Under the pieces are notes generated by a model. That model did not search any database. It worked only from the letters and a program-made list of their open reading frames with translations, and was not told the DNA's origin. Below, one piece after another: positions 1-64,000 of a stretch of 64,000 nucleotides of DNA. The DNA lies in contig NZ_CP033972.1 of assembly GCF_003855095.1 (NCBI RefSeq), positions 2,232,001 to 2,296,000 of the forward strand, in the 5' to 3' direction. Numbering within the stretch: the stretch's first letter is position 1; each line of letters opens with the position of its first letter. Source of the stretch: Gordonia insulae (GTDB taxonomy: Bacteria; Actinomycetota; Actinomycetes; Mycobacteriales; Mycobacteriaceae). The position numbers and the translations under genes are program-made.

Positions 1-306
1 AAGGCACTCGCCGGCGCCGACATCCCGGTCATCCCGGTCCGGTCCCTCGACGATCTGCTCGACGACCCGCACCTGACCGACGTCGACTTCTTCGAATCTG
101 TCGACCATCCCGTGGCCGGGCCGCTGCGCCTCGCGCCGTACCCCGCCAACTTCTCAGCCGGCACCGGCGCCGGCGTGCGACCTGCGCCCACCCTCGGTCA
201 GCACAGCCGCCAGGTGGCGGCCGAACTCTCCCTACCGCCCGAGACCATCCAATCGCTGATCGATGACGGCGTCCTGGTCGAGACGACGATCGGAGTCCAC
301 TCATGA
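1..306 (+). CDS. CaiB/BaiF family CoA-transferase, C-terminal part only
   Basis: The open frame enters from the left edge and ends with TGA at 304-306, so only the last 101 residues are visible. The stretch SLDDLLDDPHL, then the PTLGQHS motif and a closing IQSLIDDGVL segment, are typical of the C-terminus of family III (CaiB/BaiF) CoA-transferases, which move CoA between acyl-CoA and a free acid. The catalytic Asp lies outside the window. The stop overlaps the ATG of the next gene (ATGA at 303-306), so it is probably translationally coupled to the Ltp/DUF35 genes that follow and may supply their CoA-thioester substrate. Confidence 0.85.
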   Translation, partial: KALAGADIPVIPVRSLDDLLDDPHLTDVDFFESVDHPVAGPLRLAPYPANFSAGTGAGVRPAPTLGQHSRQVAAELSLPPETIQSLIDDGVLVETTIGVHS

Positions 307-1481
307 TCCCTTCACTCAACGGTTCGGCAGTCATCGTCGGCGCCTACGAGCATCCGGGTCGAAAGCTCCCCGACCACACCATCGCGCAGGTCCACCGCGA
401 GGTGATCCTCGGTGCGCTCGCCGATGCGGGGCTGGCGCTCGCCGATGTCGATGGCTTCTTCTGCGATGCAACGACTCCCGGCCTGGGCCCGGTCGACATG
501 ATGGAGTACCTCGGCATCGAGTGTCGCGTGACCGCCTCCGGCGAACTCGGCGGCGCAACCTATGTCGCCTATATCGGACAGGCTGCCGCCGCCATCGCTG
601 CCGGTCATTGCCGAGTCGCGGTGATCAGCCTGGCCGGACTGCCCAGCCAGGCGAGTACCAAGAGTGCAGCCCTGGCGTTGCCTCCGGGCCCCGTGGCGAG
701 CTTCGAGAACAACGGATTTCGGGGCGGCTACGGTCCGGTCGCCGACTACGCACTGGTGGCGCGACGCCATATGCACGAGTTCGGCACCACGTCCGAACAA
801 CTCGCCTGGATCAAGGTGGCGGCGTCCGAGCACGCCAAACACAACCCGAATGCGAAACTCCAGGAGCCGGTCACCGTCGAGCAGGTGCTGGCCTCCCCCC
901 TCGTGGCCGATCCACTGCACGTCATGGACTGCTGCGTGATGACTGACGGCGGTGGTGCGCTGGTCGTGGTCCACCCTGACATCGCACGGGACCTCGGAAG
1001 GCGCGGAGCCATCCTGCGGGGCTACGGTGAGGCGCACAAGGATTCGATGCTCGGGCAGATCGACCTGACCTACTCGGCCAACCGGCGCGCCGGGGAGCAG
1101 GCCTACGCGGAGTCCGGGCTCGGGCCACAAGACATCGGCTACCTGTCCCTGTACGACTCGTTCACCATCACCGTGCTGCTCGCGCTCGAAGATCTCGGCT
1201 TCGCCGAACGGGGCCGGGGCGGGCGATATGTCGAGAACCTCGGTCTCACCGCGGCGGGCGGGCGAGTGCCCGTGAACACCGACGGTGGCGGGTTGATGAA
1301 CAACCACCCGGGAAATCGCGGCGGAATGACCAAGACGATCGAAGCGGTCCGGCAACTCCGCGGCGAGGCCACCCCTGCCGTACAGGTCCCCGACCTCGAG
1401 TTCGCACTCGTGGCGGGAACCGGATTCCGACTCTCTCAACGGCATTACAGTGCCGCAGCCGTATTGGAGCAATACCCATGA
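303..1481 (+). CDS. Thiolase-like lipid-transfer protein (Ltp), Cys-less type
   Basis: A 392-aa protein of the SCP-x/thiolase fold. The segment where true thiolases carry the nucleophilic Cys reads TASGELGG (about residues 77-84), so that Cys is absent. A YDSF motif at 284-287 and VNTDGGG near 331 match the Ltp type that pairs with DUF35 proteins. Ltp2 of steroid degradation, from this family, is a retro-aldolase that uses Tyr residues; a similar carbon-carbon cleavage of a beta-hydroxyacyl-CoA is inferred here. It sits in a chain of overlaps, ATGA with the CoA-transferase upstream and with the DUF35 gene downstream (1478), which strongly suggests complex formation with that DUF35 protein. 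The substrate is unknown. Confidence 0.85.
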   Translation: MIPSLNGSAVIVGAYEHPGRKLPDHTIAQVHREVILGALADAGLALADVDGFFCDATTPGLGPVDMMEYLGIECRVTASGELGGATYVAYIGQAAAAIAAGHCRVAVISLAGLPSQASTKSAALALPPGPVASFENNGFRGGYGPVADYALVARRHMHEFGTTSEQLAWIKVAASEHAKHNPNAKLQEPVTVEQVLASPLVADPLHVMDCCVMTDGGGALVVVHPDIARDLGRRGAILRGYGEAHKDSMLGQIDLTYSANRRAGEQAYAESGLGPQDIGYLSLYDSFTITVLLALEDLGFAERGRGGRYVENLGLTAAGGRVPVNTDGGGLMNNHPGNRGGMTKTIEAVRQLRGEATPAVQVPDLEFALVAGTGFRLSQRHYSAAAVLEQYP

Positions 1482-1900
1482 CCACCTACTTCGAGCCCGG
1501 ACTGCCCACCGATCAACCGGCCTTCGACCCCGAGACCGCACCGTATTGGGATGCCGCACGGGTGGGACACCTCGTGCTGCCGTTCTGCGAGGCCTGTCAG
1601 CAGTTCTTCTGGTACCCACGAGGATTCTGCCCCCGCTGCGCCGGCGATTCGCTTGCGTGGCCTGAGGCGACCGGCCGCGGCGAGGTGTACAGCTATTCGG
1701 TCGTCAGACGCGCCTTCGGAGAGTGGGCGGAGTACACGCCGTTCGTGATCGCCTGGGTTACCCTCGATGAGGGGGTCACGTTGCTGACCAACATCATTGG
1801 CTGCTCCGAAGACCAACTCGCCGTTGGCATGCCCGTCGAGGCAGTGTTCGAGTCGGGCTCTGACGCTGATCTACCGGCACTGCGCTTCACTCCTGCCTGA
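1478..1900 (+). CDS. DUF35 OB-fold protein with zinc ribbon
   Basis: A 140-aa protein. Four cysteines at about residues 37, 40, 51 and 54 (CEAC...CPRC) form a rubredoxin-like zinc ribbon, followed by a beta-rich OB-fold segment to the C-terminus. DUF35 proteins bind acyl-CoA and act as obligate partners of thiolase-like proteins, as the DUF35 domain of ChsH2 does for Ltp2. The gene begins inside the stop of the Ltp gene at 303-1481 (ATGA) and is followed after 13 bp by a DUF35-Ltp fusion, so a mixed complex is possible. Confidence 0.9.
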   Translation: MTTYFEPGLPTDQPAFDPETAPYWDAARVGHLVLPFCEACQQFFWYPRGFCPRCAGDSLAWPEATGRGEVYSYSVVRRAFGEWAEYTPFVIAWVTLDEGVTLLTNIIGCSEDQLAVGMPVEAVFESGSDADLPALRFTPA

Positions 1901-1913
1901 AGGGACCTGTCCG

Positions 1914-3614
1914 ATGTCGCAACACACCGGTTCCGCGGTCGACGCGGCCACCGAGACTCCGATCGTCGACACCGGGCGGGTGCTTCCGCAACCGACCCTG
2001 ACAAGTGCGGAGTTCTGGGCCTCCGGCGCCGACGGCATCCTCCGGATCGCCCAATGCAGCTCCTGCGGCCGGCGCACACATCCGAAGCCGCCCGTCTGCC
2101 GCCACTGCGGGCACGAAGATGTGCCGATGACTGGTACCAGCGGCCTCGCGACGGTTGTCGGATTCACTGTCAACACCCAGCAGTGGCTGCCACGGTTCCC
2201 TCCTCCGTATGTGGTCGCCATCGTTGCGCTGCAGGACGACCCGGATGTCCGCCTGACCACCAATATCGTCCACTGCGCGCCGGAGACGCTCCGCATCGGC
2301 ATGCCGGTGCGGGTCACGTTCGAGCACGCCGCCGACGACATCTGGCTCCCGCTGTTCGAGCCCGACCCGGACCGCGACGACGCCGTCCTCGATGTCCCCG
2401 ACCCCTCATCGACACACACCAACCTACGGCCGAGGGCATCCACGACGAAGTTCGAGGACAAGGTCGCAATCACCGGAGTGGGCCAGTCGCAGATCGGACG
2501 ACGACTGATGGTTGACCCGCTCTCCCTGACCATCACCGCCTGCCGGCAGGCGGTACAGGACGCGGGACTGCGCTTCGCCGACATCGACGGTCTCTCCACG
2601 TACCCGGGCGCAGCACCGGCCGGCATGTCGGAGGGAGGCATCATGGCCCTGGAAGACGCCCTGGGCATCCATCCCACGTGGGTCAACGGTGGTGGAGAAC
2701 TTCCCGGCCAGAACGGGTCCATCGTCGCAGCCATGCTCGCGGTCGCATCGGGATTGTGCCGGCATGTGCTGTGCTTCCGGACAGTCTGGGAGTCAACATA
2801 TTCAGAGCTGTCACGAACCGGGCAATGGCACATCCCCGAGCAGCGCGCAACCGGAATGCTCGAAGAACGCGCACCCTACGGGGCGATGTCGCCGGCGAAT
2901 TGGATCGCCTGCCATGCTTCGCAGTATCTGCATCGCTACCACGTCGACCGTGAGGTCCTCGGCTGGATCGCGGTCAATGGGCGAAACAACGCATCCGCGA
3001 ACCCTGAAGCCGTCTATCGCGAGCCGATGACAATCGACGACTATCTCGGTGCCCGAATGGTGTCGTCACCATTCGGCCTGTACGACTGCGATGTTCCCTG
3101 TGATGGAGCGGTCGCGGTAGTCGTGTCCGCGATCGAGACCACCAAAGACCTCCCCGGCACTGCGGTCCGCGTCGAGGCGGTGGGCACCCAGATCACCGAG
3201 CGAATCTCCTGGGATCAAGGCACGCTCACGCACCTGCCCCAATCGCTGGGCCCGGCCGCCCACCTGTGGACTCGAACCGACCTCACCACCGACGACGTCG
3301 ACATCGCGATGCTCTATGACGGATTCACCTTCAACGCCCTGTCCTGGCTCGAAGGACTCGGCTTCTGTGAGTTCGGGGGCGCCGAGGATTTCATCGATCG
3401 CGGACGAGGTATCGCCATCGACGGACCGCTACCGGTGAATCCGCATGGCGGGCAACTCTCCGCGGGACGTACGCATGGTTACGGGCACTTCAGGGAGGCG
3501 GTGCTGCAATTGCGAGGGCAGGCACCCGGCCGGCAGGTCGATGACGCACGCGTCGCGGTCGTCACCGCGGGTGGCGGAGTGCCATCCGGAGCCATCCTGC
3601 TCCGCGCCGAGTGA
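1914..3614 (+). CDS. DUF35-Ltp natural fusion (zinc-ribbon OB-fold plus thiolase-like domain)
   Basis: A 566-aa protein from ATG 1914, chosen because AAGGGA lies about 8 nt upstream; the frame stays open further upstream but overlaps the previous gene. Residues about 30-150 are DUF35: zinc-ribbon Cys 48, 51, 62, 65, then an OB-fold. Residues about 180-566 are a thiolase-like Ltp domain beginning KVAITGVGQSQIG. The usual Cys-nucleophile region reads NGGGELPG (258-265), so the Cys is absent, while the YDGF motif (468-471) is kept. The fusion order joins in one chain the two proteins that elsewhere in this window are encoded by adjacent genes. Retro-aldolase-type activity is inferred from the Ltp2-ChsH2 system. 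It is the third gene of the 1-4.6 kb operon. Confidence 0.85.
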   Translation: MSQHTGSAVDAATETPIVDTGRVLPQPTLTSAEFWASGADGILRIAQCSSCGRRTHPKPPVCRHCGHEDVPMTGTSGLATVVGFTVNTQQWLPRFPPPYVVAIVALQDDPDVRLTTNIVHCAPETLRIGMPVRVTFEHAADDIWLPLFEPDPDRDDAVLDVPDPSSTHTNLRPRASTTKFEDKVAITGVGQSQIGRRLMVDPLSLTITACRQAVQDAGLRFADIDGLSTYPGAAPAGMSEGGIMALEDALGIHPTWVNGGGELPGQNGSIVAAMLAVASGLCRHVLCFRTVWESTYSELSRTGQWHIPEQRATGMLEERAPYGAMSPANWIACHASQYLHRYHVDREVLGWIAVNGRNNASANPEAVYREPMTIDDYLGARMVSSPFGLYDCDVPCDGAVAVVVSAIETTKDLPGTAVRVEAVGTQITERISWDQGTLTHLPQSLGPAAHLWTRTDLTTDDVDIAMLYDGFTFNALSWLEGLGFCEFGGAEDFIDRGRGIAIDGPLPVNPHGGQLSAGRTHGYGHFREAVLQLRGQAPGRQVDDARVAVVTAGGGVPSGAILLRAE

Positions 3615-3706
3615 CAAACCACTGTTGTGGAAACCGCGAACGTTCCGTACCAGACCGACAATCGTCGCGAATCGCTCTCGACGACGTGAGTCGATACAGT
3701 GAACCC

Positions 3707-4597
3707 GTGAATGACGAGTTCAGCCTGTTGCGCGAAACCGCTGACGAACTCGGTCTGGAAATCCCGGTTCCGACCGTCCGACGCATCGACACCACCGTTG
3801 AGGGCCATCAGGTCAGCGCTTTGGCATGGGGTGCATCGAGTCCGCGGGCGGTGTTTCTTCACGTGGGTGGGCAGAACGCACACACGTGGGACAGCGTCCT
3901 ACTGACCCTGGGAATACCGGCGCTGGCGATCGACCTCCCCGGACACGGCCACTCGTCCTGGCGCGCCGACAGCGACTACTCGCCGGCACCCAATGCACAA
4001 GCCATCACCCCGGTGGTCGAGGAGCTGGCTCCCCAAGTCGAGCTGGTGGTGGGCATGTCACTCGGCGGACTCACCGCCATCCGCCTCGCGGCGACTGTTC
4101 CGAACCTCGTGCCGCGCGCCGTCATCGTCGACGTCACACCGGAATCACCCAACCGCGCAGCCGAACTGGAACGGCAGGCCCGTGGGACTGTCGCATTGAT
4201 CGAGGGACCCCACGACTTCGCCGACCTCGCCGACCTCGCCGAGATCATCGACCTCACCCACGCTGCGGCACCACACCGATCGTTGACATCGATCCGCCGC
4301 GGCGTCATCCACAACACCCGCCGTCGCGCAGACGGCCGCTGGGAGTGGCGCTACGATAGGCTCCGCGAAGCGCCCCGGGCGCAACCGCTCTGGGACGATC
4401 TGCGAGCAGCCACGGCCCCGATGACCCTCGTCCGCGGTGGTCGATCCGCCTTCACTTCCGACGAGGACGTCGTGCGATTCCGCGACCGCGGGGCACACAC
4501 CGACGTGTTGACGATCGACGGCGCCGGCCATTCGGTGCAGAGCGATGCCCCGCGCGAGCTCGCGTCGCTGATCGCGCATGTGCTGGGACAGAGCTGA
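3707..4597 (+). CDS. Alpha/beta hydrolase
   Basis: About 296 aa from GTG 3707 (N-terminus MNDEFSLLRE). The frame is also open from a GTG at 3611 that overlaps the previous stop, but the extra 32 residues are rich in Arg, Ser and Cys and do not look conserved; neither start has a clear ribosome-binding site. The oxyanion region is LHVGGQNAHTWD, the nucleophile elbow is GMSLGG (Ser about 118), and the catalytic His is in GAGHSV (about 275). The cap is small. Substrate unknown; a role as esterase, thioesterase or C-C hydrolase at the end of the Ltp/DUF35 operon is plausible. It is the last plus-strand gene before the convergent minus-strand material at 4598. Confidence 0.8.
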   Translation: MNDEFSLLRETADELGLEIPVPTVRRIDTTVEGHQVSALAWGASSPRAVFLHVGGQNAHTWDSVLLTLGIPALAIDLPGHGHSSWRADSDYSPAPNAQAITPVVEELAPQVELVVGMSLGGLTAIRLAATVPNLVPRAVIVDVTPESPNRAAELERQARGTVALIEGPHDFADLADLAEIIDLTHAAAPHRSLTSIRRGVIHNTRRRADGRWEWRYDRLREAPRAQPLWDDLRAATAPMTLVRGGRSAFTSDEDVVRFRDRGAHTDVLTIDGAGHSVQSDAPRELASLIAHVLGQS

Positions 4598-4910
4598 ATT
4601 CACATGACCAGCCCTGCAGCCTGAGGATGGGAGCTGCCTCCGAGTCCGAGATGGTCGGCGGTGGAACATCCAGCTCGGCTGGCATGATGATTCTGGTCGC
4701 GACAACTACCCGGCCACCGTATGTACGCCCTCGCGAGTATCCGCCACCCGGAAAGCCGACAGCCACCACGGGCCAATCGCCAAGAACCTCCGGCGCGATC
4801 GACGAGATGGCCATCTCGACGTCGGGTATGCCGACCGCTTCCGAGACATCAAAACATAGATCGCGCCTCTTCCATTCGCCCGACACAACCAGCTGCACTT
4901 GTTCATCCAT
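4598..4910 (-). pseudogene. Probable truncated alpha/beta hydrolase remnant
   Basis: A minus-strand frame starts at ATG 4910, five bases beyond the stop of the SDR gene. The first 60 or so residues look like real protein (start MDEQVQLVVSGEWKRRDLCF, later APEVLGD and then VVAVGFPGGGYSRG). The GGGYSRG segment resembles the oxyanion-loop region of alpha/beta hydrolases. After that the similarity fades and the frame simply runs antisense into the hydrolase gene at 4597, where it becomes Arg-rich shadow sequence. No nucleophile elbow or catalytic His follows. I read this as the 5' end of a hydrolase gene truncated by a rearrangement at the island border. A small functional protein cannot be excluded. 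Confidence 0.45.
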
Positions 4911-4914
4911 GGAC

Positions 4915-5778
4915 CTAGGCTTCGTCCGTCACCGACTCATCGGATTGACGAAATAGTTCAATGCGTCGAACAGCGCCGCTGTCGGCAGTTCGACGAACCA
5001 TGAACTCTCGAAGCTGATCGCCGGCAACATGTATGACCCGACCGCTGAGATCACCTGCCGACGGACAGATGAGATACTCAACGACCTGAGCGACATGGTC
5101 CGGCGCAAGATCTGTTCGGGATGGATCCAGATAAGTGGCGTTCATCCGGGTCGCAGCGCCCGGCGATATGGCGTTGACGGTGATCCCCTCATCAACGAAA
5201 TCGGACGACATCGACAGAGTCAGCGACCACAGCGCAGCTTTGGCCGCAGCGTAGGCGTAGGTGCCACCCCCGTACCTGGAATCTAGTGCAACCTCCGAGA
5301 CCGTATTGATGATCCGACCAAACCTCTGGTTCTTCATCCAGGGGATCGCCGCACTTATCGTTCCCAGCGCAGCCTTGAAATGAATATCGAGTTGAGCGTC
5401 AACATCCGTCTCGATCGGTCTCTCAACATCTCCCGGTGCCGGCACAAAGCCGGCGTTGTTAATCAGGATATCGATACGCCCGAGCTCACTCACGGTCTTG
5501 CGCACAACTTCTTCGCCACCGGCCAACGATCCGACGTCGGTGTGATCGACGATCGCCCGCCCACCTTCTGCCTCAATCTGAGAAACTACACTCTGGGCCG
5601 GAGATGTATCCGTGCCGGTGCCGTCGACTGCAACACCCAGATCGTTCACGACAACGATTATTCCTCTGCGCGACAACCGTATTGCTTCGGCGCGTCCAAT
5701 GCCGCGTCCAGCTCCGGTAATCAGAGCAACCTTACCGACCAATGAATCATTGTCTACGTTCGAATCACCAGAACCCAT
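4915..5778 (-). CDS. Short-chain dehydrogenase/reductase
   Basis: About 287 aa from ATG 5778 (MGSGDSNVDN); the frame is open upstream but that sequence is non-conserved and Cys/Arg-rich. The Rossmann motif TGAGRGIG is at 21-28, NNAG at 107-110, and the catalytic Tyr176-x3-Lys180 lies in TYAYAAAK, with a Ser about 15 residues before. VVNDLG after the second strand favours the larger (about 290-310 aa) class of acyl-chain/hydroxyacyl-CoA dehydrogenases. It has an unusual C-terminal extension after the last strand (about 35 residues, Arg/Glu-rich). It is transcribed alone; a degenerate copy of the island operator lies 27 bp upstream of the start. Confidence 0.85.
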   Translation of the reverse strand: MGSGDSNVDNDSLVGKVALITGAGRGIGRAEAIRLSRRGIIVVVNDLGVAVDGTGTDTSPAQSVVSQIEAEGGRAIVDHTDVGSLAGGEEVVRKTVSELGRIDILINNAGFVPAPGDVERPIETDVDAQLDIHFKAALGTISAAIPWMKNQRFGRIINTVSEVALDSRYGGGTYAYAAAKAALWSLTLSMSSDFVDEGITVNAISPGAATRMNATYLDPSRTDLAPDHVAQVVEYLICPSAGDLSGRVIHVAGDQLREFMVRRTADSGAVRRIELFRQSDESVTDEA

Positions 5779-5804
5779 CACGATGCGATCGTACCGTCCC
5801 CCGG

Positions 5805-5818
5805 CTTTACGTGTACAT
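5805..5818. promoter_or_regulatory. Degenerate copy of the island operator
   Basis: The plus strand reads CTTTACGTGTACAT, 10 of 14 matches to CTATACATGTATAG. Its complement shares TGTACACGTA with the degenerate site at 17346-17359, which supports it as a real variant. It lies 27 bp upstream of the SDR start at 5778. Confidence 0.45.
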
Positions 5819-5905
5819 GCCGCTTTGGCGAAGGTGCATGCGACTGGGAATCCCCGGATGTCTTTCCCGCCTAGGTTGTCGGTGCATCCGCAACGGATAA
5901 CGAAA

Positions 5906-5943
5906 GCGCGCGCGGCGTCGAGTCCTCTCGCCGCCGCGCGCGC
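5906..5943. terminator. GC-rich hairpin between importer operon and SDR
   Basis: Perfect 12-bp arms (5906-5917 and 5932-5943, made of GC repeats plus GGCG) flank a 14-nt loop. On the minus strand it follows the substrate-binding-protein gene by about 80 bp and is followed by a short T run (TTTCG), so it probably ends or attenuates the importer operon. Confidence 0.5.
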
Positions 5944-6020
5944 ATCCATCCCCTTTTGTGAGTCCAGATCCGAGTCGGACCCGCGCATGGGGGTGCGCCT
6001 GGTGCCGGCCTCCGCGGGTG

Positions 6021-7271
6021 CTACCCCTGGGATTTCGAGAGCAATTCCAGACCGTTGTACAAGGTGTCCGACGCCGGCACGAGTTGCTTCGACGCAGCAT
6101 CCCACTTGTTTGCGCGCACAGTTGTGTTGAACAGTCGATCCAGTCCGGGGATCGGTGTCTGTTGGGTGAAGTTCAGGGGAGGGACCACACCTAGATCGAG
6201 GTCGGTCGTCTTGTTCAGTTGGTCCAAAAGCGACGCACTGGTGACGTCACCGGAGATCTGCTCGGCCACCTTGTCCACAGCCTGTACTGCCAACCACGCG
6301 TTAAGGGATGTGGCCTTGCGTAATTCAGGTGCGGCAGCCTTGTCACCGGAAGCGAAGGCTGCATCCATCTCGGTAGTGAACTGCTGCAACTCCGGATACT
6401 CACTTGCCGCAGAGAAGGGCGGGAACGGGCCACTTTCGTAGAAGCCTGCCGCTGAGGGACCTGCGCTGGCAAGACTTGGTTCGGACAGAGCGCCTTGTGC
6501 ATTGCAATATTTCAGCTTGTTCCCACCTGCTCGCATGAGTGCAACGCTGCCCTGCTCGGTCGAGACCATGGTCACGCCGTCCGCGCCGCCGTCGACGAGC
6601 TGAGCTGCCGCAGGAGCGTAGTCACTGGTGTTCAGCGGCAGCTTGATATTTGGATCGATCGGTTTACCTGCGGCCACACCGCCCGCCTGGACCAGAGCCG
6701 CAGTCCGTTGGGACGCGGCTACATCCGAACTGATTCCACCTATTTGCTTGACCCCGTCAGCTGCCAAAACAGAAGGACAAGCTACGAAGCCAAAGACAGG
6801 GTTGTAGTAGACAAAGCTCATCTTGCTGGTCAGCTCAGAACCATCGCCCGCAATCCCGACGCTACCGACCGCGGGAATCGAGGCCGATTCGAGAGGCGCC
6901 ATCTCACCACCGGTCTGAGAGTACATCCCGACGACCGCGACCACCTTCTCGTCCACCGCTTGCTGTCCACACGCGGCAGCAGCGGTCGCGTCATTCTTGT
7001 TGTTGCACACAGTCAGCTCAACTTGCTGACCTTTGATACCGCCCCTGTCGTTGAGGGCGGTGACCGCAGCTTGCACCGCCGCGATCGACTCGGGCAGGTT
7101 CGCACCGCCGGTCGAGGTCTCGGTCGGTGCAACCGTCATCAGCTTGATCGTGCCACCTGACGATGACTCCGATGACCCACCGGAAGAGCCGTCACCGTCC
7201 GAGCACGCACCCATCGCAAGGACGAGTGCAGCCGCCGTCGAGCACACTCCAATTATCTTCTTATTGAACAT
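6021..7271 (-). CDS. ABC importer substrate-binding lipoprotein, branched-chain amino acid type
   Basis: A 416-aa exported lipoprotein. The N-terminus MFNKK plus a hydrophobic stretch ending in LAMGAC is a type II signal peptide with Cys about 23 as lipid anchor, followed by a Gly/Ser-rich linker. The body is a Leu/Ile/Val-binding (Peripla_BP_6) fold, with the usual opening on cluster-specific ligand segments and VVAVVGMYSQTGGE. Outside amino acid uptake, such proteins often bind aromatic or alicyclic acids. It is the last gene of the importer operon, 42 bp after the LivF-like gene, and sits in the operator-controlled island, so a catabolic substrate is more likely than Leu/Ile/Val. The ligand is unknown. 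Confidence 0.9.
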   Translation of the reverse strand: MFNKKIIGVCSTAAALVLAMGACSDGDGSSGGSSESSSGGTIKLMTVAPTETSTGGANLPESIAAVQAAVTALNDRGGIKGQQVELTVCNNKNDATAAAACGQQAVDEKVVAVVGMYSQTGGEMAPLESASIPAVGSVGIAGDGSELTSKMSFVYYNPVFGFVACPSVLAADGVKQIGGISSDVAASQRTAALVQAGGVAAGKPIDPNIKLPLNTSDYAPAAAQLVDGGADGVTMVSTEQGSVALMRAGGNKLKYCNAQGALSEPSLASAGPSAAGFYESGPFPPFSAASEYPELQQFTTEMDAAFASGDKAAAPELRKATSLNAWLAVQAVDKVAEQISGDVTSASLLDQLNKTTDLDLGVVPPLNFTQQTPIPGLDRLFNTTVRANKWDAASKQLVPASDTLYNGLELLSKSQG

Positions 7272-7313
7272 TTTTGCCTCTCATTGGTTACGAATGGTCC
7301 GAACTCTTCCGGA

Positions 7314-8021
7314 CTACGGGGTCGTGGCCGTGGATGTGTTGCCGCCAAGGTACGAAGATTCGATACGAGATTGATTTGCCAAGGCCTGGGCAGCTGTTCC
7401 AGACCAGTCGATGCGTCCCTGGCGTAATACGTAAACGCGGTCGGCAACCTGGAGCGCCTTCCTCACATGCTGTTCGACCAGCAGCACAGCCATACCGCTG
7501 TCGGCGGCCGATCTCACCGCGGTCAACAGTCGTGAGGTGATCTGAGGCGCAAGGCCGAGGGACAGTTCGTCAGCGAGCAGGGCGTCCGGTCGTCGGGCGA
7601 GTGCGCGAGCGAGGGTGAGAATCTGCTGCTGCCCACCCGAAAGTAGACCAGCCTTCCGATCGAGATGGTCAGCGAGCTCGGGATAGTCTACGACAACCGC
7701 TTCGGGATCTACTCTCGCCAGACGCAGATTCTGTCTCGCCGTCAGCGACATGACAACCGAACGTTCCTCGGTCACGATCGACAGGCCATGGCGAGTGCGT
7801 TGATACAGGGGAAGATGAGCTACCTCCCCCTTCCACCGTACCTCCCCGCGACTCGGGGACAGAGCACCTGCGAGGGCCATCAAGGTCGTGGTCTTCCCAC
7901 TTCCATTCGGGCCGAGCAACGCCACGACTTCGCCCGCATTCACTTCAAGTTCGAGGCCGTGTAGCACCGGGATCGGCCCGTATCCAACCTCGAGATCGCA
8001 GGCGGCGATGATGCTGGTCAT
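7314..8021 (-). CDS. ABC transporter ATP-binding protein, LivF type
   Basis: A 235-aa nucleotide-binding subunit. Walker A GPNGSGKT is at 37-44, the signature LSGGQQQ near 137, Walker B LLADE near 157 and the switch His in LLVEQH near 187. The length and the short form match LivF of branched-chain-amino-acid-type importers. The ATG overlaps the stop of the large permease-ATPase gene by one base (ATGA at 8019-8023), so the second ATPase is translated in step with it. Together with the fused LivH-LivM-LivG protein and the lipoprotein it completes one importer. Confidence 0.92.
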   Translation of the reverse strand: MTSIIAACDLEVGYGPIPVLHGLELEVNAGEVVALLGPNGSGKTTTLMALAGALSPSRGEVRWKGEVAHLPLYQRTRHGLSIVTEERSVVMSLTARQNLRLARVDPEAVVVDYPELADHLDRKAGLLSGGQQQILTLARALARRPDALLADELSLGLAPQITSRLLTAVRSAADSGMAVLLVEQHVRKALQVADRVYVLRQGRIDWSGTAAQALANQSRIESSYLGGNTSTATTP

Positions 8022-11005
8022 CAGTGACTCCCTACTGGTTCGGTGGTCGTGGCACCGAAGTACGCAACACGAACGCTGTCGTCTGCCTGGACCTCGTGCG
8101 GAGTGCCCTCGGCGATCTTTCGTCCGAAGTCCAAGACGATGACGTGGTCACTGATCTCCATCACAAAGTTCATGTCGTGTTCGATGAGCAGAACGCCCAG
8201 GTTCCACTCGTCGGCGAGCTTCCTTGTGAGAACCGCCAATTCAGCGCTCTCTTGCTCGTCGAGGCCGGCCGCCGGTTCGTCGAGGAGGAGAATCGACGGA
8301 CGGGTAGCCACCGCACGCGCAATCGCGACGAGGCGTCGCCTACCGTACGGGAGGTCACGGACCGGACGATGTAGATCATCCAGCAGATCGAACTCTTTGA
8401 TTGCCGCTATTGCGGTCGAACTGAGCGGTCGGTTTCCAGGGTGGACGAGATCAGTCGCATAGGCGGCCAGCCTCCGATCATCGCTCGCTGCCCTGATGTT
8501 CTCGAGCACGCTCAGGTCTTCGAATAGTTCGAGGTTCTGGAAGGAACGGCTGACACCCGCACGAGCACGTTTGTGGGCGGGAAGGTCGTGCAATGCTTGG
8601 TCGCCGAGCGTGACCTGCCCTGTAGCAGTGGGGCTGTACCCCGTGATGGCGTCTACAACTGACGTCTTGCCCGCACCGTTGGGTCCGATCAGCCCTACAA
8701 CCTTGCCGGCCTCGACGGTGAACGAGACATCATCAACGGCCCGAACCGAACCAAACCGAACACCGAGGCCGGCGACCGTCAACGTGACTGAATCAGCGCG
8801 GATATGCGTGGACTGTGCAAGCTGGCCCACCATCTCGGCCCGGCCGACGTCGCGCCGCCGGAAACGCTTCGGCACCTTGGAAGACACCCACGAGATCTGA
8901 TCCACTGTTGTCCCCGCGATCCCTCGACCACCCGGCTGCATCAGTACCAGGATCAGCACGATCCCGCCCACGAGTGGCAGGTACCTCTCGAGGTCACCCA
9001 GCCAGCCCTGGATGCGATCAGAGAAGACAACCCCCAGAACTGCGAACGTGCCAAGACCGACAACCGGCGCATATCGTGCCCATCTGCGGAATCTGACATT
9101 GTTCACAATTCTCTCTTGAACACTTTGTCCAACAACAAATCCCAACACCGCGGCAAGGACTGCACCGGCAACCCGCGCCAACGTGGCAGAACGGCTGAAC
9201 AGGCCACTGAGGCCGTCAGAGATCCGTGACGCCAGCGCACCCGCAACCAGAGTCGCACCAGCGAAGGCACCAGTGATGTAGCCGACACCACCGGCGACAG
9301 CGAAGGCGATGATCAGGATGCCCTGGAATGGATCGAACATCCCACCGCCGTAGGTGATGTTTCTCTGCTGAAACGCCAACAGCACACCGCCCGCGCCTGC
9401 AATCGCAGCGGACAACGCGAACGCGTACATCTTGGCCCCGAAAATGCTGATGCCCAAAGATGCAGCCGCACGCTCATTGGTCCTGACCGCAATCAATCTG
9501 CGCCCAACCCGGCCACGGCGAATGTTGGCCACGAGCAAACCGATCACCACCGCGGCGACCAGAACGAGAGTGGCATATCGCTCGGGATGAAGAGTGTTGT
9601 CGATGTCGATACCGAATAGTGTCGGCTCACCCACCAGCGTTCCCTCAGGCCTACTGAGTGCTTCTCCAAAGACCGAGCGGCCCGTGCCGGCGGGAGCCGG
9701 AGAGAAGTATTGCCGCTGAAAAAAGAAGGCGTCCACGGCAACTGACATTCCCAAAGTCACAACTGCGAGTTGAATTCCACGCGTTCGAAGCGCTGGAATC
9801 GCGAACAACAAGCCGACGGGGACGACAACAACGATCCCAGCGACAAATGCCAGTTCGAGCGGCCAGCCGTACACGGCGACAAGGCGTCCTGCGACAAGAG
9901 CAGAGATGCCGGCGAATGTGACCTGCGCGAGTGACAGCTGTCCGGTGTAACCGACCAGGACCACTACCGAGAGGAGCAGTATCGCCCAAATGGAGTTGAT
10001 TGTGAGCGCGTTGAGCCAGGTCGTCGGAAGGACCAACCAGATCATCGCCAACACAAGAAGACTGGCGATCAGCAGGGCGGGGACATTGATTCGTCCACTC
10101 CCAAGTCTGGGTAGCTTTTCGCTCAGGTGCCCTCGCTCAGGAATGCTTCGGCCACGAATCATCAGGAATACCGCGATCAGCAACACCGGCACAGCCTTAT
10201 CCAGCCCCTTCAACGAGGAACCGTCGCCGCTGTGGACCTGGATCTGCAGCTCCAGGATCGAGATCGCCAGTCCCGCAAAGAAGGCGATGGGGAAGGAAGT
10301 AAATCCCGCGACCAGCGCAACGGCTAGTGTCGGAACGATCAGGAGCAGTAGGTTTCCCGAACTCAGCGGGTTCTGGAGAGGGGCCAACAGCACTCCCCCG
10401 AGACCCGCCAGTGCAGCCCCGGCGAACCACGACATCCCGGCAATAGCGTCCGGTGACCAGCCCAGCGAGGCGGCCGACTGCTCGTTCTCCGCGACCGCAG
10501 TAGCCGCGTGACCATATGTCGTATAGCGATAGAACAGCCAGAGGCAGAGCGTTATCGCGGCAATGACGCCCAGTCGGACCAGGATATCCCAGCCGATCAA
10601 TTGACCGGCCAGTTCAATCTCGGCACGGGGGAGCACCGAGGGGGCCAACCGTGTCGCACTACCGAAGAGAAGCCCAACCGCTGCTTGGAGAATGATCAAC
10701 AAGCCGAGTGTTGCGATGACCTTGTTCAGCTGACTGGTCTCGCGCAATGCACGCATCACCACCACGTGAAACGCAAGCCCGATGACGCCGGTGACGAACA
10801 CTGTGATGATCCCAGCGAGCGCCCGTGGGATGTCCCAGGCTGTAGCGAGCTGGTCGAAGAAGTATGCAGCGAATAGCAAGAATCCGCTTTGGGCGAAGTT
10901 CAGGACACCTGTGCCGCGCCGAATGATGAGCACCCCACATGCGAGGAGCGCATAGAGAGCGCCCGTACCGAGGCTCAACAGCGTGTAGCCGAGGAAGCTT
11001 GTCAT
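8021..11005 (-). CDS. Fused LivH-LivM-LivG importer: two permease domains and an ATPase in one chain
   Basis: A 994-aa protein from ATG 11005 (MTSFLGYTLL, preceded by GAGAG); the frame is open to 11092 but that part looks non-coding. Residues about 1-290 are a LivH-like permease, about 320-640 a LivM-like permease, about 640-740 hold extra hydrophobic segments, and about 750-994 are a LivG-like ATPase. In the ATPase, Walker A GPNGAGKT is at 774-781 and Walker B ILLLDE at 905-910, while the signature reads LPYGRRR (885-891) rather than LSGGQ; LivG proteins often have LPYG. LivM-LivG fusions are known in actinobacteria; joining all three is less usual. First gene of the importer operon, with an island operator 153 bp upstream. 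Confidence 0.9.
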   Translation of the reverse strand: MTSFLGYTLLSLGTGALYALLACGVLIIRRGTGVLNFAQSGFLLFAAYFFDQLATAWDIPRALAGIITVFVTGVIGLAFHVVVMRALRETSQLNKVIATLGLLIILQAAVGLLFGSATRLAPSVLPRAEIELAGQLIGWDILVRLGVIAAITLCLWLFYRYTTYGHAATAVAENEQSAASLGWSPDAIAGMSWFAGAALAGLGGVLLAPLQNPLSSGNLLLLIVPTLAVALVAGFTSFPIAFFAGLAISILELQIQVHSGDGSSLKGLDKAVPVLLIAVFLMIRGRSIPERGHLSEKLPRLGSGRINVPALLIASLLVLAMIWLVLPTTWLNALTINSIWAILLLSVVVLVGYTGQLSLAQVTFAGISALVAGRLVAVYGWPLELAFVAGIVVVVPVGLLFAIPALRTRGIQLAVVTLGMSVAVDAFFFQRQYFSPAPAGTGRSVFGEALSRPEGTLVGEPTLFGIDIDNTLHPERYATLVLVAAVVIGLLVANIRRGRVGRRLIAVRTNERAAASLGISIFGAKMYAFALSAAIAGAGGVLLAFQQRNITYGGGMFDPFQGILIIAFAVAGGVGYITGAFAGATLVAGALASRISDGLSGLFSRSATLARVAGAVLAAVLGFVVGQSVQERIVNNVRFRRWARYAPVVGLGTFAVLGVVFSDRIQGWLGDLERYLPLVGGIVLILVLMQPGGRGIAGTTVDQISWVSSKVPKRFRRRDVGRAEMVGQLAQSTHIRADSVTLTVAGLGVRFGSVRAVDDVSFTVEAGKVVGLIGPNGAGKTSVVDAITGYSPTATGQVTLGDQALHDLPAHKRARAGVSRSFQNLELFEDLSVLENIRAASDDRRLAAYATDLVHPGNRPLSSTAIAAIKEFDLLDDLHRPVRDLPYGRRRLVAIARAVATRPSILLLDEPAAGLDEQESAELAVLTRKLADEWNLGVLLIEHDMNFVMEISDHVIVLDFGRKIAEGTPHEVQADDSVRVAYFGATTTEPVGSH

Positions 11006-11111
11006 ATTTCTCTCTATGTGGATGGACACAGAAGGCCGCAGATATCGTGAAATAGGCTGGCTGTCTGCGGATTCCGGCGCCGAACTGATCACCTGGAGAT
11101 AGGTCCTTCGG

Positions 11112-11135
11112 CCCCAGTGAACCTGTTCACTGGGG
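11112..11135. promoter_or_regulatory. Perfect inverted repeat with GTGAAC-CT-GTTCAC core
   Basis: Eleven-base arms CCCCAGTGAAC and GTTCACTGGGG are separated by CT. It lies in the leader of the importer operon, 22 bp downstream (in the minus direction) of the operator at 11158. A similar repeat with the same GTGAAC-2-GTTCAC core is at 34421-34440. It may be a second operator (AAC-2-GTT is also the core of KstR boxes) or a 5'-leader hairpin. Confidence 0.5.
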
Positions 11136-11157
11136 CATCTTCACGTGATACGACTCA

Positions 11158-11171
11158 CTATACATGTATAG
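11158..11171. promoter_or_regulatory. Island operator, perfect palindrome
   Basis: CTATACATGTATAG, an exact 14-bp palindrome, lies upstream of the importer operon (first start 11005). The same 14 bases recur at 16031, 24755, 29198 and 34401, with variants elsewhere in the island. Confidence 0.75.
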
Positions 11172-11587
11172 CAACCCTTGGTCTACTGCCAGGGTCGCCG
11201 GCCGGTTCGCCCTTGTTGGTCGTGAAATTGCTCTGCAGATGGCTTGACGCCGAGAGGTCGATGGGGAGGAGTCTCTCGGCTGAAACGCAGCATGTGGCGC
11301 CGTCGTGCCTCTGATTCAAAAGGATTGTCCGCAGAATGGGCAGACTCGGATTCATGCCCTGGAAGGCTCCGGTCAGCGGCCGGGAGTTTGTATGACACCT
11401 CCTGGCGAAAGCAGCCGCGCGACCTCGATACATCAATCAATCGGTGATGAACTCGGTTGCACCCGAACCCAGCAAGACGTCGAGCACAGCCCAGTTCACG
11501 AGGACAAGGTCGACGCATCCTTGTTGATCTCCACCTAGATCAATCCGATTGTCGAGTGACCGATCGGCGCTGGTGGCAGCAACCCGC
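11172..11587. other. Intergenic stretch with no gene recognised
   Basis: About 415 bp between the importer operator and the stop of the CoA ligase gene. Short open frames occur on both strands but show no domain, no good ribosome-binding site and no convincing codon pattern. A weak hairpin with 8-bp arms is at 11249-11280 (GCCGAGAG / CTCTCGGC). Either promoter-distal spacer or decayed sequence. Confidence 0.5.
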
Positions 11588-13204
11588 CTATGCTTCGGAA
11601 TCGAGCGATGCCCGAAGATCTATCTTCCTGATTTTGCCCGATGGCGTCCTCGGAAAGCTCGAGACCACCCGAAGCTCCTCTGGCCATTTAGGTTTCGCGA
11701 GTCCGACCGCACCGAGGTGTAACCTCACATCGGCAAGTGTGGGCTCGTTGTCCGGATTCTCAGGCGTGACGAAAGCGATCGACCGTTCACCTGTGCGAGC
11801 GTCCGGCACTCCGACGATGGAGACATCGGCAACGCCGGGGCACGACAGCAGCGCGTTCTCGACCTCAGCCGGAGAGATGTTCACACCGTTACGAATGATC
11901 AGGTCCTTCGCGCGCCCTGTGACCGAAAGGTGCCCGGCTGAGTCCATGACGCCGAGGTCGCCGGTGGCGAACCAACCGACGTTGTCGAACGACTCCGCCG
12001 TGAGTGACGGATCTGTGTAGCCGGCACAAAGATCGGGACCGCGGCTGTGGATGTGCCCCTCGATCCCGGACGGCGCTATCGTGCCGTCCGGCAGTCGAAC
12101 TTCGACTTCGACGCCTGGCAAGGGCTGTCCGTCCGTGGTGAGCAACGCGACACTGTCGTCGCCTATCAACCCGGCACTGATCGTGGGATGCTCCGTCAGG
12201 CCGTATGAGCGCAGAACCGTCACACCGCGATCCTCCGCCCGTCGTACCAGATCCTCGGGAACCGTTGAACCGCCGAGGATCACATATCCCATCCGCCGCG
12301 CTATCCGGTCTGTGAACCCAGGGTGGTCGATCAGGGCAGACAGGAACACCGATGCACCTCCGCCGGGAGCCAGGTCGTTTTTCCCGCAGATTGACAGGAT
12401 GAAGTCGACATCGAATGAATCCACCACATTGATGGGTTCGCCCCGATACAGGGGCGCCAACAGGCCGAGGGTCATACCGGCGGCATGTGCTATCGGTGAG
12501 GCGGTGATCTGAGGCGTGGCATTCGCTGGGATCATGAGTGCCAGATGGTTTCGCACCTCAGCGACGATCGTACGATGCGTGTGGACAACACCCTTGGACT
12601 GACCCGATGTCCCTGAGGTGTACGCGAGCAACACCGGGTCGTCGGCAGATGTCGTCACTGCGGACTCGATGGGTCCGCCTGCGATGAGGTCGTCGAAGTC
12701 GAGTGCGCCGTCAACACCCGAGGTTCCGCACACCACCACCTCCTGCAGCATCGGCATGGCAGCACATGCGCCGACCGGAACATCGAGATTGCCGCCTTCG
12801 TCGAACGCCCCATGCTGGACGATCAGAACAGTCGCACCGGAACCGTTCACGATCTCGGTGAGCTCCTTGCGGCCGTAGTAGCCGGCAATCGGCACCAGCA
12901 CCATGCCGGCAAGGCTACAACCGATGAAGGTGACCGCAGCTTCCAGGCAGTTCGGTAACTGAAACGCGACCCTCGTCCCCGGCCGCACGCCCCGTGCGAC
13001 GAGTCCCTGTGCGAATCGTCTCGCGAGCGACTCCAGTTCGATGAAAGTCAGGGACGCCGGATCAGTTTTCGACCAGACTCGGAAGGTCTGATCGGGACTG
13101 TCGGTCAGTCCTGCCAACAACAGTGACCCGAGAGTCGTATCACTCCACAACCCTGTGTCCAGATAGTGTTGCCGCAATCGATCGGGAACAGCTCGGACAT
13201 TCAT
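11588..13204 (-). CDS. Acyl-CoA ligase (ANL superfamily, FadD-like)
   Basis: A 538-aa AMP-forming ligase that activates a carboxylic acid to its CoA thioester. The P-loop YTSGTSGQSKG is at 195-205, the A5 motif YGLTEHPT in the middle, the TGD motif in WFATGDLG, the hinge region GRAKDLIIRNG, and the catalytic Lys in TPSGKIRK near the C-terminus. It closely resembles the ligase at 21271-22902 (both have YG-x-TEHP and a KWPEE segment before the last Lys), so the two are paralogues within one island. It is the last gene of the minus-strand operon crotonase-SDR-thiolase-ligase (15988 to 11588), 18 bp after the thiolase gene. Confidence 0.92.
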   Translation of the reverse strand: MNVRAVPDRLRQHYLDTGLWSDTTLGSLLLAGLTDSPDQTFRVWSKTDPASLTFIELESLARRFAQGLVARGVRPGTRVAFQLPNCLEAAVTFIGCSLAGMVLVPIAGYYGRKELTEIVNGSGATVLIVQHGAFDEGGNLDVPVGACAAMPMLQEVVVCGTSGVDGALDFDDLIAGGPIESAVTTSADDPVLLAYTSGTSGQSKGVVHTHRTIVAEVRNHLALMIPANATPQITASPIAHAAGMTLGLLAPLYRGEPINVVDSFDVDFILSICGKNDLAPGGGASVFLSALIDHPGFTDRIARRMGYVILGGSTVPEDLVRRAEDRGVTVLRSYGLTEHPTISAGLIGDDSVALLTTDGQPLPGVEVEVRLPDGTIAPSGIEGHIHSRGPDLCAGYTDPSLTAESFDNVGWFATGDLGVMDSAGHLSVTGRAKDLIIRNGVNISPAEVENALLSCPGVADVSIVGVPDARTGERSIAFVTPENPDNEPTLADVRLHLGAVGLAKPKWPEELRVVSSFPRTPSGKIRKIDLRASLDSEA

Positions 13205-13222
13205 CGCTGCCTCAGAACTCCA

Positions 13223-14392
13223 TCACAGGCGCTCGTAAATGGTTGCGTTCGCAGTTCCGCCACCCTCACACATCGTCTGCAGGCCATATCTCCCGCCGGT
13301 ATGGCGGAGGTGATAGATCAACGTCGTCGCGATTCGTGCGCCAGACGCGCCAAGCGGATGACCGAGGGCAATTGCACCGCCCAGTGGATTCAGGCGATCG
13401 AGCGCAGCACCAGTTTCGGCATGCCACGCCAACGGCACCGGCGCAAAGGCCTCGTTGACCTCAAAAGCGTCGATGTCATCGATGGACAAGCCAGATCTCT
13501 TCAGCGCGAGCGCTGTCGCGGGGATCGGTCCGGTCAGCATCTTGACGGGATCATCCCCGGTGACCACTGCGGTATGAATCCGCGCCAACGGCACCAGACC
13601 GTGTTTCTCTGCGAACTCTGTCGACGTCACCATGACTCCGGCAGCCCCGTCGGAGATCTGAGATGCGTTCCCCGCAGTGATCGTTCCGCCTTCGAGGAAG
13701 GGGGTCTTGAGACGGGCCAGCTTGTCGATCGTCGAACCTCGCCGTATACCTTCGTCACGGGCGAGGGACCCTGCGGATGTGTCCACCGCGACGAGCTCGT
13801 CGTCGAACGCACCCCCATCTTGAGCCTGGGTCGCCAGCTCATGCGAACGCAGCGCGTACTCGTCCAAATCGGTCCGGCTCAGGCCCCACAGCTCTGCGAT
13901 GAGTTCGGCGCCGGCTCCCTGATTGAAATGACCCCGGAATCCAGGCTGGGTCAATGCTCCTGCGTACCTATCGACCGCAGAACCACCCATCGCGCCCGTA
14001 CCCTCGACCACGGCAGCAGTCATGGGTACCCCCGACATCATCTCAACGCCGCCAGCAACGACCAGGTCCGATTGCCCCGAGATCACGGCGGCTGCTGCCG
14101 TCGAGATGGCCTGCTGGGACGACCCACACTGTCGATCGATGGTGAAGCCGGGGACGTGTTCGGGCCAACCAGCCGCGAGAACCGCCATCCGGGCGACATT
14201 CCCGGACTGCTGCCCGATACTGATGACATTTCCCCAGTGCACATCATCGATCAGGCCCGGGTCTACGCCCGTCCTGGCGACGAGCTCATTGAGAACCAGT
14301 GCGGAAAGGTCAACCGCGTGCACATTGGCCAGGCTTCCGTTGCGCGCTCCCACCGGTGTACGAACTGCTTCAACAACTACTGCGTCACGCAT
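13223..14392 (-). CDS. Acetyl-CoA acyltransferase (thiolase, FadA family)
   Basis: A 389-aa thiolase with all catalytic parts: the nucleophile Cys89 in DRQCGSSQQA, NEAFAPVP, the His in GHPLGASGAR and the second Cys in MCEGGGTANA close to the C-terminus. It cleaves 3-ketoacyl-CoA with CoA to release acetyl-CoA or propionyl-CoA. It shares the operon with a crotonase, an SDR of the hydroxyacyl-CoA dehydrogenase kind and a ligase, together a full beta-oxidation turn minus the dehydrogenase, which is divergently encoded at 16099. A paralogue of similar length is at 50964-52145, outside the operator-bearing region. Confidence 0.93.
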   Translation of the reverse strand: MRDAVVVEAVRTPVGARNGSLANVHAVDLSALVLNELVARTGVDPGLIDDVHWGNVISIGQQSGNVARMAVLAAGWPEHVPGFTIDRQCGSSQQAISTAAAAVISGQSDLVVAGGVEMMSGVPMTAAVVEGTGAMGGSAVDRYAGALTQPGFRGHFNQGAGAELIAELWGLSRTDLDEYALRSHELATQAQDGGAFDDELVAVDTSAGSLARDEGIRRGSTIDKLARLKTPFLEGGTITAGNASQISDGAAGVMVTSTEFAEKHGLVPLARIHTAVVTGDDPVKMLTGPIPATALALKRSGLSIDDIDAFEVNEAFAPVPLAWHAETGAALDRLNPLGGAIALGHPLGASGARIATTLIYHLRHTGGRYGLQTMCEGGGTANATIYERL

Positions 14393-14430
14393 GGTGTCTA
14401 CCCTCTCTCTTGCAATTGGTGGAATAGTCG

Positions 14431-15201
14431 CTATTTGGGGCCGAAGCGCTGTGCGCCATCGATACGGACCACTTCGCCGTTCATATACTTGTTACCCAGT
14501 AAGAAGAGCGCGAGATCCGCGTACTCGTCGGGATCTCCCAGCCTTTTCGGAAACGGCACAGTGGAAGCAAAGTGCTTGAGCGCATCGTCACCGACAGACT
14601 CCATGGTGGGGGTACGCATTGTCCCCGGAGCGATCGAATTGACCCGAACACCAATCGAACTCAAGTCACGAGCGCCCGCCAGGGTCAGACCGACGATCCC
14701 GGCCTTCGCCGCGGCGTACGGCGCCTGGCCGATCTGACCCTCGTAGGCGGCAATCGATGCCGTGCACACGATTGAACCACGTTCGCCGTGTTCGTCAGGG
14801 TCGAGTGTGGCCATGTGGGCTGCAGCCAACCGCAACACGTTGTAGGTGCCACCCAGGTAGATGTCGATGGTCTTGGAAAAGTTCTCCAGCGGCGCCGCGG
14901 CGCCATCACGGCTCACTATCCGCTCCGCGACCCCGAAACCGCCATGGGAAATCACCACGTGCCGGAGTTCGCCGAAATCGGCCGCGGCGGCAATACATGC
15001 CTCCACACTCGTGGAGTCTGTGACATCGGTCCGGACATAGCGAACCCTGGCACCCAGCTCATCTGAGAGCTGTGACGCGCGTTCATCGGCCAGATCCGCT
15101 ACGACAACGAAATTCCCGGACGCATGCAGACGCCGACTCACCGCTTCGCCGAGCCCACCGGCACCCCCGGTAACGATGGCGACGCTATCTGAAGTAATCA
15201 C
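14431..15201 (-). CDS. Short-chain dehydrogenase, 3-hydroxyacyl-CoA dehydrogenase type 2-like
   Basis: A 256-aa SDR. Cofactor motif TGGAGGLG is at 11-18, and the catalytic Ser149, Tyr162 and Lys166 lie in TASIAAYEGQIGQAPYAAAK. The extended insert before the active site and the GQIGQ-x-PY-x-ASK-like segment are those of the HSD17B10-type 3-hydroxyacyl-CoA dehydrogenases. The NNAG motif is replaced by ISHGGFG, which is a little unusual. Placed between the crotonase (upstream) and thiolase (downstream) in a single operon, it should oxidise the 3-hydroxyacyl-CoA made by the hydratase. Confidence 0.88.
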   Translation of the reverse strand: MITSDSVAIVTGGAGGLGEAVSRRLHASGNFVVVADLADERASQLSDELGARVRYVRTDVTDSTSVEACIAAAADFGELRHVVISHGGFGVAERIVSRDGAAAPLENFSKTIDIYLGGTYNVLRLAAAHMATLDPDEHGERGSIVCTASIAAYEGQIGQAPYAAAKAGIVGLTLAGARDLSSIGVRVNSIAPGTMRTPTMESVGDDALKHFASTVPFPKRLGDPDEYADLALFLLGNKYMNGEVVRIDGAQRFGPK

Positions 15202-15226
15202 TCTGTCCTACTTTCGATTTCAGTAA

Positions 15227-15988
15227 TCAACGGCCCTGCCACACGGGCTGGCGCTTTTCAGCAAACGCGCGCGCGCCTTCCCCGGCGTCGTCCGACGCGA
15301 ACACCGGCAACAAGATCTCGAGCTGTTTTGCGAATGCCTCGTGCGGCGACCACGCCTGCGCCCCGACGATGATCTCTTTTGTTGCCGCCACTGCCAGCGG
15401 ACCGTTGGCAGCAATCTGGCCCGCCAGCTGCAACGCCATCGACAGCGCTTCGCCTGGTCGGGCGAGTCGATTGACCAGGCCGAACCGCAATGCGGCGTCC
15501 GCGGACATCGGTTCTCCCGTCAGGGCGTACTCCATAGCGACCTGATACGGAATCCGCCCCGGCAGACGCAACAGCCCGCCCCCGCCGGCGACGAGTCCAC
15601 GCTTGACCTCCGGCAATCCGAACTGCGAGTCCCCAGCCGCAACGATCATGTCGCAAGCCAAGGCGAGTTCAGTTCCCCCTGCCAGGGCGTAACCCTCGAC
15701 TGCCGCAATCAACGGCTTCCTGGGCGGCCGCTCGGTGAAGCCCAGTCCGCGGCCTGGCACCGCGATCGTCTCACCTCTGGCAAATGCCTTGAGATCCATA
15801 CCTGCCGAGAACATACCGGCCGCACCGGTAACGATCCCGACCGAGACGTCGTCGCTGTCGTCGAGTTCGTCCATCGCTCGCGCGAGCGCAACGCTGGTCG
15901 CAGCGTCGATCGCGTTGCGCGCCTCCGGGCGCTGGATGGTGATCACCATCGTCGCGCCACGACGCTCACACAGCACTTCCTCTGCCAT
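15227..15988 (-). CDS. Enoyl-CoA hydratase (crotonase family)
   Basis: A 253-aa crotonase from ATG 15988, preceded by GAAGG; the frame extends to 16027 but the better start is internal. The oxyanion-hole segments are SAGMDLKA (about 61-68) and GYALAGGTE (about 99-107). Both acid/base glutamates of the classical hydratase appear to be kept: Glu127 in LPEVKRG and Glu153 in AMEYALTG. That makes it the best candidate in the island for a true hydratase. It is the first gene of the minus-strand operon down to 11588, with a perfect operator 43 bp upstream, shared with the divergent acyl-CoA dehydrogenase. Confidence 0.9.
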   Translation of the reverse strand: MAEEVLCERRGATMVITIQRPEARNAIDAATSVALARAMDELDDSDDVSVGIVTGAAGMFSAGMDLKAFARGETIAVPGRGLGFTERPPRKPLIAAVEGYALAGGTELALACDMIVAAGDSQFGLPEVKRGLVAGGGGLLRLPGRIPYQVAMEYALTGEPMSADAALRFGLVNRLARPGEALSMALQLAGQIAANGPLAVAATKEIIVGAQAWSPHEAFAKQLEILLPVFASDDAGEGARAFAEKRQPVWQGR

Positions 15989-16030
15989 CTGCCACCAACC
16001 TTCACCTGCTGACCCGGAGACACCCATCTG

Positions 16031-16044
16031 CTATACATGTATAG
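16031..16044. promoter_or_regulatory. Island operator, perfect palindrome, divergent promoter
   Basis: CTATACATGTATAG lies between the hydratase start at 15988 (minus) and the acyl-CoA dehydrogenase start at 16099 (plus). Its position can control both transcription units at once. Confidence 0.78.
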
Positions 16045-16098
16045 TACACTTCGGTTGCCGTTGCAAAGAGGCTTGGCACCATATCGAATCGAGGAACA

Positions 16099-17247
16099 TT
16101 GCGGCGTCACATCTTCGAACCCGAACACGATCAATTCCGCGCATCTGCCCGGACATTCTTTGAGCGTGAATGCGTTCCCCATGCCAAGAAGTGGGAGCAG
16201 AATGGGAAAGTCGACCGCGGCGCTTGGATAAAAGCCGGAAGTCAAGGGCTTCTCGGATGGGAGATGCCCACAGAATACGGCGGCCTCGATATAAAGGACT
16301 TCCGCTTCAACGCGATCATCACCGAGGAGTTCCACAACTCAGGTGCCGTCGGCATCGGACTCGGCGTCCAGAACGATATAGTGGCCGGCTACTTTCGGAA
16401 CTTGACCACCGCCGAGCAAAAGGCCCGGTGGATACCCAAATATATTCTGGGCGAGTATATTACAGCAATTGCGATGTCCGAGCCAGGAACAGGATCGGAC
16501 CTGGCACACATTGCGACGACAGCAGTACTCGACGGTGACCACTACGTGTTGAACGGCTCCAAGACATTCATCAGCAACGGCGCTCTGGCAGATTTGATCA
16601 TCGTCGCGTGCCGGACGGACACATCGGCAGAGAAGCCACACCGCGGGATTTCGTTGCTCGTTGTCGAAGACGGCATGGCAGGTTTCAGCCGCGGGCGCAA
16701 TCTCGACAAGATCGGGCAGAAGTCAGCGGACACCTCCGAGCTGTTCTTCGACAACGTTCGCGTACCGCTGAACAATCTCCTGGGTGAGGAAAATCGCGGC
16801 TTCTACCATTTGATGGAGAATCTGCCGGCCGAAAGGCTGGGCATCGCCGTGCACGCGCGAGCCCAAGCTTCTCGCGCACTCGACCTCAGCCTCGAATACG
16901 CCAAGGAACGCAAGGCATTCGGACAACCGATCGGCTCCTTCCAAGTCAACCGCCATGCGCTGGCGGAGATGCGGACAAAAGTCGATGTCATGACGGTGTA
17001 TATCGACCAGTGCATACTCGCGGTCAACGCCGGGGAACTGACCGCCGAGGAAGCCGCGGAAGCCAAGTGGTGGGCCACGGAAACCCAGTGGGAGGTCCTC
17101 GACCGATGCCTTCAGTTGCACGGGGGGTACGGCTACATCAATGAGTACGAGATCGCCAGATTGTGGCGCGATGCACGCGTTCAGCGCCTGTACGGCGGCA
17201 CGAACGAAATCATGAAAGACCTCATCGGCCGCTCGATGGGATTCTGA
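16099..17247 (+). CDS. Acyl-CoA dehydrogenase
   Basis: A 382-aa FAD-dependent dehydrogenase that forms the alpha,beta double bond of an acyl-CoA. It appears to start at a TTG (16099) with GAGGA just upstream, giving the family-typical opening MRRHIFEPEHDQFR. AMSEPGTGSDLA lies near residue 133 and LHGGYGY near 340. The end reads YGGTNEIMKDL, so the MCAD-type Glu (YEGT) is Gly here; Glu245 in LPAERLG fits the catalytic base position of long-chain or isovaleryl-type enzymes. It is a single-gene unit divergent from the hydratase operon and shares its operator. Confidence 0.9.
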   Translation: MRRHIFEPEHDQFRASARTFFERECVPHAKKWEQNGKVDRGAWIKAGSQGLLGWEMPTEYGGLDIKDFRFNAIITEEFHNSGAVGIGLGVQNDIVAGYFRNLTTAEQKARWIPKYILGEYITAIAMSEPGTGSDLAHIATTAVLDGDHYVLNGSKTFISNGALADLIIVACRTDTSAEKPHRGISLLVVEDGMAGFSRGRNLDKIGQKSADTSELFFDNVRVPLNNLLGEENRGFYHLMENLPAERLGIAVHARAQASRALDLSLEYAKERKAFGQPIGSFQVNRHALAEMRTKVDVMTVYIDQCILAVNAGELTAEEAAEAKWWATETQWEVLDRCLQLHGGYGYINEYEIARLWRDARVQRLYGGTNEIMKDLIGRSMGF

Positions 17248-17345
17248 GCAGACGTCTCGCGCGTTGGGTCGGCGGGCCAGATCGGCGTCGACCCCACGAT
17301 GCGAATGTCCGATTCGGAGGCGAAAACAGTCTCGATCAAACTAGA

Positions 17346-17359
17346 CTGTACACGTATAC
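17346..17359. promoter_or_regulatory. Degenerate island operator upstream of the CoA-transferase operon
   Basis: CTGTACACGTATAC matches the 14-bp consensus at 11 positions. It is 49 bp upstream of the CoA-transferase ATG at 17408, the same spacing range as the perfect sites. Confidence 0.55.
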
Positions 17360-17407
17360 CTCGGTTGCTTTTTGTGCAGCTAGAGCCATTTTCTGAAAGG
17401 ACTTGCG

Positions 17408-19687
17408 ATGACCAACTCGATCCTGGAGGGCATCCGCATCATCGACCTCGCGTCGGGACTCGCGGGGCCTATGGCCACCCGCCTCCTCGCCGAAGCCGGT
17501 GCGGACGTCATCAAAATCGAGCATCCGGAAGGCGACCCGATCCGGGAACACCACCCGGCAGCGTTCTCAAACTGGAATCGAAGTAAACGGAGCATCGTCC
17601 TCGACCTGAATACGCAGCAGGGCCGTGATCATCTCCTCGGCCTCCTCGCAGAAGCAGACATCCTCGTCCACGGATTCAGCCCAGCGCGGGCCGCAGCGCT
17701 AGGCCTCGACGATCAGACGCTTTCGCAGCACAATCAACACCTGATCGTGAGTGCGGTGACCGGGTATATGCGCACACACCCTGACGCCGAGAAGCCGGGT
17801 TACGAAGTACTCGTACAGGCTCAAACAGCGATGATGGACGAGCAGATGGGTCACGACGATGGCCCGACTCACTTGCGACTGCCGCTCGCGAGCTGGACCG
17901 CAGCTTATCTGGCGGCGTCCGGAATACTGGCGCGACTGATCCTTCGACAAAGAACAGGTAAGGCCGGACCTGCCCACACAAGCCTGCAGCAGGGCGCATA
18001 CGCCGCAATGGGGTGCTTCTGGAACCGCGAAGAGCATCCGACCGAGTTCCTGATCGCCAAGATCCCACTCCCCAAACGTATGGCATTCCCGGCGATTACG
18101 CTCTTCAGATGTGCCGATGGCCGTTGGATACAAACACTCGGTGGTTTCATGGAGAACCCACTCGTCATCGAAACGATAGCGATGATGGGCGAAGAGTACG
18201 TATTCGTTCCGTTTCAGCAGATGCCTACGCCGGAGCAAAAGGATCTGTGGCAAAGGATGTTCGAGCAGCGAGACTCTGGCGAGTGGCTTCAAGCATTCTG
18301 GGACGGCGACGTACCGGCCGGCATGGTCTATAGCATCGGCGAGGTCCTCAAGGATCCACAAGTGATCGCCAACGGTCACGTCACGGAAGTCGATGACCCC
18401 GTGTGGGGGAAAGTACGCCAGAGCACCAACCCATTTCACCTGTCACCGGCAGGGATGGTTCAATCGGCGGCACCGACCCTGGGTCAACACCAGGGCGAAT
18501 CATGGTCTGCCCGAAATGAACTCTCCGTATCACCGTCGGGTCCGTACCCCCGGCGCCCCCTTGAGGGGCTCAAAGTCCTCGATTTCGGAATGTTCCTGGC
18601 CGGCCCATTCGCTCCATCCCTCATGGCGGACATGGGAGCAGATGTCATCAAGGTCGAAGCAACAACCGGCGATCGGATGCGTATCTCGGAATTGATGTTC
18701 ATCGGCTGTCAACGCGGAAAGCGTTCCTTGGCAATCGATCTCACCAAGGATGAGTCCCGCGACGTAATCGAACGCCTCGTCAAGTGGGCGGACGTCGTAC
18801 ATCACAACCTGCGCCGACCCGCAGCAGAGTCTCTCGGAATCGACGAGCCGACCTTGAGGAAGATCAAACCCGACCTCATCTACTGCCATGTGAGCTCGTA
18901 CGGTTCGGAAGGCCCGAGAGCGGATTGGCCAGGATACGACCCCATTGCGCAGGCGTACTCAGGACACATGGACGCCGGAGCCGGAAAAGGCAATCCCCCG
19001 ATGTGGATTCGCAGCGCACCCCTCGACTTCCAAACCGCCTTGTCGTCGCTTGTCGGAACACTCCTCGCTGTCTACCAGCGAGACAGGACCGGGAACGGAA
19101 ACATGGTGACAGCCTCCTTGATGGGGATCGCCGCCACCCTGAACAGCGAAACCATGATACTTCCCGACGGCAGCTTTGCGCCGACACCCGAGCTCGACCA
19201 CGATCAGAAGCTCGTCGGTGAGGGGTATGGCGTCTACCGGACCGGGGATGGATGGGTGGCAGTCGCGGCGGTCGGCAAAACCAAAGTCGGCCGGCTGCGG
19301 GAGGCGGTGGGAGCTACGAGTGAGACCACGCTGGCAGCAGCTTTCGCCGCATTGTCCGTCGACAAGGCACTCGCCTTACTCGGCGAAAGTGGCATACCGG
19401 CAGAATCTGTCCGTGTGGACTACCAGGACGAGTTCTTTGACGACCCGGATAATCAGAGAGTGAAGCTGGCAACTCACACCGAGCACAAGGTCTATGGGCG
19501 AGTCGACAACGCAGGAGCGTTCTGGGTCTTCGATGACCTCGACTTGACGCTGGATCGTCCTGTCCCCCTTCTCGGCGAACATTCGTCGGAAATACTGGCA
19601 GATCTCGGCTTCGAGGACGCCGCGATGTCGGCGATGACAGACAACGGAACCGTTGTGGTCACCGACGTTGCCTTCATTCCCCGATGA
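17408..19687 (+). CDS. Tandem CaiB/BaiF CoA-transferase (two domains fused)
   Basis: A 759-aa protein made of two complete family III CoA-transferase domains, about residues 1-375 and 383-759; each begins with the typical EG-(I/L)-(R/K)-(I/V)-x-D segment followed by AGP and GADVIK(I/V)E. Aligned by eye to E. coli CaiB, the catalytic Asp is present in the second half (Asp540, APLDFQTALSS) but replaced by Ser in the first (Ser162, PLASWTAAYLA). Family III enzymes normally work as interlocked homodimers, so this chain may be a self-contained pseudo-heterodimer with one active site. GAAAGGAC precedes the ATG. The stop overlaps the thioesterase start (ATGA at 19684). Confidence 0.9.
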   Translation: MTNSILEGIRIIDLASGLAGPMATRLLAEAGADVIKIEHPEGDPIREHHPAAFSNWNRSKRSIVLDLNTQQGRDHLLGLLAEADILVHGFSPARAAALGLDDQTLSQHNQHLIVSAVTGYMRTHPDAEKPGYEVLVQAQTAMMDEQMGHDDGPTHLRLPLASWTAAYLAASGILARLILRQRTGKAGPAHTSLQQGAYAAMGCFWNREEHPTEFLIAKIPLPKRMAFPAITLFRCADGRWIQTLGGFMENPLVIETIAMMGEEYVFVPFQQMPTPEQKDLWQRMFEQRDSGEWLQAFWDGDVPAGMVYSIGEVLKDPQVIANGHVTEVDDPVWGKVRQSTNPFHLSPAGMVQSAAPTLGQHQGESWSARNELSVSPSGPYPRRPLEGLKVLDFGMFLAGPFAPSLMADMGADVIKVEATTGDRMRISELMFIGCQRGKRSLAIDLTKDESRDVIERLVKWADVVHHNLRRPAAESLGIDEPTLRKIKPDLIYCHVSSYGSEGPRADWPGYDPIAQAYSGHMDAGAGKGNPPMWIRSAPLDFQTALSSLVGTLLAVYQRDRTGNGNMVTASLMGIAATLNSETMILPDGSFAPTPELDHDQKLVGEGYGVYRTGDGWVAVAAVGKTKVGRLREAVGATSETTLAAAFAALSVDKALALLGESGIPAESVRVDYQDEFFDDPDNQRVKLATHTEHKVYGRVDNAGAFWVFDDLDLTLDRPVPLLGEHSSEILADLGFEDAAMSAMTDNGTVVVTDVAFIPR

Positions 19688-20304
19688 CCGGCGACCACGA
19701 CAGACAACAGGACAGTTGGAGCCATCTCGGACCAATGGCCAACCGCGGCGGTGCGGGCTACCCAGACCTGCTGACGCAGGTTCGTCGTCTTCAAGATGCG
19801 GTCGTGGGGGCCTCAGCCCCCAATGAGACGATTGTGGCTGTTGCCCGACATCTCTCCGAGATCGCAAGTGAGTTGGAACAATACGAGGTACCGGAAGCAC
19901 AGGCGCCGGTCGGGACCCGGACCGACCTTCCTGGCCGAGGGCATCCGTTTCTGGTCCCCCACGTTGTGGACTCCTGGACCGACTCACGTGTCGAGGCCCA
20001 TGTGACCTTCACACGCTTCTACCTTGGCGGCAACGGCGCTGCACACGGTGGCGCCCTACCCTTGTTATTCGATGAAGTCCTCGGGCGGCTCAGCAGTGGT
20101 GGCGGCCGAAAGGTCGCGCGCACTGCCTATCTCCACGTCAACTACCGCCACATCACCCCGATCGGTCGGCGACTGGAACTCGAGGCAACGTTCGATCGCG
20201 AGGAGGGGCGTAAGCGGTACATCTCTGCCCGCCTACGCGACGGGGATGTCGTAGTTGCTGATGCCGACGGTTTGTTCGTAGAACTTCGCCCCGGCCAGCC
20301 CTGA
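19684..20304 (+). CDS. Hotdog-fold acyl-CoA thioesterase, PaaI-like
   Basis: A 206-aa protein whose C-terminal 120 residues form a hotdog domain. FYLGGNGAAHGGALPLLFDE carries the His-Gly-Gly and Asp-Glu pair used by PaaI/THEM4-like thioesterases. It should hydrolyse an acyl-CoA, perhaps to release trapped CoA or a final free acid. It is translationally coupled (ATGA) to the tandem CoA-transferase. A paralogue at 44379-45026 has the same core (GGNNAAHGG, then YLH-x-(N/D)-(Y/F)-R-x-ITPI and GLFV-x-LRP), which ties the island to the 44-48 kb operon. Confidence 0.88.
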   Translation: MTGDHDRQQDSWSHLGPMANRGGAGYPDLLTQVRRLQDAVVGASAPNETIVAVARHLSEIASELEQYEVPEAQAPVGTRTDLPGRGHPFLVPHVVDSWTDSRVEAHVTFTRFYLGGNGAAHGGALPLLFDEVLGRLSSGGGRKVARTAYLHVNYRHITPIGRRLELEATFDREEGRKRYISARLRDGDVVVADADGLFVELRPGQP

Positions 20305-21102
20305 TCAAGACTGCGCTCGAGACTGGTTCCGCGCAGCATCGACCGCATTTCGGTGCTCGGGTGAACTCATGCTCTCCAGCTCACCCGTGAAGGCGATGTC
20401 AAAGGCGTTGTCCAGGTGCATTTCGACGTATGAGTTCAAAGCCGACTTGGTGGACTGAAATGCAGCTTGGGGCACCGCTGCCAGCCGATGTGCCAAGGAA
20501 AGCGCCTCTCTCGCGAGATCTCCCGACGGCACGACCCGACTCGCAAGGCCCCATTGAACAGCATCAGCCGGCATGATCCGTTGCCCAAGGAAAAGATGCT
20601 CTCTTGCACGCGATAAGCTAGTCAGCAACGGCCAGACCAGCCCTCCATCACCAGGAACCAGTCCCATTCGTAGGTGCGGATCAGCGAGAAAACTCTGATC
20701 CGAGAGCAGGACCAGATCGGAGAGAACGGCAAGGCTGCACCCGAGGCCCACAGCGGGCCCGTTGACCGCGGCGATGACCGGTAGCTTGCAGCGCACGATC
20801 CCACCGACGATTGCGCGGGCTTCCTCGATCGTTTTCGCCCGCAGTTCCGGATCATCGAGATTCTCCTGCATGTATGCGAAATCCCCACCGGCGCTGAAGG
20901 CATCACCGGCACCGGTGATGATGACCGCGCGGGCATCCGCATCGTCGCCGATCTGTGCCCACACGCCCGCCAGCGCCTGGTGCAGCGCACGATTGACCCC
21001 GTTGAGGTCCTCGGGTCGATTGATGGTCAGAATCCGCACTGGACCATCACTCGTGACCTGCAATTCAGGGGGCAGGCTGTACGTAGACTTCTCGTTTGAC
21101 AT
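20305..21102 (-). CDS. Enoyl-CoA hydratase/isomerase family protein
   Basis: A 265-aa crotonase. The ATG at 21102 is favoured over the one at 21111 because AAGGA sits 9 nt before it. Oxyanion-hole segments FSAGGDF (about 69-75) and NGPAVGLGCS (about 114-123) are present. The first hydratase glutamate is not kept: that region reads FLADPHLRMGLVPGDGG, a pattern seen in many EchA-like proteins whose reaction is not simple hydration. It may be an isomerase, a hydrolase or a C-C bond enzyme. Transcribed alone; convergent with the thioesterase gene (stops adjoin at 20304/20305) and divergent from the ligase at 21271 with an operator between. Confidence 0.85.
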   Translation of the reverse strand: MSNEKSTYSLPPELQVTSDGPVRILTINRPEDLNGVNRALHQALAGVWAQIGDDADARAVIITGAGDAFSAGGDFAYMQENLDDPELRAKTIEEARAIVGGIVRCKLPVIAAVNGPAVGLGCSLAVLSDLVLLSDQSFLADPHLRMGLVPGDGGLVWPLLTSLSRAREHLFLGQRIMPADAVQWGLASRVVPSGDLAREALSLAHRLAAVPQAAFQSTKSALNSYVEMHLDNAFDIAFTGELESMSSPEHRNAVDAARNQSRAQS

Positions 21103-21237
21103 CGGAGTCATTCCTTACGCTCGGCTTCGCTGTGGGCACATGATCAGCGTCCCGGTCCGGGGATGCGCCACTGATCGGCGGGCTCATTCGTGAAGTGCTT
21201 CAAAATAATGCACACGTCACGTATCGTTCAATTGACC

Positions 21238-21251
21238 CTTTACATGTATAG
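21238..21251. promoter_or_regulatory. Island operator, one mismatch, divergent promoter
   Basis: CTTTACATGTATAG differs from the consensus only at base 3. It lies between the crotonase start at 21102 (minus) and the ligase ATG at 21271 (plus), ending 19 bp before the latter. Confidence 0.72.
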
Positions 21252-21270
21252 CACTGGTGGTGTCGAGACG

Positions 21271-22902
21271 ATGACAACGTGGCAAACCGTCGATCCGGAG
21301 ACGGCGATCTCGGACGGGTACCGGCAGCAAGGGTGGTGGGACGGCAACACATTGCCGAGCCTGCTCGTTGATGCCTTGAGCCGGTCGGAGGCCCGCCTGT
21401 TCCGAGTCCACTCAAACGAACGCCCTTGGAATGGGACACTTCTCGACGTTGCACAGATGGCTCGACGCGTGGCGACAGGGTTGCGGCGTCGTGGCGTGCG
21501 GCCTGGGGATTCTGTTGCCTTCCAGCTACCGAACAGTGTCGAGGCCGCCGCCGTGTTCTACGGGCTCGTTCTCCTCGGTGCGGTCCTGGTGCCCGTGGCG
21601 AGTGCATCTGGCCTTCGTGAAGTCCGAATGGCCCTGCGGCAGTCCGGCGCACGAGTGGTCATAGTCGCGAATTGGCAGAAGGCCGCGTTCGACTTCGACA
21701 GTGTGCTCGACATGCGATCCGAGTATCCGGAACTCGAGCACGTGATCGCTGTCGGCGACCGGGCCACACCGACGGGCGTCCTCGACTTCCACGATCTGCT
21801 CGACACCGATCCGCTTTCGGAACCCGCCATCGTCGATCCCGCTGCGCCCGCCGTCATCGGCTGGACGTCCGGCACGACCGGTGTACCCAAAGGGGTTCTC
21901 CTCAGTCACCGAGCCCTCTGTGCCGACTCCCGACTGCACATGTCACCCTTGCTGGACCGACGCTCACACCCCCTGGTGAGTACTTCGCCGGTCAGCCACG
22001 TCACCGGCATGCTCATATCAGTTCTTGTCCCGCCCCTGCTGGGGCAAGACATTCACCTCTTGGACTACTGGGATCCCGGTCAGGTGCTCGCCCTCATGAT
22101 CAGTGAGGACTTGTCGGCAGGTAGCGGTGCACCTCTGTTCCTGGCTTCCCTCCTCGATCATCCCGACTGCACCCCAGCCCACCATTCACTCATCGAGATG
22201 GCTCCCCTCGGGGGTGCCTCGGTGCCACCTGATTTGATCACGCGGGCAGATGATTTGGGAGTTCGAGCGTGGCGGGGATACGGATGCACCGAGCACCCGA
22301 GCATTTCCCTGGGTCGCCCCGATCAGCCCCTGCACATGCGTGCGAACACAGACGGGACCCTGTGCACCGGAGTAGAAGTTCGAATAGTCGACGACGCCGG
22401 CATAGATGTGACGACGGGGCATGCCGGTGAGATCCTCAGTCGGGGCCCCGACCTCTTTTCCGGTTACACCGATGCTTCTCTGAACGCCGAAGCGTTCGCC
22501 CACGGATGGTACCGAACCGGCGACATAGGTGCGATCGACGACGACGGCTGTCTTTCGGTACTGGACCGCAAGAAGGACATCATCATCAGGTCAGGATTGA
22601 ACATCAGCGCTGCCGAAGTCGAGTCGGTACTCATCTCCATGCCACAGGTCTCTGATGTCGCGGTCGTCGCTGCCCCAGATCCGCGAACAGGTGAACACGC
22701 CTGTGCATTCATTCGCCCGGCACCGGGGTTCGACGCACCATCCGTTGCCGAGATCGCCGCGCACATGGCAGCTGCACAGATCTCCAAATACAAGTGGCCA
22801 GAAGAAGTACGGCATCACGCAGCGGACTTTCCGCGGACGCCTGCAGGTAAAGTCCGGAAATCCGATCTCCGGGCGAGTCTGCGAGTCCAGACTCCGCACT
22901 AG
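21271..22902 (+). CDS. Acyl-CoA ligase (ANL superfamily, FadD-like)
   Basis: A 543-aa AMP-forming ligase from ATG 21271 (MTTWQTVDPE); the frame is open from 21190 but that region contains the operator. Motifs: WTSGTTGVPKG, YGCTEHPS, the TGD in WYRTGDIG, DRKKDIIIRSG, and the C-terminal Lys in TPAGKVRK. It is a paralogue of the ligase at 11588-13204. The ribosome-binding site is weak (GGTGG about 12 nt upstream), and with the operator so close the transcript leader must be short. Single-gene unit, converging on the next ligase gene at 22920. Confidence 0.9.
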   Translation: MTTWQTVDPETAISDGYRQQGWWDGNTLPSLLVDALSRSEARLFRVHSNERPWNGTLLDVAQMARRVATGLRRRGVRPGDSVAFQLPNSVEAAAVFYGLVLLGAVLVPVASASGLREVRMALRQSGARVVIVANWQKAAFDFDSVLDMRSEYPELEHVIAVGDRATPTGVLDFHDLLDTDPLSEPAIVDPAAPAVIGWTSGTTGVPKGVLLSHRALCADSRLHMSPLLDRRSHPLVSTSPVSHVTGMLISVLVPPLLGQDIHLLDYWDPGQVLALMISEDLSAGSGAPLFLASLLDHPDCTPAHHSLIEMAPLGGASVPPDLITRADDLGVRAWRGYGCTEHPSISLGRPDQPLHMRANTDGTLCTGVEVRIVDDAGIDVTTGHAGEILSRGPDLFSGYTDASLNAEAFAHGWYRTGDIGAIDDDGCLSVLDRKKDIIIRSGLNISAAEVESVLISMPQVSDVAVVAAPDPRTGEHACAFIRPAPGFDAPSVAEIAAHMAAAQISKYKWPEEVRHHAADFPRTPAGKVRKSDLRASLRVQTPH

Positions 22903-22919
22903 TGCGGGTCACATTCAGA

Positions 22920-24563
22920 TCATTCCGACTCGGCCAAATCCTCACGGAGAACGCGTCGCAACAGTTTTCCTGACGCGGAGTACGGAAGCAAGTCGCGAAA
23001 CTCGACGGTCTTGGGTACTTTGTACTTCGCAACCGAGTGAGCAAGTTCGCCGAGGATCTCAGAGGCGAGGTGATCATCGGGACGATGACCCGCAGCCGGC
23101 ACCACCACCGCGTGCACTCGCTGCCCCCACTCCTCGTCGGGCAGACCCAGCACGGCGACGTCGTCCACAGCGGGATGGGTCCGCATCACGTCCTCGATCT
23201 CTGCGGGATAGATGTTCACCCCTCCGGAAAGGATCATGTCGGTGCGCCTGTCGACGAGATACAGCCATCCGCTGCCATCGATGTACGCCATGTCCCCAGT
23301 CGTGAAGTACTCTCCGCGCCGCGCTGACACGGTCTTTTCTGCATCGCCGAAGTATTCCGATGCCAGCCCCCCAGGATTCCGAATCCACAGCGTTCCGGTC
23401 ACTCCTGCGCCGACGCCGTTGCCGTCCTCATCGAGGATCTGCATATCAGCGCCGTTGCCGTCAACACGTCCGACACTGCCCGGATGCTCGAGCCAGTCCT
23501 GGGGCGAGATGCTGGTGCCGAAACCTTCGGTCGACGCATAATATTCGTAGAGAACGGGGCCCAGCCACTCCATGATGTGCCGTTTGACAGTGACCGGGGT
23601 TGGTGCGCCCGAATGCGATACAACCTGCAGCGTGCTGGTATCGAACTGTGCCCGCTCATCGGCGGTGAGCTGCAACAGACGGTAGAAGTGGATAGGCGCC
23701 AGTTGAGCGGTGGTGACCCCATGACGCTGAACGAGCCTCAAGAACTCTCTGCTGTCCCACTTGTCCATGAGGACGAGACTGTGCCCGTGATGAAGCGCCT
23801 GTGTCCCCCAGCCGAGGGGCGCTCCATGGTATAGCGGTCCACTCACCAGACTGACCGCTGCGACGTCGTGCTGCATTCCACGCAGTGCCATCAACGGATC
23901 GAGCGCCCTGGCAGCTGACTCCGGATCCACCTCCCGCGAGGGCCAACTGACGCCTTTGGGCCTGCCAGTCGTGCCGGAGGTGTACATCATCACCGATCCG
24001 TGCACGCGGTCCAACGGTGGGTCCTCGCTGTACTGGTCGATGAGATCCGAGAACCTCCGACCGGAGGACGTGGACGGTCCCAGCAGGAGACACCGGTCAG
24101 ACGGCAATGATGCTGTCGCCATCGCCAGTTGAGCGACCGACTCGTAGTTCGCGTGCACCAACAGCAGCCTGCTGTCACTATTCGTGACGATATATGCGAT
24201 TTCGGGTGCGGTGAGGTGATAGTTCACTGGAACCACCTTGACGCCAACCTGTTCGGCACCCAGCAGGATTGCCAGGAAGTCCGCACAATTCGGCGACAAC
24301 AGCGCAACGCGGTCACCGGCGACAATGTTTGCTGCGCGCAACGCGTGTGAGATTCGGTTGGCCAGTCGGTGTAGTTCGCCAAACGTGTGGGATGTCCCAC
24401 CGGGTTCGACCACCGCGATGCGGTCGGGGTTGAGGTCCGCGTACTGGAAGAAGCTGTCGGGCCGAGCGACTGCAGGCACATCGTCCGCACGGACACCGCC
24501 GTCCTTATAGACCTGCACGAGCAACCCCTTCCACGATGCGTGGACAACTTCCACCTTCGCCAC
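22920..24563 (-). CDS. Acyl-CoA synthetase (ANL superfamily)
   Basis: A 547-aa ligase starting at GTG 24563, the only usable start before an upstream stop; GGGA lies about 8 nt before it. Motifs: MYTSGTTGRPKG, YYASTEGFG, TGDMAYID, VDRRTDMILSGG, and SASGKLLRR at the C-terminus. It belongs to a different ligase subgroup from the 11588/21271 pair and resembles the FadD13/FadD19-like acid:CoA ligases. An exact operator lies 192 bp upstream, so the leader is long. Single-gene unit between a convergent ligase and the TetR gene. Confidence 0.9.
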   Translation of the reverse strand: MAKVEVVHASWKGLLVQVYKDGGVRADDVPAVARPDSFFQYADLNPDRIAVVEPGGTSHTFGELHRLANRISHALRAANIVAGDRVALLSPNCADFLAILLGAEQVGVKVVPVNYHLTAPEIAYIVTNSDSRLLLVHANYESVAQLAMATASLPSDRCLLLGPSTSSGRRFSDLIDQYSEDPPLDRVHGSVMMYTSGTTGRPKGVSWPSREVDPESAARALDPLMALRGMQHDVAAVSLVSGPLYHGAPLGWGTQALHHGHSLVLMDKWDSREFLRLVQRHGVTTAQLAPIHFYRLLQLTADERAQFDTSTLQVVSHSGAPTPVTVKRHIMEWLGPVLYEYYASTEGFGTSISPQDWLEHPGSVGRVDGNGADMQILDEDGNGVGAGVTGTLWIRNPGGLASEYFGDAEKTVSARRGEYFTTGDMAYIDGSGWLYLVDRRTDMILSGGVNIYPAEIEDVMRTHPAVDDVAVLGLPDEEWGQRVHAVVVPAAGHRPDDHLASEILGELAHSVAKYKVPKTVEFRDLLPYSASGKLLRRVLREDLAESE

Positions 24564-24754
24564 CGGACATTCCCGAAGTATCTCGCCGCAGAAAGCTGCC
24601 GGATTCGCAATGGTGAAACTTGTCCGCCCAGCGACGACGGTTGCCCACCCTCGTCGGCATCCACCACGCCGGGGCTTCGCTATGGCGTCGGCAGTGGCCA
24701 GTACCGCAACCAGAATCGGTGATCAAGCGCATGAGACCATACTAACAATGCCAT

Positions 24755-24768
24755 CTATACATGTATAG
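24755..24768. promoter_or_regulatory. Island operator, perfect palindrome
   Basis: CTATACATGTATAG lies between the stop of the TetR gene (24833) and the CoA synthetase start (24563), both on the minus strand. It would control the synthetase separately from the regulator gene. Confidence 0.72.
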
Positions 24769-24832
24769 TAGGCAAGAGCACTCCACCTCAGAGTCGTCAC
24801 GCAACGGAACCGGAAGAGCCGGCGCGGCTCGG

Positions 24833-25432
24833 CTACGAAGGCGGATAATGATCCAACAGACCGGCGAGCGCATGATCGAAACTCTTGCGAGAACGGAGTT
24901 GCATCAGATACGCCGACATATCGGCATCCGGGTGGGAGGTCGGCGCGGTTTGAAAGTTGGCACTCTCGTGTACCAAAAGGTGACCGAGTACGAGTTGTTG
25001 CACGCCCGCGTACGCCTCTTGCGCACGATCGCGGTCCAGCCCCGCTCGTTCGAACTGTCGAATGCTGAAGAACAACAGACGTCGGGCGTTGGGGAGCAAC
25101 TTGCTTGTCAAGACCACCGAGCTCAATCCAGGAAGGCTCAGCAAAGAGTCAATCGAGGCGTTCACGGTGTACGTGAACAGGTCCCGCCATTCACCAGACT
25201 CGGGATCAGGAAGGTCGATTTGACCGAGCAGCTCATCACCGACAAGTCGGAGGAGTTCATCCTTGTCCTCTACATGATGGTAGAGCGCCATTGCCGACAC
25301 CCCCAGCTGAGCTGCTACAGCGCGCATCGTGAGCTTCTCGATCCCGCGTTCCCGGATCATCTCGGTCGCGGTTGCCGCGATAGCGACACGCCCCAAGGGG
25401 CTGCGCTCGCGAACAGATTTCTTGGTGGCCAC
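24833..25432 (-). CDS. TetR-family transcriptional regulator, candidate island repressor
   Basis: A 199-aa regulator from GTG 25432. The N-terminal helix-turn-helix is LTMRAVAAQLGVSAMALYHHVEDKDELL (about residues 36-63); the rest is the helical TetR_C ligand-binding domain. Its central position among the operator-bearing units makes it the best candidate to bind CTATACATGTATAG, perhaps released by a CoA-thioester intermediate. However, its own promoter region holds a different inverted repeat (GTACGA-7-TCGTAC at 25469-25487) and only a weak match to the consensus, so it may instead bind that. It is divergent from the beta-lactamase-like gene. Confidence 0.88.
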   Translation of the reverse strand: MATKKSVRERSPLGRVAIAATATEMIRERGIEKLTMRAVAAQLGVSAMALYHHVEDKDELLRLVGDELLGQIDLPDPESGEWRDLFTYTVNASIDSLLSLPGLSSVVLTSKLLPNARRLLFFSIRQFERAGLDRDRAQEAYAGVQQLVLGHLLVHESANFQTAPTSHPDADMSAYLMQLRSRKSFDHALAGLLDHYPPS

Positions 25433-25444
25433 CCTCGCCTGCCT

Positions 25445-25457
25445 TTCGTGACACGAA
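25445..25457. promoter_or_regulatory. Small perfect inverted repeat before the TetR gene
   Basis: TTCGTG-A-CACGAA, 13 bp upstream of the TetR start. It could be an autoregulatory half of the TetR promoter; short enough to arise by chance. Confidence 0.3.
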
Positions 25458-25468
25458 CTTCATCCAAG

Positions 25469-25487
25469 GTACGAACTTTACTCGTAC
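25469..25487. promoter_or_regulatory. Inverted repeat GTACGA-7-TCGTAC in the TetR promoter
   Basis: Six-base arms separated by seven bases, 37 bp upstream of the TetR GTG and in the divergent space to the gene at 25560. The position suits autoregulation by the TetR protein. Its sequence differs from the island operator apart from GTAC elements. Confidence 0.45.
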
Positions 25488-25526
25488 AACTCGATTCTTC
25501 GTGCGTCGGCACCCCAAGCCAGTACG

Positions 25527-25540
25527 TGAAACATGTATCA
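25527..25540. promoter_or_regulatory. Weak operator-like site before the beta-lactamase-like gene
   Basis: TGAAACATGTATCA keeps the central ACATGTAT and matches 9 of 14 consensus bases. It is 20 bp upstream of the TTG start at 25560. Too weak to call alone. Confidence 0.25.
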
Positions 25541-25559
25541 CAACACAAAGGAGCATCCA

Positions 25560-26657
25560 TTGCAGCCTCAACGAGTCGACCATCGACGACTCAACATCTT
25601 GCTAGACCGCATCCGACTTGAGATTGACAACGGCACACTGCCATCGGCGCAGGTCTCAGTCTCGGTCAACGACGAGGAATACGCTTTCGAAGCGTTTGGG
25701 CAAGCAACCACCGATACGCGGTACGTACTGCAGTCAGCCGGCAGGCCCGTTGTGGCCGGTGTGGTCTGGAAGCTGATTTCCGATGGACTGTTGGACATCT
25801 CGAGATCGGTCGCGTCGTACATTCCCGAATTCGGTAGTAATGGCAAAGACATCGTCACCGTTGAGCAGGTTCTCACCCACATGGGCGGATTCCCGCTGGC
25901 GCCTCTCGCATTTCCTCAGATGCTCGACCGCGACAAGCGCCTCGAGGCGTTCGCGAAGTGGCGCCTGACCTCGGCACCGGGTACCAAACTCGAGTTTCAC
26001 TTGACCTCTGCCGCCTGGGTGATCGCCGAACTGTGCCAGCGTGTCACCGGCTCCCCGATCAGCGAGTACCTCCGCTCGACATTGACCGAGCCACTACACC
26101 TCGACAGCATCGAGATCGGACCACCACTCGCCGCCCAAGACAACGTGGCACCGTTCGTGCGGGTGGGCGCCGCCGACGACAACTCTGAGGTCTACCCGTG
26201 GGGGCCATGGTATCTCGCGAGACCAGAGATCCTCGCTGCCGGCGAACCAAGTCACTCGATGGTTGCAAACGCATCCGACCTTGCACGCTGGTACCAGGCC
26301 TTGATGCACTCACCGCTCTGGCGACGCGATGTCGTCGAAGACGCGTTGCGCATTCGGGTCAGATTGCCGATCGAAGGTGAACGCGGCGGCACCGCCAGCG
26401 TACCTGGCAATATTGCACTTTTCGTGGCAGTAGTCGGCGACGACGGCCTGTCGCGTGCGTTCCTGCCGACAGCGACGGGTCCGACGACCTTCGGCCACGG
26501 CGGTGCACCGTGCCAGATCGCCTTCGGCGACCCCAGCACCGGATTGTCGTTCGCATTTCTGACCAACGGATACCCGCCATCCGGCTACGATCAGTCCCGC
26601 GCCGGACTGAACCGGATCATCAACATCGCCAATCTTGCGGCAGACTGTCTCGCCTGA
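25560..26657 (+). CDS. Beta-lactamase/serine hydrolase family protein with altered catalytic motifs
   Basis: About 365 aa from TTG 25560, chosen because AAAGGAG lies 8 nt before it; an ATG at 25533 in the same frame has no such site. The fold is that of class C beta-lactamases and DD-peptidase-like esterases. The SxxK motif reads SAGR (Ser59 to Arg62), so the essential Lys is Arg, and the YxN position reads HLT (about 147-149). FGHGGAP matches the third HxG motif. It may be a non-catalytic or differently catalytic relative. There is no signal peptide, so it is cytoplasmic. Divergent from TetR; convergent with the FadE pair. Confidence 0.75.
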   Translation: MQPQRVDHRRLNILLDRIRLEIDNGTLPSAQVSVSVNDEEYAFEAFGQATTDTRYVLQSAGRPVVAGVVWKLISDGLLDISRSVASYIPEFGSNGKDIVTVEQVLTHMGGFPLAPLAFPQMLDRDKRLEAFAKWRLTSAPGTKLEFHLTSAAWVIAELCQRVTGSPISEYLRSTLTEPLHLDSIEIGPPLAAQDNVAPFVRVGAADDNSEVYPWGPWYLARPEILAAGEPSHSMVANASDLARWYQALMHSPLWRRDVVEDALRIRVRLPIEGERGGTASVPGNIALFVAVVGDDGLSRAFLPTATGPTTFGHGGAPCQIAFGDPSTGLSFAFLTNGYPPSGYDQSRAGLNRIINIANLAADCLA

Positions 26658-26675
26658 CAATCGGTGACGATCAAC

Positions 26676-26707
26676 GGGGTGGCGGCAGCTGCTCGCGCCG
26701 CCACCCC
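26676..26707. terminator. Bidirectional hairpin terminator
   Basis: Perfect 11-bp arms GGGGTGGCGGC (26676-26686) and GCCGCCACCCC (26697-26707) with a 10-nt loop, in the 59-bp gap between two convergent genes. No U run, as is usual for actinobacterial terminators. Confidence 0.65.
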
Positions 26708-26716
26708 AACCTCCGA

Positions 26717-27832
26717 TCAGATTCCCAAACGCTCCAGGAGCCGCTCGTGCGAGAGCGCGGGCCCTCCCAGCAGCATCTCTGAGGCTTTCGCGCGGCGGAA
26801 ATAGAGGTGCGCCGGGTGATCCCAGGTAAATCCGATGCCACCGTGAACCTGAATTGTCTCCTTGGCGACGAACATTGCCGCAGCTGACGCCGTGATGTGC
26901 GCCGCTGCCGCAGTCACTGCCGACTCGGCAGTGTTCTGTTCCGACGCTCTGACAGCAACGGTAGTTGCAGCCCTGGCCATTTCGAGCTGCGCAAGCATCT
27001 CGGCACAGATGTGTTTCACTGCTTGAAAGGTACCGACCGGGCGGCCGAACTGGACCCTCGTCTTGGCGTACATCGTGCTCATCTCCAGACACCGCTGAGC
27101 GAGGCCCACCTGTTCGGATGCAAGCGCAAGTCCGGCAACGTCGAGCACTCGGGACAGGAGCCTTCCGCCCCCACCTTGCCTGCCGATCAGAACGGCCGGG
27201 GTGGCGTCGAGATCGACTGTCGCCAGTGGTCGAGTTCCGTCCAGCACTCGCATCGCCTCCACCTGAACGCTTTTGTCGCTGCGCTCGACCGCGAACAGCG
27301 TCGGTCCCGCTGTGGTGCGCGCAAAAACGAAGATCACGTCCGCGGTCTCCGCGTTGGGAACCCAGAACTTCTTACCCGTCAGCTCCCAGGTTTGGTCGGC
27401 CTTCAGTTCGGCCCGTGTTCGGATGACAGCGGCGTCCCACGAACCATCGCGCTCCGCCGCAGCGACCGTCGCGAGCTTCGATCCGTCGGTCAACGCGGGG
27501 AGGTACCGAGCACAGGCAGCATCGTCACCCGAATCCAGCAGGGTCTGCGCCGCAACGAATGCGGCGAAGTATGGTGTCGGCGCCAGTGTCCTGCCCATCT
27601 CCTCGAATACGACCGCCACTTCGCGCAATCCGTAGCCTTCACCGCCGAAGCGTTCGGGAATTGCCAGGCCCTGGAGCCCGAGACCGGAGCTCATCTCCAT
27701 CCAGATCTCGGCATCAAAGGCTGTCGTTGTCTCGATCAGCTCACGAACCCTCGATTCGGGGAGCCTGGTCTCAAGAAACTTGCGGACGCTGGCTCGGAGT
27801 TCGGCCAGTTCTTGCAGTGTGGTAACAGTCAT
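26717..27832 (-). CDS. Acyl-CoA dehydrogenase, likely one subunit of a heteromeric pair
   Basis: A 371-aa dehydrogenase from ATG 27832, which overlaps the stop of the preceding gene (ATGA). The frame is open further upstream, but only inside that gene. The sequence has the FadE pattern with ERFGGEGYGL, FGRPVGTFQAVKH and VHGGIGFTWDHPAHLYFRRAKA at the end. The first-domain GSD motif of active FAD-binding partners is missing (AAAERDGSWDAA region). Adjacent, coupled ACAD genes of this kind encode alpha2beta2 enzymes such as ChsE1-ChsE2 in steroid degradation, so it probably pairs with the product of 27829-29133. Confidence 0.88.
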   Translation of the reverse strand: MTVTTLQELAELRASVRKFLETRLPESRVRELIETTTAFDAEIWMEMSSGLGLQGLAIPERFGGEGYGLREVAVVFEEMGRTLAPTPYFAAFVAAQTLLDSGDDAACARYLPALTDGSKLATVAAAERDGSWDAAVIRTRAELKADQTWELTGKKFWVPNAETADVIFVFARTTAGPTLFAVERSDKSVQVEAMRVLDGTRPLATVDLDATPAVLIGRQGGGGRLLSRVLDVAGLALASEQVGLAQRCLEMSTMYAKTRVQFGRPVGTFQAVKHICAEMLAQLEMARAATTVAVRASEQNTAESAVTAAAAHITASAAAMFVAKETIQVHGGIGFTWDHPAHLYFRRAKASEMLLGGPALSHERLLERLGI

Positions 27833-29133
27833 CGTGCTTCTCCCCCTGTCGTGGCGTGGCGCTGAGGCCGGAAAGGCGACTTCGAGTCGATTCCAGGGTC
27901 TTTCGGCAATCCCAGAACTTGCTCCGCGAGTATGTTCTTCATGATCTCTTCTGTCCCACCAAGAATTCGCAGCGCCGGGGATGCCAAGAGGAACTCTGAC
28001 CACGAGTACGTGCCCCAATCGCCGTTGTCGGCTATGATTCGGGGTCCCAGTACGTCTGAAGCAAAATGCGCACTGCGAGTGAGGTTTCTGCCGTGCATGA
28101 GCTTGGCGATCGAGCGTTCCGGACCGGCTGCCTGGCCGGTTTCCATTGCCTGGGCCGCCATCTCGTTCAGACCGTCGACCGCCATTGCTTCTGCGATGAG
28201 CTGGCTCAGGTCTCGACGCAGCGCACGATCATCCCAGGTCCAGGTGGCTCGCATCAAAGCCGACAGATGCTTGGGCGTCAACGCACGGTCGATGTCCTCC
28301 GTGTCCGATCCCGCGACGACATCACGTTCCTTGGTCAGCGTGGTCAGGGCGACAGACCAACCGCCATTCACTTCGCCGAGGCGGTTACCGTCCGGCACCC
28401 GGACATCGGTCAGGAACACCTCGTTGAACTCCTCGCCACCGGTCATCTGGCGCAGTGGCCGCACCTCGACCCCGGGCGCCGTCATGTCGATGATGAAGGC
28501 TGTCATGCCACGGTGTTTCGGCAGCTCTGGATCTGTGCGACAGAGAATCTCGCCGATAGCGCTGTGCTGTGCAGCCGATGTCCAGACCTTCTGCCCATTC
28601 AGAATCCATTCATCGCCTTGCTGAACAGCCCTGGTCTCGACGGATGCCAGATCTGAACCCGCCCCCGGCTCGGAAAAGAGCTGACAGGCGATCTTGTCCC
28701 CGCTGTACATCGCCGGCAGCAGGCTCGCTCGCAGCTCATCATTGCCGTGTTCGAGAATGGTCGGTCCGATCATCCCCAGGCCTACCACCGAGAGCTGATT
28801 CGTATCTGGTACGTCGAAGTCGGCTTCGACTGAGTTGTAGATCATCTGATAGTTCACTGGCAGGTCGAGCCCACCGAACTCGGATGGACCAGTGATCCAG
28901 CCCCAACCGTTTTCGTATCGCGTTCTCTGCCATTTCTTTGCGGCGAGAACCGCATCTCGTTCTTGTTCCGCGGTGCCACTGGCGAAGTAGCTGACACTGT
29001 CTCTACCTTGGCCCCACTCCCTGGCCGAATCAGTCCGCGGCCGCGCGGTGGCCGACAAGAATCGTCGAGCCGATTGCTCAAAGGCGCTGGGATCTTCTGT
29101 GTCCGGTCGTAGACCGCCACCGTGTTCGGCCAT
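27829..29133 (-). CDS. Acyl-CoA dehydrogenase, likely partner subunit
   Basis: A 434-aa dehydrogenase from ATG 29133, chosen because GAGGAGG lies 6 nt before it; a second ATG at 29139 abuts that site. LFSEPGAGSDLASVETRA carries the flavin/substrate loop, GQKVWTSAAQHS follows, and the end reads LGGTEEIMKNILAEQVLGLPKDPG. It contains the segments the neighbour lacks, supporting a heteromeric enzyme. The pair is transcribed from the large palindromic operator region at 29189-29220 and would desaturate a CoA-bound branched or ring substrate. Confidence 0.9.
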   Translation of the reverse strand: MAEHGGGLRPDTEDPSAFEQSARRFLSATARPRTDSAREWGQGRDSVSYFASGTAEQERDAVLAAKKWQRTRYENGWGWITGPSEFGGLDLPVNYQMIYNSVEADFDVPDTNQLSVVGLGMIGPTILEHGNDELRASLLPAMYSGDKIACQLFSEPGAGSDLASVETRAVQQGDEWILNGQKVWTSAAQHSAIGEILCRTDPELPKHRGMTAFIIDMTAPGVEVRPLRQMTGGEEFNEVFLTDVRVPDGNRLGEVNGGWSVALTTLTKERDVVAGSDTEDIDRALTPKHLSALMRATWTWDDRALRRDLSQLIAEAMAVDGLNEMAAQAMETGQAAGPERSIAKLMHGRNLTRSAHFASDVLGPRIIADNGDWGTYSWSEFLLASPALRILGGTEEIMKNILAEQVLGLPKDPGIDSKSPFRPQRHATTGGEAR

Positions 29134-29188
29134 AGCCATCCTCCTCAGGCAGTTCGTAATGATGCGGAGTACGGATTGTGATGCACAC

Positions 29189-29220
29189 CATCCCCTACTA
29201 TACATGTATAGTAGGGGATG
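29189..29220. promoter_or_regulatory. 32-bp perfect palindrome containing the island operator
   Basis: The core CTATACATGTATAG (29198-29211) is extended on both sides by CATCCCCTA / TAGGGGATG with no mismatch. It lies between the FadE start at 29133 (minus) and the amidohydrolase start at 29286 (plus), so it can serve both. It is the longest perfect palindrome seen among the sites. Confidence 0.8.
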
Positions 29221-29285
29221 CCGCCGCTGCGGCGTAGACGCGTGAACTGTGCGCGACCCCTAACCGCCACCGAGAAGAGGGACAC

Positions 29286-30365
29286 ATGACGAAGATTTGG
29301 GCCAACTCCGCCGATTCTCACGTGCTAGAGCCCGACGACCTCTGGACTCAGCGCCTGCCACAACGACTGGCCGACCGAGCGCCCCGCGCCGAACGCGGCG
29401 AAAAATTTGAGGTGCTGTACATCGACGGCAAACAGATCAACCGACAGTTGAACGATTTCATGGACGCAATCCGCCCCCCGGGCGCTCGCGATCTCGACAT
29501 TCGACTGAAAGACCTTGACCAAGAGGGCGTGTGGGCACAGCTTGCCTTTCCTTCCATGGGCTTTTGGACCGTAGAGATCCAAGATCCCGAGCTCGCGCGC
29601 GAAGTCGTCCGCGCATGGAACGACTGGGCCTACGAGGAAGTTCTGCAGAAGAACGACCGCATCTTCACTCCCGCGATCGTTCCCATCGCGGATGTCTCTG
29701 ACGCCGTCGCTGAGCTCGAGCGGGCAGTGGGAATGGGATTTCAGACGGTATTTCTGCCGTGCGGGACCAGGCCGGGTGAAGAGTGGGGCCTCGACAAATG
29801 GGAGCCGCTGTGGGCCGCCGCCGAGGAACACAACACGGTTTTGTCTTTCCACATCGGAACTGGCGGTGAGAACGTCGTGTACCGGGGCCCCGGTGGGGCT
29901 GTCGTGAACTACATGGAGACGACGTATCCAGGCATGAGGGTTGTGTCGCACATGGTTGCAGGTGGCGCCCTCGATCGGCATCCAGACCTCAAAATCCTCA
30001 TCGCCGAGGGCGGCGCAGCATGGGTGCCCGCAATAGGCGACCGCATGGACGAGGCCTACCGTCAGCACGGGATGTTCGTGCGCCCAAAGCTTGATCGCCT
30101 ACCCAGCGAGATCGTTCGCCATCAGGTGTATGCATCGTTCCAGCACGACATCAGCGGCGTTCAGATCATCGAGGGGACCAACTACCGCAACGTCTGCTGG
30201 GGTGATGACTATCCACACCTCGAGGGGACATACGGTCACACTCAGGAGACCCTGCGCACACTGTTTGACGGCGTCGATCCGGCAATCCAAGACAGGGTCT
30301 TACGCGGCACGTTCGCGGAACTGTTCCGCATCCCGGAACGAACCGCACAAGACGAGGCACGTTAG
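29286..30365 (+). CDS. Amidohydrolase-2 family metal-dependent hydrolase
   Basis: A 359-aa TIM-barrel enzyme of the ACMSD/gamma-resorcylate decarboxylase family (amidohydrolase 2). Likely metal ligands are in NSADSHVLEP near the N-terminus, LSFHIGTG in the middle and WGDDYPHLEG near the C-terminus. Family members decarboxylate or hydrolyse ring or conjugated acids. GAAGAGGGA precedes the ATG. It is very similar in layout to 46910-48046 (same HPDLKIL, GGA-x-W and YASFQHD segments), the first gene of the 44-48 kb operon. Here it is followed after 3 bp by a CoA ligase gene. Confidence 0.9.
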   Translation: MTKIWANSADSHVLEPDDLWTQRLPQRLADRAPRAERGEKFEVLYIDGKQINRQLNDFMDAIRPPGARDLDIRLKDLDQEGVWAQLAFPSMGFWTVEIQDPELAREVVRAWNDWAYEEVLQKNDRIFTPAIVPIADVSDAVAELERAVGMGFQTVFLPCGTRPGEEWGLDKWEPLWAAAEEHNTVLSFHIGTGGENVVYRGPGGAVVNYMETTYPGMRVVSHMVAGGALDRHPDLKILIAEGGAAWVPAIGDRMDEAYRQHGMFVRPKLDRLPSEIVRHQVYASFQHDISGVQIIEGTNYRNVCWGDDYPHLEGTYGHTQETLRTLFDGVDPAIQDRVLRGTFAELFRIPERTAQDEAR

Positions 30366-30368
30366 TAG

Positions 30369-31865
30369 ATGCCTATCGCATTGATACTCGAGATGGCCGC
30401 GGACACCTATGGCGAACGCGTTGCGCTCACCGCTGACGGGCGCACCCTCACCTACGGTGGCGTCCGTCGGGCTGCAGCGGGCGGTGCGCGGTTGATCATT
30501 GAAAGTGGCGCACAATCTCTGGTTTTCGTAGGTCTCAACGGTCCGGTGGTGCCGTGCCTGCTGTTCAGCGCGGGACTGGCCGGGGTACCGCTGACCCCAC
30601 TGAACTACCGACTGTCGCCCGACCAACTCGCCGATCAGATTGCCGAACTGCCCAACCCGTTGATCGTCGTGGATCACACCTACGTCGACACGGTCCGGCC
30701 GGTTCTGCCGAGCGTGATCACCACCGATGAATGGATCGCGAACTCCCTGGGTGCAGATCCGCTCGACGAGCACCCGGTCAATGATGACAAAGCCGCCGTC
30801 ATCTTGTTCACCAGCGGAACCACCTCGAAGCCCAAAGGGGTGGTCCTCAAGCACGAACACCTGGTCAACTACGTCCTGCAGACTGTCGAATTCGCCTCGG
30901 CACCAGAAGATTCGGCAGCGCTGGTCAGCGTCCCGCCGTATCACATCGCCGGCATGGGCACGGTGCTCACAAACATATACGCCGGCCGGCGGATGGCCTA
31001 TCTGCCCAACTTCACCGGCCGCGGTTGGCTGGATCTGGTGCGCTCGGAGAATGTGTCGAACGCCATGCTCGTACCCACGATGCTCGCGCGAATCCTCGAT
31101 GAGCTTGGCGATACCATCGCCGACACCCCGTCGCTGCGCGCTCTCGCGTATGGCGGAGCCCGAATGCCTCGGCCTGTACTCGAACGGGCCCTGCGGCAGT
31201 TTCCAGATGTCGACTTCGTCAATGCCTACGGGCTCACCGAGACCAGTTCCACCGTGGCAGTCCTAGGTCCAGAAGATCATCGGCGGGCTTTCACCGGCGA
31301 TCCGGTCGCCAGACGGCGTCTCGATTCGGTCGGGCGGCTCGTACCCGGGGTAGAGGGAATAATTCGAGGTCCGGGCGGCACCACGCTGGCAACGGGCGAG
31401 GTTGGCGAACTCTGGGTCCGCGGGCCACAGGTGTCCGGGACATACGTCGGTATTGGTTCTGTGCTCGATGTCGACGGATGGTTCCCGACCAAAGACCGCG
31501 CTTCGCTGGACCCGGACGGATATCTGTTCATTGAAGGGCGCTCAGACGACACCATCATCCGGGGTGGTGAGAACATCTCGCCGTCAGAGATCGAGGTTGT
31601 CCTTGTCGAACATCCCAGCGTGAGTGACGTCGCCGTCTTCGGCGCCGACGACGACGAATGGGGTGAACGCATCGTTGCTGTGGTTGTCGTCACCGGAGTC
31701 GGCGAATCCCCATCGGCGGAAGGTCTTCGTCAGTATGTCCGCCAACAGCTTCGCGGTTCCCGGACACCCGACGACGTCGTGTTTGCCGAGTCATTGCCGT
31801 ACACCGCGACGGGAAAACTGTTGCGCAACAAGCTCAAGACTGGGTACACCGGTACTACGGTGTAG
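30369..31865 (+). CDS. Acyl-CoA ligase (ANL superfamily)
   Basis: A 498-aa ligase, shorter than the others here. Motifs: LFTSGTTSKPKG, YGLTETSST, the hinge GRSDDTIIRGGENISPSEIE and the C-terminal Lys in TATGKLLRN. The TGD motif is replaced by PTKDRASLD, a change seen in some small-acid ligases. It is in one operon with the amidohydrolase, three bases downstream of its stop, so it probably activates the product or substrate of that enzyme. A strong hairpin follows at 31880-31914. Confidence 0.9.
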   Translation: MPIALILEMAADTYGERVALTADGRTLTYGGVRRAAAGGARLIIESGAQSLVFVGLNGPVVPCLLFSAGLAGVPLTPLNYRLSPDQLADQIAELPNPLIVVDHTYVDTVRPVLPSVITTDEWIANSLGADPLDEHPVNDDKAAVILFTSGTTSKPKGVVLKHEHLVNYVLQTVEFASAPEDSAALVSVPPYHIAGMGTVLTNIYAGRRMAYLPNFTGRGWLDLVRSENVSNAMLVPTMLARILDELGDTIADTPSLRALAYGGARMPRPVLERALRQFPDVDFVNAYGLTETSSTVAVLGPEDHRRAFTGDPVARRRLDSVGRLVPGVEGIIRGPGGTTLATGEVGELWVRGPQVSGTYVGIGSVLDVDGWFPTKDRASLDPDGYLFIEGRSDDTIIRGGENISPSEIEVVLVEHPSVSDVAVFGADDDEWGERIVAVVVVTGVGESPSAEGLRQYVRQQLRGSRTPDDVVFAESLPYTATGKLLRNKLKTGYTGTTV

Positions 31866-31879
31866 CCGAGCGACCCCAA

Positions 31880-31914
31880 AGCGGCGGCACACCCTGACGT
31901 GGTGTGCCGCCGCT
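31880..31914. terminator. Bidirectional hairpin terminator
   Basis: Perfect 14-bp arms AGCGGCGGCACACC (31880-31893) and GGTGTGCCGCCGCT (31901-31914) with a 7-nt loop, in the 90-bp space between a plus-strand ligase and a minus-strand SDR. Confidence 0.7.
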
Positions 31915-31955
31915 CCGGCGAGAACTTGTCATGCAGCTGTTTCTATCCTTCGCCG

Positions 31956-32843
31956 TCAGTCGGCCTGATCGCGAAGCTCTTCCGGTATCGAGCCGGCGGT
32001 GATGTCGTTGTCTTCGCCGAGGTCAGTCGGGAAGATTATCGAGGAACGAGCGAATTGCCCGCCATCGGCTGACTGAATGGTCTGTCCGGTCATGTAGAGC
32101 GACTCGTCGGACGCCAGGAACAGAGCGAGACTAGAGTTGTCGCGCAGATTCGGCGGGCGATCGAGCCGAAGCGGCATCGCTCGATGGTCGGGATCCCAGG
32201 GTGACATCTCCTCGTACGACTTCCCGAGCACGTCAGCCTCTGCGGGGAGCGCGAAGTTGACCGACATACCGTGCGTTGGGCACAGCGCATTCGCGCGAAT
32301 TCCGAACTTGCCCAACTCGATGGCTGCGGCGTGGACGAGACCGTTCGCGCCCGCTTTCGACGCCGTGTACATCGGAAACCCCGGGTATGCGACAAACGCC
32401 GCCGCAGAGGTGGTTGCAAGCAGGTTGCCGCTATGGTTGTTCGTCACCATCCACTTCGCTGCATGCTTCCATGCGAGATAGATCCCCGTGGTGTTCACTC
32501 TGAATATGTTGTCCCAGTCTTCGAGCGACGAGTCGATGAACGGTTGCGAACCAAACCCTGGCTCCGGGATCCCTGCGTTGGCCCACATGACGTCGATACG
32601 TCCGAAGTTGGCAACGGTCTGGGATACAAGATTCTTGATGTCTGCCTCTTTGCGGACGTCGGCATCAATGGCGACGGCAGTCCCACCGGCAGCCTCGACC
32701 TCCTTCGCCGCCGCCTCGGCACGGCCGGGCACGATGTCGCTTGTGACGATCGTCGCTCCTTCCGACGCGAACAACGATGCGGCGTCGCGTCCCAGACCTG
32801 AACCCGATCCGGTGATGACGACAATTTTGCCTTGCAACCTCAT
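31956..32843 (-). CDS. Short-chain dehydrogenase/reductase
   Basis: A 295-aa SDR. ATG 32843 is preferred over an in-frame TTG six bases upstream because AAAGGAG lies 8 nt before it. TGSGSGLG is the cofactor motif, with ANAG in place of NNAG, and Tyr-x3-Lys in YTASKAG. A long substrate loop after CPTHGMSVNFALP suggests a bulky substrate. It is 14 bp downstream of the aldehyde dehydrogenase gene in the same operon, so an alcohol-to-aldehyde-to-acid sequence is likely. The same SDR-after-ALDH order recurs at 61769-64000. Confidence 0.9.
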   Translation of the reverse strand: MRLQGKIVVITGSGSGLGRDAASLFASEGATIVTSDIVPGRAEAAAKEVEAAGGTAVAIDADVRKEADIKNLVSQTVANFGRIDVMWANAGIPEPGFGSQPFIDSSLEDWDNIFRVNTTGIYLAWKHAAKWMVTNNHSGNLLATTSAAAFVAYPGFPMYTASKAGANGLVHAAAIELGKFGIRANALCPTHGMSVNFALPAEADVLGKSYEEMSPWDPDHRAMPLRLDRPPNLRDNSSLALFLASDESLYMTGQTIQSADGGQFARSSIIFPTDLGEDNDITAGSIPEELRDQAD

Positions 32844-32857
32844 ATTCAAAGCTCCTT

Positions 32858-34366
32858 TCAGGGATTGTTCGGGCTGGCAATTGTTTTGAGCTGCAGGTAC
32901 TCACGGAAGCCCGCTTCGCCGTGCTCCACTCCATCACCACTGATCCCGTAGCCGCCGAAAGGTGAATCCGGCGAAAGGTAAAAGGAGTTGTTGATGTTGA
33001 CAGTGCCCGCCTTGAGGCGGTTCGCGACGTTCCACGCTCGATCCTCGTCACGTGACTGGACGTACGCCGAAAGGCCGTAGCGGCTGTTGTTGGCGACCCG
33101 GACGGCTTCATCGTCGTCGCCGACATAGCGGATCACCGTGAGCACAGGACCGAAGACTTCTTCCTGCGCGATCTCGGCGTTCTCGTCGACATCTGCGACC
33201 ACCGTCGGCAGGTACCAGAAGCCCTTCCCATTGACGTCGGCGCGCCGACCGCCGGTGACGACACGGGCGCCCGCCGCAACCGCCCGGTCGACGAGCCCTT
33301 CGATCCGCTGCAGTTGCTCTTCACGGATAATCGGTCCGACGACAGTGCCCAGATCGGTTGGATCTCCCCACGGCAACGCGCTCACGGCAGCTTCCAGCCG
33401 AGCGACGACTTCATCGTAGATGTCGGCATGTACGACCATGCGTGTCGCAAGCGCGCAGCCCTGCCCGCTGTTCGCCATGCACATGCCCACACCAAGTGCG
33501 GTAGCCATGTCCAAGTCCGCGTCCGGTAGGAGGACGTTGGCGGACTTACCACCGAGTTCGAGTACCACATGGCGGATACCGACGGCCGCGTTCTGCGCAA
33601 TACGTTGTCCCACAGCGGGTGAGCCCGTGAAGTGGAACAGGTCGACGCGAGGATCAGTAGTAAGCGCCTCGCCTGCGATCGCCTTGTCCGACGAGCTGAT
33701 CGTATTCAGAACGCCTGTGGGAATATCAGTTGACTCGGCGGCCACCTTGGCGATGAGCGCTGCGCTCAGGGGCGTGTCCGGCGCACTTTTCAGGACGACC
33801 GTGTTACCCGTCGCGAGGGCGTGCGCCACCTTCCAGAGGTTGGTCATGAACGGGGCATTCCATGGGGTGATGGCACCGACTACGCCGTACGGCTCGTACC
33901 GGATCCGCCGATTGCTCGACATACCCATCAGGTCGTATGCCGGCAGGTCTTCCTCCCAGTGCCACGTCCCGATCAGACCGTTGAAATAGTCCATGTCTTC
34001 GATCATGGCGTCGACGTGCGTCACCGTCGCTTGTTGAGGAGTTCCGGCCTCCGCTGTTGCGAGCTGACGGAATTGCGGTGCCGCTTCACGTAGGGCCGCC
34101 TGCAGCTGGGTGAGACAGCGTCGACGGAAGTCATGGTTGGTACTCCAGTCGGTGGTATCAGCGGCAATTCGCGCAGCCGAGACGGCCGCTGCCACATCCT
34201 CAGGCCCCGCATCGGCAACCGATGCGACCACTGATTGGTCCGCCGGGTTGATGACGGCATAACGAAGGCCAGACGACGCCTCCCTGAACTCGCCGCCGAT
34301 GAACAGACGGCCCTCGTAATCCACACTTGTTGTCAACGTCGCTCCATTGCTCGATTTCACAGGCAA
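32858..34366 (-). CDS. Aldehyde dehydrogenase
   Basis: A 502-aa NAD(P)-dependent aldehyde dehydrogenase. The catalytic Cys is in NSGQGCALATR and the general-base Glu in LELGGKSANV; the PWNAPF and FTGS-x-x-VG motifs are present. No ATG is available; TTG 34366 or GTG 34360 are the candidate starts, with only a weak GACGG upstream. The operator centre is about 40 bp before the start, which also fits a short leader. First gene of an operon with the SDR at 31956; divergent from the DUF35/Ltp operon. Confidence 0.9.
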   Translation of the reverse strand: MPVKSSNGATLTTSVDYEGRLFIGGEFREASSGLRYAVINPADQSVVASVADAGPEDVAAAVSAARIAADTTDWSTNHDFRRRCLTQLQAALREAAPQFRQLATAEAGTPQQATVTHVDAMIEDMDYFNGLIGTWHWEEDLPAYDLMGMSSNRRIRYEPYGVVGAITPWNAPFMTNLWKVAHALATGNTVVLKSAPDTPLSAALIAKVAAESTDIPTGVLNTISSSDKAIAGEALTTDPRVDLFHFTGSPAVGQRIAQNAAVGIRHVVLELGGKSANVLLPDADLDMATALGVGMCMANSGQGCALATRMVVHADIYDEVVARLEAAVSALPWGDPTDLGTVVGPIIREEQLQRIEGLVDRAVAAGARVVTGGRRADVNGKGFWYLPTVVADVDENAEIAQEEVFGPVLTVIRYVGDDDEAVRVANNSRYGLSAYVQSRDEDRAWNVANRLKAGTVNINNSFYLSPDSPFGGYGISGDGVEHGEAGFREYLQLKTIASPNNP

Positions 34367-34393
34367 TCGCCGTCAATGCGGATGCCTGTCGTG

Positions 34394-34421
34394 CGGCCAA
34401 CTATACATGTATAGTTGGCCG
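34394..34421. promoter_or_regulatory. 28-bp perfect palindrome containing the island operator
   Basis: CTATACATGTATAG (34401-34414) is flanked without mismatch by CGGCCAA and TTGGCCG. It lies between the aldehyde dehydrogenase (minus, 34366) and the DUF35 gene (plus, 34510), serving a divergent promoter. Confidence 0.8.
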
Positions 34422-34440
34422 GTGTGAACGGGTTCACACC
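34421..34440. promoter_or_regulatory. Inverted repeat with GTGAAC-GG-GTTCAC core
   Basis: GGTGTGAAC and GTTCACACC are perfect 9-bp arms around GG. It directly abuts the operator palindrome and lies in the leader of the DUF35 gene. The same core occurs at 11112-11135. Confidence 0.5.
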
Positions 34441-34509
34441 GAATATTTCACCTACCGAACGGGTGTTGCCGCCGGACGGCGAGCCCGAGACCGCGCGATT
34501 GGAGCTGCC

Positions 34510-34962
34510 ATGGCATTGAAGTCGATAGCCGAAAGACTGTTCGTAGAGGTCGACGACGGCGTTCAACTGATCGGAGGTCGCTGCGACGACTGCAACGAGG
34601 TCTTTTTTCCGACGCGAAGCACGTGTGGACGATGCCAGAGTGAGCATGTCACCGACGAGACTCTGCCCCGGCGCGGCAAGGTGTGGACCTGGACAAGCCA
34701 GTCATTCCTGCCGAAAGAGCCCTACAACGGCTCGGAAACCGAGGCAGACTTCGAGGCATTCGTAGTCGGGTATATCGATCTCCCCGGTGCGTGCATCGTC
34801 CAAGGCAGGATCGACGTCCCCGCTGACCGAGCCGTCGAGTTGGCGGACCTGGGAACCGAAGTCGAGTCCTTCGCCTACGAGTTCAGACGCCGGAGCGATG
34901 GAGAAATGGTCCATACCTACGCATTTCGTCCGGTTGTCACGAAGGCAGGGGAAACCAAATGA
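34510..34962 (+). CDS. DUF35 OB-fold protein with zinc ribbon
   Basis: A 150-aa protein from ATG 34510 with GGAG 6 nt upstream; the frame is open to 34327 but that part covers the operators. Zinc-ribbon Cys are at about 25, 28, 39 and 42 (CDDC...CGRC), followed by the OB-fold with VWTWTSQSFLP. Its ATGA overlap with the next gene (34959) indicates a stable pair with the Cys-containing thiolase-like protein. First of five coupled plus-strand genes (34510-39031). Confidence 0.9.
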   Translation: MALKSIAERLFVEVDDGVQLIGGRCDDCNEVFFPTRSTCGRCQSEHVTDETLPRRGKVWTWTSQSFLPKEPYNGSETEADFEAFVVGYIDLPGACIVQGRIDVPADRAVELADLGTEVESFAYEFRRRSDGEMVHTYAFRPVVTKAGETK

Positions 34963-36122
34963 GCAACTCTGATTCGATCGCGATCATCGGAATCGGCATC
35001 CACCCTTTCGGGCGCTTTGATGCCAGTGCCCAGGACATGGCCCTGACCGCAATCCGGTTGGCACTCAAAGATGCCGGCGTCACGTGGCCAGACATCCAGA
35101 TCGCTACCGGCGGTAGCTTGGACGGCGGGCAGGCAGATGTGATGGTCGGCCAACTCGGCCCCACCGGCCTACCTTTCATCAACGTCCTCAATGGCTGCGC
35201 CACAGGCGCCGCCAGTCTCATCACCGCACGCAACATGATCACCAGCGGTATGGGCGATCTCGGATTGGTGGTCGGGTTCGACAAACACCCACGTGGAGCG
35301 TTCACGGCGCCCGACGTGACCACGTGGGGCGTAGGCCACTGGTACGGGGAGACGGGGATGTTCGTCAACCCGCAGTTCTTCGGGATGAAGGCTCGCCGAT
35401 ACATGCACGACCACGACATTCCCCTCGAGAGTCTGACCGATGTCGCCGAGAAGGCATTCAGGAATGGCGAACTCAATCCCAATGCCTGGCGGCGCAAGCC
35501 CATCCCACGCGAGCAGATCGAAAACTCGCGCCTGATCAACGATCCACTTCGCCAATTCATGATCTGCTCGCCGAGCGAGGGAGCCGTCGCGCTCGTGGTC
35601 TGTCGCGCGGAGGTGGCCGACAAGTACACCGATTCACCGATCTACGTCCGAGCAGCGGAGTTGGTCAGTCGTAAGTACGGGTCATTCGAACTGTTCCAGA
35701 CCTCGCTCCCGCACGACCTGCCGCCTACACCGTCCGAGATGTCGTCGCAAAAAGCTTATGCAGCAGCAGGACTGACCCCACAAGATATCGACGTGTGGCA
35801 GGTGCAAGACACCGAAAGCGGTGCCGAGATCATGCACATGGCCGAGGTCGGGCTCTGCGAACACGGAGCGCAACCAGAACTCATCCGCTCGGGTGCCACC
35901 TCCATCGGTGGTTCACATCCGGTCAACACCGATGGTGGCCTTCTCGCCAACGGGGAGCCGGTCGGGGCATCCGGTCTGCGAATGGTCTATGAAGCGAGCC
36001 TCCAGCTACGAGGGCAAGCCGGCGAACGTCAGGTAGACGATCCCCAGACGGCGTTGACCCACGTCTACGGTGCCCCTGGAATCAGTGCGGCCACAATCCT
36101 GAGCAAGGTGGCCTCGTCGTGA
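34959..36122 (+). CDS. Thiolase-like protein (SCP-x type) that keeps the nucleophile Cys
   Basis: A 387-aa thiolase-fold protein. Unlike the other four Ltp-like proteins in this window it has a Cys at the nucleophile position (Cys80 in VLNGCATGAAS) and lacks their YD-x-F motif, having VQDTESGAE there. The His of the classical GHP-x-GASG motif is Glu (GEPVGASG, Glu333). It may therefore do true thiolysis or condensation rather than retro-aldol cleavage. The partner is the DUF35 protein encoded immediately upstream; the stop overlaps the GTG of an acyl-CoA dehydrogenase. Confidence 0.87.
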   Translation: MSNSDSIAIIGIGIHPFGRFDASAQDMALTAIRLALKDAGVTWPDIQIATGGSLDGGQADVMVGQLGPTGLPFINVLNGCATGAASLITARNMITSGMGDLGLVVGFDKHPRGAFTAPDVTTWGVGHWYGETGMFVNPQFFGMKARRYMHDHDIPLESLTDVAEKAFRNGELNPNAWRRKPIPREQIENSRLINDPLRQFMICSPSEGAVALVVCRAEVADKYTDSPIYVRAAELVSRKYGSFELFQTSLPHDLPPTPSEMSSQKAYAAAGLTPQDIDVWQVQDTESGAEIMHMAEVGLCEHGAQPELIRSGATSIGGSHPVNTDGGLLANGEPVGASGLRMVYEASLQLRGQAGERQVDDPQTALTHVYGAPGISAATILSKVASS

Positions 36123-37276
36123 CGGTGACCGACGAATCCCGGACCCTGCATGACTTCGAAGAGGCGCTTCACGAGTCCTCCGACGAACTCGCCCACCTAC
36201 GGATGCCAGCCCACGCACTCGGGCAACAGCTTTCGAACTCTGCAGAATTGATGGACTGGCTCTATCGCGGAGGTTGGACTCGTTGGGGGTGGCCCGAGAC
36301 CATCGGGGGGTTCGGCGGACCAGCAACCATCCGCTGTCAGATCTACGAGAAACTGGCACTGAGTGGCTACCGCATACCCGATCATCTCTTCGTTCTGGAG
36401 GTGGTCGGGCCGGCAGTGGTGTCTCACGCACCTTCGCTCGCCGCCGAAATGATGCCGAAAGCCCTCAGCGGCGTGGAGCTCTGGTGCCAGGGGTTCTCTG
36501 AGCCCGAGGCCGGTAGCGACCTCGCGTCGCTGCGGACGCGGGCCGTTGCCCGTGATGACGGGAGCTTCTCGGTCAGCGGGCAGAAGATCTGGACCTCCTA
36601 CGGGGCTCGCGCGGATCGGATTGTCCTCCTCGCCAGAACTGGCTCCGCGGACAGTCGACATCGCGGGCTGAGCATGATGCTCGTCGACCTCGACCAAGAC
36701 GGAATCGAACGCCGGCCGATTGCTCTGGCCAGCGGACGAGAGGAACTGTCCGAGATCTTCTTCACGGACGTGCGGGTCGATTCGTCGCGCCTCATCGGCG
36801 ACATCGACGGAGGGTGGAAAGTGGCCATGGATTTGCTGCAGTACGAGCGAGGGGTCTACGCCTGGATGAGGATGGCGAGCACGACCGCTCATCTGGCACA
36901 GATTCTGCGCCAGATGAGTGACAAACCGGATGCGTTGGCAGCCGACGTCGTCGGCCGGGCGTATCTGGCGCTGGCGGGCTTGCGCGCCCGGACTGCATCG
37001 ACCCTCCGTCGTCTGTCCGCGGATGAGGTCGTCGGTGCCCAGACAAGCGTGGACAAGCTGTTGCTGTCGACCGCTGAACAAAAGGTGCTGGATGCGTCGC
37101 TGACGCTCTTGGATGCCGAACTCCTCATCGGTGACCGCGCTGTTGACGCTGGTTGGCGTGACGAATGGTGGTACTCCCGTGCCGCATCCGTGTATGGCGG
37201 CGCTAGGGAGATCCAGCACAGCATCATCGCCGATCGTATTCTCGGCCTGCCCAAGGAGAGTTCCCGTGGACGCTGA
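36119..37276 (+). CDS. Acyl-CoA dehydrogenase, larger subunit of a likely heteromer
   Basis: A 385-aa dehydrogenase with a GTG start overlapping the previous stop (GTGA). GFSEPEAGSDLASLRTRAV and GQKIWTSYGARAD carry the FAD/substrate motifs, and VYGGAREIQHSIIADRILGLPKE ends the protein. It overlaps the next, shorter ACAD gene by 11 bp, the hallmark of paired alpha/beta dehydrogenases such as ChsE1-ChsE2. Its neighbours (crotonase downstream, DUF35/thiolase upstream) supply the other steps of a beta-oxidation turn. Confidence 0.9.
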   Translation: MTVTDESRTLHDFEEALHESSDELAHLRMPAHALGQQLSNSAELMDWLYRGGWTRWGWPETIGGFGGPATIRCQIYEKLALSGYRIPDHLFVLEVVGPAVVSHAPSLAAEMMPKALSGVELWCQGFSEPEAGSDLASLRTRAVARDDGSFSVSGQKIWTSYGARADRIVLLARTGSADSRHRGLSMMLVDLDQDGIERRPIALASGREELSEIFFTDVRVDSSRLIGDIDGGWKVAMDLLQYERGVYAWMRMASTTAHLAQILRQMSDKPDALAADVVGRAYLALAGLRARTASTLRRLSADEVVGAQTSVDKLLLSTAEQKVLDASLTLLDAELLIGDRAVDAGWRDEWWYSRAASVYGGAREIQHSIIADRILGLPKESSRGR

Positions 37277-38222
37277 AACACAAGACCTGTTGCGCGAGTC
37301 CGTACGCGCTCTGATGCTGTCCGAACCATCCGACCTCGTCGCTGAACTCGCCGAGCTCGGATGGGCAGAAGCAGTCGCCGATGACGAGCCCGCCACGATC
37401 GGCCTGTTGTTCGCAGAACAGGGAGCAACAGCAACCGCATCTGCCGTACTGGATGTCGTCATGACCGATGCCTGCGGCATCGGAGCCAACGGTGCCAACG
37501 CGCCACGGTTACCGGTCGTCCACCCGCTCGCTCGGACTGCCACATCAATCGACGGCGCCCACCTGGTGGTCGACGGTGTTTCACTGAGTTCGGCCGAGTT
37601 CTCCACCGACATGCTCGTGGCATCGCCTGACGACGAAACCGTGATTCTCCGTGTTCCGCGCCCGCAGCCACATGAGACGGCCGCGGTCTCGGGTTTCGAC
37701 CCGTCCTCCAAGTTCCACCACATACAGTTCAGGGTTCCGATCGCCGAGGCCGAAGACATGGGAGCCGATTGGCGGATCGCGCGGGCCGCAGGGCGCCGTG
37801 CGCTCGCGGGCGAGCTCGTCGGCAACGGAAGGGCAATGCTCGGCATTGCCGTCGACCAAGTCAGCCATCGTGAACAATTCGGGCGTGCAATCGGGGCCAA
37901 TCAGACACCACGTCACCGATTGGCCGATTCCTATGTCCATCTGGCGGCCGCGAACGAGTTGGTCGACGCGGCGTGGTCGAGCCAGAACGAGTGGGACGCG
38001 ATCGTTGCAAAGACCTACGCCGGGTACGCCAATGAGCTGACTGCCAGTGCCTGCCTTCAGGTCTGCGGAGCAATCGGTCTCACGTCCGAGCATCGGTTGG
38101 GCGGGTACGTCAAACGAGCCCGGATGCTCGACGCGCTGTACGGCGGCTGGCACAGATCGATCCAGCGCATTGGAATGGACCTGACGGCCTCGGGCTCGCT
38201 GCCGCAGGGAGCGTCGGCGTGA
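37266..38222 (+). CDS. Short acyl-CoA dehydrogenase-like subunit
   Basis: A 318-aa protein from GTG 37266, supported by AAGGAG 8 nt upstream and lying within the end of the previous gene; the frame is open from 37113 but only antisense-like. It is shorter than a full ACAD (usually 370-400) and lacks the GSD motif, keeping the C-terminal helical domain (DQVSHREQFGRAIG, then VCGAIGLTSEH). It is most likely the non-flavin-complete subunit of a heteromeric dehydrogenase with the product of 36119-37276. The stop overlaps the GTG of the crotonase gene. Confidence 0.85.
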   Translation: MDAETQDLLRESVRALMLSEPSDLVAELAELGWAEAVADDEPATIGLLFAEQGATATASAVLDVVMTDACGIGANGANAPRLPVVHPLARTATSIDGAHLVVDGVSLSSAEFSTDMLVASPDDETVILRVPRPQPHETAAVSGFDPSSKFHHIQFRVPIAEAEDMGADWRIARAAGRRALAGELVGNGRAMLGIAVDQVSHREQFGRAIGANQTPRHRLADSYVHLAAANELVDAAWSSQNEWDAIVAKTYAGYANELTASACLQVCGAIGLTSEHRLGGYVKRARMLDALYGGWHRSIQRIGMDLTASGSLPQGASA

Positions 38223-39031
38223 CCGAGCAAACGACAACTCCACATTGCCGATTCGACGTCGTCGAGGATCGCATCGCCCGGCTGACAATCAATCGCCCTG
38301 AGCGCCTGGGAGCGTATACGCCACAAATGTGTTCGGAGATGCTCGCCGCAGTCAAACGAGTACAACTCGATGATTCGATTCGCGTGCTGATCCTCACCGG
38401 CACAGGCCGAGGGTTCTGCACCGGTGGCGATGTTTCACCAGACGCCGGGTTCGGCGACGCGCTCTCTCACCAAATCGGGCGGGCACGAGAACTCCGCGAA
38501 GATTCTCACGCGCTTGTGACCGCGCTTCACAAGTTGGACAAACCAGTCGTCTGCGCAATCAACGGAATCACTGTCAACGGTGGCCTCGCGTTCGCTCTGG
38601 CCTGCGATATCCGGATTGTCGCGGCCAGTGCCCGACTCGGCGACACCAGCGGGCGAGCTGGGCTGCTGCCCGATGAGGGCGGTGCTTGGCTGTTCCCCCG
38701 GACGATGGGATACGACAAGGCGTTCAGAATGGTCACCCTATCGGAGATCTATGACGCCCAGACTGCGCTCGGGCTGGGGTTGGCGACCGAAGTCGTGCCC
38801 GACGAAGAGCTCGAAATGCGTGCCCTCACCCTCGCAAGACAGTTCGCACAGGGGGCGCCACTCGCAATCCGAGCGGTGAAGATGATGATGAGGAGAGCTA
38901 TGGAAAGCACCCTGGAGTCGTCCCTGGGCGATTCTCAGCAGGCAGTATTGTGGGTGGGTCCGAGCAACGACGCACTGGAAGGCAAAACGGCCTTCCTCGA
39001 GCGACGGAGCCCGAACTTCACCGGCAACTGA
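38219..39031 (+). CDS. Enoyl-CoA hydratase/isomerase family protein
   Basis: A 270-aa crotonase with GTG start overlapping the previous stop (GTGA at 38219-38222). Oxyanion-hole segments are FCTGGDV (about 67-73) and NGITVNGGLA (about 115-124). The first acid/base position reads GDTSGRAGLLPDEGG, so the classical Glu pair of hydratases is not complete; Glu/Asp near 152-153 may act instead. It closes the operon 34510-39031 and would act on the enoyl-CoA made by the heteromeric dehydrogenase. Convergent with a small conserved gene at 39044. Confidence 0.86.
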   Translation: MTEQTTTPHCRFDVVEDRIARLTINRPERLGAYTPQMCSEMLAAVKRVQLDDSIRVLILTGTGRGFCTGGDVSPDAGFGDALSHQIGRARELREDSHALVTALHKLDKPVVCAINGITVNGGLAFALACDIRIVAASARLGDTSGRAGLLPDEGGAWLFPRTMGYDKAFRMVTLSEIYDAQTALGLGLATEVVPDEELEMRALTLARQFAQGAPLAIRAVKMMMRRAMESTLESSLGDSQQAVLWVGPSNDALEGKTAFLERRSPNFTGN

Positions 39032-39043
39032 GTGACCTGGATA

Positions 39044-39340
39044 TCAATCCGACGCCGGAAGGCGCTTGGGATCCTTGACCGTCATCGGGACACCATCGAC
39101 CGCTAGTGTCCCGGTGCCGGCCTTTGTCACCAACAATTCGAGACCGTGATCGATCGACTCGTAGCGCTTACCGATCACTGCTCCCCCGGCCTCGCTCGAT
39201 GCAACCTTGGAAGGCGTCGCCGAACTCGCCATCGGGACGCCCCCACAGGTCACGGTCGCGTCGGTGGCGGATACCGCGATGACGATGACCTCCGCATCGC
39301 AGGTCGCGCTGTACAACCGGGACCCAATCTTCAGGGACAT
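39044..39340 (-). CDS. Small conserved hypothetical protein with paired cysteines
   Basis: A 98-aa protein from ATG 39340 with GAGGA about 9 nt upstream; the frame is open to 39376. It opens MSLKIGSRLYSATCDAEV, has a second Cys in VTCGGVPM and ends with a conserved-looking KDPKRLPASD. I recall similar small proteins beside actinobacterial acyl-CoA genes but cannot name a function. It has its own degenerate operator upstream and is divergent from the amidohydrolase operon, so it is probably coregulated with the island. Confidence 0.7.
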   Translation of the reverse strand: MSLKIGSRLYSATCDAEVIVIAVSATDATVTCGGVPMASSATPSKVASSEAGGAVIGKRYESIDHGLELLVTKAGTGTLAVDGVPMTVKDPKRLPASD

Positions 39341-39391
39341 ACTGGCATTCCTCATCTGGTTGGTGGCTCGAGCCACAGGACCGGGCTCGGT

Positions 39392-39405
39392 TCGTACATG
39401 TATAG
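39392..39405. promoter_or_regulatory. Degenerate island operator
   Basis: TCGTACATGTATAG keeps one perfect half and matches 11 of 14 bases. It is 52 bp upstream of the small gene at 39340 (minus). Confidence 0.55.
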
Positions 39406-39479
39406 CACGTCGTCAACGCGAGTTCAGCCAAATCCGAATACCTACTTGACCTGGCGGAGCAGGCGCTATGTTTTCACAA

Positions 39480-39493
39480 CTATACGTGTATAG
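39480..39493. promoter_or_regulatory. Island operator variant with extended dyad
   Basis: CTATACGTGTATAG has one central mismatch. It sits in a longer inverted repeat, ACAACTATAC / GTATAGTTGT (39476-39485 and 39488-39497). It lies 98 bp upstream of the amidohydrolase ATG at 39591. Confidence 0.72.
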
Positions 39494-39590
39494 TTGTAGA
39501 AACCTGATGGCCTCCCGCGAAGCGGTGCGGCCGCCAATATGGATGCTGTCGACCTCAGCGGTTTCAGCACACCAGCGAAAGGAAGCGCGA

Positions 39591-40799
39591 ATGGCGATCA
39601 TCGAGAATTCCGTAGGTCAACTGCCTTACATGCTCACCGACTTCGACCAGCACTCGTACGAAGCCGAAGACTGCTTCACGCGATTCATGCCGAAGGCGAA
39701 GCTGGACACGTCGGTCCGGCCCATCCTCTCGGCAAGCGGGCGCAAGGTACTGCTGGCCAACGACCGCGTCGTCACCGCGCTGGAAAACGACCTGGACCAG
39801 GCCTACGTTCCCGGTTCGCTTGTCGAGATGCTCAAGCAGCGCGCATCCGGTGACGCGACCGACGCCGACCGGTTCTACGAGCCAATGCAGAAGGAATACC
39901 TGGATCGAGACGCTCGCCTAATCCAACTGACGGAACAGCAGATTGAGCGTTCGATCATGTACCCGGGCGGGTGGGCGCTCATGGCGGAGCAATACCTCAA
40001 GGGTATCGATCCGCTGTACGACAACATCGAGTCCTTCAACAAGTGGATCAACGAGGACTGGGGCTTCGCGTACAAGAACCGCATCTTCGCGCCGGCACTG
40101 ATGTCGATGCGAGATCTCGATCGCGCCTGCGAGGAACTTGACCGCGTGCTCGCCGCCGGAGCTCGCTTCATCACGATGCCCGCCGGCCCCGCATACGGCA
40201 GGTCCCCCGGCGACCCATACTTCGATCCGTTCTGGGCCCGAATCAACGAGGCACGCGCGGTCGTCTGCTATCACATCGCCGAATTCCACTATCAGGACAA
40301 TGTCGCCTCGCAATGGGGCTGGGGATTGGTACCACCCTTCCAGTTCTCCGCGTGGCAATGGCAAAACACTTACGGGGAACGTCCGATCACGGATACACTT
40401 TCCGCGCTGATTTTCGACAACGTCTTCGGCAAATTTCCAAATGTACGAGTTCTCGTCAGCGAGTTCGGTGCCGAGTGGGTTCCGCATTTCATCCGGCATA
40501 TGGACAAGAGCCGAGGAATGGCCCGGAACGGACAGTGGCTCGGGGGGCAACTCAAGGAACGCCCGAGCACGATCTTCAAGAAGCACGTCCGAGTTGTGCC
40601 TTACCCCGAGGACGACACCGTCACGATGATCGAGAACCTCGGCTCTACTGAGACATTGCTGATGGGTTCGGATTGGCCACATGCCGAGGGACTACGTGAG
40701 CCGGCCGATTTCTACAACAGGGTCGAAGGCTTGGGCGATGACGTTCGACGTGAGTTCCTCAGGGAGAATGGCATGAGGCTCACGGAAGGTACGGCCTGA
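39591..40799 (+). CDS. Amidohydrolase-2 family metal-dependent hydrolase
   Basis: A 402-aa enzyme from ATG 39591 with AAAGGA 8 nt upstream; the frame extends to 39468 across the operator. Expected metal-binding parts are DFDQHSYE near the N-terminus, CYHIAEFHY in the middle and MGSDWPHAEG near the C-terminus. It belongs to a more distant, larger branch than the enzymes at 29286 and 46910. It opens an operon with DUF35, Ltp and a CoA ligase (to 44131), the same three-gene set found inverted at 45259-48046, so it probably works on the substrate or product of the Ltp/DUF35 complex. Confidence 0.88.
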   Translation: MAIIENSVGQLPYMLTDFDQHSYEAEDCFTRFMPKAKLDTSVRPILSASGRKVLLANDRVVTALENDLDQAYVPGSLVEMLKQRASGDATDADRFYEPMQKEYLDRDARLIQLTEQQIERSIMYPGGWALMAEQYLKGIDPLYDNIESFNKWINEDWGFAYKNRIFAPALMSMRDLDRACEELDRVLAAGARFITMPAGPAYGRSPGDPYFDPFWARINEARAVVCYHIAEFHYQDNVASQWGWGLVPPFQFSAWQWQNTYGERPITDTLSALIFDNVFGKFPNVRVLVSEFGAEWVPHFIRHMDKSRGMARNGQWLGGQLKERPSTIFKKHVRVVPYPEDDTVTMIENLGSTETLLMGSDWPHAEGLREPADFYNRVEGLGDDVRREFLRENGMRLTEGTA

Positions 40800-40826
40800 C
40801 CACAGACGACCCCGCAGGAGTGATGC

Positions 40827-41279
40827 ATGACCGACGAAATCTCGAACGAAGCTCTGGTGCAACGGTTTCCTGGGGAGCCGATCACCCACGACAACGCCGC
40901 ACACTACCGCGGACGACTTCGTCGACAGCTCCTTGTCAACCGGTGCGATAGCTGCGGGGCGTGGCATGCTCCCGCAAAGCCGATCTGTCCGGATTGCTGG
41001 TCGTCGCGAGTGACTCCGACTTCGGTCAGTGGCAACGGCACCATATTCATGGCCATCTTTCTCCATCAGGGACCACCGGCAGAGGGCGTGGACTACTCCA
41101 CGCCCTATCCGGTGGTCACCGTCGAGCTCCAAGAGCAAGCCGGCCTTCGAATCACTTCGACCGTCGTCGGTGCTAGTAACGCGGACATCACAATTGGGGC
41201 GCCTGTACGGCTCGAGTGGCAAGAGCGCGCGGGTTCACCGATGCCGGTATTCGCATTGAGGAGTGCTGCCAATGCCTGA
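40827..41279 (+). CDS. DUF35 OB-fold protein with zinc ribbon
   Basis: A 150-aa protein with GGAG 7 nt before its ATG. An N-terminal helix of about 30 residues precedes zinc-ribbon Cys at about 40, 43, 54 and 57 (CDSC...CPDC), then the OB-fold. It overlaps the following Ltp gene by 8 bp, again indicating a protein pair. Acts as the acyl-CoA-binding or scaffolding partner by analogy with the DUF35 domain of ChsH2. Confidence 0.9.
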   Translation: MTDEISNEALVQRFPGEPITHDNAAHYRGRLRRQLLVNRCDSCGAWHAPAKPICPDCWSSRVTPTSVSGNGTIFMAIFLHQGPPAEGVDYSTPYPVVTVELQEQAGLRITSTVVGASNADITIGAPVRLEWQERAGSPMPVFALRSAANA

Positions 41280-42444
41280 TTCACGGAACCCGATGAAGGA
41301 CAGGGTCGCCATAGCCGGCGCCTCGACTACCGGGTTCATCGCAAAGAATCTTGAACGAAGCCAAACGTCATTGGCTGCAGAGGCGTGCGTCGACGTCATC
41401 CGTAAAAGCGGCATCGACCGGTCCGAGATCGACGGAATTTGCGGAAGCTACCCGACCGCAGCGGTAATGCAGTCGACGCTCGGAATACCCGAATTGACAT
41501 GGTCCGGAAACCCTTTCATTCCACTCGTCGATCACATCGCCACCGCGGCCGCGGCCATCCATGCCGGACTATGCAACGTTGTGCTCGTCTATCACGCCGC
41601 GTACCGTGTATCCTGGAATACCGGTTCTGCGCTCAAGGATCCCTTCCGCAGAATTTCTACGCCGGGCTTGTCTGATCCCCATCCAGGCCCCGAGACGATG
41701 GCCTCCAGCGCCGGCTACACCGGATGGGCGTCGCGGTATATGCATGAATATGGTGTCAGCCGTGAGGATTTCGGACTTGTTGCGATGAATTCGCGTCGCA
41801 ACGCTGCCCAGAATCCGGGGGCCGCCCTGCGCGAGCCCATGACGATGGACGACTACCTCGCAGCACGGATGATCCGGTGGCCTCTGTGCCTACTGGACAT
41901 GGATGTGGCCGTCGACGGCGCCGACGCCTTCATCCTCACCACGGCCGACCGGGCACGTGATCTACCGTTACCTCCGGTCCTGATCAACGCGGCAGTCCTC
42001 GGTCAGGATCGGCACAACGAAGAAGATCAGACCGTCAGTCTTCGTCAACACGGCCAACAGGTGGTGATCGAGACGCTGAAAGCCAAGGGCGACTTCTGGC
42101 TTGACGATATCGATCTCTATTACCCTTACGATGGCTTCACCCCGATAACCTTGAACTGGATCGAGAATGCGGGCTGGTGCGAGCCAGGAATGGGTGGAAA
42201 GTTCTTGCGCGAACACTGGGATGATGCTTCCAGTCGCGTGCTCATCAACGGCCGGATCCCCATGAATACGCATGGCGGTTCGCTGTCCGAGGGCGGTACG
42301 CAAGGTTCTGGCCACATCCGCGAGGCCGTCCATCAATTGCAAGGACTGGCCGGTGACAGGCAAGTTGCCGGGGCGAGACGCGCTCTGCTGACCATCGGTG
42401 GATTCTTTTTCAACGCGCAAGGCTTGATGCTCCACACCGGTTGA
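41272..42444 (+). CDS. Thiolase-like lipid-transfer protein (Ltp), Cys-less type
   Basis: A 390-aa protein from ATG 41272, with GAGGAG 8 nt upstream; a GTG nine bases earlier is less likely. The nucleophile region reads TWSGNPFIPLVD (about 77-88) with no Cys. Tyr286-Asp287 in YPYDGFTP is the motif shared by the Cys-less Ltp proteins here. NTHGGSLSEGG near 340 replaces the usual thiolase His loop. By analogy with Ltp2 it is predicted to catalyse retro-aldol cleavage of a tertiary beta-hydroxyacyl-CoA together with the DUF35 protein encoded just before it. Confidence 0.87.
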   Translation: MPDSRNPMKDRVAIAGASTTGFIAKNLERSQTSLAAEACVDVIRKSGIDRSEIDGICGSYPTAAVMQSTLGIPELTWSGNPFIPLVDHIATAAAAIHAGLCNVVLVYHAAYRVSWNTGSALKDPFRRISTPGLSDPHPGPETMASSAGYTGWASRYMHEYGVSREDFGLVAMNSRRNAAQNPGAALREPMTMDDYLAARMIRWPLCLLDMDVAVDGADAFILTTADRARDLPLPPVLINAAVLGQDRHNEEDQTVSLRQHGQQVVIETLKAKGDFWLDDIDLYYPYDGFTPITLNWIENAGWCEPGMGGKFLREHWDDASSRVLINGRIPMNTHGGSLSEGGTQGSGHIREAVHQLQGLAGDRQVAGARRALLTIGGFFFNAQGLMLHTG

Positions 42445-42493
42445 CACCCACAAATCGGACCACCTCGATTCGACAGACCTATGGGAAGGAATC

Positions 42494-44131
42494 ATGATCG
42501 AGAGTCTCGACTCAGCGGACGACGACGAAACGGCCTTGGACATGTTCCGAGCTCTGGTGGCAGACTCCCCCGACTCGCCGCTGCTCGATTACTTCGACAA
42601 CTCGTTATCGGTCGATGACATCGACCGGCTGTCCGATTCCCTGGCGGCTGGGCTGTCTGACGGCGGCTTTCACGAAGGCGACCGGTTGGCGCTCTACCTG
42701 CAGAATGTCCCGCAGTACGTGGTGACACTGTTGGCAGTCTGGAAGCTCAAGGGCATCGCGGTCGCGATCAATCCAATGCTCACCGGTCACGAGGTGTCGA
42801 AACTACTCGCCGATTCGACACCAAAAGTGCTGGTATGTCTCGACGAACTGTTCACCCTCGGTATTGCGACGGCAGTGGCGAACTCGACAGTCACCAGAGT
42901 CATCACCACCAGCCCGCTCGACTGGCGAGCAACGATTGCCGATAGCTCCATTGTCGCGAACACAGTAGACGGGCTTGACGGCTGCGAGGATCTGTCCGAG
43001 TTGATCAAACACAACGACAACCGGAAGCCACCCCACTTATCGCCGGTTCCCGACGATGTCGCGGTGATCACATATACCTCTGGAACTACCGGGGTACCCA
43101 AGGGCGCGATGAACTCTCACCGAAACGTGGCCACCGGCGGCCGAGCGTACCGCGACTGGTTCGGTCTCGGTCGGGATGACATCATCTTGGGAATCGCGCC
43201 CCTGTTCCATGTAACCGGATTGTCGGGCCACATCGCGAGCACTCTGGCGGCCGGTGCGCGCCTGATACTTCTGTACAGGTTCACCGTGGATGAAGTAGCG
43301 CGGGTTGTCCGCGACAAACGGCCGACGTTCACCGTCGGCGCCATCACAGCCTTCATCGCCCTGGCAAACTCCCCCGAGGTCAGGCACGCCGACCTCGCCA
43401 GCTTGACAAAGGTTGCATCCGGTGGCGCTCCAGTAGCGGCTGCGACGATCGACAATTTTGAAGATCTGTTCGGCTCGTATATCCACAATGTTTACGGGAT
43501 GACCGAGACAACGTCGCCAGTGCTGGCGGTCCCCATGAACTCGAGGGCACCTGTCGGTACCCAGACCGAGGCGTTGTCCGTCGGAGTCCCCGTCATCACG
43601 GCCGATGTAGCCGTTGTCGGCGACGACGGGCTGCCCGTAGCTGTCGGCGAACTGGGCGAGGTTGCAGTTTCCGGCCCTCAGGTCATCACCGGCTATTGGA
43701 ACAACCCGGCAGCCGACGCCGAGGCTTTTCGCAACGGCCGCCTCTTGACCGGTGACGTTGGTTACAGAGACGACGCCGGCTGGTTCTACTTGGTGGACCG
43801 GCGCAAGGACATGATCATCGCCAGCGGATACAAGGTATGGCCACGCGAAGTCGAAGACACTCTCTACAAGCACGAGGCCGTTCTGGAAGCAGGTGTGGTC
43901 GGTCAGCCTGATGACTATCGAGGTGAATCCGTCATGGCATTCGTCAGTCTCAGAGACGGATTCGAGACGACCCCTCAGGAACTGATCGATTTCTGCCGAA
44001 GCCGCATGGCGGCATACAAATACCCGCGTGAGGTCGTGATCGTGGATGCCATCCCGAAGACGGTCACCGGAAAGGTCCTTCGACGCGAGTTACGTCCAGG
44101 CATCCAACCCGAACTCCACCGTCCCGGATGA
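42494..44131 (+). CDS. Long-chain-type acyl-CoA ligase (ANL superfamily)
   Basis: A 545-aa ligase with GGAAGGA before the ATG. Motifs: YTSGTTGVPKG, YGMTETTSPV, LLTGDVGYRDD, VDRRKDMIIASGYKVWPREVED and the C-terminal Lys in KTVTGKVLRR. The YKVWPREVE segment marks the FadD/long-chain and aromatic-acid group. It is the last gene of the operon amidohydrolase-DUF35-Ltp-ligase, separated from Ltp by 49 bp, and the last gene of the island before two hairpins at 44282-44364. Confidence 0.92.
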   Translation: MIESLDSADDDETALDMFRALVADSPDSPLLDYFDNSLSVDDIDRLSDSLAAGLSDGGFHEGDRLALYLQNVPQYVVTLLAVWKLKGIAVAINPMLTGHEVSKLLADSTPKVLVCLDELFTLGIATAVANSTVTRVITTSPLDWRATIADSSIVANTVDGLDGCEDLSELIKHNDNRKPPHLSPVPDDVAVITYTSGTTGVPKGAMNSHRNVATGGRAYRDWFGLGRDDIILGIAPLFHVTGLSGHIASTLAAGARLILLYRFTVDEVARVVRDKRPTFTVGAITAFIALANSPEVRHADLASLTKVASGGAPVAAATIDNFEDLFGSYIHNVYGMTETTSPVLAVPMNSRAPVGTQTEALSVGVPVITADVAVVGDDGLPVAVGELGEVAVSGPQVITGYWNNPAADAEAFRNGRLLTGDVGYRDDAGWFYLVDRRKDMIIASGYKVWPREVEDTLYKHEAVLEAGVVGQPDDYRGESVMAFVSLRDGFETTPQELIDFCRSRMAAYKYPREVVIVDAIPKTVTGKVLRRELRPGIQPELHRPG

Positions 44132-44281
44132 CCGGGGCCGCTATCGCACAGTGAGCTGGATCGGGTTCAGACCGGAACGACTCGCCCAATTTTCTCGACC
44201 TTGTCAACCCGGCCACTCGGGAGTGCCGGAGCGAGTAGAACCAACACTCCGTTCCCCAGAGACCGATAGAGCCGTCGCTGC

Positions 44282-44329
44282 GCTCCTCAGGGAACGTGAA
44301 GATTCACCACCGTACGATCCCTGAGGAGC
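44282..44329. terminator. Inverted repeat after the last island gene
   Basis: Perfect 12-bp arms GCTCCTCAGGGA (44282-44293) and TCCCTGAGGAGC (44318-44329) around a 24-nt loop, 150 bp after the ligase stop. A probable terminator of the plus-strand operon. Confidence 0.5.
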
Positions 44330-44344
44330 ACCAAAGCGCTAGTG

Positions 44345-44364
44345 GGGCCCGTCACGGAGGGCCC
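44345..44364. terminator. Short GGGCCC hairpin after the thioesterase gene
   Basis: Two GGGCCC blocks spaced by 8 bp, 15 bp beyond the minus-strand thioesterase stop at 44379. Likely the terminator of the 44-48 kb operon. Confidence 0.45.
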
Positions 44365-44378
44365 GCTCAGATCTTTTG

Positions 44379-45026
44379 CTAGGGCTGATCGGGCCGCAAC
44401 GCCACGAACAGGCCCTCGGCCTCCGCACACAATATGTCCCCGTCGTGCAGTGTCGCCTTGAGAATGCGCTTGCGGCCTTCTTCGCTGACCAGCCAGGCGC
44501 GCAACTGTAAGGTCCGAGCGATCGGTGTGATGGAACGAAAATCGGTGTGCAGGTACGCAGTCCGTTGGGGCGGCCGACCCCCAGAGTTCGCCAGGCGACC
44601 AAGTATCTCGTCGAACATCAGCGGGATGGTGCCGCCATGGGCGGCGTTGTTGCCACCGAGAAAGTAAGGGCCGAAACGGACCGTCCCGCTCACACTGTCG
44701 CCGTCGGATTCGGTGACGACTATGGTCGGCGACATCGTCTGACCGCGGCCCGGGATGTCGGTTCGTCGTCCGAAGACCCGATCGCGTTCGCGCACGCCGA
44801 GTGGCTCGAGTTTTCGCGCCCAGCTACCGAGAACGGCGGACAATGACTCCAGGAGCTCGGGGTCGGGCTTCGCCTCGGCGAGGCGGTCCAGGAAATCCCC
44901 GAGGTTCTCGATCATGTCGCCGTACACGGCGCTGTATTCCGCTCCGCCGGAGAGCTCCGAGGAACGCCACGGGCGTTCTCCGCCATCGGAGAACCCCGCG
45001 GCGCCGGGTGGATGTTGCCCACTCAA
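44379..45026 (-). CDS. Hotdog-fold acyl-CoA thioesterase, PaaI-like
   Basis: About 215 aa if it starts at the TTG at 45026, which overlaps the stop of the small gene upstream (TTGA) and has GGGAG 9 nt before it; the frame is open to 45098. The hotdog core FLGGNNAAHGGTIPLMFDE and the end GLFVALRPDQP match the paralogue at 19684-20304. It is the last gene of the minus-strand operon amidohydrolase-Ltp-DUF35-small protein-thioesterase and would release CoA from the end product or a dead-end thioester. Confidence 0.85.
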   Translation of the reverse strand: MSGQHPPGAAGFSDGGERPWRSSELSGGAEYSAVYGDMIENLGDFLDRLAEAKPDPELLESLSAVLGSWARKLEPLGVRERDRVFGRRTDIPGRGQTMSPTIVVTESDGDSVSGTVRFGPYFLGGNNAAHGGTIPLMFDEILGRLANSGGRPPQRTAYLHTDFRSITPIARTLQLRAWLVSEEGRKRILKATLHDGDILCAEAEGLFVALRPDQP

Positions 45027-45247
45027 GCGGGCACACTCCCGGTGTGAATCCGGGCCGCACGCAGACCCTCCTCGGTGCTCGGCGCCTCGATCCGCCACTC
45101 ACCACACGAGCACCAGCAGTCGTAGTGATCTCCGTCGGCCGACGGAATGATCGCCTGCCCGTCGCAGTATCCGCCGGTGTTGGCGATCGACTGCATGAAC
45201 TCCAACGGCTTCTCGTACAGCGAATTGTCTTCGTCGTGATCGCTCAT
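45023..45247 (-). CDS. Small Cys-rich hypothetical protein
   Basis: A 74-aa protein from ATG 45247 with GAGGAG 8 nt upstream, 11 bp after the DUF35 stop. Cysteines are in GGYCDG and DCWCSCGEW, suggesting a metal site; acidic N-terminus (MSDHDEDN). No family recognised. Its tight packing between DUF35 and thioesterase genes, with a strong ribosome-binding site, says it is real and works with the amidohydrolase-Ltp-DUF35 set. Confidence 0.7.
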   Translation of the reverse strand: MSDHDEDNSLYEKPLEFMQSIANTGGYCDGQAIIPSADGDHYDCWCSCGEWRIEAPSTEEGLRAARIHTGSVPA

Positions 45248-45258
45248 GTGTTCACTCC

Positions 45259-45690
45259 TCAATTCTCGTCGGGTGCCAGACGGAAGACCGGCAGCATCCA
45301 GCCGTCGGTGATCGGGTGAAAGTCCACGGTCAGGGCCTGACCGATCTCCACGTCCTCCGGATCAACGTCGACGATGTTGGAGACCAGCCGTGCCCCCGGG
45401 GCATCCGGAAGGTCCACGACCACCGGTACCAGGGTGACGTCGGGCAATCCCGGAAAACCGTGCACCACGGCGAAGCTGTACACAGTTGCCGCTCCCGACA
45501 ATTCGACCCAGTCCACATCCGTGGACTGACACTCGGGACAGTAAGGCGTCGGCGGAAGCCGGAAGTGCCCGCACGCAGAGCATTTCGGCGCGACGAGCCG
45601 GCCTTCCCGGGCTGCGGTCCAGAAGGGCTCGGTCACCGGATTCGTGGTGATCTGAACATAATCGCTCGGTAGCGCGGTTGCGGTCGCCAT
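45259..45690 (-). CDS. DUF35 OB-fold protein with zinc ribbon
   Basis: A 143-aa protein. Zinc-ribbon Cys are at about 37, 40, 51 and 54 (CSAC...CPEC), followed by the OB-fold segment TVYSFAVVHGFPG. Its ATG overlaps the stop of the Ltp gene (ATGA at 45687-45690 on the minus strand). Predicted partner of that Ltp, as for the other DUF35/Ltp pairs here. Confidence 0.92.
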   Translation of the reverse strand: MATATALPSDYVQITTNPVTEPFWTAAREGRLVAPKCSACGHFRLPPTPYCPECQSTDVDWVELSGAATVYSFAVVHGFPGLPDVTLVPVVVDLPDAPGARLVSNIVDVDPEDVEIGQALTVDFHPITDGWMLPVFRLAPDEN

Positions 45691-46913
45691 CAGCTGGCCT
45701 TTCCCAAGATGAGTCCGGAGACCGGCAGCGACGCCGGTCCGCCGGTGATGAGAGCGTGTTCTGCGTCGGTGACCTGGTTGATCGCGGTCCCGCGCATCTG
45801 CTCCACACCTTCCACGATATGGGTCATACCGATGATGTACGCCTCGGACAACTGGCCGCCGTGGGTGTTCACCGAGATGTGACCGTCCTTGCGTTCCGGC
45901 GAGTAGCGGATGGCTCCGGACTCCACGAATGCACCACCCTCACCGCGATCACAGAACCCGTAGTCCTCCAACTGCATGAGAACCATGGGGCTGAAGTGGT
46001 CGTACAGCAGTGCGACATCGATGTCGGACGGACCGAGACCTGATTGCTTGTAGAGGCGATCGGCGATCGGCTTGTTCCCGGCCGACGCGAAGTACTCGTC
46101 GGGCATCCCCATCCACGCGAACGCGCGACCCCAGTCCTTGGAGCCCCCGTGTGCGGCCGCGACGACCGGCACCGGCTTCTGCTTCAGATCCCGCGCCCGA
46201 TCCATGCTGGTCGTGATCACCGCCACCGCTCCGTCGGTCTCCTGACAGAAGTCGTAGAGACACAACGGCTCGGCGATCATCCGCGCGTTGAAATAGTCCT
46301 CCTTGGTGAGCGGCACGCCTTGGAAGCGAGCCTTGGGACGGTTCTGCGCGTTCTCTCGCTCGGTGAGCGCGATCTCGCAGAAAGCGTCGCGGCGCGTTCC
46401 GTAGAGGTGCATGTGACGCCGCGCCAGCACCGACATCAGATGCCCCGGTCCGGCCAGGCCGCTGGGCTGCAGGAAGGAGTTGATCGGGTCCGGAGCAACT
46501 GCGGAGAACACGGTGCCCAGACGTTGTTTGGCCTGCTGCAGCGCCATCACCGTCACGACGACGGTCGCGTCGCCGGCGACGATCGCGGCTCGGGCGAGAC
46601 CGATCGAACCTGCCGAACCACCGCCACCCGAGGTGAGCGAGGCGGTGAAGGTCACCTCGGGGATCCCGAGCGTCTCCATGAAGTCGGCCGTGTCCATCTT
46701 GTCGCCGTAACCGGCCCCTGCGCCGGAGTAGTAGGCGAATCCGTCGATGTCCTTGACCGACAAGCCCGCGTCCTCGCAGGCGGCCAGGATGGCCTCGCAG
46801 GCCAGCTGGGTGGTGGTCTGCGGCCACGACTCGCCGCGTCGGTAGTAGGGCGTGGCCCCGATTCCGACGATCGCGACGTCGCGCAATCCGTTGGCGTCCG
46901 CCATCGCGCTCAT
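45690..46913 (-). CDS. Thiolase-like lipid-transfer protein (Ltp), Cys-less type
   Basis: A 407-aa protein; ATG 46913 overlaps the previous stop, with a second ATG nine bases in. The nucleophile region reads TASLTSGGGGSAGS, without Cys. The YDHFSPMVLMQLEDYGFC segment holds the YD-x-F motif of the Cys-less group, and VNTHGGQLSEAY follows. Retro-aldolase-type cleavage is inferred from Ltp2. It is flanked by the amidohydrolase upstream and DUF35 downstream, all with ATGA overlaps, which is strong evidence of one functional unit. Confidence 0.88.
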   Translation of the reverse strand: MSAMADANGLRDVAIVGIGATPYYRRGESWPQTTTQLACEAILAACEDAGLSVKDIDGFAYYSGAGAGYGDKMDTADFMETLGIPEVTFTASLTSGGGGSAGSIGLARAAIVAGDATVVVTVMALQQAKQRLGTVFSAVAPDPINSFLQPSGLAGPGHLMSVLARRHMHLYGTRRDAFCEIALTERENAQNRPKARFQGVPLTKEDYFNARMIAEPLCLYDFCQETDGAVAVITTSMDRARDLKQKPVPVVAAAHGGSKDWGRAFAWMGMPDEYFASAGNKPIADRLYKQSGLGPSDIDVALLYDHFSPMVLMQLEDYGFCDRGEGGAFVESGAIRYSPERKDGHISVNTHGGQLSEAYIIGMTHIVEGVEQMRGTAINQVTDAEHALITGGPASLPVSGLILGKAS

Positions 46914-48046
46914 CCCTGGATCGCGTCGGTGCTCTCCGGCACCGGCGGAACGTCGGGGAACAGCTCATAGAAGACACCCTGGGTGATCCGCTCGACCGTT
47001 TCCGGCTTGGCGTGAGCGAACAACCCCTCGAGGGTCTTCTGGGTGTGTCCGAACGTCCCCTCCATGTGTGGATAGTCCGAGCCGAACATGACGTTCTTGT
47101 AGCCCATCGCCTCGTTGGCCGCGACGGCGGTTTCGTCGTGCTGGAAGGACGCGTAGACCTGCGTCATCAGGATCTCCTTCGGATCCCGGGTGAGCTTGGG
47201 CCGCACGGCCATGTGGTGCTGGCGGTATCCCTCGAGCAGGCGGTCGCCGAGGAACGGAATCCATGTGGCTCCACCCTCGGAGATGAGGATCTTGAGGTCG
47301 GGGTGACGATCCAGCGCGCCCGACGCGACCAATTTCATCGCTGCACGCTGACCGGAGAAGGTCGTCTCGGTGTAGTTCATGACCGCGCCGCCCGGTCCGC
47401 GAAACACCTGCCCGGCCCCGCCGGAGGTCATGTCGACCGGGTCGGTACCGATGTGGAAGGCCGGGACGATGCCCGACTTCTCGCAGATCTCCCAGAAGGG
47501 CTCCCACTCCTTGCGGTGCCAATCCGGCGCCGACGGATGGGGGGTGGTCGGCAGGAACACCGACTTGAAGCCGTTCTCGGCCAGCCACTCGATCTCCGAC
47601 ACGGCGTCATCGACGTCGAGGGTGGAGACCTGTCCGGTGACCACGTAGCGCTTCGACACCGGTGCCAGTTCGTCGCGCGCATATTCGTTGCTCGCCCGCA
47701 TGCAGGCCTTGAGAAGCTCCGGCGTACGGAACGTCGATGCCCACATGCCCAGACTCGGGAAGATCACCTCGCCCCAGACACCCTCCTTGTCGAGGTCGGC
47801 CAGGCGTGCCACCGGGTCACGCACGCCCTGCGGCTTGTGGCTCTCCTCGATGAACTGGACCGCTGCCGACGTCGGCAGCTTGCGCCGGAAGGTCTGGCCG
47901 TCCACCGAGACCGTCTCCCACTCGCCGTCGGGATCCTTCTGCGACTTCGGGGTCAGTTCGGCCAGCGCCTTCGGCAGGCGGGCATCCCACACGTCATCGG
48001 GTTCGAGGAAGTGGGAGTCACCGGAGTTGGTCCACATCTTGGGCAT
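46910..48046 (-). CDS. Amidohydrolase-2 family metal-dependent hydrolase
   Basis: A 378-aa TIM-barrel enzyme. Likely metal ligands: NSGDSHFLEP at the N-terminus, PAFHIGTD in the middle, FGSDYPHMEG near the C-terminus. The layout is nearly the same as at 29286-30365 (HPDLKIL, YASFQHD), so these are paralogues serving two pathways. It is the first gene of the operon running to 44379. The promoter lies in the AT-rich space to the divergent TetR gene at 48232. Confidence 0.92.
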   Translation of the reverse strand: MPKMWTNSGDSHFLEPDDVWDARLPKALAELTPKSQKDPDGEWETVSVDGQTFRRKLPTSAAVQFIEESHKPQGVRDPVARLADLDKEGVWGEVIFPSLGMWASTFRTPELLKACMRASNEYARDELAPVSKRYVVTGQVSTLDVDDAVSEIEWLAENGFKSVFLPTTPHPSAPDWHRKEWEPFWEICEKSGIVPAFHIGTDPVDMTSGGAGQVFRGPGGAVMNYTETTFSGQRAAMKLVASGALDRHPDLKILISEGGATWIPFLGDRLLEGYRQHHMAVRPKLTRDPKEILMTQVYASFQHDETAVAANEAMGYKNVMFGSDYPHMEGTFGHTQKTLEGLFAHAKPETVERITQGVFYELFPDVPPVPESTDAIQG

Positions 48047-48117
48047 CGATCATCGCCTCCAACGATTGTCTGTGAGAACGCCGGGACCGACATCCTCAAG
48101 GGCTAATCAGAGTATTC

Positions 48118-48164
48118 ATCTAAACAATTAGGCTGTCAAGCTTTTCTAAGAGTAGATCATTAGA
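48118..48164. promoter_or_regulatory. AT-rich divergent promoter with TCTAA/TTAGA dyads
   Basis: The 185-bp space between the amidohydrolase (minus) and TetR (plus) is markedly AT-rich. TCTAA-10-TTAGA lies at 48145-48164 and CTAA-ACAA-TTAG at 48120-48131. These are plausible operators for the adjacent TetR; they do not resemble the island operator. Confidence 0.4.
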
Positions 48165-48231
48165 TATTCTCGTGGCACACTGTCCACGCCCTCAGCGGAG
48201 CTGTACGCAATCCCGAGACAAGGGGTAACCC

Positions 48232-48876
48232 ATGGCCAAACGCCGACATGTCACCGGCGAGGCGACGCGTACCGCGCTGATGGTCGCCGCGGAGCGGCTC
48301 TTCGCCGAGCGCGGCGTCGAAGGCGTGACCATGCGGGAGATCCAGGAGCGCGCCGGCCAATCGAACGCTTCGGTTATCACCTACCACTTCGGCTCCAAGA
48401 CGGGCCTGGTCCAGGCCTTGATCCGGTGGCGCAACACCGAACTCGACCGGCGTCGCGCCGAGTTGCTCGACGACGCGCGCGAAGACGGCCGGGAACAGGA
48501 CCCCGGTGCCGTGGTATGGCTGGTGGTCCGCCCGCTGGCGGAGTCGATCGCCGCCGGCGAGATGTTCGTGCCGTTCCTCGCCCGACTCAGCGAGAATCCA
48601 CGGGCGACCCAGGAGTACTGGCCGGCCGACATCGACGACTGGTCGACCGACCTCATGGAGAAGCTCGTCGGTGGGGCGATCGCGGACATGCCCGACCGGT
48701 TACGCCGGGGCCGGGCGTTTCAGCTCTACAACAGCGTGCTGAACCTGCTGGGCGAGCAGGCCCGGGCCGCGCATCCCATCAGTGAGGTGCAGTTGCACAA
48801 CTACGTCGACGCCTGGGTCGGGATGCTCACCGCGCCGGCCTCCGAGGACACCCGCGCCCTACTCGCCGGGGGATAG
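48232..48876 (+). CDS. TetR-family transcriptional regulator
   Basis: A 214-aa regulator. The helix-turn-helix is VTMREIQERAGQSNASVITYHFGSKTGL (about residues 31-58), followed by a helical ligand domain with TetR_C-like WPADIDDW. It is divergent from the amidohydrolase-Ltp-DUF35 operon and most likely represses it and itself through the dyads at 48118-48164. It converges tightly on the DUF2889 gene (stops two bases apart). Confidence 0.9.
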   Translation: MAKRRHVTGEATRTALMVAAERLFAERGVEGVTMREIQERAGQSNASVITYHFGSKTGLVQALIRWRNTELDRRRAELLDDAREDGREQDPGAVVWLVVRPLAESIAAGEMFVPFLARLSENPRATQEYWPADIDDWSTDLMEKLVGGAIADMPDRLRRGRAFQLYNSVLNLLGEQARAAHPISEVQLHNYVDAWVGMLTAPASEDTRALLAGG

Positions 48877-48877
48877 G

Positions 48878-49909
48878 TCAGCGGATCTGGGACACGAGGT
48901 GCCCGACGTCGGCCAGGGCACGCAGTGCGTCGTTGAGGTGAGTGCAGCCGGCCACGCCCTGCAGCCGTTCGAGGACTGTCGTGCGCAAGTTCGCGATCGG
49001 CGAGCCGATCAATCCATCCACCCCGAACACGGCGAGGGGACACTCGGCATACGGCAGGACGTGCGGTTCGGGAGTGACCTCCACGAGGGTCATCGACTCG
49101 GCATCGATGCGTGCGGTCAGTCCGTACTCGTGCACCGCGATCCGACCCCCAACCGGTCGAGTCGAAGAGTCCTGGAACATCGAGTCGACCCACACGTCAC
49201 GGCCATCCCGCCAGACGTCGATGCGCCTCGCGCGGCGCATCGACAGCTCGGAGATCTGCTCGATGTCGTGCCAGGCAAGGGGGTCGTCGTTGGCTTCGAG
49301 AGGCTCGACCTGGCGGGTCCGATGCGTCCACCGGGAGGTGCCGTCGGGCGCGAGACCACTCGATCCCGGCATGAATCCGGTACAAATGCCGGTCATGTCG
49401 CGCTGCCGAGCGGTCCCGGCCGCCCCCGGAGCGAGCAGACTCTCGATCGGGTACCACTGAGCAAACGCGAATCCCGAGATCAACGTGGCCCCCGGGATGT
49501 CGTCGAGCATCAGGTCGACCGGGTCGGCCCCCGTGACTCCGCCTACCTTCGCCGATAGTGCGCGGCGGAATCCACTGCCGGCACGCTCCCCGACCAGATC
49601 GCCGATGCCCGGCCGGTCCGGCGCCGTCGCAATCGTGATCGCCTCGACTCGACGATCGGTCGCCACAGTGACACGCATCGAACTGCGGGCGATTGCGACA
49701 CCGTCACGTCCTGTGGTGACCAGGTCACGCCCACGTCCGTCGAGGGTCAGCCGACTTCCCCACCCGTCGGCCCAGCGCATATCGATCGTGGTGGTCCTTC
49801 GCACCGAACCCGGTCGGCGCGGAGGCGCCGATACGGCCGGCCCCCGCACTCTGGCGCGCGGATCTGCTGGGTCCAAGGGCCCGATGCCCTCGACGTCGAT
49901 CAGACTCAT
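48878..49909 (-). CDS. DUF2889 domain protein
   Basis: About 343 aa from ATG 49909 (MSLIDVEGIG); a GTG at 49927 is possible, and GAGGAG sits between them. The C-terminal half ends in AGCTHLNDALRALADVGH, a pattern I associate with DUF2889 proteins, which have no established function but recur in actinobacterial acyl-CoA and steroid-type clusters. No catalytic motif can be named. It is transcribed alone, divergent from the GntR regulator. Confidence 0.75.
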   Translation of the reverse strand: MSLIDVEGIGPLDPADPRARVRGPAVSAPPRRPGSVRRTTTIDMRWADGWGSRLTLDGRGRDLVTTGRDGVAIARSSMRVTVATDRRVEAITIATAPDRPGIGDLVGERAGSGFRRALSAKVGGVTGADPVDLMLDDIPGATLISGFAFAQWYPIESLLAPGAAGTARQRDMTGICTGFMPGSSGLAPDGTSRWTHRTRQVEPLEANDDPLAWHDIEQISELSMRRARRIDVWRDGRDVWVDSMFQDSSTRPVGGRIAVHEYGLTARIDAESMTLVEVTPEPHVLPYAECPLAVFGVDGLIGSPIANLRTTVLERLQGVAGCTHLNDALRALADVGHLVSQIR

Positions 49910-50077
49910 CAGCTGTTCGCTCCTCACCCCTCGGTGTCGTCGGAGACGCGCATGGCGTTATTCCATTTTCAGTGCAATTATTTTACTATTATGGATGTTA
50001 GCGGCGCTGGAGTCCAGCGTCACCCCCGCCACCCTACGTGCCTCGGCATGCCGCCGCGGAAAGGCAGTTTGAGCGTT

Positions 50078-50893
50078 ATGACCACCCACTCCCGATCGAA
50101 TTCCGGCGCCGCTCGCGTGGGAACGGTCATGCGCGCACCGAAGACGGCCGAACTGATCGCCGGACACCTACGCCGCCAGATCGTGCAGGGTGAGTTGGAG
50201 CCCGGCGAGACCCTACCGCCGGAGATGACGCTGATGGATCAGTTCGGCGTGTCACGACCCACGCTCCGCGAGGCGTATCGGATTCTGGAGGCGGAGAGCC
50301 TGATCGGAGTGCGCCGTGGAGCACGCGGAGGCGCTCAGGTGCTCGAACCCGATCCGATTGTCGCAGCCCGACACGTCGGCCTGTTGCTACAGCTGCAAGG
50401 GACCACGATCCAGGACGTATACCAGGCCCGCATGGTCAACGAGCCGGTCTGCGCACGCATGCTCGCCGCGATCCGCACCGATCAGGATCTCGACGACCTG
50501 CGCCTGGTGGTTGCCGACCTCAGCGCGCTGGTCGAGTCGGGACCCAGCGCAGCGCCCGACATGTCCCAATGGAGCCACAACACCTACCGTTTTCACGAGT
50601 TGATCCTGCAGCGATGCGGCAACACGACGCTGGCCATCCAGGGCGCGGTATTGGCAGATATCGTGGAGACCCATTTGGTGCAGGCGATCTCCCAAGGCAT
50701 GCTGGAAGAGGAGAATCTACAGCCTGCCCGCTTCGAGAAGACGCTCCGTTCGTACCGAAAGATGATCCGGTTACTCGAAACGCACGACGGTGCAGGCGCC
50801 GAGCTGCACTGGCGGTCACATATGGAGATCGCCGCCGGTTACATATTTCGGTTCGACCCCAGCAATCTCCCATTGGTCGACATCGTCAAGTGA
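50078..50893 (+). CDS. GntR-family regulator, FadR/FCD type
   Basis: About 271 aa from ATG 50078; an in-frame ATG at 50048 and others further upstream are possible and no start has an ideal ribosome-binding site. The winged helix is in LPPEMTLMDQFGVSRPTLREAYRILEAE (about residues 46-73) followed by SLIGVRRGARGG; the rest is an all-helical FCD effector domain with HNTYRFHELI. FCD regulators usually bind carboxylates or acyl-CoAs. It sits between the DUF2889 gene and the thiolase and may regulate either. The AT-rich stretch at 49955-49998 is its likely promoter. Confidence 0.85.
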   Translation: MTTHSRSNSGAARVGTVMRAPKTAELIAGHLRRQIVQGELEPGETLPPEMTLMDQFGVSRPTLREAYRILEAESLIGVRRGARGGAQVLEPDPIVAARHVGLLLQLQGTTIQDVYQARMVNEPVCARMLAAIRTDQDLDDLRLVVADLSALVESGPSAAPDMSQWSHNTYRFHELILQRCGNTTLAIQGAVLADIVETHLVQAISQGMLEEENLQPARFEKTLRSYRKMIRLLETHDGAGAELHWRSHMEIAAGYIFRFDPSNLPLVDIVK

Positions 50894-50898
50894 TGAGC

Positions 50899-50940
50899 TG
50901 CGCAGGGCCCGCGATCGACGTTGATCGCGGGCCCTGCGCA
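50899..50940. terminator. Strong bidirectional terminator
   Basis: Perfect 18-bp arms (50899-50916 and 50923-50940, starting TGCGCAGGGCCC) with a 6-nt loop, between the convergent GntR and thiolase genes. Confidence 0.8.
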
Positions 50941-50963
50941 TGTTCAGAGTGATTGCCGCAGAA

Positions 50964-52145
<1,182 letters not shown>

Positions 52146-52278
52146 GATTGTTCCTCACGCTTGCTTTACAGTTTATTTATTTAACCATTAGTGCCATGTT
52201 TGGGGCAACGCGCGGGCCGAACACGGCACCGGCGATGCGGGGGCCCACGTCTGCGGAAACAACCGATTCGCCGTCAGC

Positions 52279-53118
52279 TCACGAGCCTGCCCGTTCCATC
52301 CAGAAGTCGAGTTCGAGTTCTTCCTCTCTGGCGCATGACCGGTAGACCGACATATCGGTGACACCGGCTTCGGCAAGGACCTCGTCGTCGATGAGACATT
52401 GCCCGGTTCTCTCACCACTCGGCGTGGTGAGAATGACGTAGGCGGCATCGCGCACGATGTCGGTGGTGCGGCTACGCGAGACGAGGTCCGCGCCCAGGAC
52501 ATTGCGAACGGCTGCCGTGTCGATCGTCGTACGCGGCCAGAGAGAGTTGGCCGCGATCCCGTAGTCCGCCAACTCGCGGGCCAACCCGATGGTGACCAGT
52601 GACATCGAGAACTTCGAGATCGTATAGGCGAGATGAACCTGGTCGATCCATTTGGGGTCCAGAGAGATCGGCGGCGACAAGGTCAGGATGTGCGCATTGC
52701 CCGACTTCTTCAGATACGGGATCGCGCTGCGCGACAACGAGAAGGCACCACGGGCATTGATGTCCTGCATGAGGTCGTAAGCCTTCATGCTCATCTGCTC
52801 GGTGGGAGCCAGATTCAGCGCACTGGCGTTGTTCACGACGATGTCGATGCCCCCGAACTGTTCGGCGGCGGCCGCCACGGCGGCGTCGACGTTGTCGTCG
52901 TCCCGCACGTCACCGACGATGGGCAGCGCGTGCCCACCGGCCTCCTCGATGGCCTTGGCGGCCGTGTAGATGGTGCCGGGTAGCTTCGGGTGGGGTGCGG
53001 CGGTCTTGGCCAGCAGTGCGATGTTGGCGCCGTCTCGCGCTGCGCGAACGGCGATAGCTTCACCGATCCCGCGGCTACCGCCCGACATGATGATGGTTTT
53101 TCCGGCCAGTGACGGCAC
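52279..53118 (-). CDS. Short-chain dehydrogenase, HSDL2-like
   Basis: About 279 aa from GTG 53118, chosen because GAAGGAG lies 6 nt upstream; the frame is open to 53253. The cofactor motif is SGGSRGIG (Ser for the usual first Thr), followed by a long loop TAAPHPKLPGTIYTAA typical of the HSDL2 type, with NNAS for NNAG and Tyr-x3-Lys in YTISKFS. It resembles peroxisomal-type fatty-acid SDRs and may act on bulky acyl chains. It lies 67 bp after the aldo/keto reductase gene, probably in the same unit. Confidence 0.87.
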   Translation of the reverse strand: MPSLAGKTIIMSGGSRGIGEAIAVRAARDGANIALLAKTAAPHPKLPGTIYTAAKAIEEAGGHALPIVGDVRDDDNVDAAVAAAAEQFGGIDIVVNNASALNLAPTEQMSMKAYDLMQDINARGAFSLSRSAIPYLKKSGNAHILTLSPPISLDPKWIDQVHLAYTISKFSMSLVTIGLARELADYGIAANSLWPRTTIDTAAVRNVLGADLVSRSRTTDIVRDAAYVILTTPSGERTGQCLIDDEVLAEAGVTDMSVYRSCAREEELELDFWMERAGS

Positions 53119-53185
53119 TATGTACTCCTTCGTTGCGAAATGTCCGGGCGGTCCTCGACCGTGACGGTGGGATCCGATGCCGCTG

Positions 53186-54226
53186 TCACGGCGCGCCGAC
53201 GGGAAGGCGGCGCAGGTCTTTTCGTCGGATGGCCTGGGGCTCGAACGCCACATCCGCGCGACTGATCGTCTCGCCCGGAGCCACGATCTCGTCGATCCGG
53301 TCGAGGATGGCGTCGTCGAGGTGGACCTGTGCCGACGGCAGTTGGCTCTCGAGTTGTGCCAACGTGCGTGGACCGATGATCGTCGATGTCACGGCAGGAT
53401 GAGCGAGAGTGAATGCGAGCGACAGCGTGATCAGGTCCAGTCCTGCATCTGCGGCGACTGAGTCGAGGCGGGTGAGCAGTTCATGCTTCGTGTCGGCACC
53501 CGGACCGTCGGCAGTCCACGTGCCGCGTCCCACGCGTGCGAACCGTGAATCCGATGCCATCGCGGTGTCGGCGCGATATTTGCCGGTCAGCCATCCACCG
53601 TTGAGCGGACTCCAGACGATCGCACCCATGCCGTAGCGCAGGCAGGTGGGAAAGACGTCGCGCTCGGCACCGCGTACGAAGATCGAGTACGGCGGCTGCT
53701 CGCACCGAAACCGGATGTGACCGCGACGCTCGGCCGTCCACTGCGCCTCGACGATCGTCTCCGCGGCGAACGTAGAGGTGCCGACCATCCGCACTTTGCC
53801 GTCCCGAACGAGGTCGGACAGGGCGCCCAGCGTTTCGTCGAGATCGGTGTACTCATCCTGACGATGGACCTGATACAGGTCGATGTAATCCGTCTTGAGC
53901 CGACGGAGGCTGTCCTCGCAGGCTTGGATTATCCACCGCCGCGACGCGCCACGATGATTGCGATCGCGGCTCATCGGGTTGAAGAACTTGGTCGCGAGGA
54001 TGATCTTGTCGCGCCGCCCCTGCAGCGCCGTACCGACGATCTCCTCGGACTGCCCCGCCGAATACACGTCGGCCGTGTCCACGAAATTGATGCCGCCGTC
54101 CAACGCGGCATCGATGATCGTCCGGCATTGCTCGGCGTCCGTGTCACCGACTGCACCGAACGACATCGCACCCAAACACAGTCTGGATACCTGGATACCG
54201 GTCTGACCCAGGTGGCGCATCTGCAT
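53186..54226 (-). CDS. Aldo/keto reductase
   Basis: A 346-aa NADPH-dependent oxidoreductase from ATG 54226 with GAAGGA 9 nt upstream. The catalytic tetrad is readable: Asp50 and Tyr55 in FVDTADVYSAG, Lys80 in LATKFF, His121 in YQVHRQDE. The type is that of the YajO/AKR-11-like group. It could reduce or oxidise a carbonyl intermediate. First gene of a minus-strand unit with the SDR, divergent from the crotonase at 54402. Confidence 0.92.
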   Translation of the reverse strand: MQMRHLGQTGIQVSRLCLGAMSFGAVGDTDAEQCRTIIDAALDGGINFVDTADVYSAGQSEEIVGTALQGRRDKIILATKFFNPMSRDRNHRGASRRWIIQACEDSLRRLKTDYIDLYQVHRQDEYTDLDETLGALSDLVRDGKVRMVGTSTFAAETIVEAQWTAERRGHIRFRCEQPPYSIFVRGAERDVFPTCLRYGMGAIVWSPLNGGWLTGKYRADTAMASDSRFARVGRGTWTADGPGADTKHELLTRLDSVAADAGLDLITLSLAFTLAHPAVTSTIIGPRTLAQLESQLPSAQVHLDDAILDRIDEIVAPGETISRADVAFEPQAIRRKDLRRLPVGAP

Positions 54227-54401
54227 GATTTCGATTCCTTCGTGCCCCGCTGCCGCGGCGCCCATGGTGGCGGTCGTTCGCCCGCTGAGGCGACCGATAT
54301 GGCGCAAAAACAGTGCATTTAGTTGTACGATAGTCGATCGTGGCCGACAATCAAGGCCAACCCGATCGGTGGCCCACCCACCACGACGAAGAGCCGAGAC
54401 G

Positions 54402-55151
54402 ATGAGCGTCTACGAATCCGTCCATGGCCGAACGCTGGTCGTGCACATGGACCGCCCAGCCAAACGCAACGCGATCGACCGCCAGATGGCGCAGGGCATC
54501 AGTGCCGCCCTCGACCGACTCGACGACGACGACCAGCTGTGGGTCGGCGTCATCACCGGCACCGACACCGTGTTCTCGGCAGGCACCGACCTGGCCGCCG
54601 GCCGGGATGCGAAAACCGATCGTGGTGACGAGTACGGTCTGATCCGACGTCGACGCACAAAACCGCTGATCGCGGCCGTGGAGGGGCCGGCTTTGGGCGG
54701 AGGGTTCGAGATCACGCTCGCGTGCGATCTCATCGTCGCATCCACCTCTGCACGGTTCGCGCTGCCCGAGACGCGCCGTGGCGTCATCGCGAGCTCCGGC
54801 GCCCTGTTCCGGGCGCCCCGTGCCCTGCCGCCGGCGATCGCCAAGCAACTCCTCATCACCGGTGCCGGCCTGTCCGCTGAGCGGGCCCACCATTTCGGTG
54901 TGATCAATACCCTCGCCGCGCCCGGCAAGGCCCTCACCGAAGCGCTCGCGCTCGCGGAGGACATCTGCCAGTCCTCTCCGATCGCGGTACGCCAAACCCT
55001 GGCCGCGATGGCCGAGCAGGACGAGGACGCCGACAAGATAGGTTGGGCCGCCACCGGTCGGGCGATCGACGTGGTCACGGCATCAGAGGACATACAGGAG
55101 GGGATTCGCGCCTTCTTCGAACGCCGGGCACCGGAATGGACTGGAAAGTGA
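54402..55151 (+). CDS. Enoyl-CoA hydratase/isomerase family protein
   Basis: A 249-aa crotonase from ATG 54402; the frame extends to 54225 but that part lies in the divergent promoter. Oxyanion-hole segments are FSAGTDLAAG (about 58-67) and EGPALGGGFE (about 94-103). Glu123 in LPETRRG keeps the first acid/base residue; the second position reads IAKQLLITG, so its Glu is missing. It may still hydrate or isomerise. Single-gene unit. Confidence 0.88.
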   Translation: MSVYESVHGRTLVVHMDRPAKRNAIDRQMAQGISAALDRLDDDDQLWVGVITGTDTVFSAGTDLAAGRDAKTDRGDEYGLIRRRRTKPLIAAVEGPALGGGFEITLACDLIVASTSARFALPETRRGVIASSGALFRAPRALPPAIAKQLLITGAGLSAERAHHFGVINTLAAPGKALTEALALAEDICQSSPIAVRQTLAAMAEQDEDADKIGWAATGRAIDVVTASEDIQEGIRAFFERRAPEWTGK

Positions 55152-55322
55152 CGTCCTGCTGAGCGCTCGACCGTCGGGTCGAGGTCGCGATCGTGAGGAG
55201 AGGGGTGTCGGGATCATTCCGGTGCAAGGCCACCGTTCCCACCACTGCGCACTGCGGTACATTTACCCAAGAACCGTCAGCCGGTTGACGATTCACGTCG
55301 ACCGAACTCCGGGAGGATCATC

Positions 55323-56126
55323 GTGAGGGTTGCACCTGGCCAGGTTGCTGTCGTCACCGGAGGGGCCAGTGGAATCGGGTACGGACTCGCGGCCGGGCTC
55401 GGATCCCGCGGAGTCAAGATCGTGCTCGCCGACATCCGCGAACCCGGACTGGCCCAGGCGAAAACAAGCCTGACGGACCGGGGGATCGACGTCCTCACCG
55501 TTGTGACCGATGTCGGCGATCCCGACTCGGTCCAGCAGCTCGCCGATGCCACGATCCGGCACTTCGGCCGGGTGGACATCGTCTGCAACAACGCCGGAGT
55601 CGTTGGCGCACAAGCACCGATGTGGGAGCAGCAACGTCAGACGTGGCAGTGGCTCATCAACATCAAGCTGATGGGTGTGGTGCATGGGGTCACGGCGTTC
55701 GCGCCGCTCCTACTCGAGCAGGGCACCGGCCACATCCTCAACACGGCGTCCGCCGGCGGTTTGATGCCACTGCCCACGATGACACCCTATAACGCGACGA
55801 TGCACGCCGTGGTCGGTCTCACCGAAACCTTGAACATCGAATTACGCGGGGCTGCAGCTGGTGTCGGCGCTTCGGTGTTGTGCCCGGGCCGCGTGGCGAC
55901 CGGGCTCGGCACCAACTCAGAAGCTCTCCAACCGGCGGCGGGTGTCGCGGCAATCGGCAATCCGCAGGATTCCGCAGAATCAGTCCTCGATCCGGCCGAG
56001 CTTGCGGAGCTGACCATCGCCGCTATCGAGGCGGGCACGGTGCACATCGTCGCCGGCGCGGGTGCGGCGGTGGGTGCGCGAACACGGCTCGACTCGGTTC
56101 TTCGTGATCTGACCCAACGTCCGTGA
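55323..56126 (+). CDS. Short-chain dehydrogenase/reductase
   Basis: A 267-aa SDR from GTG 55323 with GGGAGGA about 5 nt upstream. TGGASGIG is the cofactor motif, NNAG follows, and the active site reads NTASAGGL ... Tyr-NAT-Met in place of Tyr-x3-Lys: the segment is TPYNATMHAVV, so the catalytic Lys is Met. That change is common in some actinobacterial SDRs annotated from sequence but may alter activity. It stands between a 171-bp spacer and the convergent luciferase-like gene. Confidence 0.82.
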   Translation: MRVAPGQVAVVTGGASGIGYGLAAGLGSRGVKIVLADIREPGLAQAKTSLTDRGIDVLTVVTDVGDPDSVQQLADATIRHFGRVDIVCNNAGVVGAQAPMWEQQRQTWQWLINIKLMGVVHGVTAFAPLLLEQGTGHILNTASAGGLMPLPTMTPYNATMHAVVGLTETLNIELRGAAAGVGASVLCPGRVATGLGTNSEALQPAAGVAAIGNPQDSAESVLDPAELAELTIAAIEAGTVHIVAGAGAAVGARTRLDSVLRDLTQRP

Positions 56127-56147
56127 CCTGAGGTCGTGCGTCGGCTG

Positions 56148-57056
56148 TCATTCGCGCAGGGCAGAGATGACATCCCGCCCGAACAGGTCGATCGTATCGG
56201 GATCGGCGCGGTCATGGAATCGGACGATCGCGAGCTTCACACCTCGATCCGCCTCGGACGCGAACCGTGCCGTCAGCTCGTCAGTCGTGCCGATCAGCGC
56301 AGGACCCCAACCTGATTCAGGCATTCTGCGAGCCGATCGTTCCGCGACCTTCGCCCGAGTCGCTTCGTCGGTCACAACGCCGACGGGATACTGCACCGAG
56401 ATCTTCGCAGCTCCGCTCAGCGGCGCGAGTTCGTTGAATCTCGGCCGCGCGGATGCGACACAATTCCACCAGTCCGCATGCTTGGCGACCAGGGGCATCG
56501 TCAGTCGTTTTCCACCTCCACCGATATGGATGGGAATCGTCTCCTGTTGCGGAGTCGGCCGGCCGTAGGCGCCAGACAGCTGGAAGTGCTTCCCGGGGTA
56601 GTCGAACGGTTCACCGGAGAACATCAGCCGAAGTATGTCGATCGTCTCACCGAGTTGCTCGGCCCGTTCCTGCCGGGTGCCGACGTCGAAGCCGAACATC
56701 GCGAACTCGTCGTCCACCGAACCCCACCCGAGGCCCAATTCGAGTCGGCCGCCGGAGATCTGATCCAGCGTGGCTGCCATCTTGGCAATCAGTGACGGGT
56801 GGCGAAAGGGATTGCATCCCACCAGGTGCCCCAAGCGGATCGTCGTAGTCGACGAGGCGATCGCAGACAACAGCGTCCAGCTCTCCAGGGCATCGAACTG
56901 CGGTGCACCGGGGGCATAGAGGTGGTCCATGACCCAGAAGGAGTCGAATCCGGCAGCTTCCGCACTGCGCGCAGCGGCGATCATTGCTGCAGCGTCGATT
57001 CCCAGTTGCGGTAGGAACAGACCGAACCGGAGCCCAGGGCGACGATGTTCAGTCAT
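56148..57056 (-). CDS. Luciferase-like (F420/FMN-dependent) monooxygenase family protein
   Basis: A 302-aa TIM-barrel protein of the LLM class: opening RFGLFLPQLG, FWVMDHLY, the RLGHLVG segment, then GRLELGLGWG and the IPIHIGGGGKR cofactor-binding part. In Mycobacteriales such proteins often use coenzyme F420 rather than FMN, and many are dehydrogenases or reductases, not oxygenases. It overlaps the TesB gene upstream by 8 bp and is the last gene of the operon SDR-TetR-TesB-LLM (59230 to 56148). Confidence 0.9.
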   Translation of the reverse strand: MTEHRRPGLRFGLFLPQLGIDAAAMIAAARSAEAAGFDSFWVMDHLYAPGAPQFDALESWTLLSAIASSTTTIRLGHLVGCNPFRHPSLIAKMAATLDQISGGRLELGLGWGSVDDEFAMFGFDVGTRQERAEQLGETIDILRLMFSGEPFDYPGKHFQLSGAYGRPTPQQETIPIHIGGGGKRLTMPLVAKHADWWNCVASARPRFNELAPLSGAAKISVQYPVGVVTDEATRAKVAERSARRMPESGWGPALIGTTDELTARFASEADRGVKLAIVRFHDRADPDTIDLFGRDVISALRE

Positions 57057-57909
57057 GTGTCAGTCGAACCAACCCTTCTTGAGTCGAATCGGCGACGGCT
57101 CTCCCGGCCAGATCGTAGATCTGGCCCCGGCACAGTGCGCGGTCTGTCCACGATCGGACCGTGGTCGTCTCGTGCAGCAGCCACGTCTGCGCATCGGGTC
57201 GGGGCGAAAACCACAGGGAATGGTCGAGACTGACTGCACGCAGCCGTCGATCACCCATGACCACACCCAGTGGCCCAAGTGACGCGCTGAGCAAGAACAT
57301 GTCGGAGAGGTAGGCAACCGCCGCCGCGTGCAGCAACGGCTCCTTCGGCAGTGGGTCAGCCGGCCGCACCAGAAACCGCTGCCGCGGTGGCGCCGAGCCG
57401 GTCCGCAGCACACGCGAGCGCGCCGGCTCTTCGAAGAATCGGACGTCGAGTCGAAGCATGCTCGTCAACGCCGCCAGCCACGACCGCAACTGGCGAGCGT
57501 GGTCGTCATCGGCGGGCTCAGGCGTCCATGACGCCTGACCCGCATCGACGGTCGGATGGTCGGCTTCGGGATGCGCGTCACTGACGGGACGTAGCGAGAG
57601 TTCCACGGTTGCCAGCAGATCGGCCCCCTGGACAGCCACAACGCGTCGCCTAGCACTGGATCGCCCATCACGCGTGGCGTCTACTCGGTAGTCGATCGGA
57701 CGCGCCCAGTCACCTGGGCGCTCAAAATACGCGTGTAGTGAATGCGGGAGATACCCCGGGTTGACCGTGCGGCCGGCGGCCGTCACCGATTGACCGAGAA
57801 GCTGACCGCCGAAGACATTCCCGGGGAGCCCGAGACGTGGCGCGCCCCGAAACACCATGTCACCCAGCTGTGCCGGGTTCAAGATGTCAGCCAGATTGTC
57901 TGTCGTCAT
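57049..57909 (-). CDS. tesB: Acyl-CoA thioesterase II
   Basis: A 286-aa double-hotdog thioesterase. The opening with FGGQLLGQSVTAAGRTV and HSLHAYFERPGDW is the N-terminal hotdog of TesB; the second hotdog includes LDHSLWFSPR, with WLLHE, in which the conserved Asp of the TesB active site appears. It hydrolyses a broad range of acyl-CoAs. The ATG overlaps the stop of the TetR gene (ATGA at 57906-57909), so regulator and enzyme are coexpressed. Confidence 0.92.
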   Translation of the reverse strand: MTTDNLADILNPAQLGDMVFRGAPRLGLPGNVFGGQLLGQSVTAAGRTVNPGYLPHSLHAYFERPGDWARPIDYRVDATRDGRSSARRRVVAVQGADLLATVELSLRPVSDAHPEADHPTVDAGQASWTPEPADDDHARQLRSWLAALTSMLRLDVRFFEEPARSRVLRTGSAPPRQRFLVRPADPLPKEPLLHAAAVAYLSDMFLLSASLGPLGVVMGDRRLRAVSLDHSLWFSPRPDAQTWLLHETTTVRSWTDRALCRGQIYDLAGRAVADSTQEGLVRLTHD

Positions 57910-58469
57910 GCGAGCCCGTTCAGGTGGTCACGCACGAATCGGTCGACCAATTCGGCGTCGACGCGATCATCGGCACACAAGTGCGCCGTAGCGCACAGGA
58001 AGACGTGCAGGTCCTCCAGTGCAAAGTCGGCAGGAAGCGAATCCTCCTCGTGCGCCCGGTCGATGAGGCCCTGGCCACGTCGTCGAATCTCGCTACGGCG
58101 CTGCGCCAAACCTGGCGTGTCCTCCGGACTGCCCAGAACCACATCGACCAGCCCACGACCCCCCAGTCGCGTCAATGTCGATGAGTATCGTTGGACGGCA
58201 TCAAACGCAGAACTCATGGACTCGACCTCGTCCAGTTCGCTCTCGACCTCGGTCAGGAGATCTGCCAACACGGCCTCTATCAGATCGTCGCGGGTGGCAA
58301 AGTGTCGGTACAGCGTCCCGATCCCCACACCGGCAGCTGTGGCGACCGCGGCGGCGGACAAGTCGAACCCCCTGTCCCAGAGTTGCTCCCGACCGATCTC
58401 CAGCAACCTCTCGCGATTGCGAAGTCCGTCGGTACGGGGCCGTCGCGCCGGCGCATGTGGGCGGCTCAT
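57906..58469 (-). CDS. TetR-family transcriptional regulator
   Basis: A 187-aa regulator from ATG 58469, whose start overlaps the stop of the SDR gene (ATGA); the frame is open to 58727 but only as antisense-like sequence. The helix-turn-helix is FDLSAAAVATAAGVGIGTLYRHFATRDDL (about residues 32-60). It is embedded in the operon SDR-TetR-TesB-LLM and may autoregulate it from the 98-bp space upstream of the SDR. Confidence 0.88.
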   Translation of the reverse strand: MSRPHAPARRPRTDGLRNRERLLEIGREQLWDRGFDLSAAAVATAAGVGIGTLYRHFATRDDLIEAVLADLLTEVESELDEVESMSSAFDAVQRYSSTLTRLGGRGLVDVVLGSPEDTPGLAQRRSEIRRRGQGLIDRAHEEDSLPADFALEDLHVFLCATAHLCADDRVDAELVDRFVRDHLNGLA

Positions 58470-59230
58470 CGCACCTTCAGTGTGCCGCCGTCGATCGATA
58501 TCGTCTGCCCGGTGACGAATCCGGCACCTTCGGAAGCATAGAACGCCATCACGGGCACGAAGTCGTTGACGATGTCTCCTAGTCGGCCACCGATCGGGAT
58601 GCGTTGAGCCATGATCGCGTCGTGCTGAGTCAATTGATCCTCGGTCATCTCCGACCGGGTCTTGTCGTACATCGGTGTCCAAATCGCCGGCGCGATCGCG
58701 TTGACCGTGATGCCGTATTGCCCCCATTCGGCGGCGACGGTGCGCGTCCAGGCGAGGACTGCGCCCTTACTCGCCGAATAGGCCGCCTTGCGCGGCAACC
58801 CGTCGAGACCTGCGGCGGAAGCAAAGTTGAGGATAGCTCCGCCGTGATCTCGCAGATGCCGGAATGCGGCTTGATTGGTCAGCATCGTGCCGGTGGCGTT
58901 GATCGCCATCACCGTGTTCCACAAGTCCAGCGGGGTCGATTCCGACGGGGCAGAAGGCGCAATACCCGCCGCATGGATCAAGACATCCAGTCCGCCAAGG
59001 GTTTCCACTGCCGCATCGATGGCTCGATCCACCGAGACCTGATCCGAGACATCAACCTGCTGGAACGTTGCGCCCACCTCGTCTGCGACAGTGCGTCCTA
59101 CGCTCTCGACGAGGTCCAGCGACACCACCCGCGCTCCGAGTTCGGGAAACGCACGCACGAGGCCCTCCCCCATGCCGCTGGCACCACCGGTGACGATGAC
59201 GCGACGGCCGTTGAGATCTTGTGCGCCCAT
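58466..59230 (-). CDS. Short-chain dehydrogenase/reductase
   Basis: A 254-aa SDR. TGGASGMG is the cofactor motif, with IHAAG in place of NNAG and the active-site Ser in NFASAAGL and Tyr-x3-Lys in YSASKGA. The ending TGQTISIDGG is typical of FabG-like enzymes. It opens the operon that continues with TetR, TesB and LLM, all overlapping by four to eight bases. Confidence 0.92.
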   Translation of the reverse strand: MGAQDLNGRRVIVTGGASGMGEGLVRAFPELGARVVSLDLVESVGRTVADEVGATFQQVDVSDQVSVDRAIDAAVETLGGLDVLIHAAGIAPSAPSESTPLDLWNTVMAINATGTMLTNQAAFRHLRDHGGAILNFASAAGLDGLPRKAAYSASKGAVLAWTRTVAAEWGQYGITVNAIAPAIWTPMYDKTRSEMTEDQLTQHDAIMAQRIPIGGRLGDIVNDFVPVMAFYASEGAGFVTGQTISIDGGTLKVR

Positions 59231-59328
59231 CCAGTTGCCTTTCGCGTCACTTAAACGGAGCTATTGACTCCTGTTTGATCTCTCACCATAGAGCTCAGGC
59301 GCAACGCCACGCAAGGGTGCTGCCCTCT

Positions 59329-60231
59329 TCAGGGATGGGCGTTCACCAGCGCACGCGTGAGGAAATCAGCGAGACCAGTGGTGAAGACGTCGTTGTCGTC
59401 TCCCGCGACCATGTGCCCGGCCTCGCGCACATCGACCACCTCGATCTGCGGGATGAGCTCCCGCATCTCGGCGACTCCCTCGTCGGAGACGACGTCTGAG
59501 CGCAGACCTCGTATGAGCAGGAACGGACAACCGACAGTGCGCGCGGCCGCGAGGGATCGTTGGTATGCCGCTGCACTGTTCGGATGCTCCGGACTGTCCG
59601 ACGCGTCATCGAGGTCGAGACTGCGCGGATCCCAGTGCCAGTGCCACCGCTCGTCTCGCAGCCGGAGATTCTTCTTCAAGCCCTCCAGCCCGCCGGTCCG
59701 ACGTCGGTGCGGGTTGTAGGCCGCGATCGCCTCGGAGGCCTGCTCGAGACTCTCGAATCCATTGGGCGCACTCCGCATGAAATCGCGTACCCGCGAGCTA
59801 CCGGACTCTTCGATTCTGGCCGCGACATCGACCAGAACCACGGCCTGCGCGAGTCCCTCGTTCTCGCCGGCGGCCATGAGCGAGATGATGCCGCCGAGAG
59901 AGGCCCCGACCAGCGCCAGCGGTAGTCCAGGATCACGACGCCGGACCTCGGCGATCAGTGCCAGTAGGTCATCGAGGTGTCCGGACAGGCCGTAATCGGC
60001 ATCCTGTGCCCATCCGCTGTCACCGTGCCCACGCAGATCCACCGCGTAGGTGATCCAGCCAAGTGCCGCCAGTCGCTCGCCGGTCGTGCGCCAGGAATGC
60101 CGTGTCTGACCTCCACCGTGGAGCAGGACCACGATTCCGCCGGTCGCCAGGCCCATCCAACGGTCGGCAGCCAGCTCGAGTCCGGCGCCCGGAAGGGCGA
60201 CGCGGGCATGTGAGGTGTCATCGGTGGCCAT
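59329..60231 (-). CDS. Alpha/beta hydrolase
   Basis: A 300-aa hydrolase. The oxyanion segment is LLHGGGQTRHSW, the nucleophile elbow GASLGG (Ser near 109), an Asp lies in LRGLRSDVVSD, and the His in EAGHMVAG. The YAVDLRGHGDS segment matches epoxide-hydrolase-like and meta-cleavage-hydrolase-like groups. Substrate unknown. It follows the 4HBT gene by 9 bp on the same strand, so they are likely an operon. Confidence 0.9.
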   Translation of the reverse strand: MATDDTSHARVALPGAGLELAADRWMGLATGGIVVLLHGGGQTRHSWRTTGERLAALGWITYAVDLRGHGDSGWAQDADYGLSGHLDDLLALIAEVRRRDPGLPLALVGASLGGIISLMAAGENEGLAQAVVLVDVAARIEESGSSRVRDFMRSAPNGFESLEQASEAIAAYNPHRRRTGGLEGLKKNLRLRDERWHWHWDPRSLDLDDASDSPEHPNSAAAYQRSLAAARTVGCPFLLIRGLRSDVVSDEGVAEMRELIPQIEVVDVREAGHMVAGDDNDVFTTGLADFLTRALVNAHP

Positions 60232-60240
60232 GAGCGCCCT

Positions 60241-60642
60241 TCAGGTTTCCAGAATCGTCTCCAGCGCGGTTCGCTGCTCCGCGGTCAGCGGGGTCGACCG
60301 CTTGCGGTCGGGAGCCAGTCGGGCCAGCACGATCGTGATGACCGCACAGACCACATCTTCTTGGTATAGCACCACCCGGAAACCCAAGCTGCTCACACCG
60401 AGCCGGATCAGACCGGTTTCCGCGCAGACATCGCCGACGAACAATTCCCGGTTGAACTGCGCGGTCACGTCGACGACACCCAGGTCGCGGGCGGGCAACA
60501 GAGCGCCACACGTATCGACGAGCAATGAGTTCCAGGCGTCGGACGAGTACTCCATCGCAAGATAGAACGGGACATGGGCGCTCGCGGGTACCGTGCCGTC
60601 ACGCTCCGGGCGATGTGAGATGGGGGCCGCATACGACTTCAC
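60241..60642 (-). CDS. 4HBT-type hotdog thioesterase
   Basis: About 133 aa from GTG 60642 (start VKSYAAPISH read as Met); the frame is open to 60888 but the first 80 residues look non-coding and overlap the divergent promoter of the crotonase gene. HVPFYLAMEYSSDAWNSLL and VVDVTAQFNRELFVGDV follow the 4-hydroxybenzoyl-CoA thioesterase pattern. The catalytic Asp of that family is not clearly in its usual place. It hydrolyses an acyl-CoA; substrate unknown. The start is the weak point since no ribosome-binding site is visible. Confidence 0.72.
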   Translation of the reverse strand: MKSYAAPISHRPERDGTVPASAHVPFYLAMEYSSDAWNSLLVDTCGALLPARDLGVVDVTAQFNRELFVGDVCAETGLIRLGVSSLGFRVVLYQEDVVCAVITIVLARLAPDRKRSTPLTAEQRTALETILET

Positions 60643-60879
60643 CGTCTGAGTATGTCCCGATATCCGGTCGATGTCTGCGCCGTTCGCACAACACAACTCA
60701 AATATCCATGCGTGACAAAAGGAATGCACCGGTGCGAGTCGAGGCCTGGCCGAACCGGCCCAGCTCATGAGATCGTGAGTGCAGGGCTCCTCGAGAGGTC
60801 GAAAGAGTCGGATTGAGCAGTCGGGACAGTTGGTCCACGCGCGAGCCGACGCGGCCCGCCCGACCATGTCAGGAGAGAG

Positions 60880-61656
60880 ATGAACCAATCAGAACTGGTG
60901 ATCGTCGAGCATTCAGGGTCCACGTGCACCATCACCCTCAATCGCCCGGAGGCCCGCAATGCACTGTCGCAGGCGCTGAACCATGAACTCGTGGCCGCCG
61001 TCGACGACGTGGACGCAGACCCGGCCGTGGCGGTCATCCTGTTGACCGGTGCCGGTGGGTCTTTCTGTTCCGGAGTGGATTTGAAGGAACTCGCGCAGAG
61101 GGGGTTCACCGGAAGCGAGAAGACCGAGAACTGCATCGATCGCGTCGCCGCCTGCACGACACCAGTTGTCGGACTCGTGGACGGGCCGGCCGTGACCGGC
61201 GGCTTCGAGCTTGCGCTGGCGTGCGATTTCCTCATCGCATCTGCGACAGCTCGGTTCGCCGACACCCACTCTCGGGTAGGTATCGTCCCGGGCGGTGGGC
61301 TCACCGCACGATTGGCGGAGGCGGTAGGGATTCGCCGGGCCCGGCAGCTCAGCGCCACCGGGCAGTACGTCGATGCAGCCACCGCCCTGCACTGGGGATT
61401 GGTGAACGAAGTAGTCGAGCCGGAACAGTTGCGCGACCGCGGCCTGGCCATCGCCGAATCATTCTGCGCCGCCGATCCGGCCACCCTGAACCAGGTGTGG
61501 GCTCTGTACGACTCGCAGTCCGACGATCGGCTCACCGTTCCCCTCGCCCGTGAGACCGAGATCAACCGGACCTGGACCGCACACGTGAGCTCGTTGGCCG
61601 AATCCACCGCAGCTGTTCTGGATCACGGCCGGGCTCAGAACGCCGACCGTCGATGA
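60880..61656 (+). CDS. Enoyl-CoA hydratase/isomerase family protein
   Basis: A 258-aa crotonase with GGAGAGAG just before the ATG. Oxyanion-hole segments are FCSGVDLKEL (about 63-72) and DGPAVTGGFE (about 100-109). The first acid/base position reads FADTHSRVGIVPGGG, without Glu, a pattern of many EchA paralogues. Divergent from the 4HBT/hydrolase unit and followed by a hairpin at 61699-61739. Confidence 0.88.
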   Translation: MNQSELVIVEHSGSTCTITLNRPEARNALSQALNHELVAAVDDVDADPAVAVILLTGAGGSFCSGVDLKELAQRGFTGSEKTENCIDRVAACTTPVVGLVDGPAVTGGFELALACDFLIASATARFADTHSRVGIVPGGGLTARLAEAVGIRRARQLSATGQYVDAATALHWGLVNEVVEPEQLRDRGLAIAESFCAADPATLNQVWALYDSQSDDRLTVPLARETEINRTWTAHVSSLAESTAAVLDHGRAQNADRR

Positions 61657-61698
61657 GGCCGCCACGCCAGGTGTCCGTCATACCACCCGATTGTCACT

Positions 61699-61739
61699 CG
61701 CCCGGCGCCGTGACCCGTCGTCGGTCTCGGCACCGGGCG
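61699..61739. terminator. Imperfect hairpin between convergent genes
   Basis: Arms CGCCCGGCGCCG and CGGCACCGGGCG pair with one mismatch around a 17-nt loop, between the crotonase (plus) and mycofactocin-type SDR (minus). Confidence 0.55.
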
Positions 61740-61768
61740 GAGCTCGCCACAGCTGTCGCACTGGTGAA

Positions 61769-62638
61769 CTAAGAGCCCGCCGGACCACCCGGCATCTTGA
61801 GAAGCGATCCCGCATCGACCCGCAGTTGTTGACCGGTGACGTAGCGGGAATCGTCTGAGGCGAAGAACAGCACCGCATTCGAGATGTCCACGGGTTCCAC
61901 ATACGGGATGGGCATCGCCTGGAACATGGTGAAGGCCGGCTCCACGTCTTCGCGCGTGGGATTCTCCAGGTCGGGACGGAACATCGAGTAGAGGCCGTCG
62001 TTGTGGAGGAGGTGCGTATTGACGTTGGTCGGATGGATCACATTGACCCTGATGAACTCTGGTGCCAGATGCAAGGCGAGCTGCTCGGCGTAACCCATCA
62101 ACGTCTTCTTCGCCCAGCCGTATCCGGCAGAACCGGGACCCATCGCCGGATTGTCCGTCGTGTTCGGCAGCATCGCTGCCGTCGATCCGGTGATCACCAC
62201 CGAAGCATGCTTACCCAGGTGCGGCATCGCCACAGCGACCGCGTTCATCACACCGACGAGATCGACGTCCACCGCATCGACGAAGTCCGATGCGTGCGGG
62301 TCGCCCATGGCCATCGGCAGGATGCCGGCGTTCGCCACGACGACGTCGAGACGGCCAAGCGCTGCCAGTCCCTCGTCGAGCGCCGACTTCAGCTGCTGCC
62401 GGTCACGCACGTCGGCCTTGACCGTGACGATCCGACGATCGAACTTCTCGACGAGCTTGGCGGTCTCGGCCAGATCCTCCTCGGTGGCAAGCGGATATGG
62501 GTTCGACTCGATCTGCTCGCAGATGTCGACCGCGATGATGTCCGCACCCTCTTCGGCAAGCCGTACCGCGTGGCTTCTCCCCTGCCCGCGTGCCGCACCG
62601 GTGATGAATGCGACTTTGCCTTCGACTCTTCCGGCCAT
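61769..62638 (-). CDS. Mycofactocin-coupled SDR family oxidoreductase
   Basis: A 289-aa SDR. The opening GRVEGKVAFITGAARGQGRSHA, the VDICEQI segment with a long insertion (residues about 43-62), ANAGILP and Tyr-x3-Lys in YGWAKK match the mycofactocin-coupled SDR group. These enzymes keep NAD(H) bound and pass electrons to mycofactocin, a peptide-derived redox cofactor of mycobacteria and relatives. The likely role is alcohol oxidation. It lies 38 bp after an aldehyde dehydrogenase gene, the same pairing as 31956-34366. Confidence 0.9.
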   Translation of the reverse strand: MAGRVEGKVAFITGAARGQGRSHAVRLAEEGADIIAVDICEQIESNPYPLATEEDLAETAKLVEKFDRRIVTVKADVRDRQQLKSALDEGLAALGRLDVVVANAGILPMAMGDPHASDFVDAVDVDLVGVMNAVAVAMPHLGKHASVVITGSTAAMLPNTTDNPAMGPGSAGYGWAKKTLMGYAEQLALHLAPEFIRVNVIHPTNVNTHLLHNDGLYSMFRPDLENPTREDVEPAFTMFQAMPIPYVEPVDISNAVLFFASDDSRYVTGQQLRVDAGSLLKMPGGPAGS

Positions 62639-62676
62639 GATTGATTCTCCTCGTTTGTGTTCGGTGTGGATGGTTG

Positions 62677-64000
62677 TCAGGCGATATCGAGCGGCAACGT
62701 GGTGGCGACCGCCTTGGTCTCGAGGTAGGTCTCGAGTCCCTCGATGCCGCCTTGCCTGCCCACGCCGCTGTGCTTGTACCCGCCGTAGGGCGAGTCAGAC
62801 CCGTAGAACATGCCACCGTTGATCATGAAGGAACCCGTGCGGACGCCACGGGCAATCGTCAGTGCTCGTTCCGGGGATGTGGTGAAGACGGTGCCCGACA
62901 ATCCATAGATGCTGTCGTTGGCGATCCTGATCGCGTCCGCATCGTCATCGAACGGCGTGACCGACAGTACCGGCCCAAAGATCTCGGCCTGCGAGATCGC
63001 AGCCGCATTGTCCACGTCGGCAAAGAGGGTCGGTTGCACGAAGTAGCCCTGGGGCCTGTCCTCGGGAATCCTGCCACCGACGATCAATCGGCCACCCTCG
63101 GCCTCGCCACGTCTGATCAGCTCAAGAATGTTGGTTCGCTGCTTCTCCGTGATCACCGGCCCACAGAAGACGCCGGGGTCGGCCGGATCGCCATAAGGGA
63201 TTGCCGCGTAGATCTCTTCCAGCGCGGCTACCGCTTGGTCGTACTTGGACCGATGGACGAGCAGCCGGGTCGGCAACGCGCAGCCCTGTCCTGCGTGCAT
63301 GCACGCCGACATCGCGGCGGGTAGCGCCGATGCGAGATCCGCATCGTCCAATACGATTCCAGCGCTCTTGCCGCCCAGTTCGAGGAGTAGTTTCTTGAAC
63401 GTGGGGGCCGACTTCTCGGTGATCAGCCGACCCGTCCTGGTCGACCCGGTGAACGAGATCATGTCGACGCGCGGGTCCGTCACCAGTCGCTCGGCGACGG
63501 CGATGTCACTGGTGGTGATGATGTTGACGACGCCGGCCGGGATCTCGGTCTTCTCCGCGATCAGTCGCCCGACCCGGGTCGCATTCCACGGCGTCTCCGA
63601 TGCCGCCTTGATGACCACGGTGTTTCCGGTCGCGAGAATCGGACCGAGCTTGTTGATCAAGATCTCAAAGGGAAAGTTCCACGGGATTATGCCGGCGACG
63701 ACTCCGACAGGTTCCTTGAACACATGCCGCATGTTGGTGATACCGAGCAACGAGCTGTCGGAAAGGCGGCGGTGCCACGGCAGGCCCGCGACCGCTTCGG
63801 CCGGCCAGAGGAGACCGTCTGACAATGGCCAATCAAGCTGTGCCATATAGGTTGTCATCAGTGGCGCACCTGCTTCGATGACCAACTCCAGTCGAAGGAC
63901 CTCTGCCTCGGCACTGATCGCCTCATGCAGTTGATGGAGGCAGCGTTGCCGGAACTCGAGGTCCGTGGCCCAGGACGTGTGGTCAAAGGCGCTCCGGGCG
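62677..64000 (-). CDS. Aldehyde dehydrogenase, N-terminus beyond the window
   Basis: At least 440 residues; the frame runs open through the right edge (visible start of the piece reads ARSAFDHTSWATDLEFRQRC), so the true start lies outside. The catalytic Cys is in AGQGCALPTR and the general-base Glu in LELGGKSAG; IPWNFPFE and FTGSTRTG are the substrate and cofactor motifs. It would oxidise the aldehyde made by the mycofactocin-type SDR. The two genes are 38 bp apart. Confidence 0.93.
   Translation of the reverse strand, partial: ARSAFDHTSWATDLEFRQRCLHQLHEAISAEAEVLRLELVIEAGAPLMTTYMAQLDWPLSDGLLWPAEAVAGLPWHRRLSDSSLLGITNMRHVFKEPVGVVAGIIPWNFPFEILINKLGPILATGNTVVIKAASETPWNATRVGRLIAEKTEIPAGVVNIITTSDIAVAERLVTDPRVDMISFTGSTRTGRLITEKSAPTFKKLLLELGGKSAGIVLDDADLASALPAAMSACMHAGQGCALPTRLLVHRSKYDQAVAALEEIYAAIPYGDPADPGVFCGPVITEKQRTNILELIRRGEAEGGRLIVGGRIPEDRPQGYFVQPTLFADVDNAAAISQAEIFGPVLSVTPFDDDADAIRIANDSIYGLSGTVFTTSPERALTIARGVRTGSFMINGGMFYGSDSPYGGYKHSGVGRQGGIEGLETYLETKAVATTLPLDIA

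Follow-up and report, generated by a model that had tools for sequence, protein, structure and literature searches.

A Palindromic Operator in a Catabolic Island of Gordonia insulae and the TetR-Family Protein That Probably Reads It

The window analysed here, a stretch of 64,000 nucleotides of the Gordonia insulae genome, contains eleven palindromic operator sites in one catabolic island, which, judged from sequence, very probably form one compact local regulon. The palindrome is probably read by the TetR-family protein encoded at 24833–25432 on the minus strand, which would run this local regulon, and a probability of about 85% is given to this reading. In the proposed mechanism, the palindrome would be the operator of this protein, whose dimer would occupy the promoters of the island (4.9–44.1 kb) and repress the units transcribed from them, with weak repression of the protein's own promoter as well. 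A pathway metabolite, which probably is an acyl-CoA or the acid itself, would release the repressor as it builds up. The genes of the island would import an acid or alcohol, activate it to CoA thioesters and degrade these by β-oxidation, assisted by PtmU3-type monooxygenases through β-hydroxylation and by OB/thiolase retro-aldolases through C–C cleavage. In this scheme we infer binding, repression, ligand, pathway and substrate class alike.

Operator Sites in the Window and in the Genome

The word CTATACATGTATAG occurs exactly at 11158, 16031, 24755, 29198 and 34401, with one mismatch at 21238 and 39480, with three at 17346 and 39392, and with four at 5805, and the common form of the operator is ACTATACATGTATAGT. 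At up to three mismatches the window holds nine matches against 0.25 expected, and none of 100 shuffles reaches nine. The earlier note on this DNA had named scattering of the motif through the genome as evidence against a local regulon, but all seven sites found at up to two mismatches in the 5,962,176-base genome lie inside the island (window positions 11158–39493), and the reversed-pattern control gives none. Of the eight genome-wide occurrences of the word CTNTACNNGTANAG, seven lie in the island; the backward pattern used as a control occurs ten times, elsewhere.

A scoring matrix was built from 50 sites of other genomes, none taken from the window; each was picked for differing from the reported word at no more than two positions, which makes the matrix independent of the window, not of the word. 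Its eleven top-scoring places in the window, with scores from 35.4 to 7.8, are the ten sites that had been reported, which are all recovered and can be regarded as real, and one more at 25476; the twelfth place scores 2.9. The matrix was also run on 60 first-order Markov simulations of 64 kb, scored only where the core held AC or GT; their best scores average 4.1 and peak at 13.8, a maximum that eight window sites exceed. Below this maximum lie 5805 (10.0), 25476 (9.5) and 39392 (7.8), for which the support is also positional.

The leftmost of these weak operators (5805–5818) stands before an SDR gene (4915–5781, minus strand). The exact site at 11158–11171 (matrix score 29.4) precedes the genes of a branched-chain-type ABC transporter, assigned by Pfam, with permeases and ATPase fused in one protein (8021–11092, minus strand), a second ATPase (7314–8021) and a binding protein (6021–7271). 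The site at 16031–16044 (31.4) lies between a hydratase/SDR/thiolase/CoA-ligase operon on the minus strand and an acyl-CoA dehydrogenase gene on the plus strand, and that at 17346–17359 (17.5) precedes CoA-transferase/thioesterase genes. Further sites lie between a hydratase gene (minus) and an acyl-CoA ligase gene (plus) at 21238–21251 (22.7), and before an acyl-CoA ligase gene (22920–24563, minus) at 24755–24768 (29.8). The weak eleventh site, CTTTACTCGTACAA at 25476–25489, lies within the 100 bp that separate the TetR gene from a divergent gene for a serine hydrolase of β-lactamase fold (25533–26657, plus strand; PF00144), and was absent from the earlier note. To the right of it, operators separate paired acyl-CoA dehydrogenase genes (minus) from a PtmU3-like gene (plus) at 29198–29211 (34.1) and SDR/ALDH genes (minus) from an OB/thiolase/dehydrogenase operon (plus) at 34401–34414 (35.4), and a second oxygenase-like operon starting at 39591 is preceded by a strong site at 39480–39493 (32.1) and a weak second one at 39392–39405.

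With 25476 counted in, every transcription unit drawn for 4.9–44.1 kb has a site; the claim that all units but the TetR and β-lactamase-like genes are served thus stands for the others, and the exception falls away, as both genes share this weak site. It also provides the fifth site at a divergent gene pair, five having been claimed for the original ten, of which only four (16031, 21238, 29198 and 34401) qualify. The gaps between operator and start codon are mostly about 20–100 bp, with exceptions of 135, 185 and 191 bp, in keeping with the 20–192 bp given earlier. Four sites (21238, 34401, 39480 and 5805) fall within the longest ORFs, yet upstream of the better-judged starts 21271, 34510, 39591 and 5778/5781, which were picked by eye from upstream sequence; the sites are intergenic, as had been stated, with these starts and not with the longest ORFs.

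The TetR-Family Protein

The protein of 24833–25432 carries at its N-terminus the TetR HTH domain PF00440 (43.8 bits against a cut-off of 24), and its structure model (pLDDT 88) is all-helical, with TetR and ActR as best matches at a TM of about 0.7. Similarly, ActR, SimR-type and tetracycline repressors are among the best of 73 solved matches in a profile search. It stays below the curated NCBIfam cut-offs for the tetracycline repressor (43.4 against 265) and MftR2 (81.7 against 285). By profile and fold, the TetR, ActR and SimR structures are its nearest solved relatives, at about 20–26% identity in structural alignments, and have polycyclic ligands according to the structure titles; since these relatives bind such ligands, a polycyclic inducer would fit the island protein. 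The recognition stretch VSAMALYHH is invariant in 30 homologs, and reads VSATALYHH in Rhodococcus BH4.

In a search of 5.8 billion proteins, the best 120 of 195 matches are 58–70% identical, the own record aside, and the names among them are Mycobacterium, Mycolicibacterium, Rhodococcus and metagenome; no relative was found in viral contigs. Among 61 genomes, its own and 60 relatives, the best non-self match is 33% identical (E 1.2e-18), and a paralog of some sort is present in 60 of the 61. At E ≤ 1e-30 the own genome is the only one of 397 in the order with a match; in the results shown, the number of candidates scored for each genome is eight.

Co-Occurrence of Operator and TetR Gene

The comparison set consists of nine records with a TetR protein 56–66% identical to that of 24833–25432, namely a plasmid of M. 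branderi, a plasmid of Rhodococcus BH4 and seven genomes or MAGs of mycobacteria. All nine have at least one exact palindrome in the sequence retrieved around the TetR gene, in a positive set that is selected because the records were found through TetR; this agrees with the earlier proposal of one compact local regulon. At the scale of the genome or plasmid record, 57 sites with up to two mismatches are found in the nine, against nine for the control pattern, and 48 of the 57 (counted by hand) are on the same contig or record as TetR, no more than about 45 kb from its gene; in M. aurum, for instance, all eight lie within 36 kb. The nine remaining sites are two in M. hodleri, about 130 kb from TetR and near serine-hydrolase-like and thiolase-like genes, four on other contigs of the MAG G084, and one each in G085, G086 and G089. 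Two Aquabacterium entries (L034 and L035), in which TetR is matched over 47 residues, lack a site even when three mismatches are allowed, and were excluded from the set.

Window proteins were also placed by tblastn on ten stretches of the nine records. Gene order is rearranged among the islands and the operator stays with the promoters, which is the outcome of the comparison of orthologous islands proposed earlier. The operator stands before the second oxygenase gene (the ortholog of 39591) in all ten islands having this gene, the window included, with three mismatches in M. branderi. In five of five islands it separates the dehydrogenase gene from the divergent PtmU3-like one, and the PtmU3-like protein of these islands is 89–93% identical to that of the window. 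The operator also stands before the ALDH ortholog in eight of eight cases of at least 76% identity; in URHB0044 and M. branderi, whose ALDH homologs are 41% identical, the gene has no operator before it. Serine hydrolase orthologs of 71–75% identity are found beside TetR in M. aurum, AZCC_0083, Root135, BH4 and M. branderi, and in several islands sites flank the TetR gene, with sites in the same place as 25476. Islands with palindrome and TetR beyond this genome belong to Mycobacterium and Rhodococcus and are twice on plasmids; the operator and the gene of the proposed repressor appear to travel together between soil bacteria.

Genomes lacking the TetR ortholog were surveyed as well. At up to one mismatch, sites are present in three of 59 genomes of the genus, namely the own (seven), G072 (one) and G020 (one), and in four of 397 genomes of the order, namely the own, G131 (two), G144 (one) and G209 (one); a TetR ortholog was not found in G072, G020, G131, G144 or G209, where the best match is 32%. 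Conversely, six genus relatives carry a PtmU3-like gene at 49–77% and have no operator site at up to one mismatch. In five of these six (G074 not being in the searched set) only distant paralogs of TetR were found; in four, 15–38 kb read around the PtmU3-like gene holds no site at up to three mismatches; and distant TetR genes (28–30%) lie near it in G003, G026, G028 and G074. Of these, G028 encodes a protein that matches one named Gordonia polyisoprenivorans without a difference over 367 residues, which makes Gordonia the probable genus. As the relatives that bear PtmU3-like genes are without the operator and, in the five searched, without this TetR, the operator follows TetR rather than the PtmU3-like enzyme.

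Alternative Explanations

Another regulator, such as the second TetR (48232–48876), the GntR/FCD protein (49934–50893) or one encoded elsewhere, might read the palindrome, with the central TetR acting on its serine-hydrolase neighbour only. Four of the five genomes with operator and without TetR were fetched, and ten ORFs near their sites, picked by eye, were scanned: a GntR/UTRA gene lies next to a site in both G131 and G144, with sugar-kinase- and dehydrogenase-like genes in G131, and four ORFs near the G072 and G020 sites were assigned to no family in the scan. With GntR/UTRA genes beside sites in two TetR-less genomes, the operator word alone does not name its reader, and another regulator family may use the palindrome too. 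The weakness of the site at the central TetR's own promoter points in the same direction. However, at E ≤ 1e-20 none of the ten other island stretches matches the second TetR and only two of them match the GntR protein, at 33–42%; the annotated regulators in about 40 kb each of M. branderi and BH4 are TetR(s) and one CopG; and it is the TetR gene that sites flank in several islands, which together make another reader unlikely. That TetR reads the palindrome as an activator is given very little credence: the sign of regulation is our inference, but the sites stand at divergent promoters at varying distances. Such an arrangement is typical of TetR repressors. A repressor with a divergent-promoter layout is exemplified by KstR2, as described in the accessible part of the source (PMC3068626).

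The palindromes might instead act chiefly as hairpins or cruciforms, in RNA or DNA, rather than as protein operators, and this is where their flanks are of interest. Eleven stretches, the window among them, hold 57 sites with up to two mismatches, and in nine of these the perfect palindrome runs on beyond the core by 6–11 bp per side: 29198 (palindrome to 32 bp) and 34401 (to 28 bp) in the window, three in M. aurum, two in AZCC_0083 and two in BH4. Permuted flanks give a mean of 0.26, and none of 20,000 permutations reaches nine, although related sites are not independent; two of 851 other perfect 10-bp palindromes extend as far. The flanks are unrelated, their letters differing between sites and between orthologous promoters, as at the dehydrogenase/PtmU3-like promoter of the window, M. 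aurum and AZCC_0083. The long flanks could come from operator-seeded fold-back template switching or from selection for hairpins or cruciforms. Nevertheless, the extension is at most two bases in 44 of the 57 sites, conservation between genera includes the very letters of the core, and the sites lie upstream of genes, often between divergent ones, so that a chiefly structural role is hardly credible.

Island Enzymes and Probable Pathway

Besides the transporter, Pfam assigns to the island five acyl-CoA ligases, hydratases, thiolases, OB/zinc-ribbon proteins, SDRs, ALDH, CoA-transferase, "amidohydrolases" and acyl-CoA dehydrogenases, of which four form two pairs of neighbours and one stands alone. 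The earlier note likewise made no mention of the probable oxygenase-type chemistry. The amidohydrolase-fold protein of 29286–30365 (plus strand) matches PtmU3 with E 8.9e-141 and 201 of 350 residues identical (57%), and DitZ with E 8e-38; identity to PtmU3 is 30% for a second amidohydrolase-fold protein (39591–40799, plus strand) and 50% for the protein of 46910. It has been reported, in the part of the source available, that PtmU3 is a TIM-barrel non-heme diiron β-hydroxylase of diterpenoid biosynthesis that accepts CoA-ligated substrates (PMC7782822), and the class of PtmU3 and AibH2 is named amidohydrolase-related dinuclear oxygenases in the accessible text of PMC10811679. With the AibH2 ligands and Glu313 of PtmU3 as given in the accessible text as metal-site reference (PMC7782822), D10, H12, H189, E241, D308, H311 and E313 are kept in the 29286, 39591 and 46910 proteins, H189 and E241 being matched to the metal site by spacing; the 29286 protein is therefore predicted to be a diiron monooxygenase acting on a CoA substrate. 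PtmU3 is biosynthetic (platensimycin), whereas the 29286 gene sits in a degradative-looking island; AibH2 uses a Rieske or ferredoxin partner, but no such gene is present among the island proteins scanned. PtmU3-like proteins of more than 70% identity occur widely among actinobacteria, so that a more common compound than a diterpenoid may be the substrate.

The 39591 gene is followed by an OB gene (40827) and a thiolase-like gene (41263–42444), together 40827–42444 on the plus strand. Retro-aldolases of the Ltp2 kind have a thiolase fold without the nucleophilic cysteine and are paired with an OB/zinc-ribbon protein. The 41263–42444 protein has an OB partner, shows no NGC motif by eye and has as its nearest solved relative 6ok1, which we take to be an Ltp2-type retro-aldolase, and it is thus classed as a putative OB/thiolase retro-aldolase; the OB pair with 34959–36122 is not retro-aldolase-like, because 34959–36122 keeps the thiolase cysteine. 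On these residues and gene pairings, oxygenase/retro-aldolase chemistry in the island is somewhat favoured; a β-hydroxylation with subsequent retro-aldol cleavage makes a coherent route around a quaternary carbon. That the substrate is a polycyclic terpenoid acid, handled as CoA thioester, is a tentative assignment with slightly less than even odds, and alicyclic or steroid acids are possible.

Relation to Known Regulons and Significance

According to the text available for PMC3068626, the KstR2 regulon of mycobacteria and rhodococci likewise has a TetR-type repressor, a 14-bp palindrome at divergent promoters and few sites, all in one catabolic cluster; its motif is AnCAAGnnCTTGnT and its genes act on steroid rings, whereas here the word is CTATACATGTATAG, with eleven sites and other enzymes. 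The palindrome differs from the KstR2 site, as the earlier note had supposed, and a KstR2-type steroid regulon was ruled out on the operator core. KstR3 of Mycolicibacterium neoaurum, likened by description, is a TetR-like negative regulator whose gene has an aldolase gene and a DUF35 gene next to it; the setting there is a four-gene operon for the degradation of sterol side chains, and the accessible text of that paper makes no mention of a motif or palindrome (PMC10398937). Literature searches with the operator word gave no match on bacterial regulation, judged by titles, and those on related clusters, KstR3, PtmU3/DitZ, and diterpenoid and Gordonia catabolism did not find the island in titles and abstract starts. 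The kind of regulon is familiar; the operator and the pathway were not found in the literature at the level of titles and abstract starts.

Taken jointly, the data might describe a mobile pathway of actinobacteria for the breakdown of polycyclic diterpenoid acids (kaurane/atisane or resin-acid type), together with its master regulon. The acids would be degraded as CoA thioesters, with diiron β-hydroxylation preceding retro-aldol cleavage; the pathway would be the degradative counterpart of the PtmU3 step in platensimycin biosynthesis, and perhaps the origin of that step, and the operators would lengthen to long perfect palindromes by self-templated mutation. As a whole, this reading is doubtful. 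What the analysis offers is a testable regulon, with a proposed regulator, eleven sites and about 31 predicted genes in one catabolic island, by which PtmU3-type oxygenases are tied to apparent degradation. The operator flanks form a natural set for the origin of perfect palindromes, and an operator-driven reporter could reveal the inducing compound and hence the pathway.

The operators at 29198–29211 and 34401–34414 of the window, and likewise operators in L026, L030 and L032, stretches from other records bearing the TetR gene and the operator, continue outward as perfect palindromes 26–36 bp long; the flanks of these extended operators show no relatedness between sites or between orthologous promoters. 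Rhodococcus BH4, the source of L026, has a second TetR protein (L026 35269–35868), which is 57% identical to the window TetR and is accompanied by an operator-like site with four mismatches at L026 35922. The same palindrome is found near GntR/UTRA regulator genes at 4540 and 10707 of L063 and at 6601 of L064, stretches of two genomes from another family, both without a TetR ortholog, and there it may represent convergent use of the same word.

The 17408–19687 gene encodes a 759-aa type III CoA-transferase in tandem form, of which the first half matches alpha-methylacyl-CoA racemase structures and the second half formyl-CoA transferase structures. At L061 in a genus relative (G026:C202:8615-9670), the PtmU3-like gene contains a single in-frame TGA; apparently, either this gene is broken or the TGA is a sequencing error. 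The third PtmU3-like gene of the window (50% identity) adjoins a thiolase-like gene, which lacks the cysteine in the stretch of sequence inspected; this gene pair (45690–48046) lies outside the operator-bearing region and is probably a second unit, controlled otherwise than by the operator.
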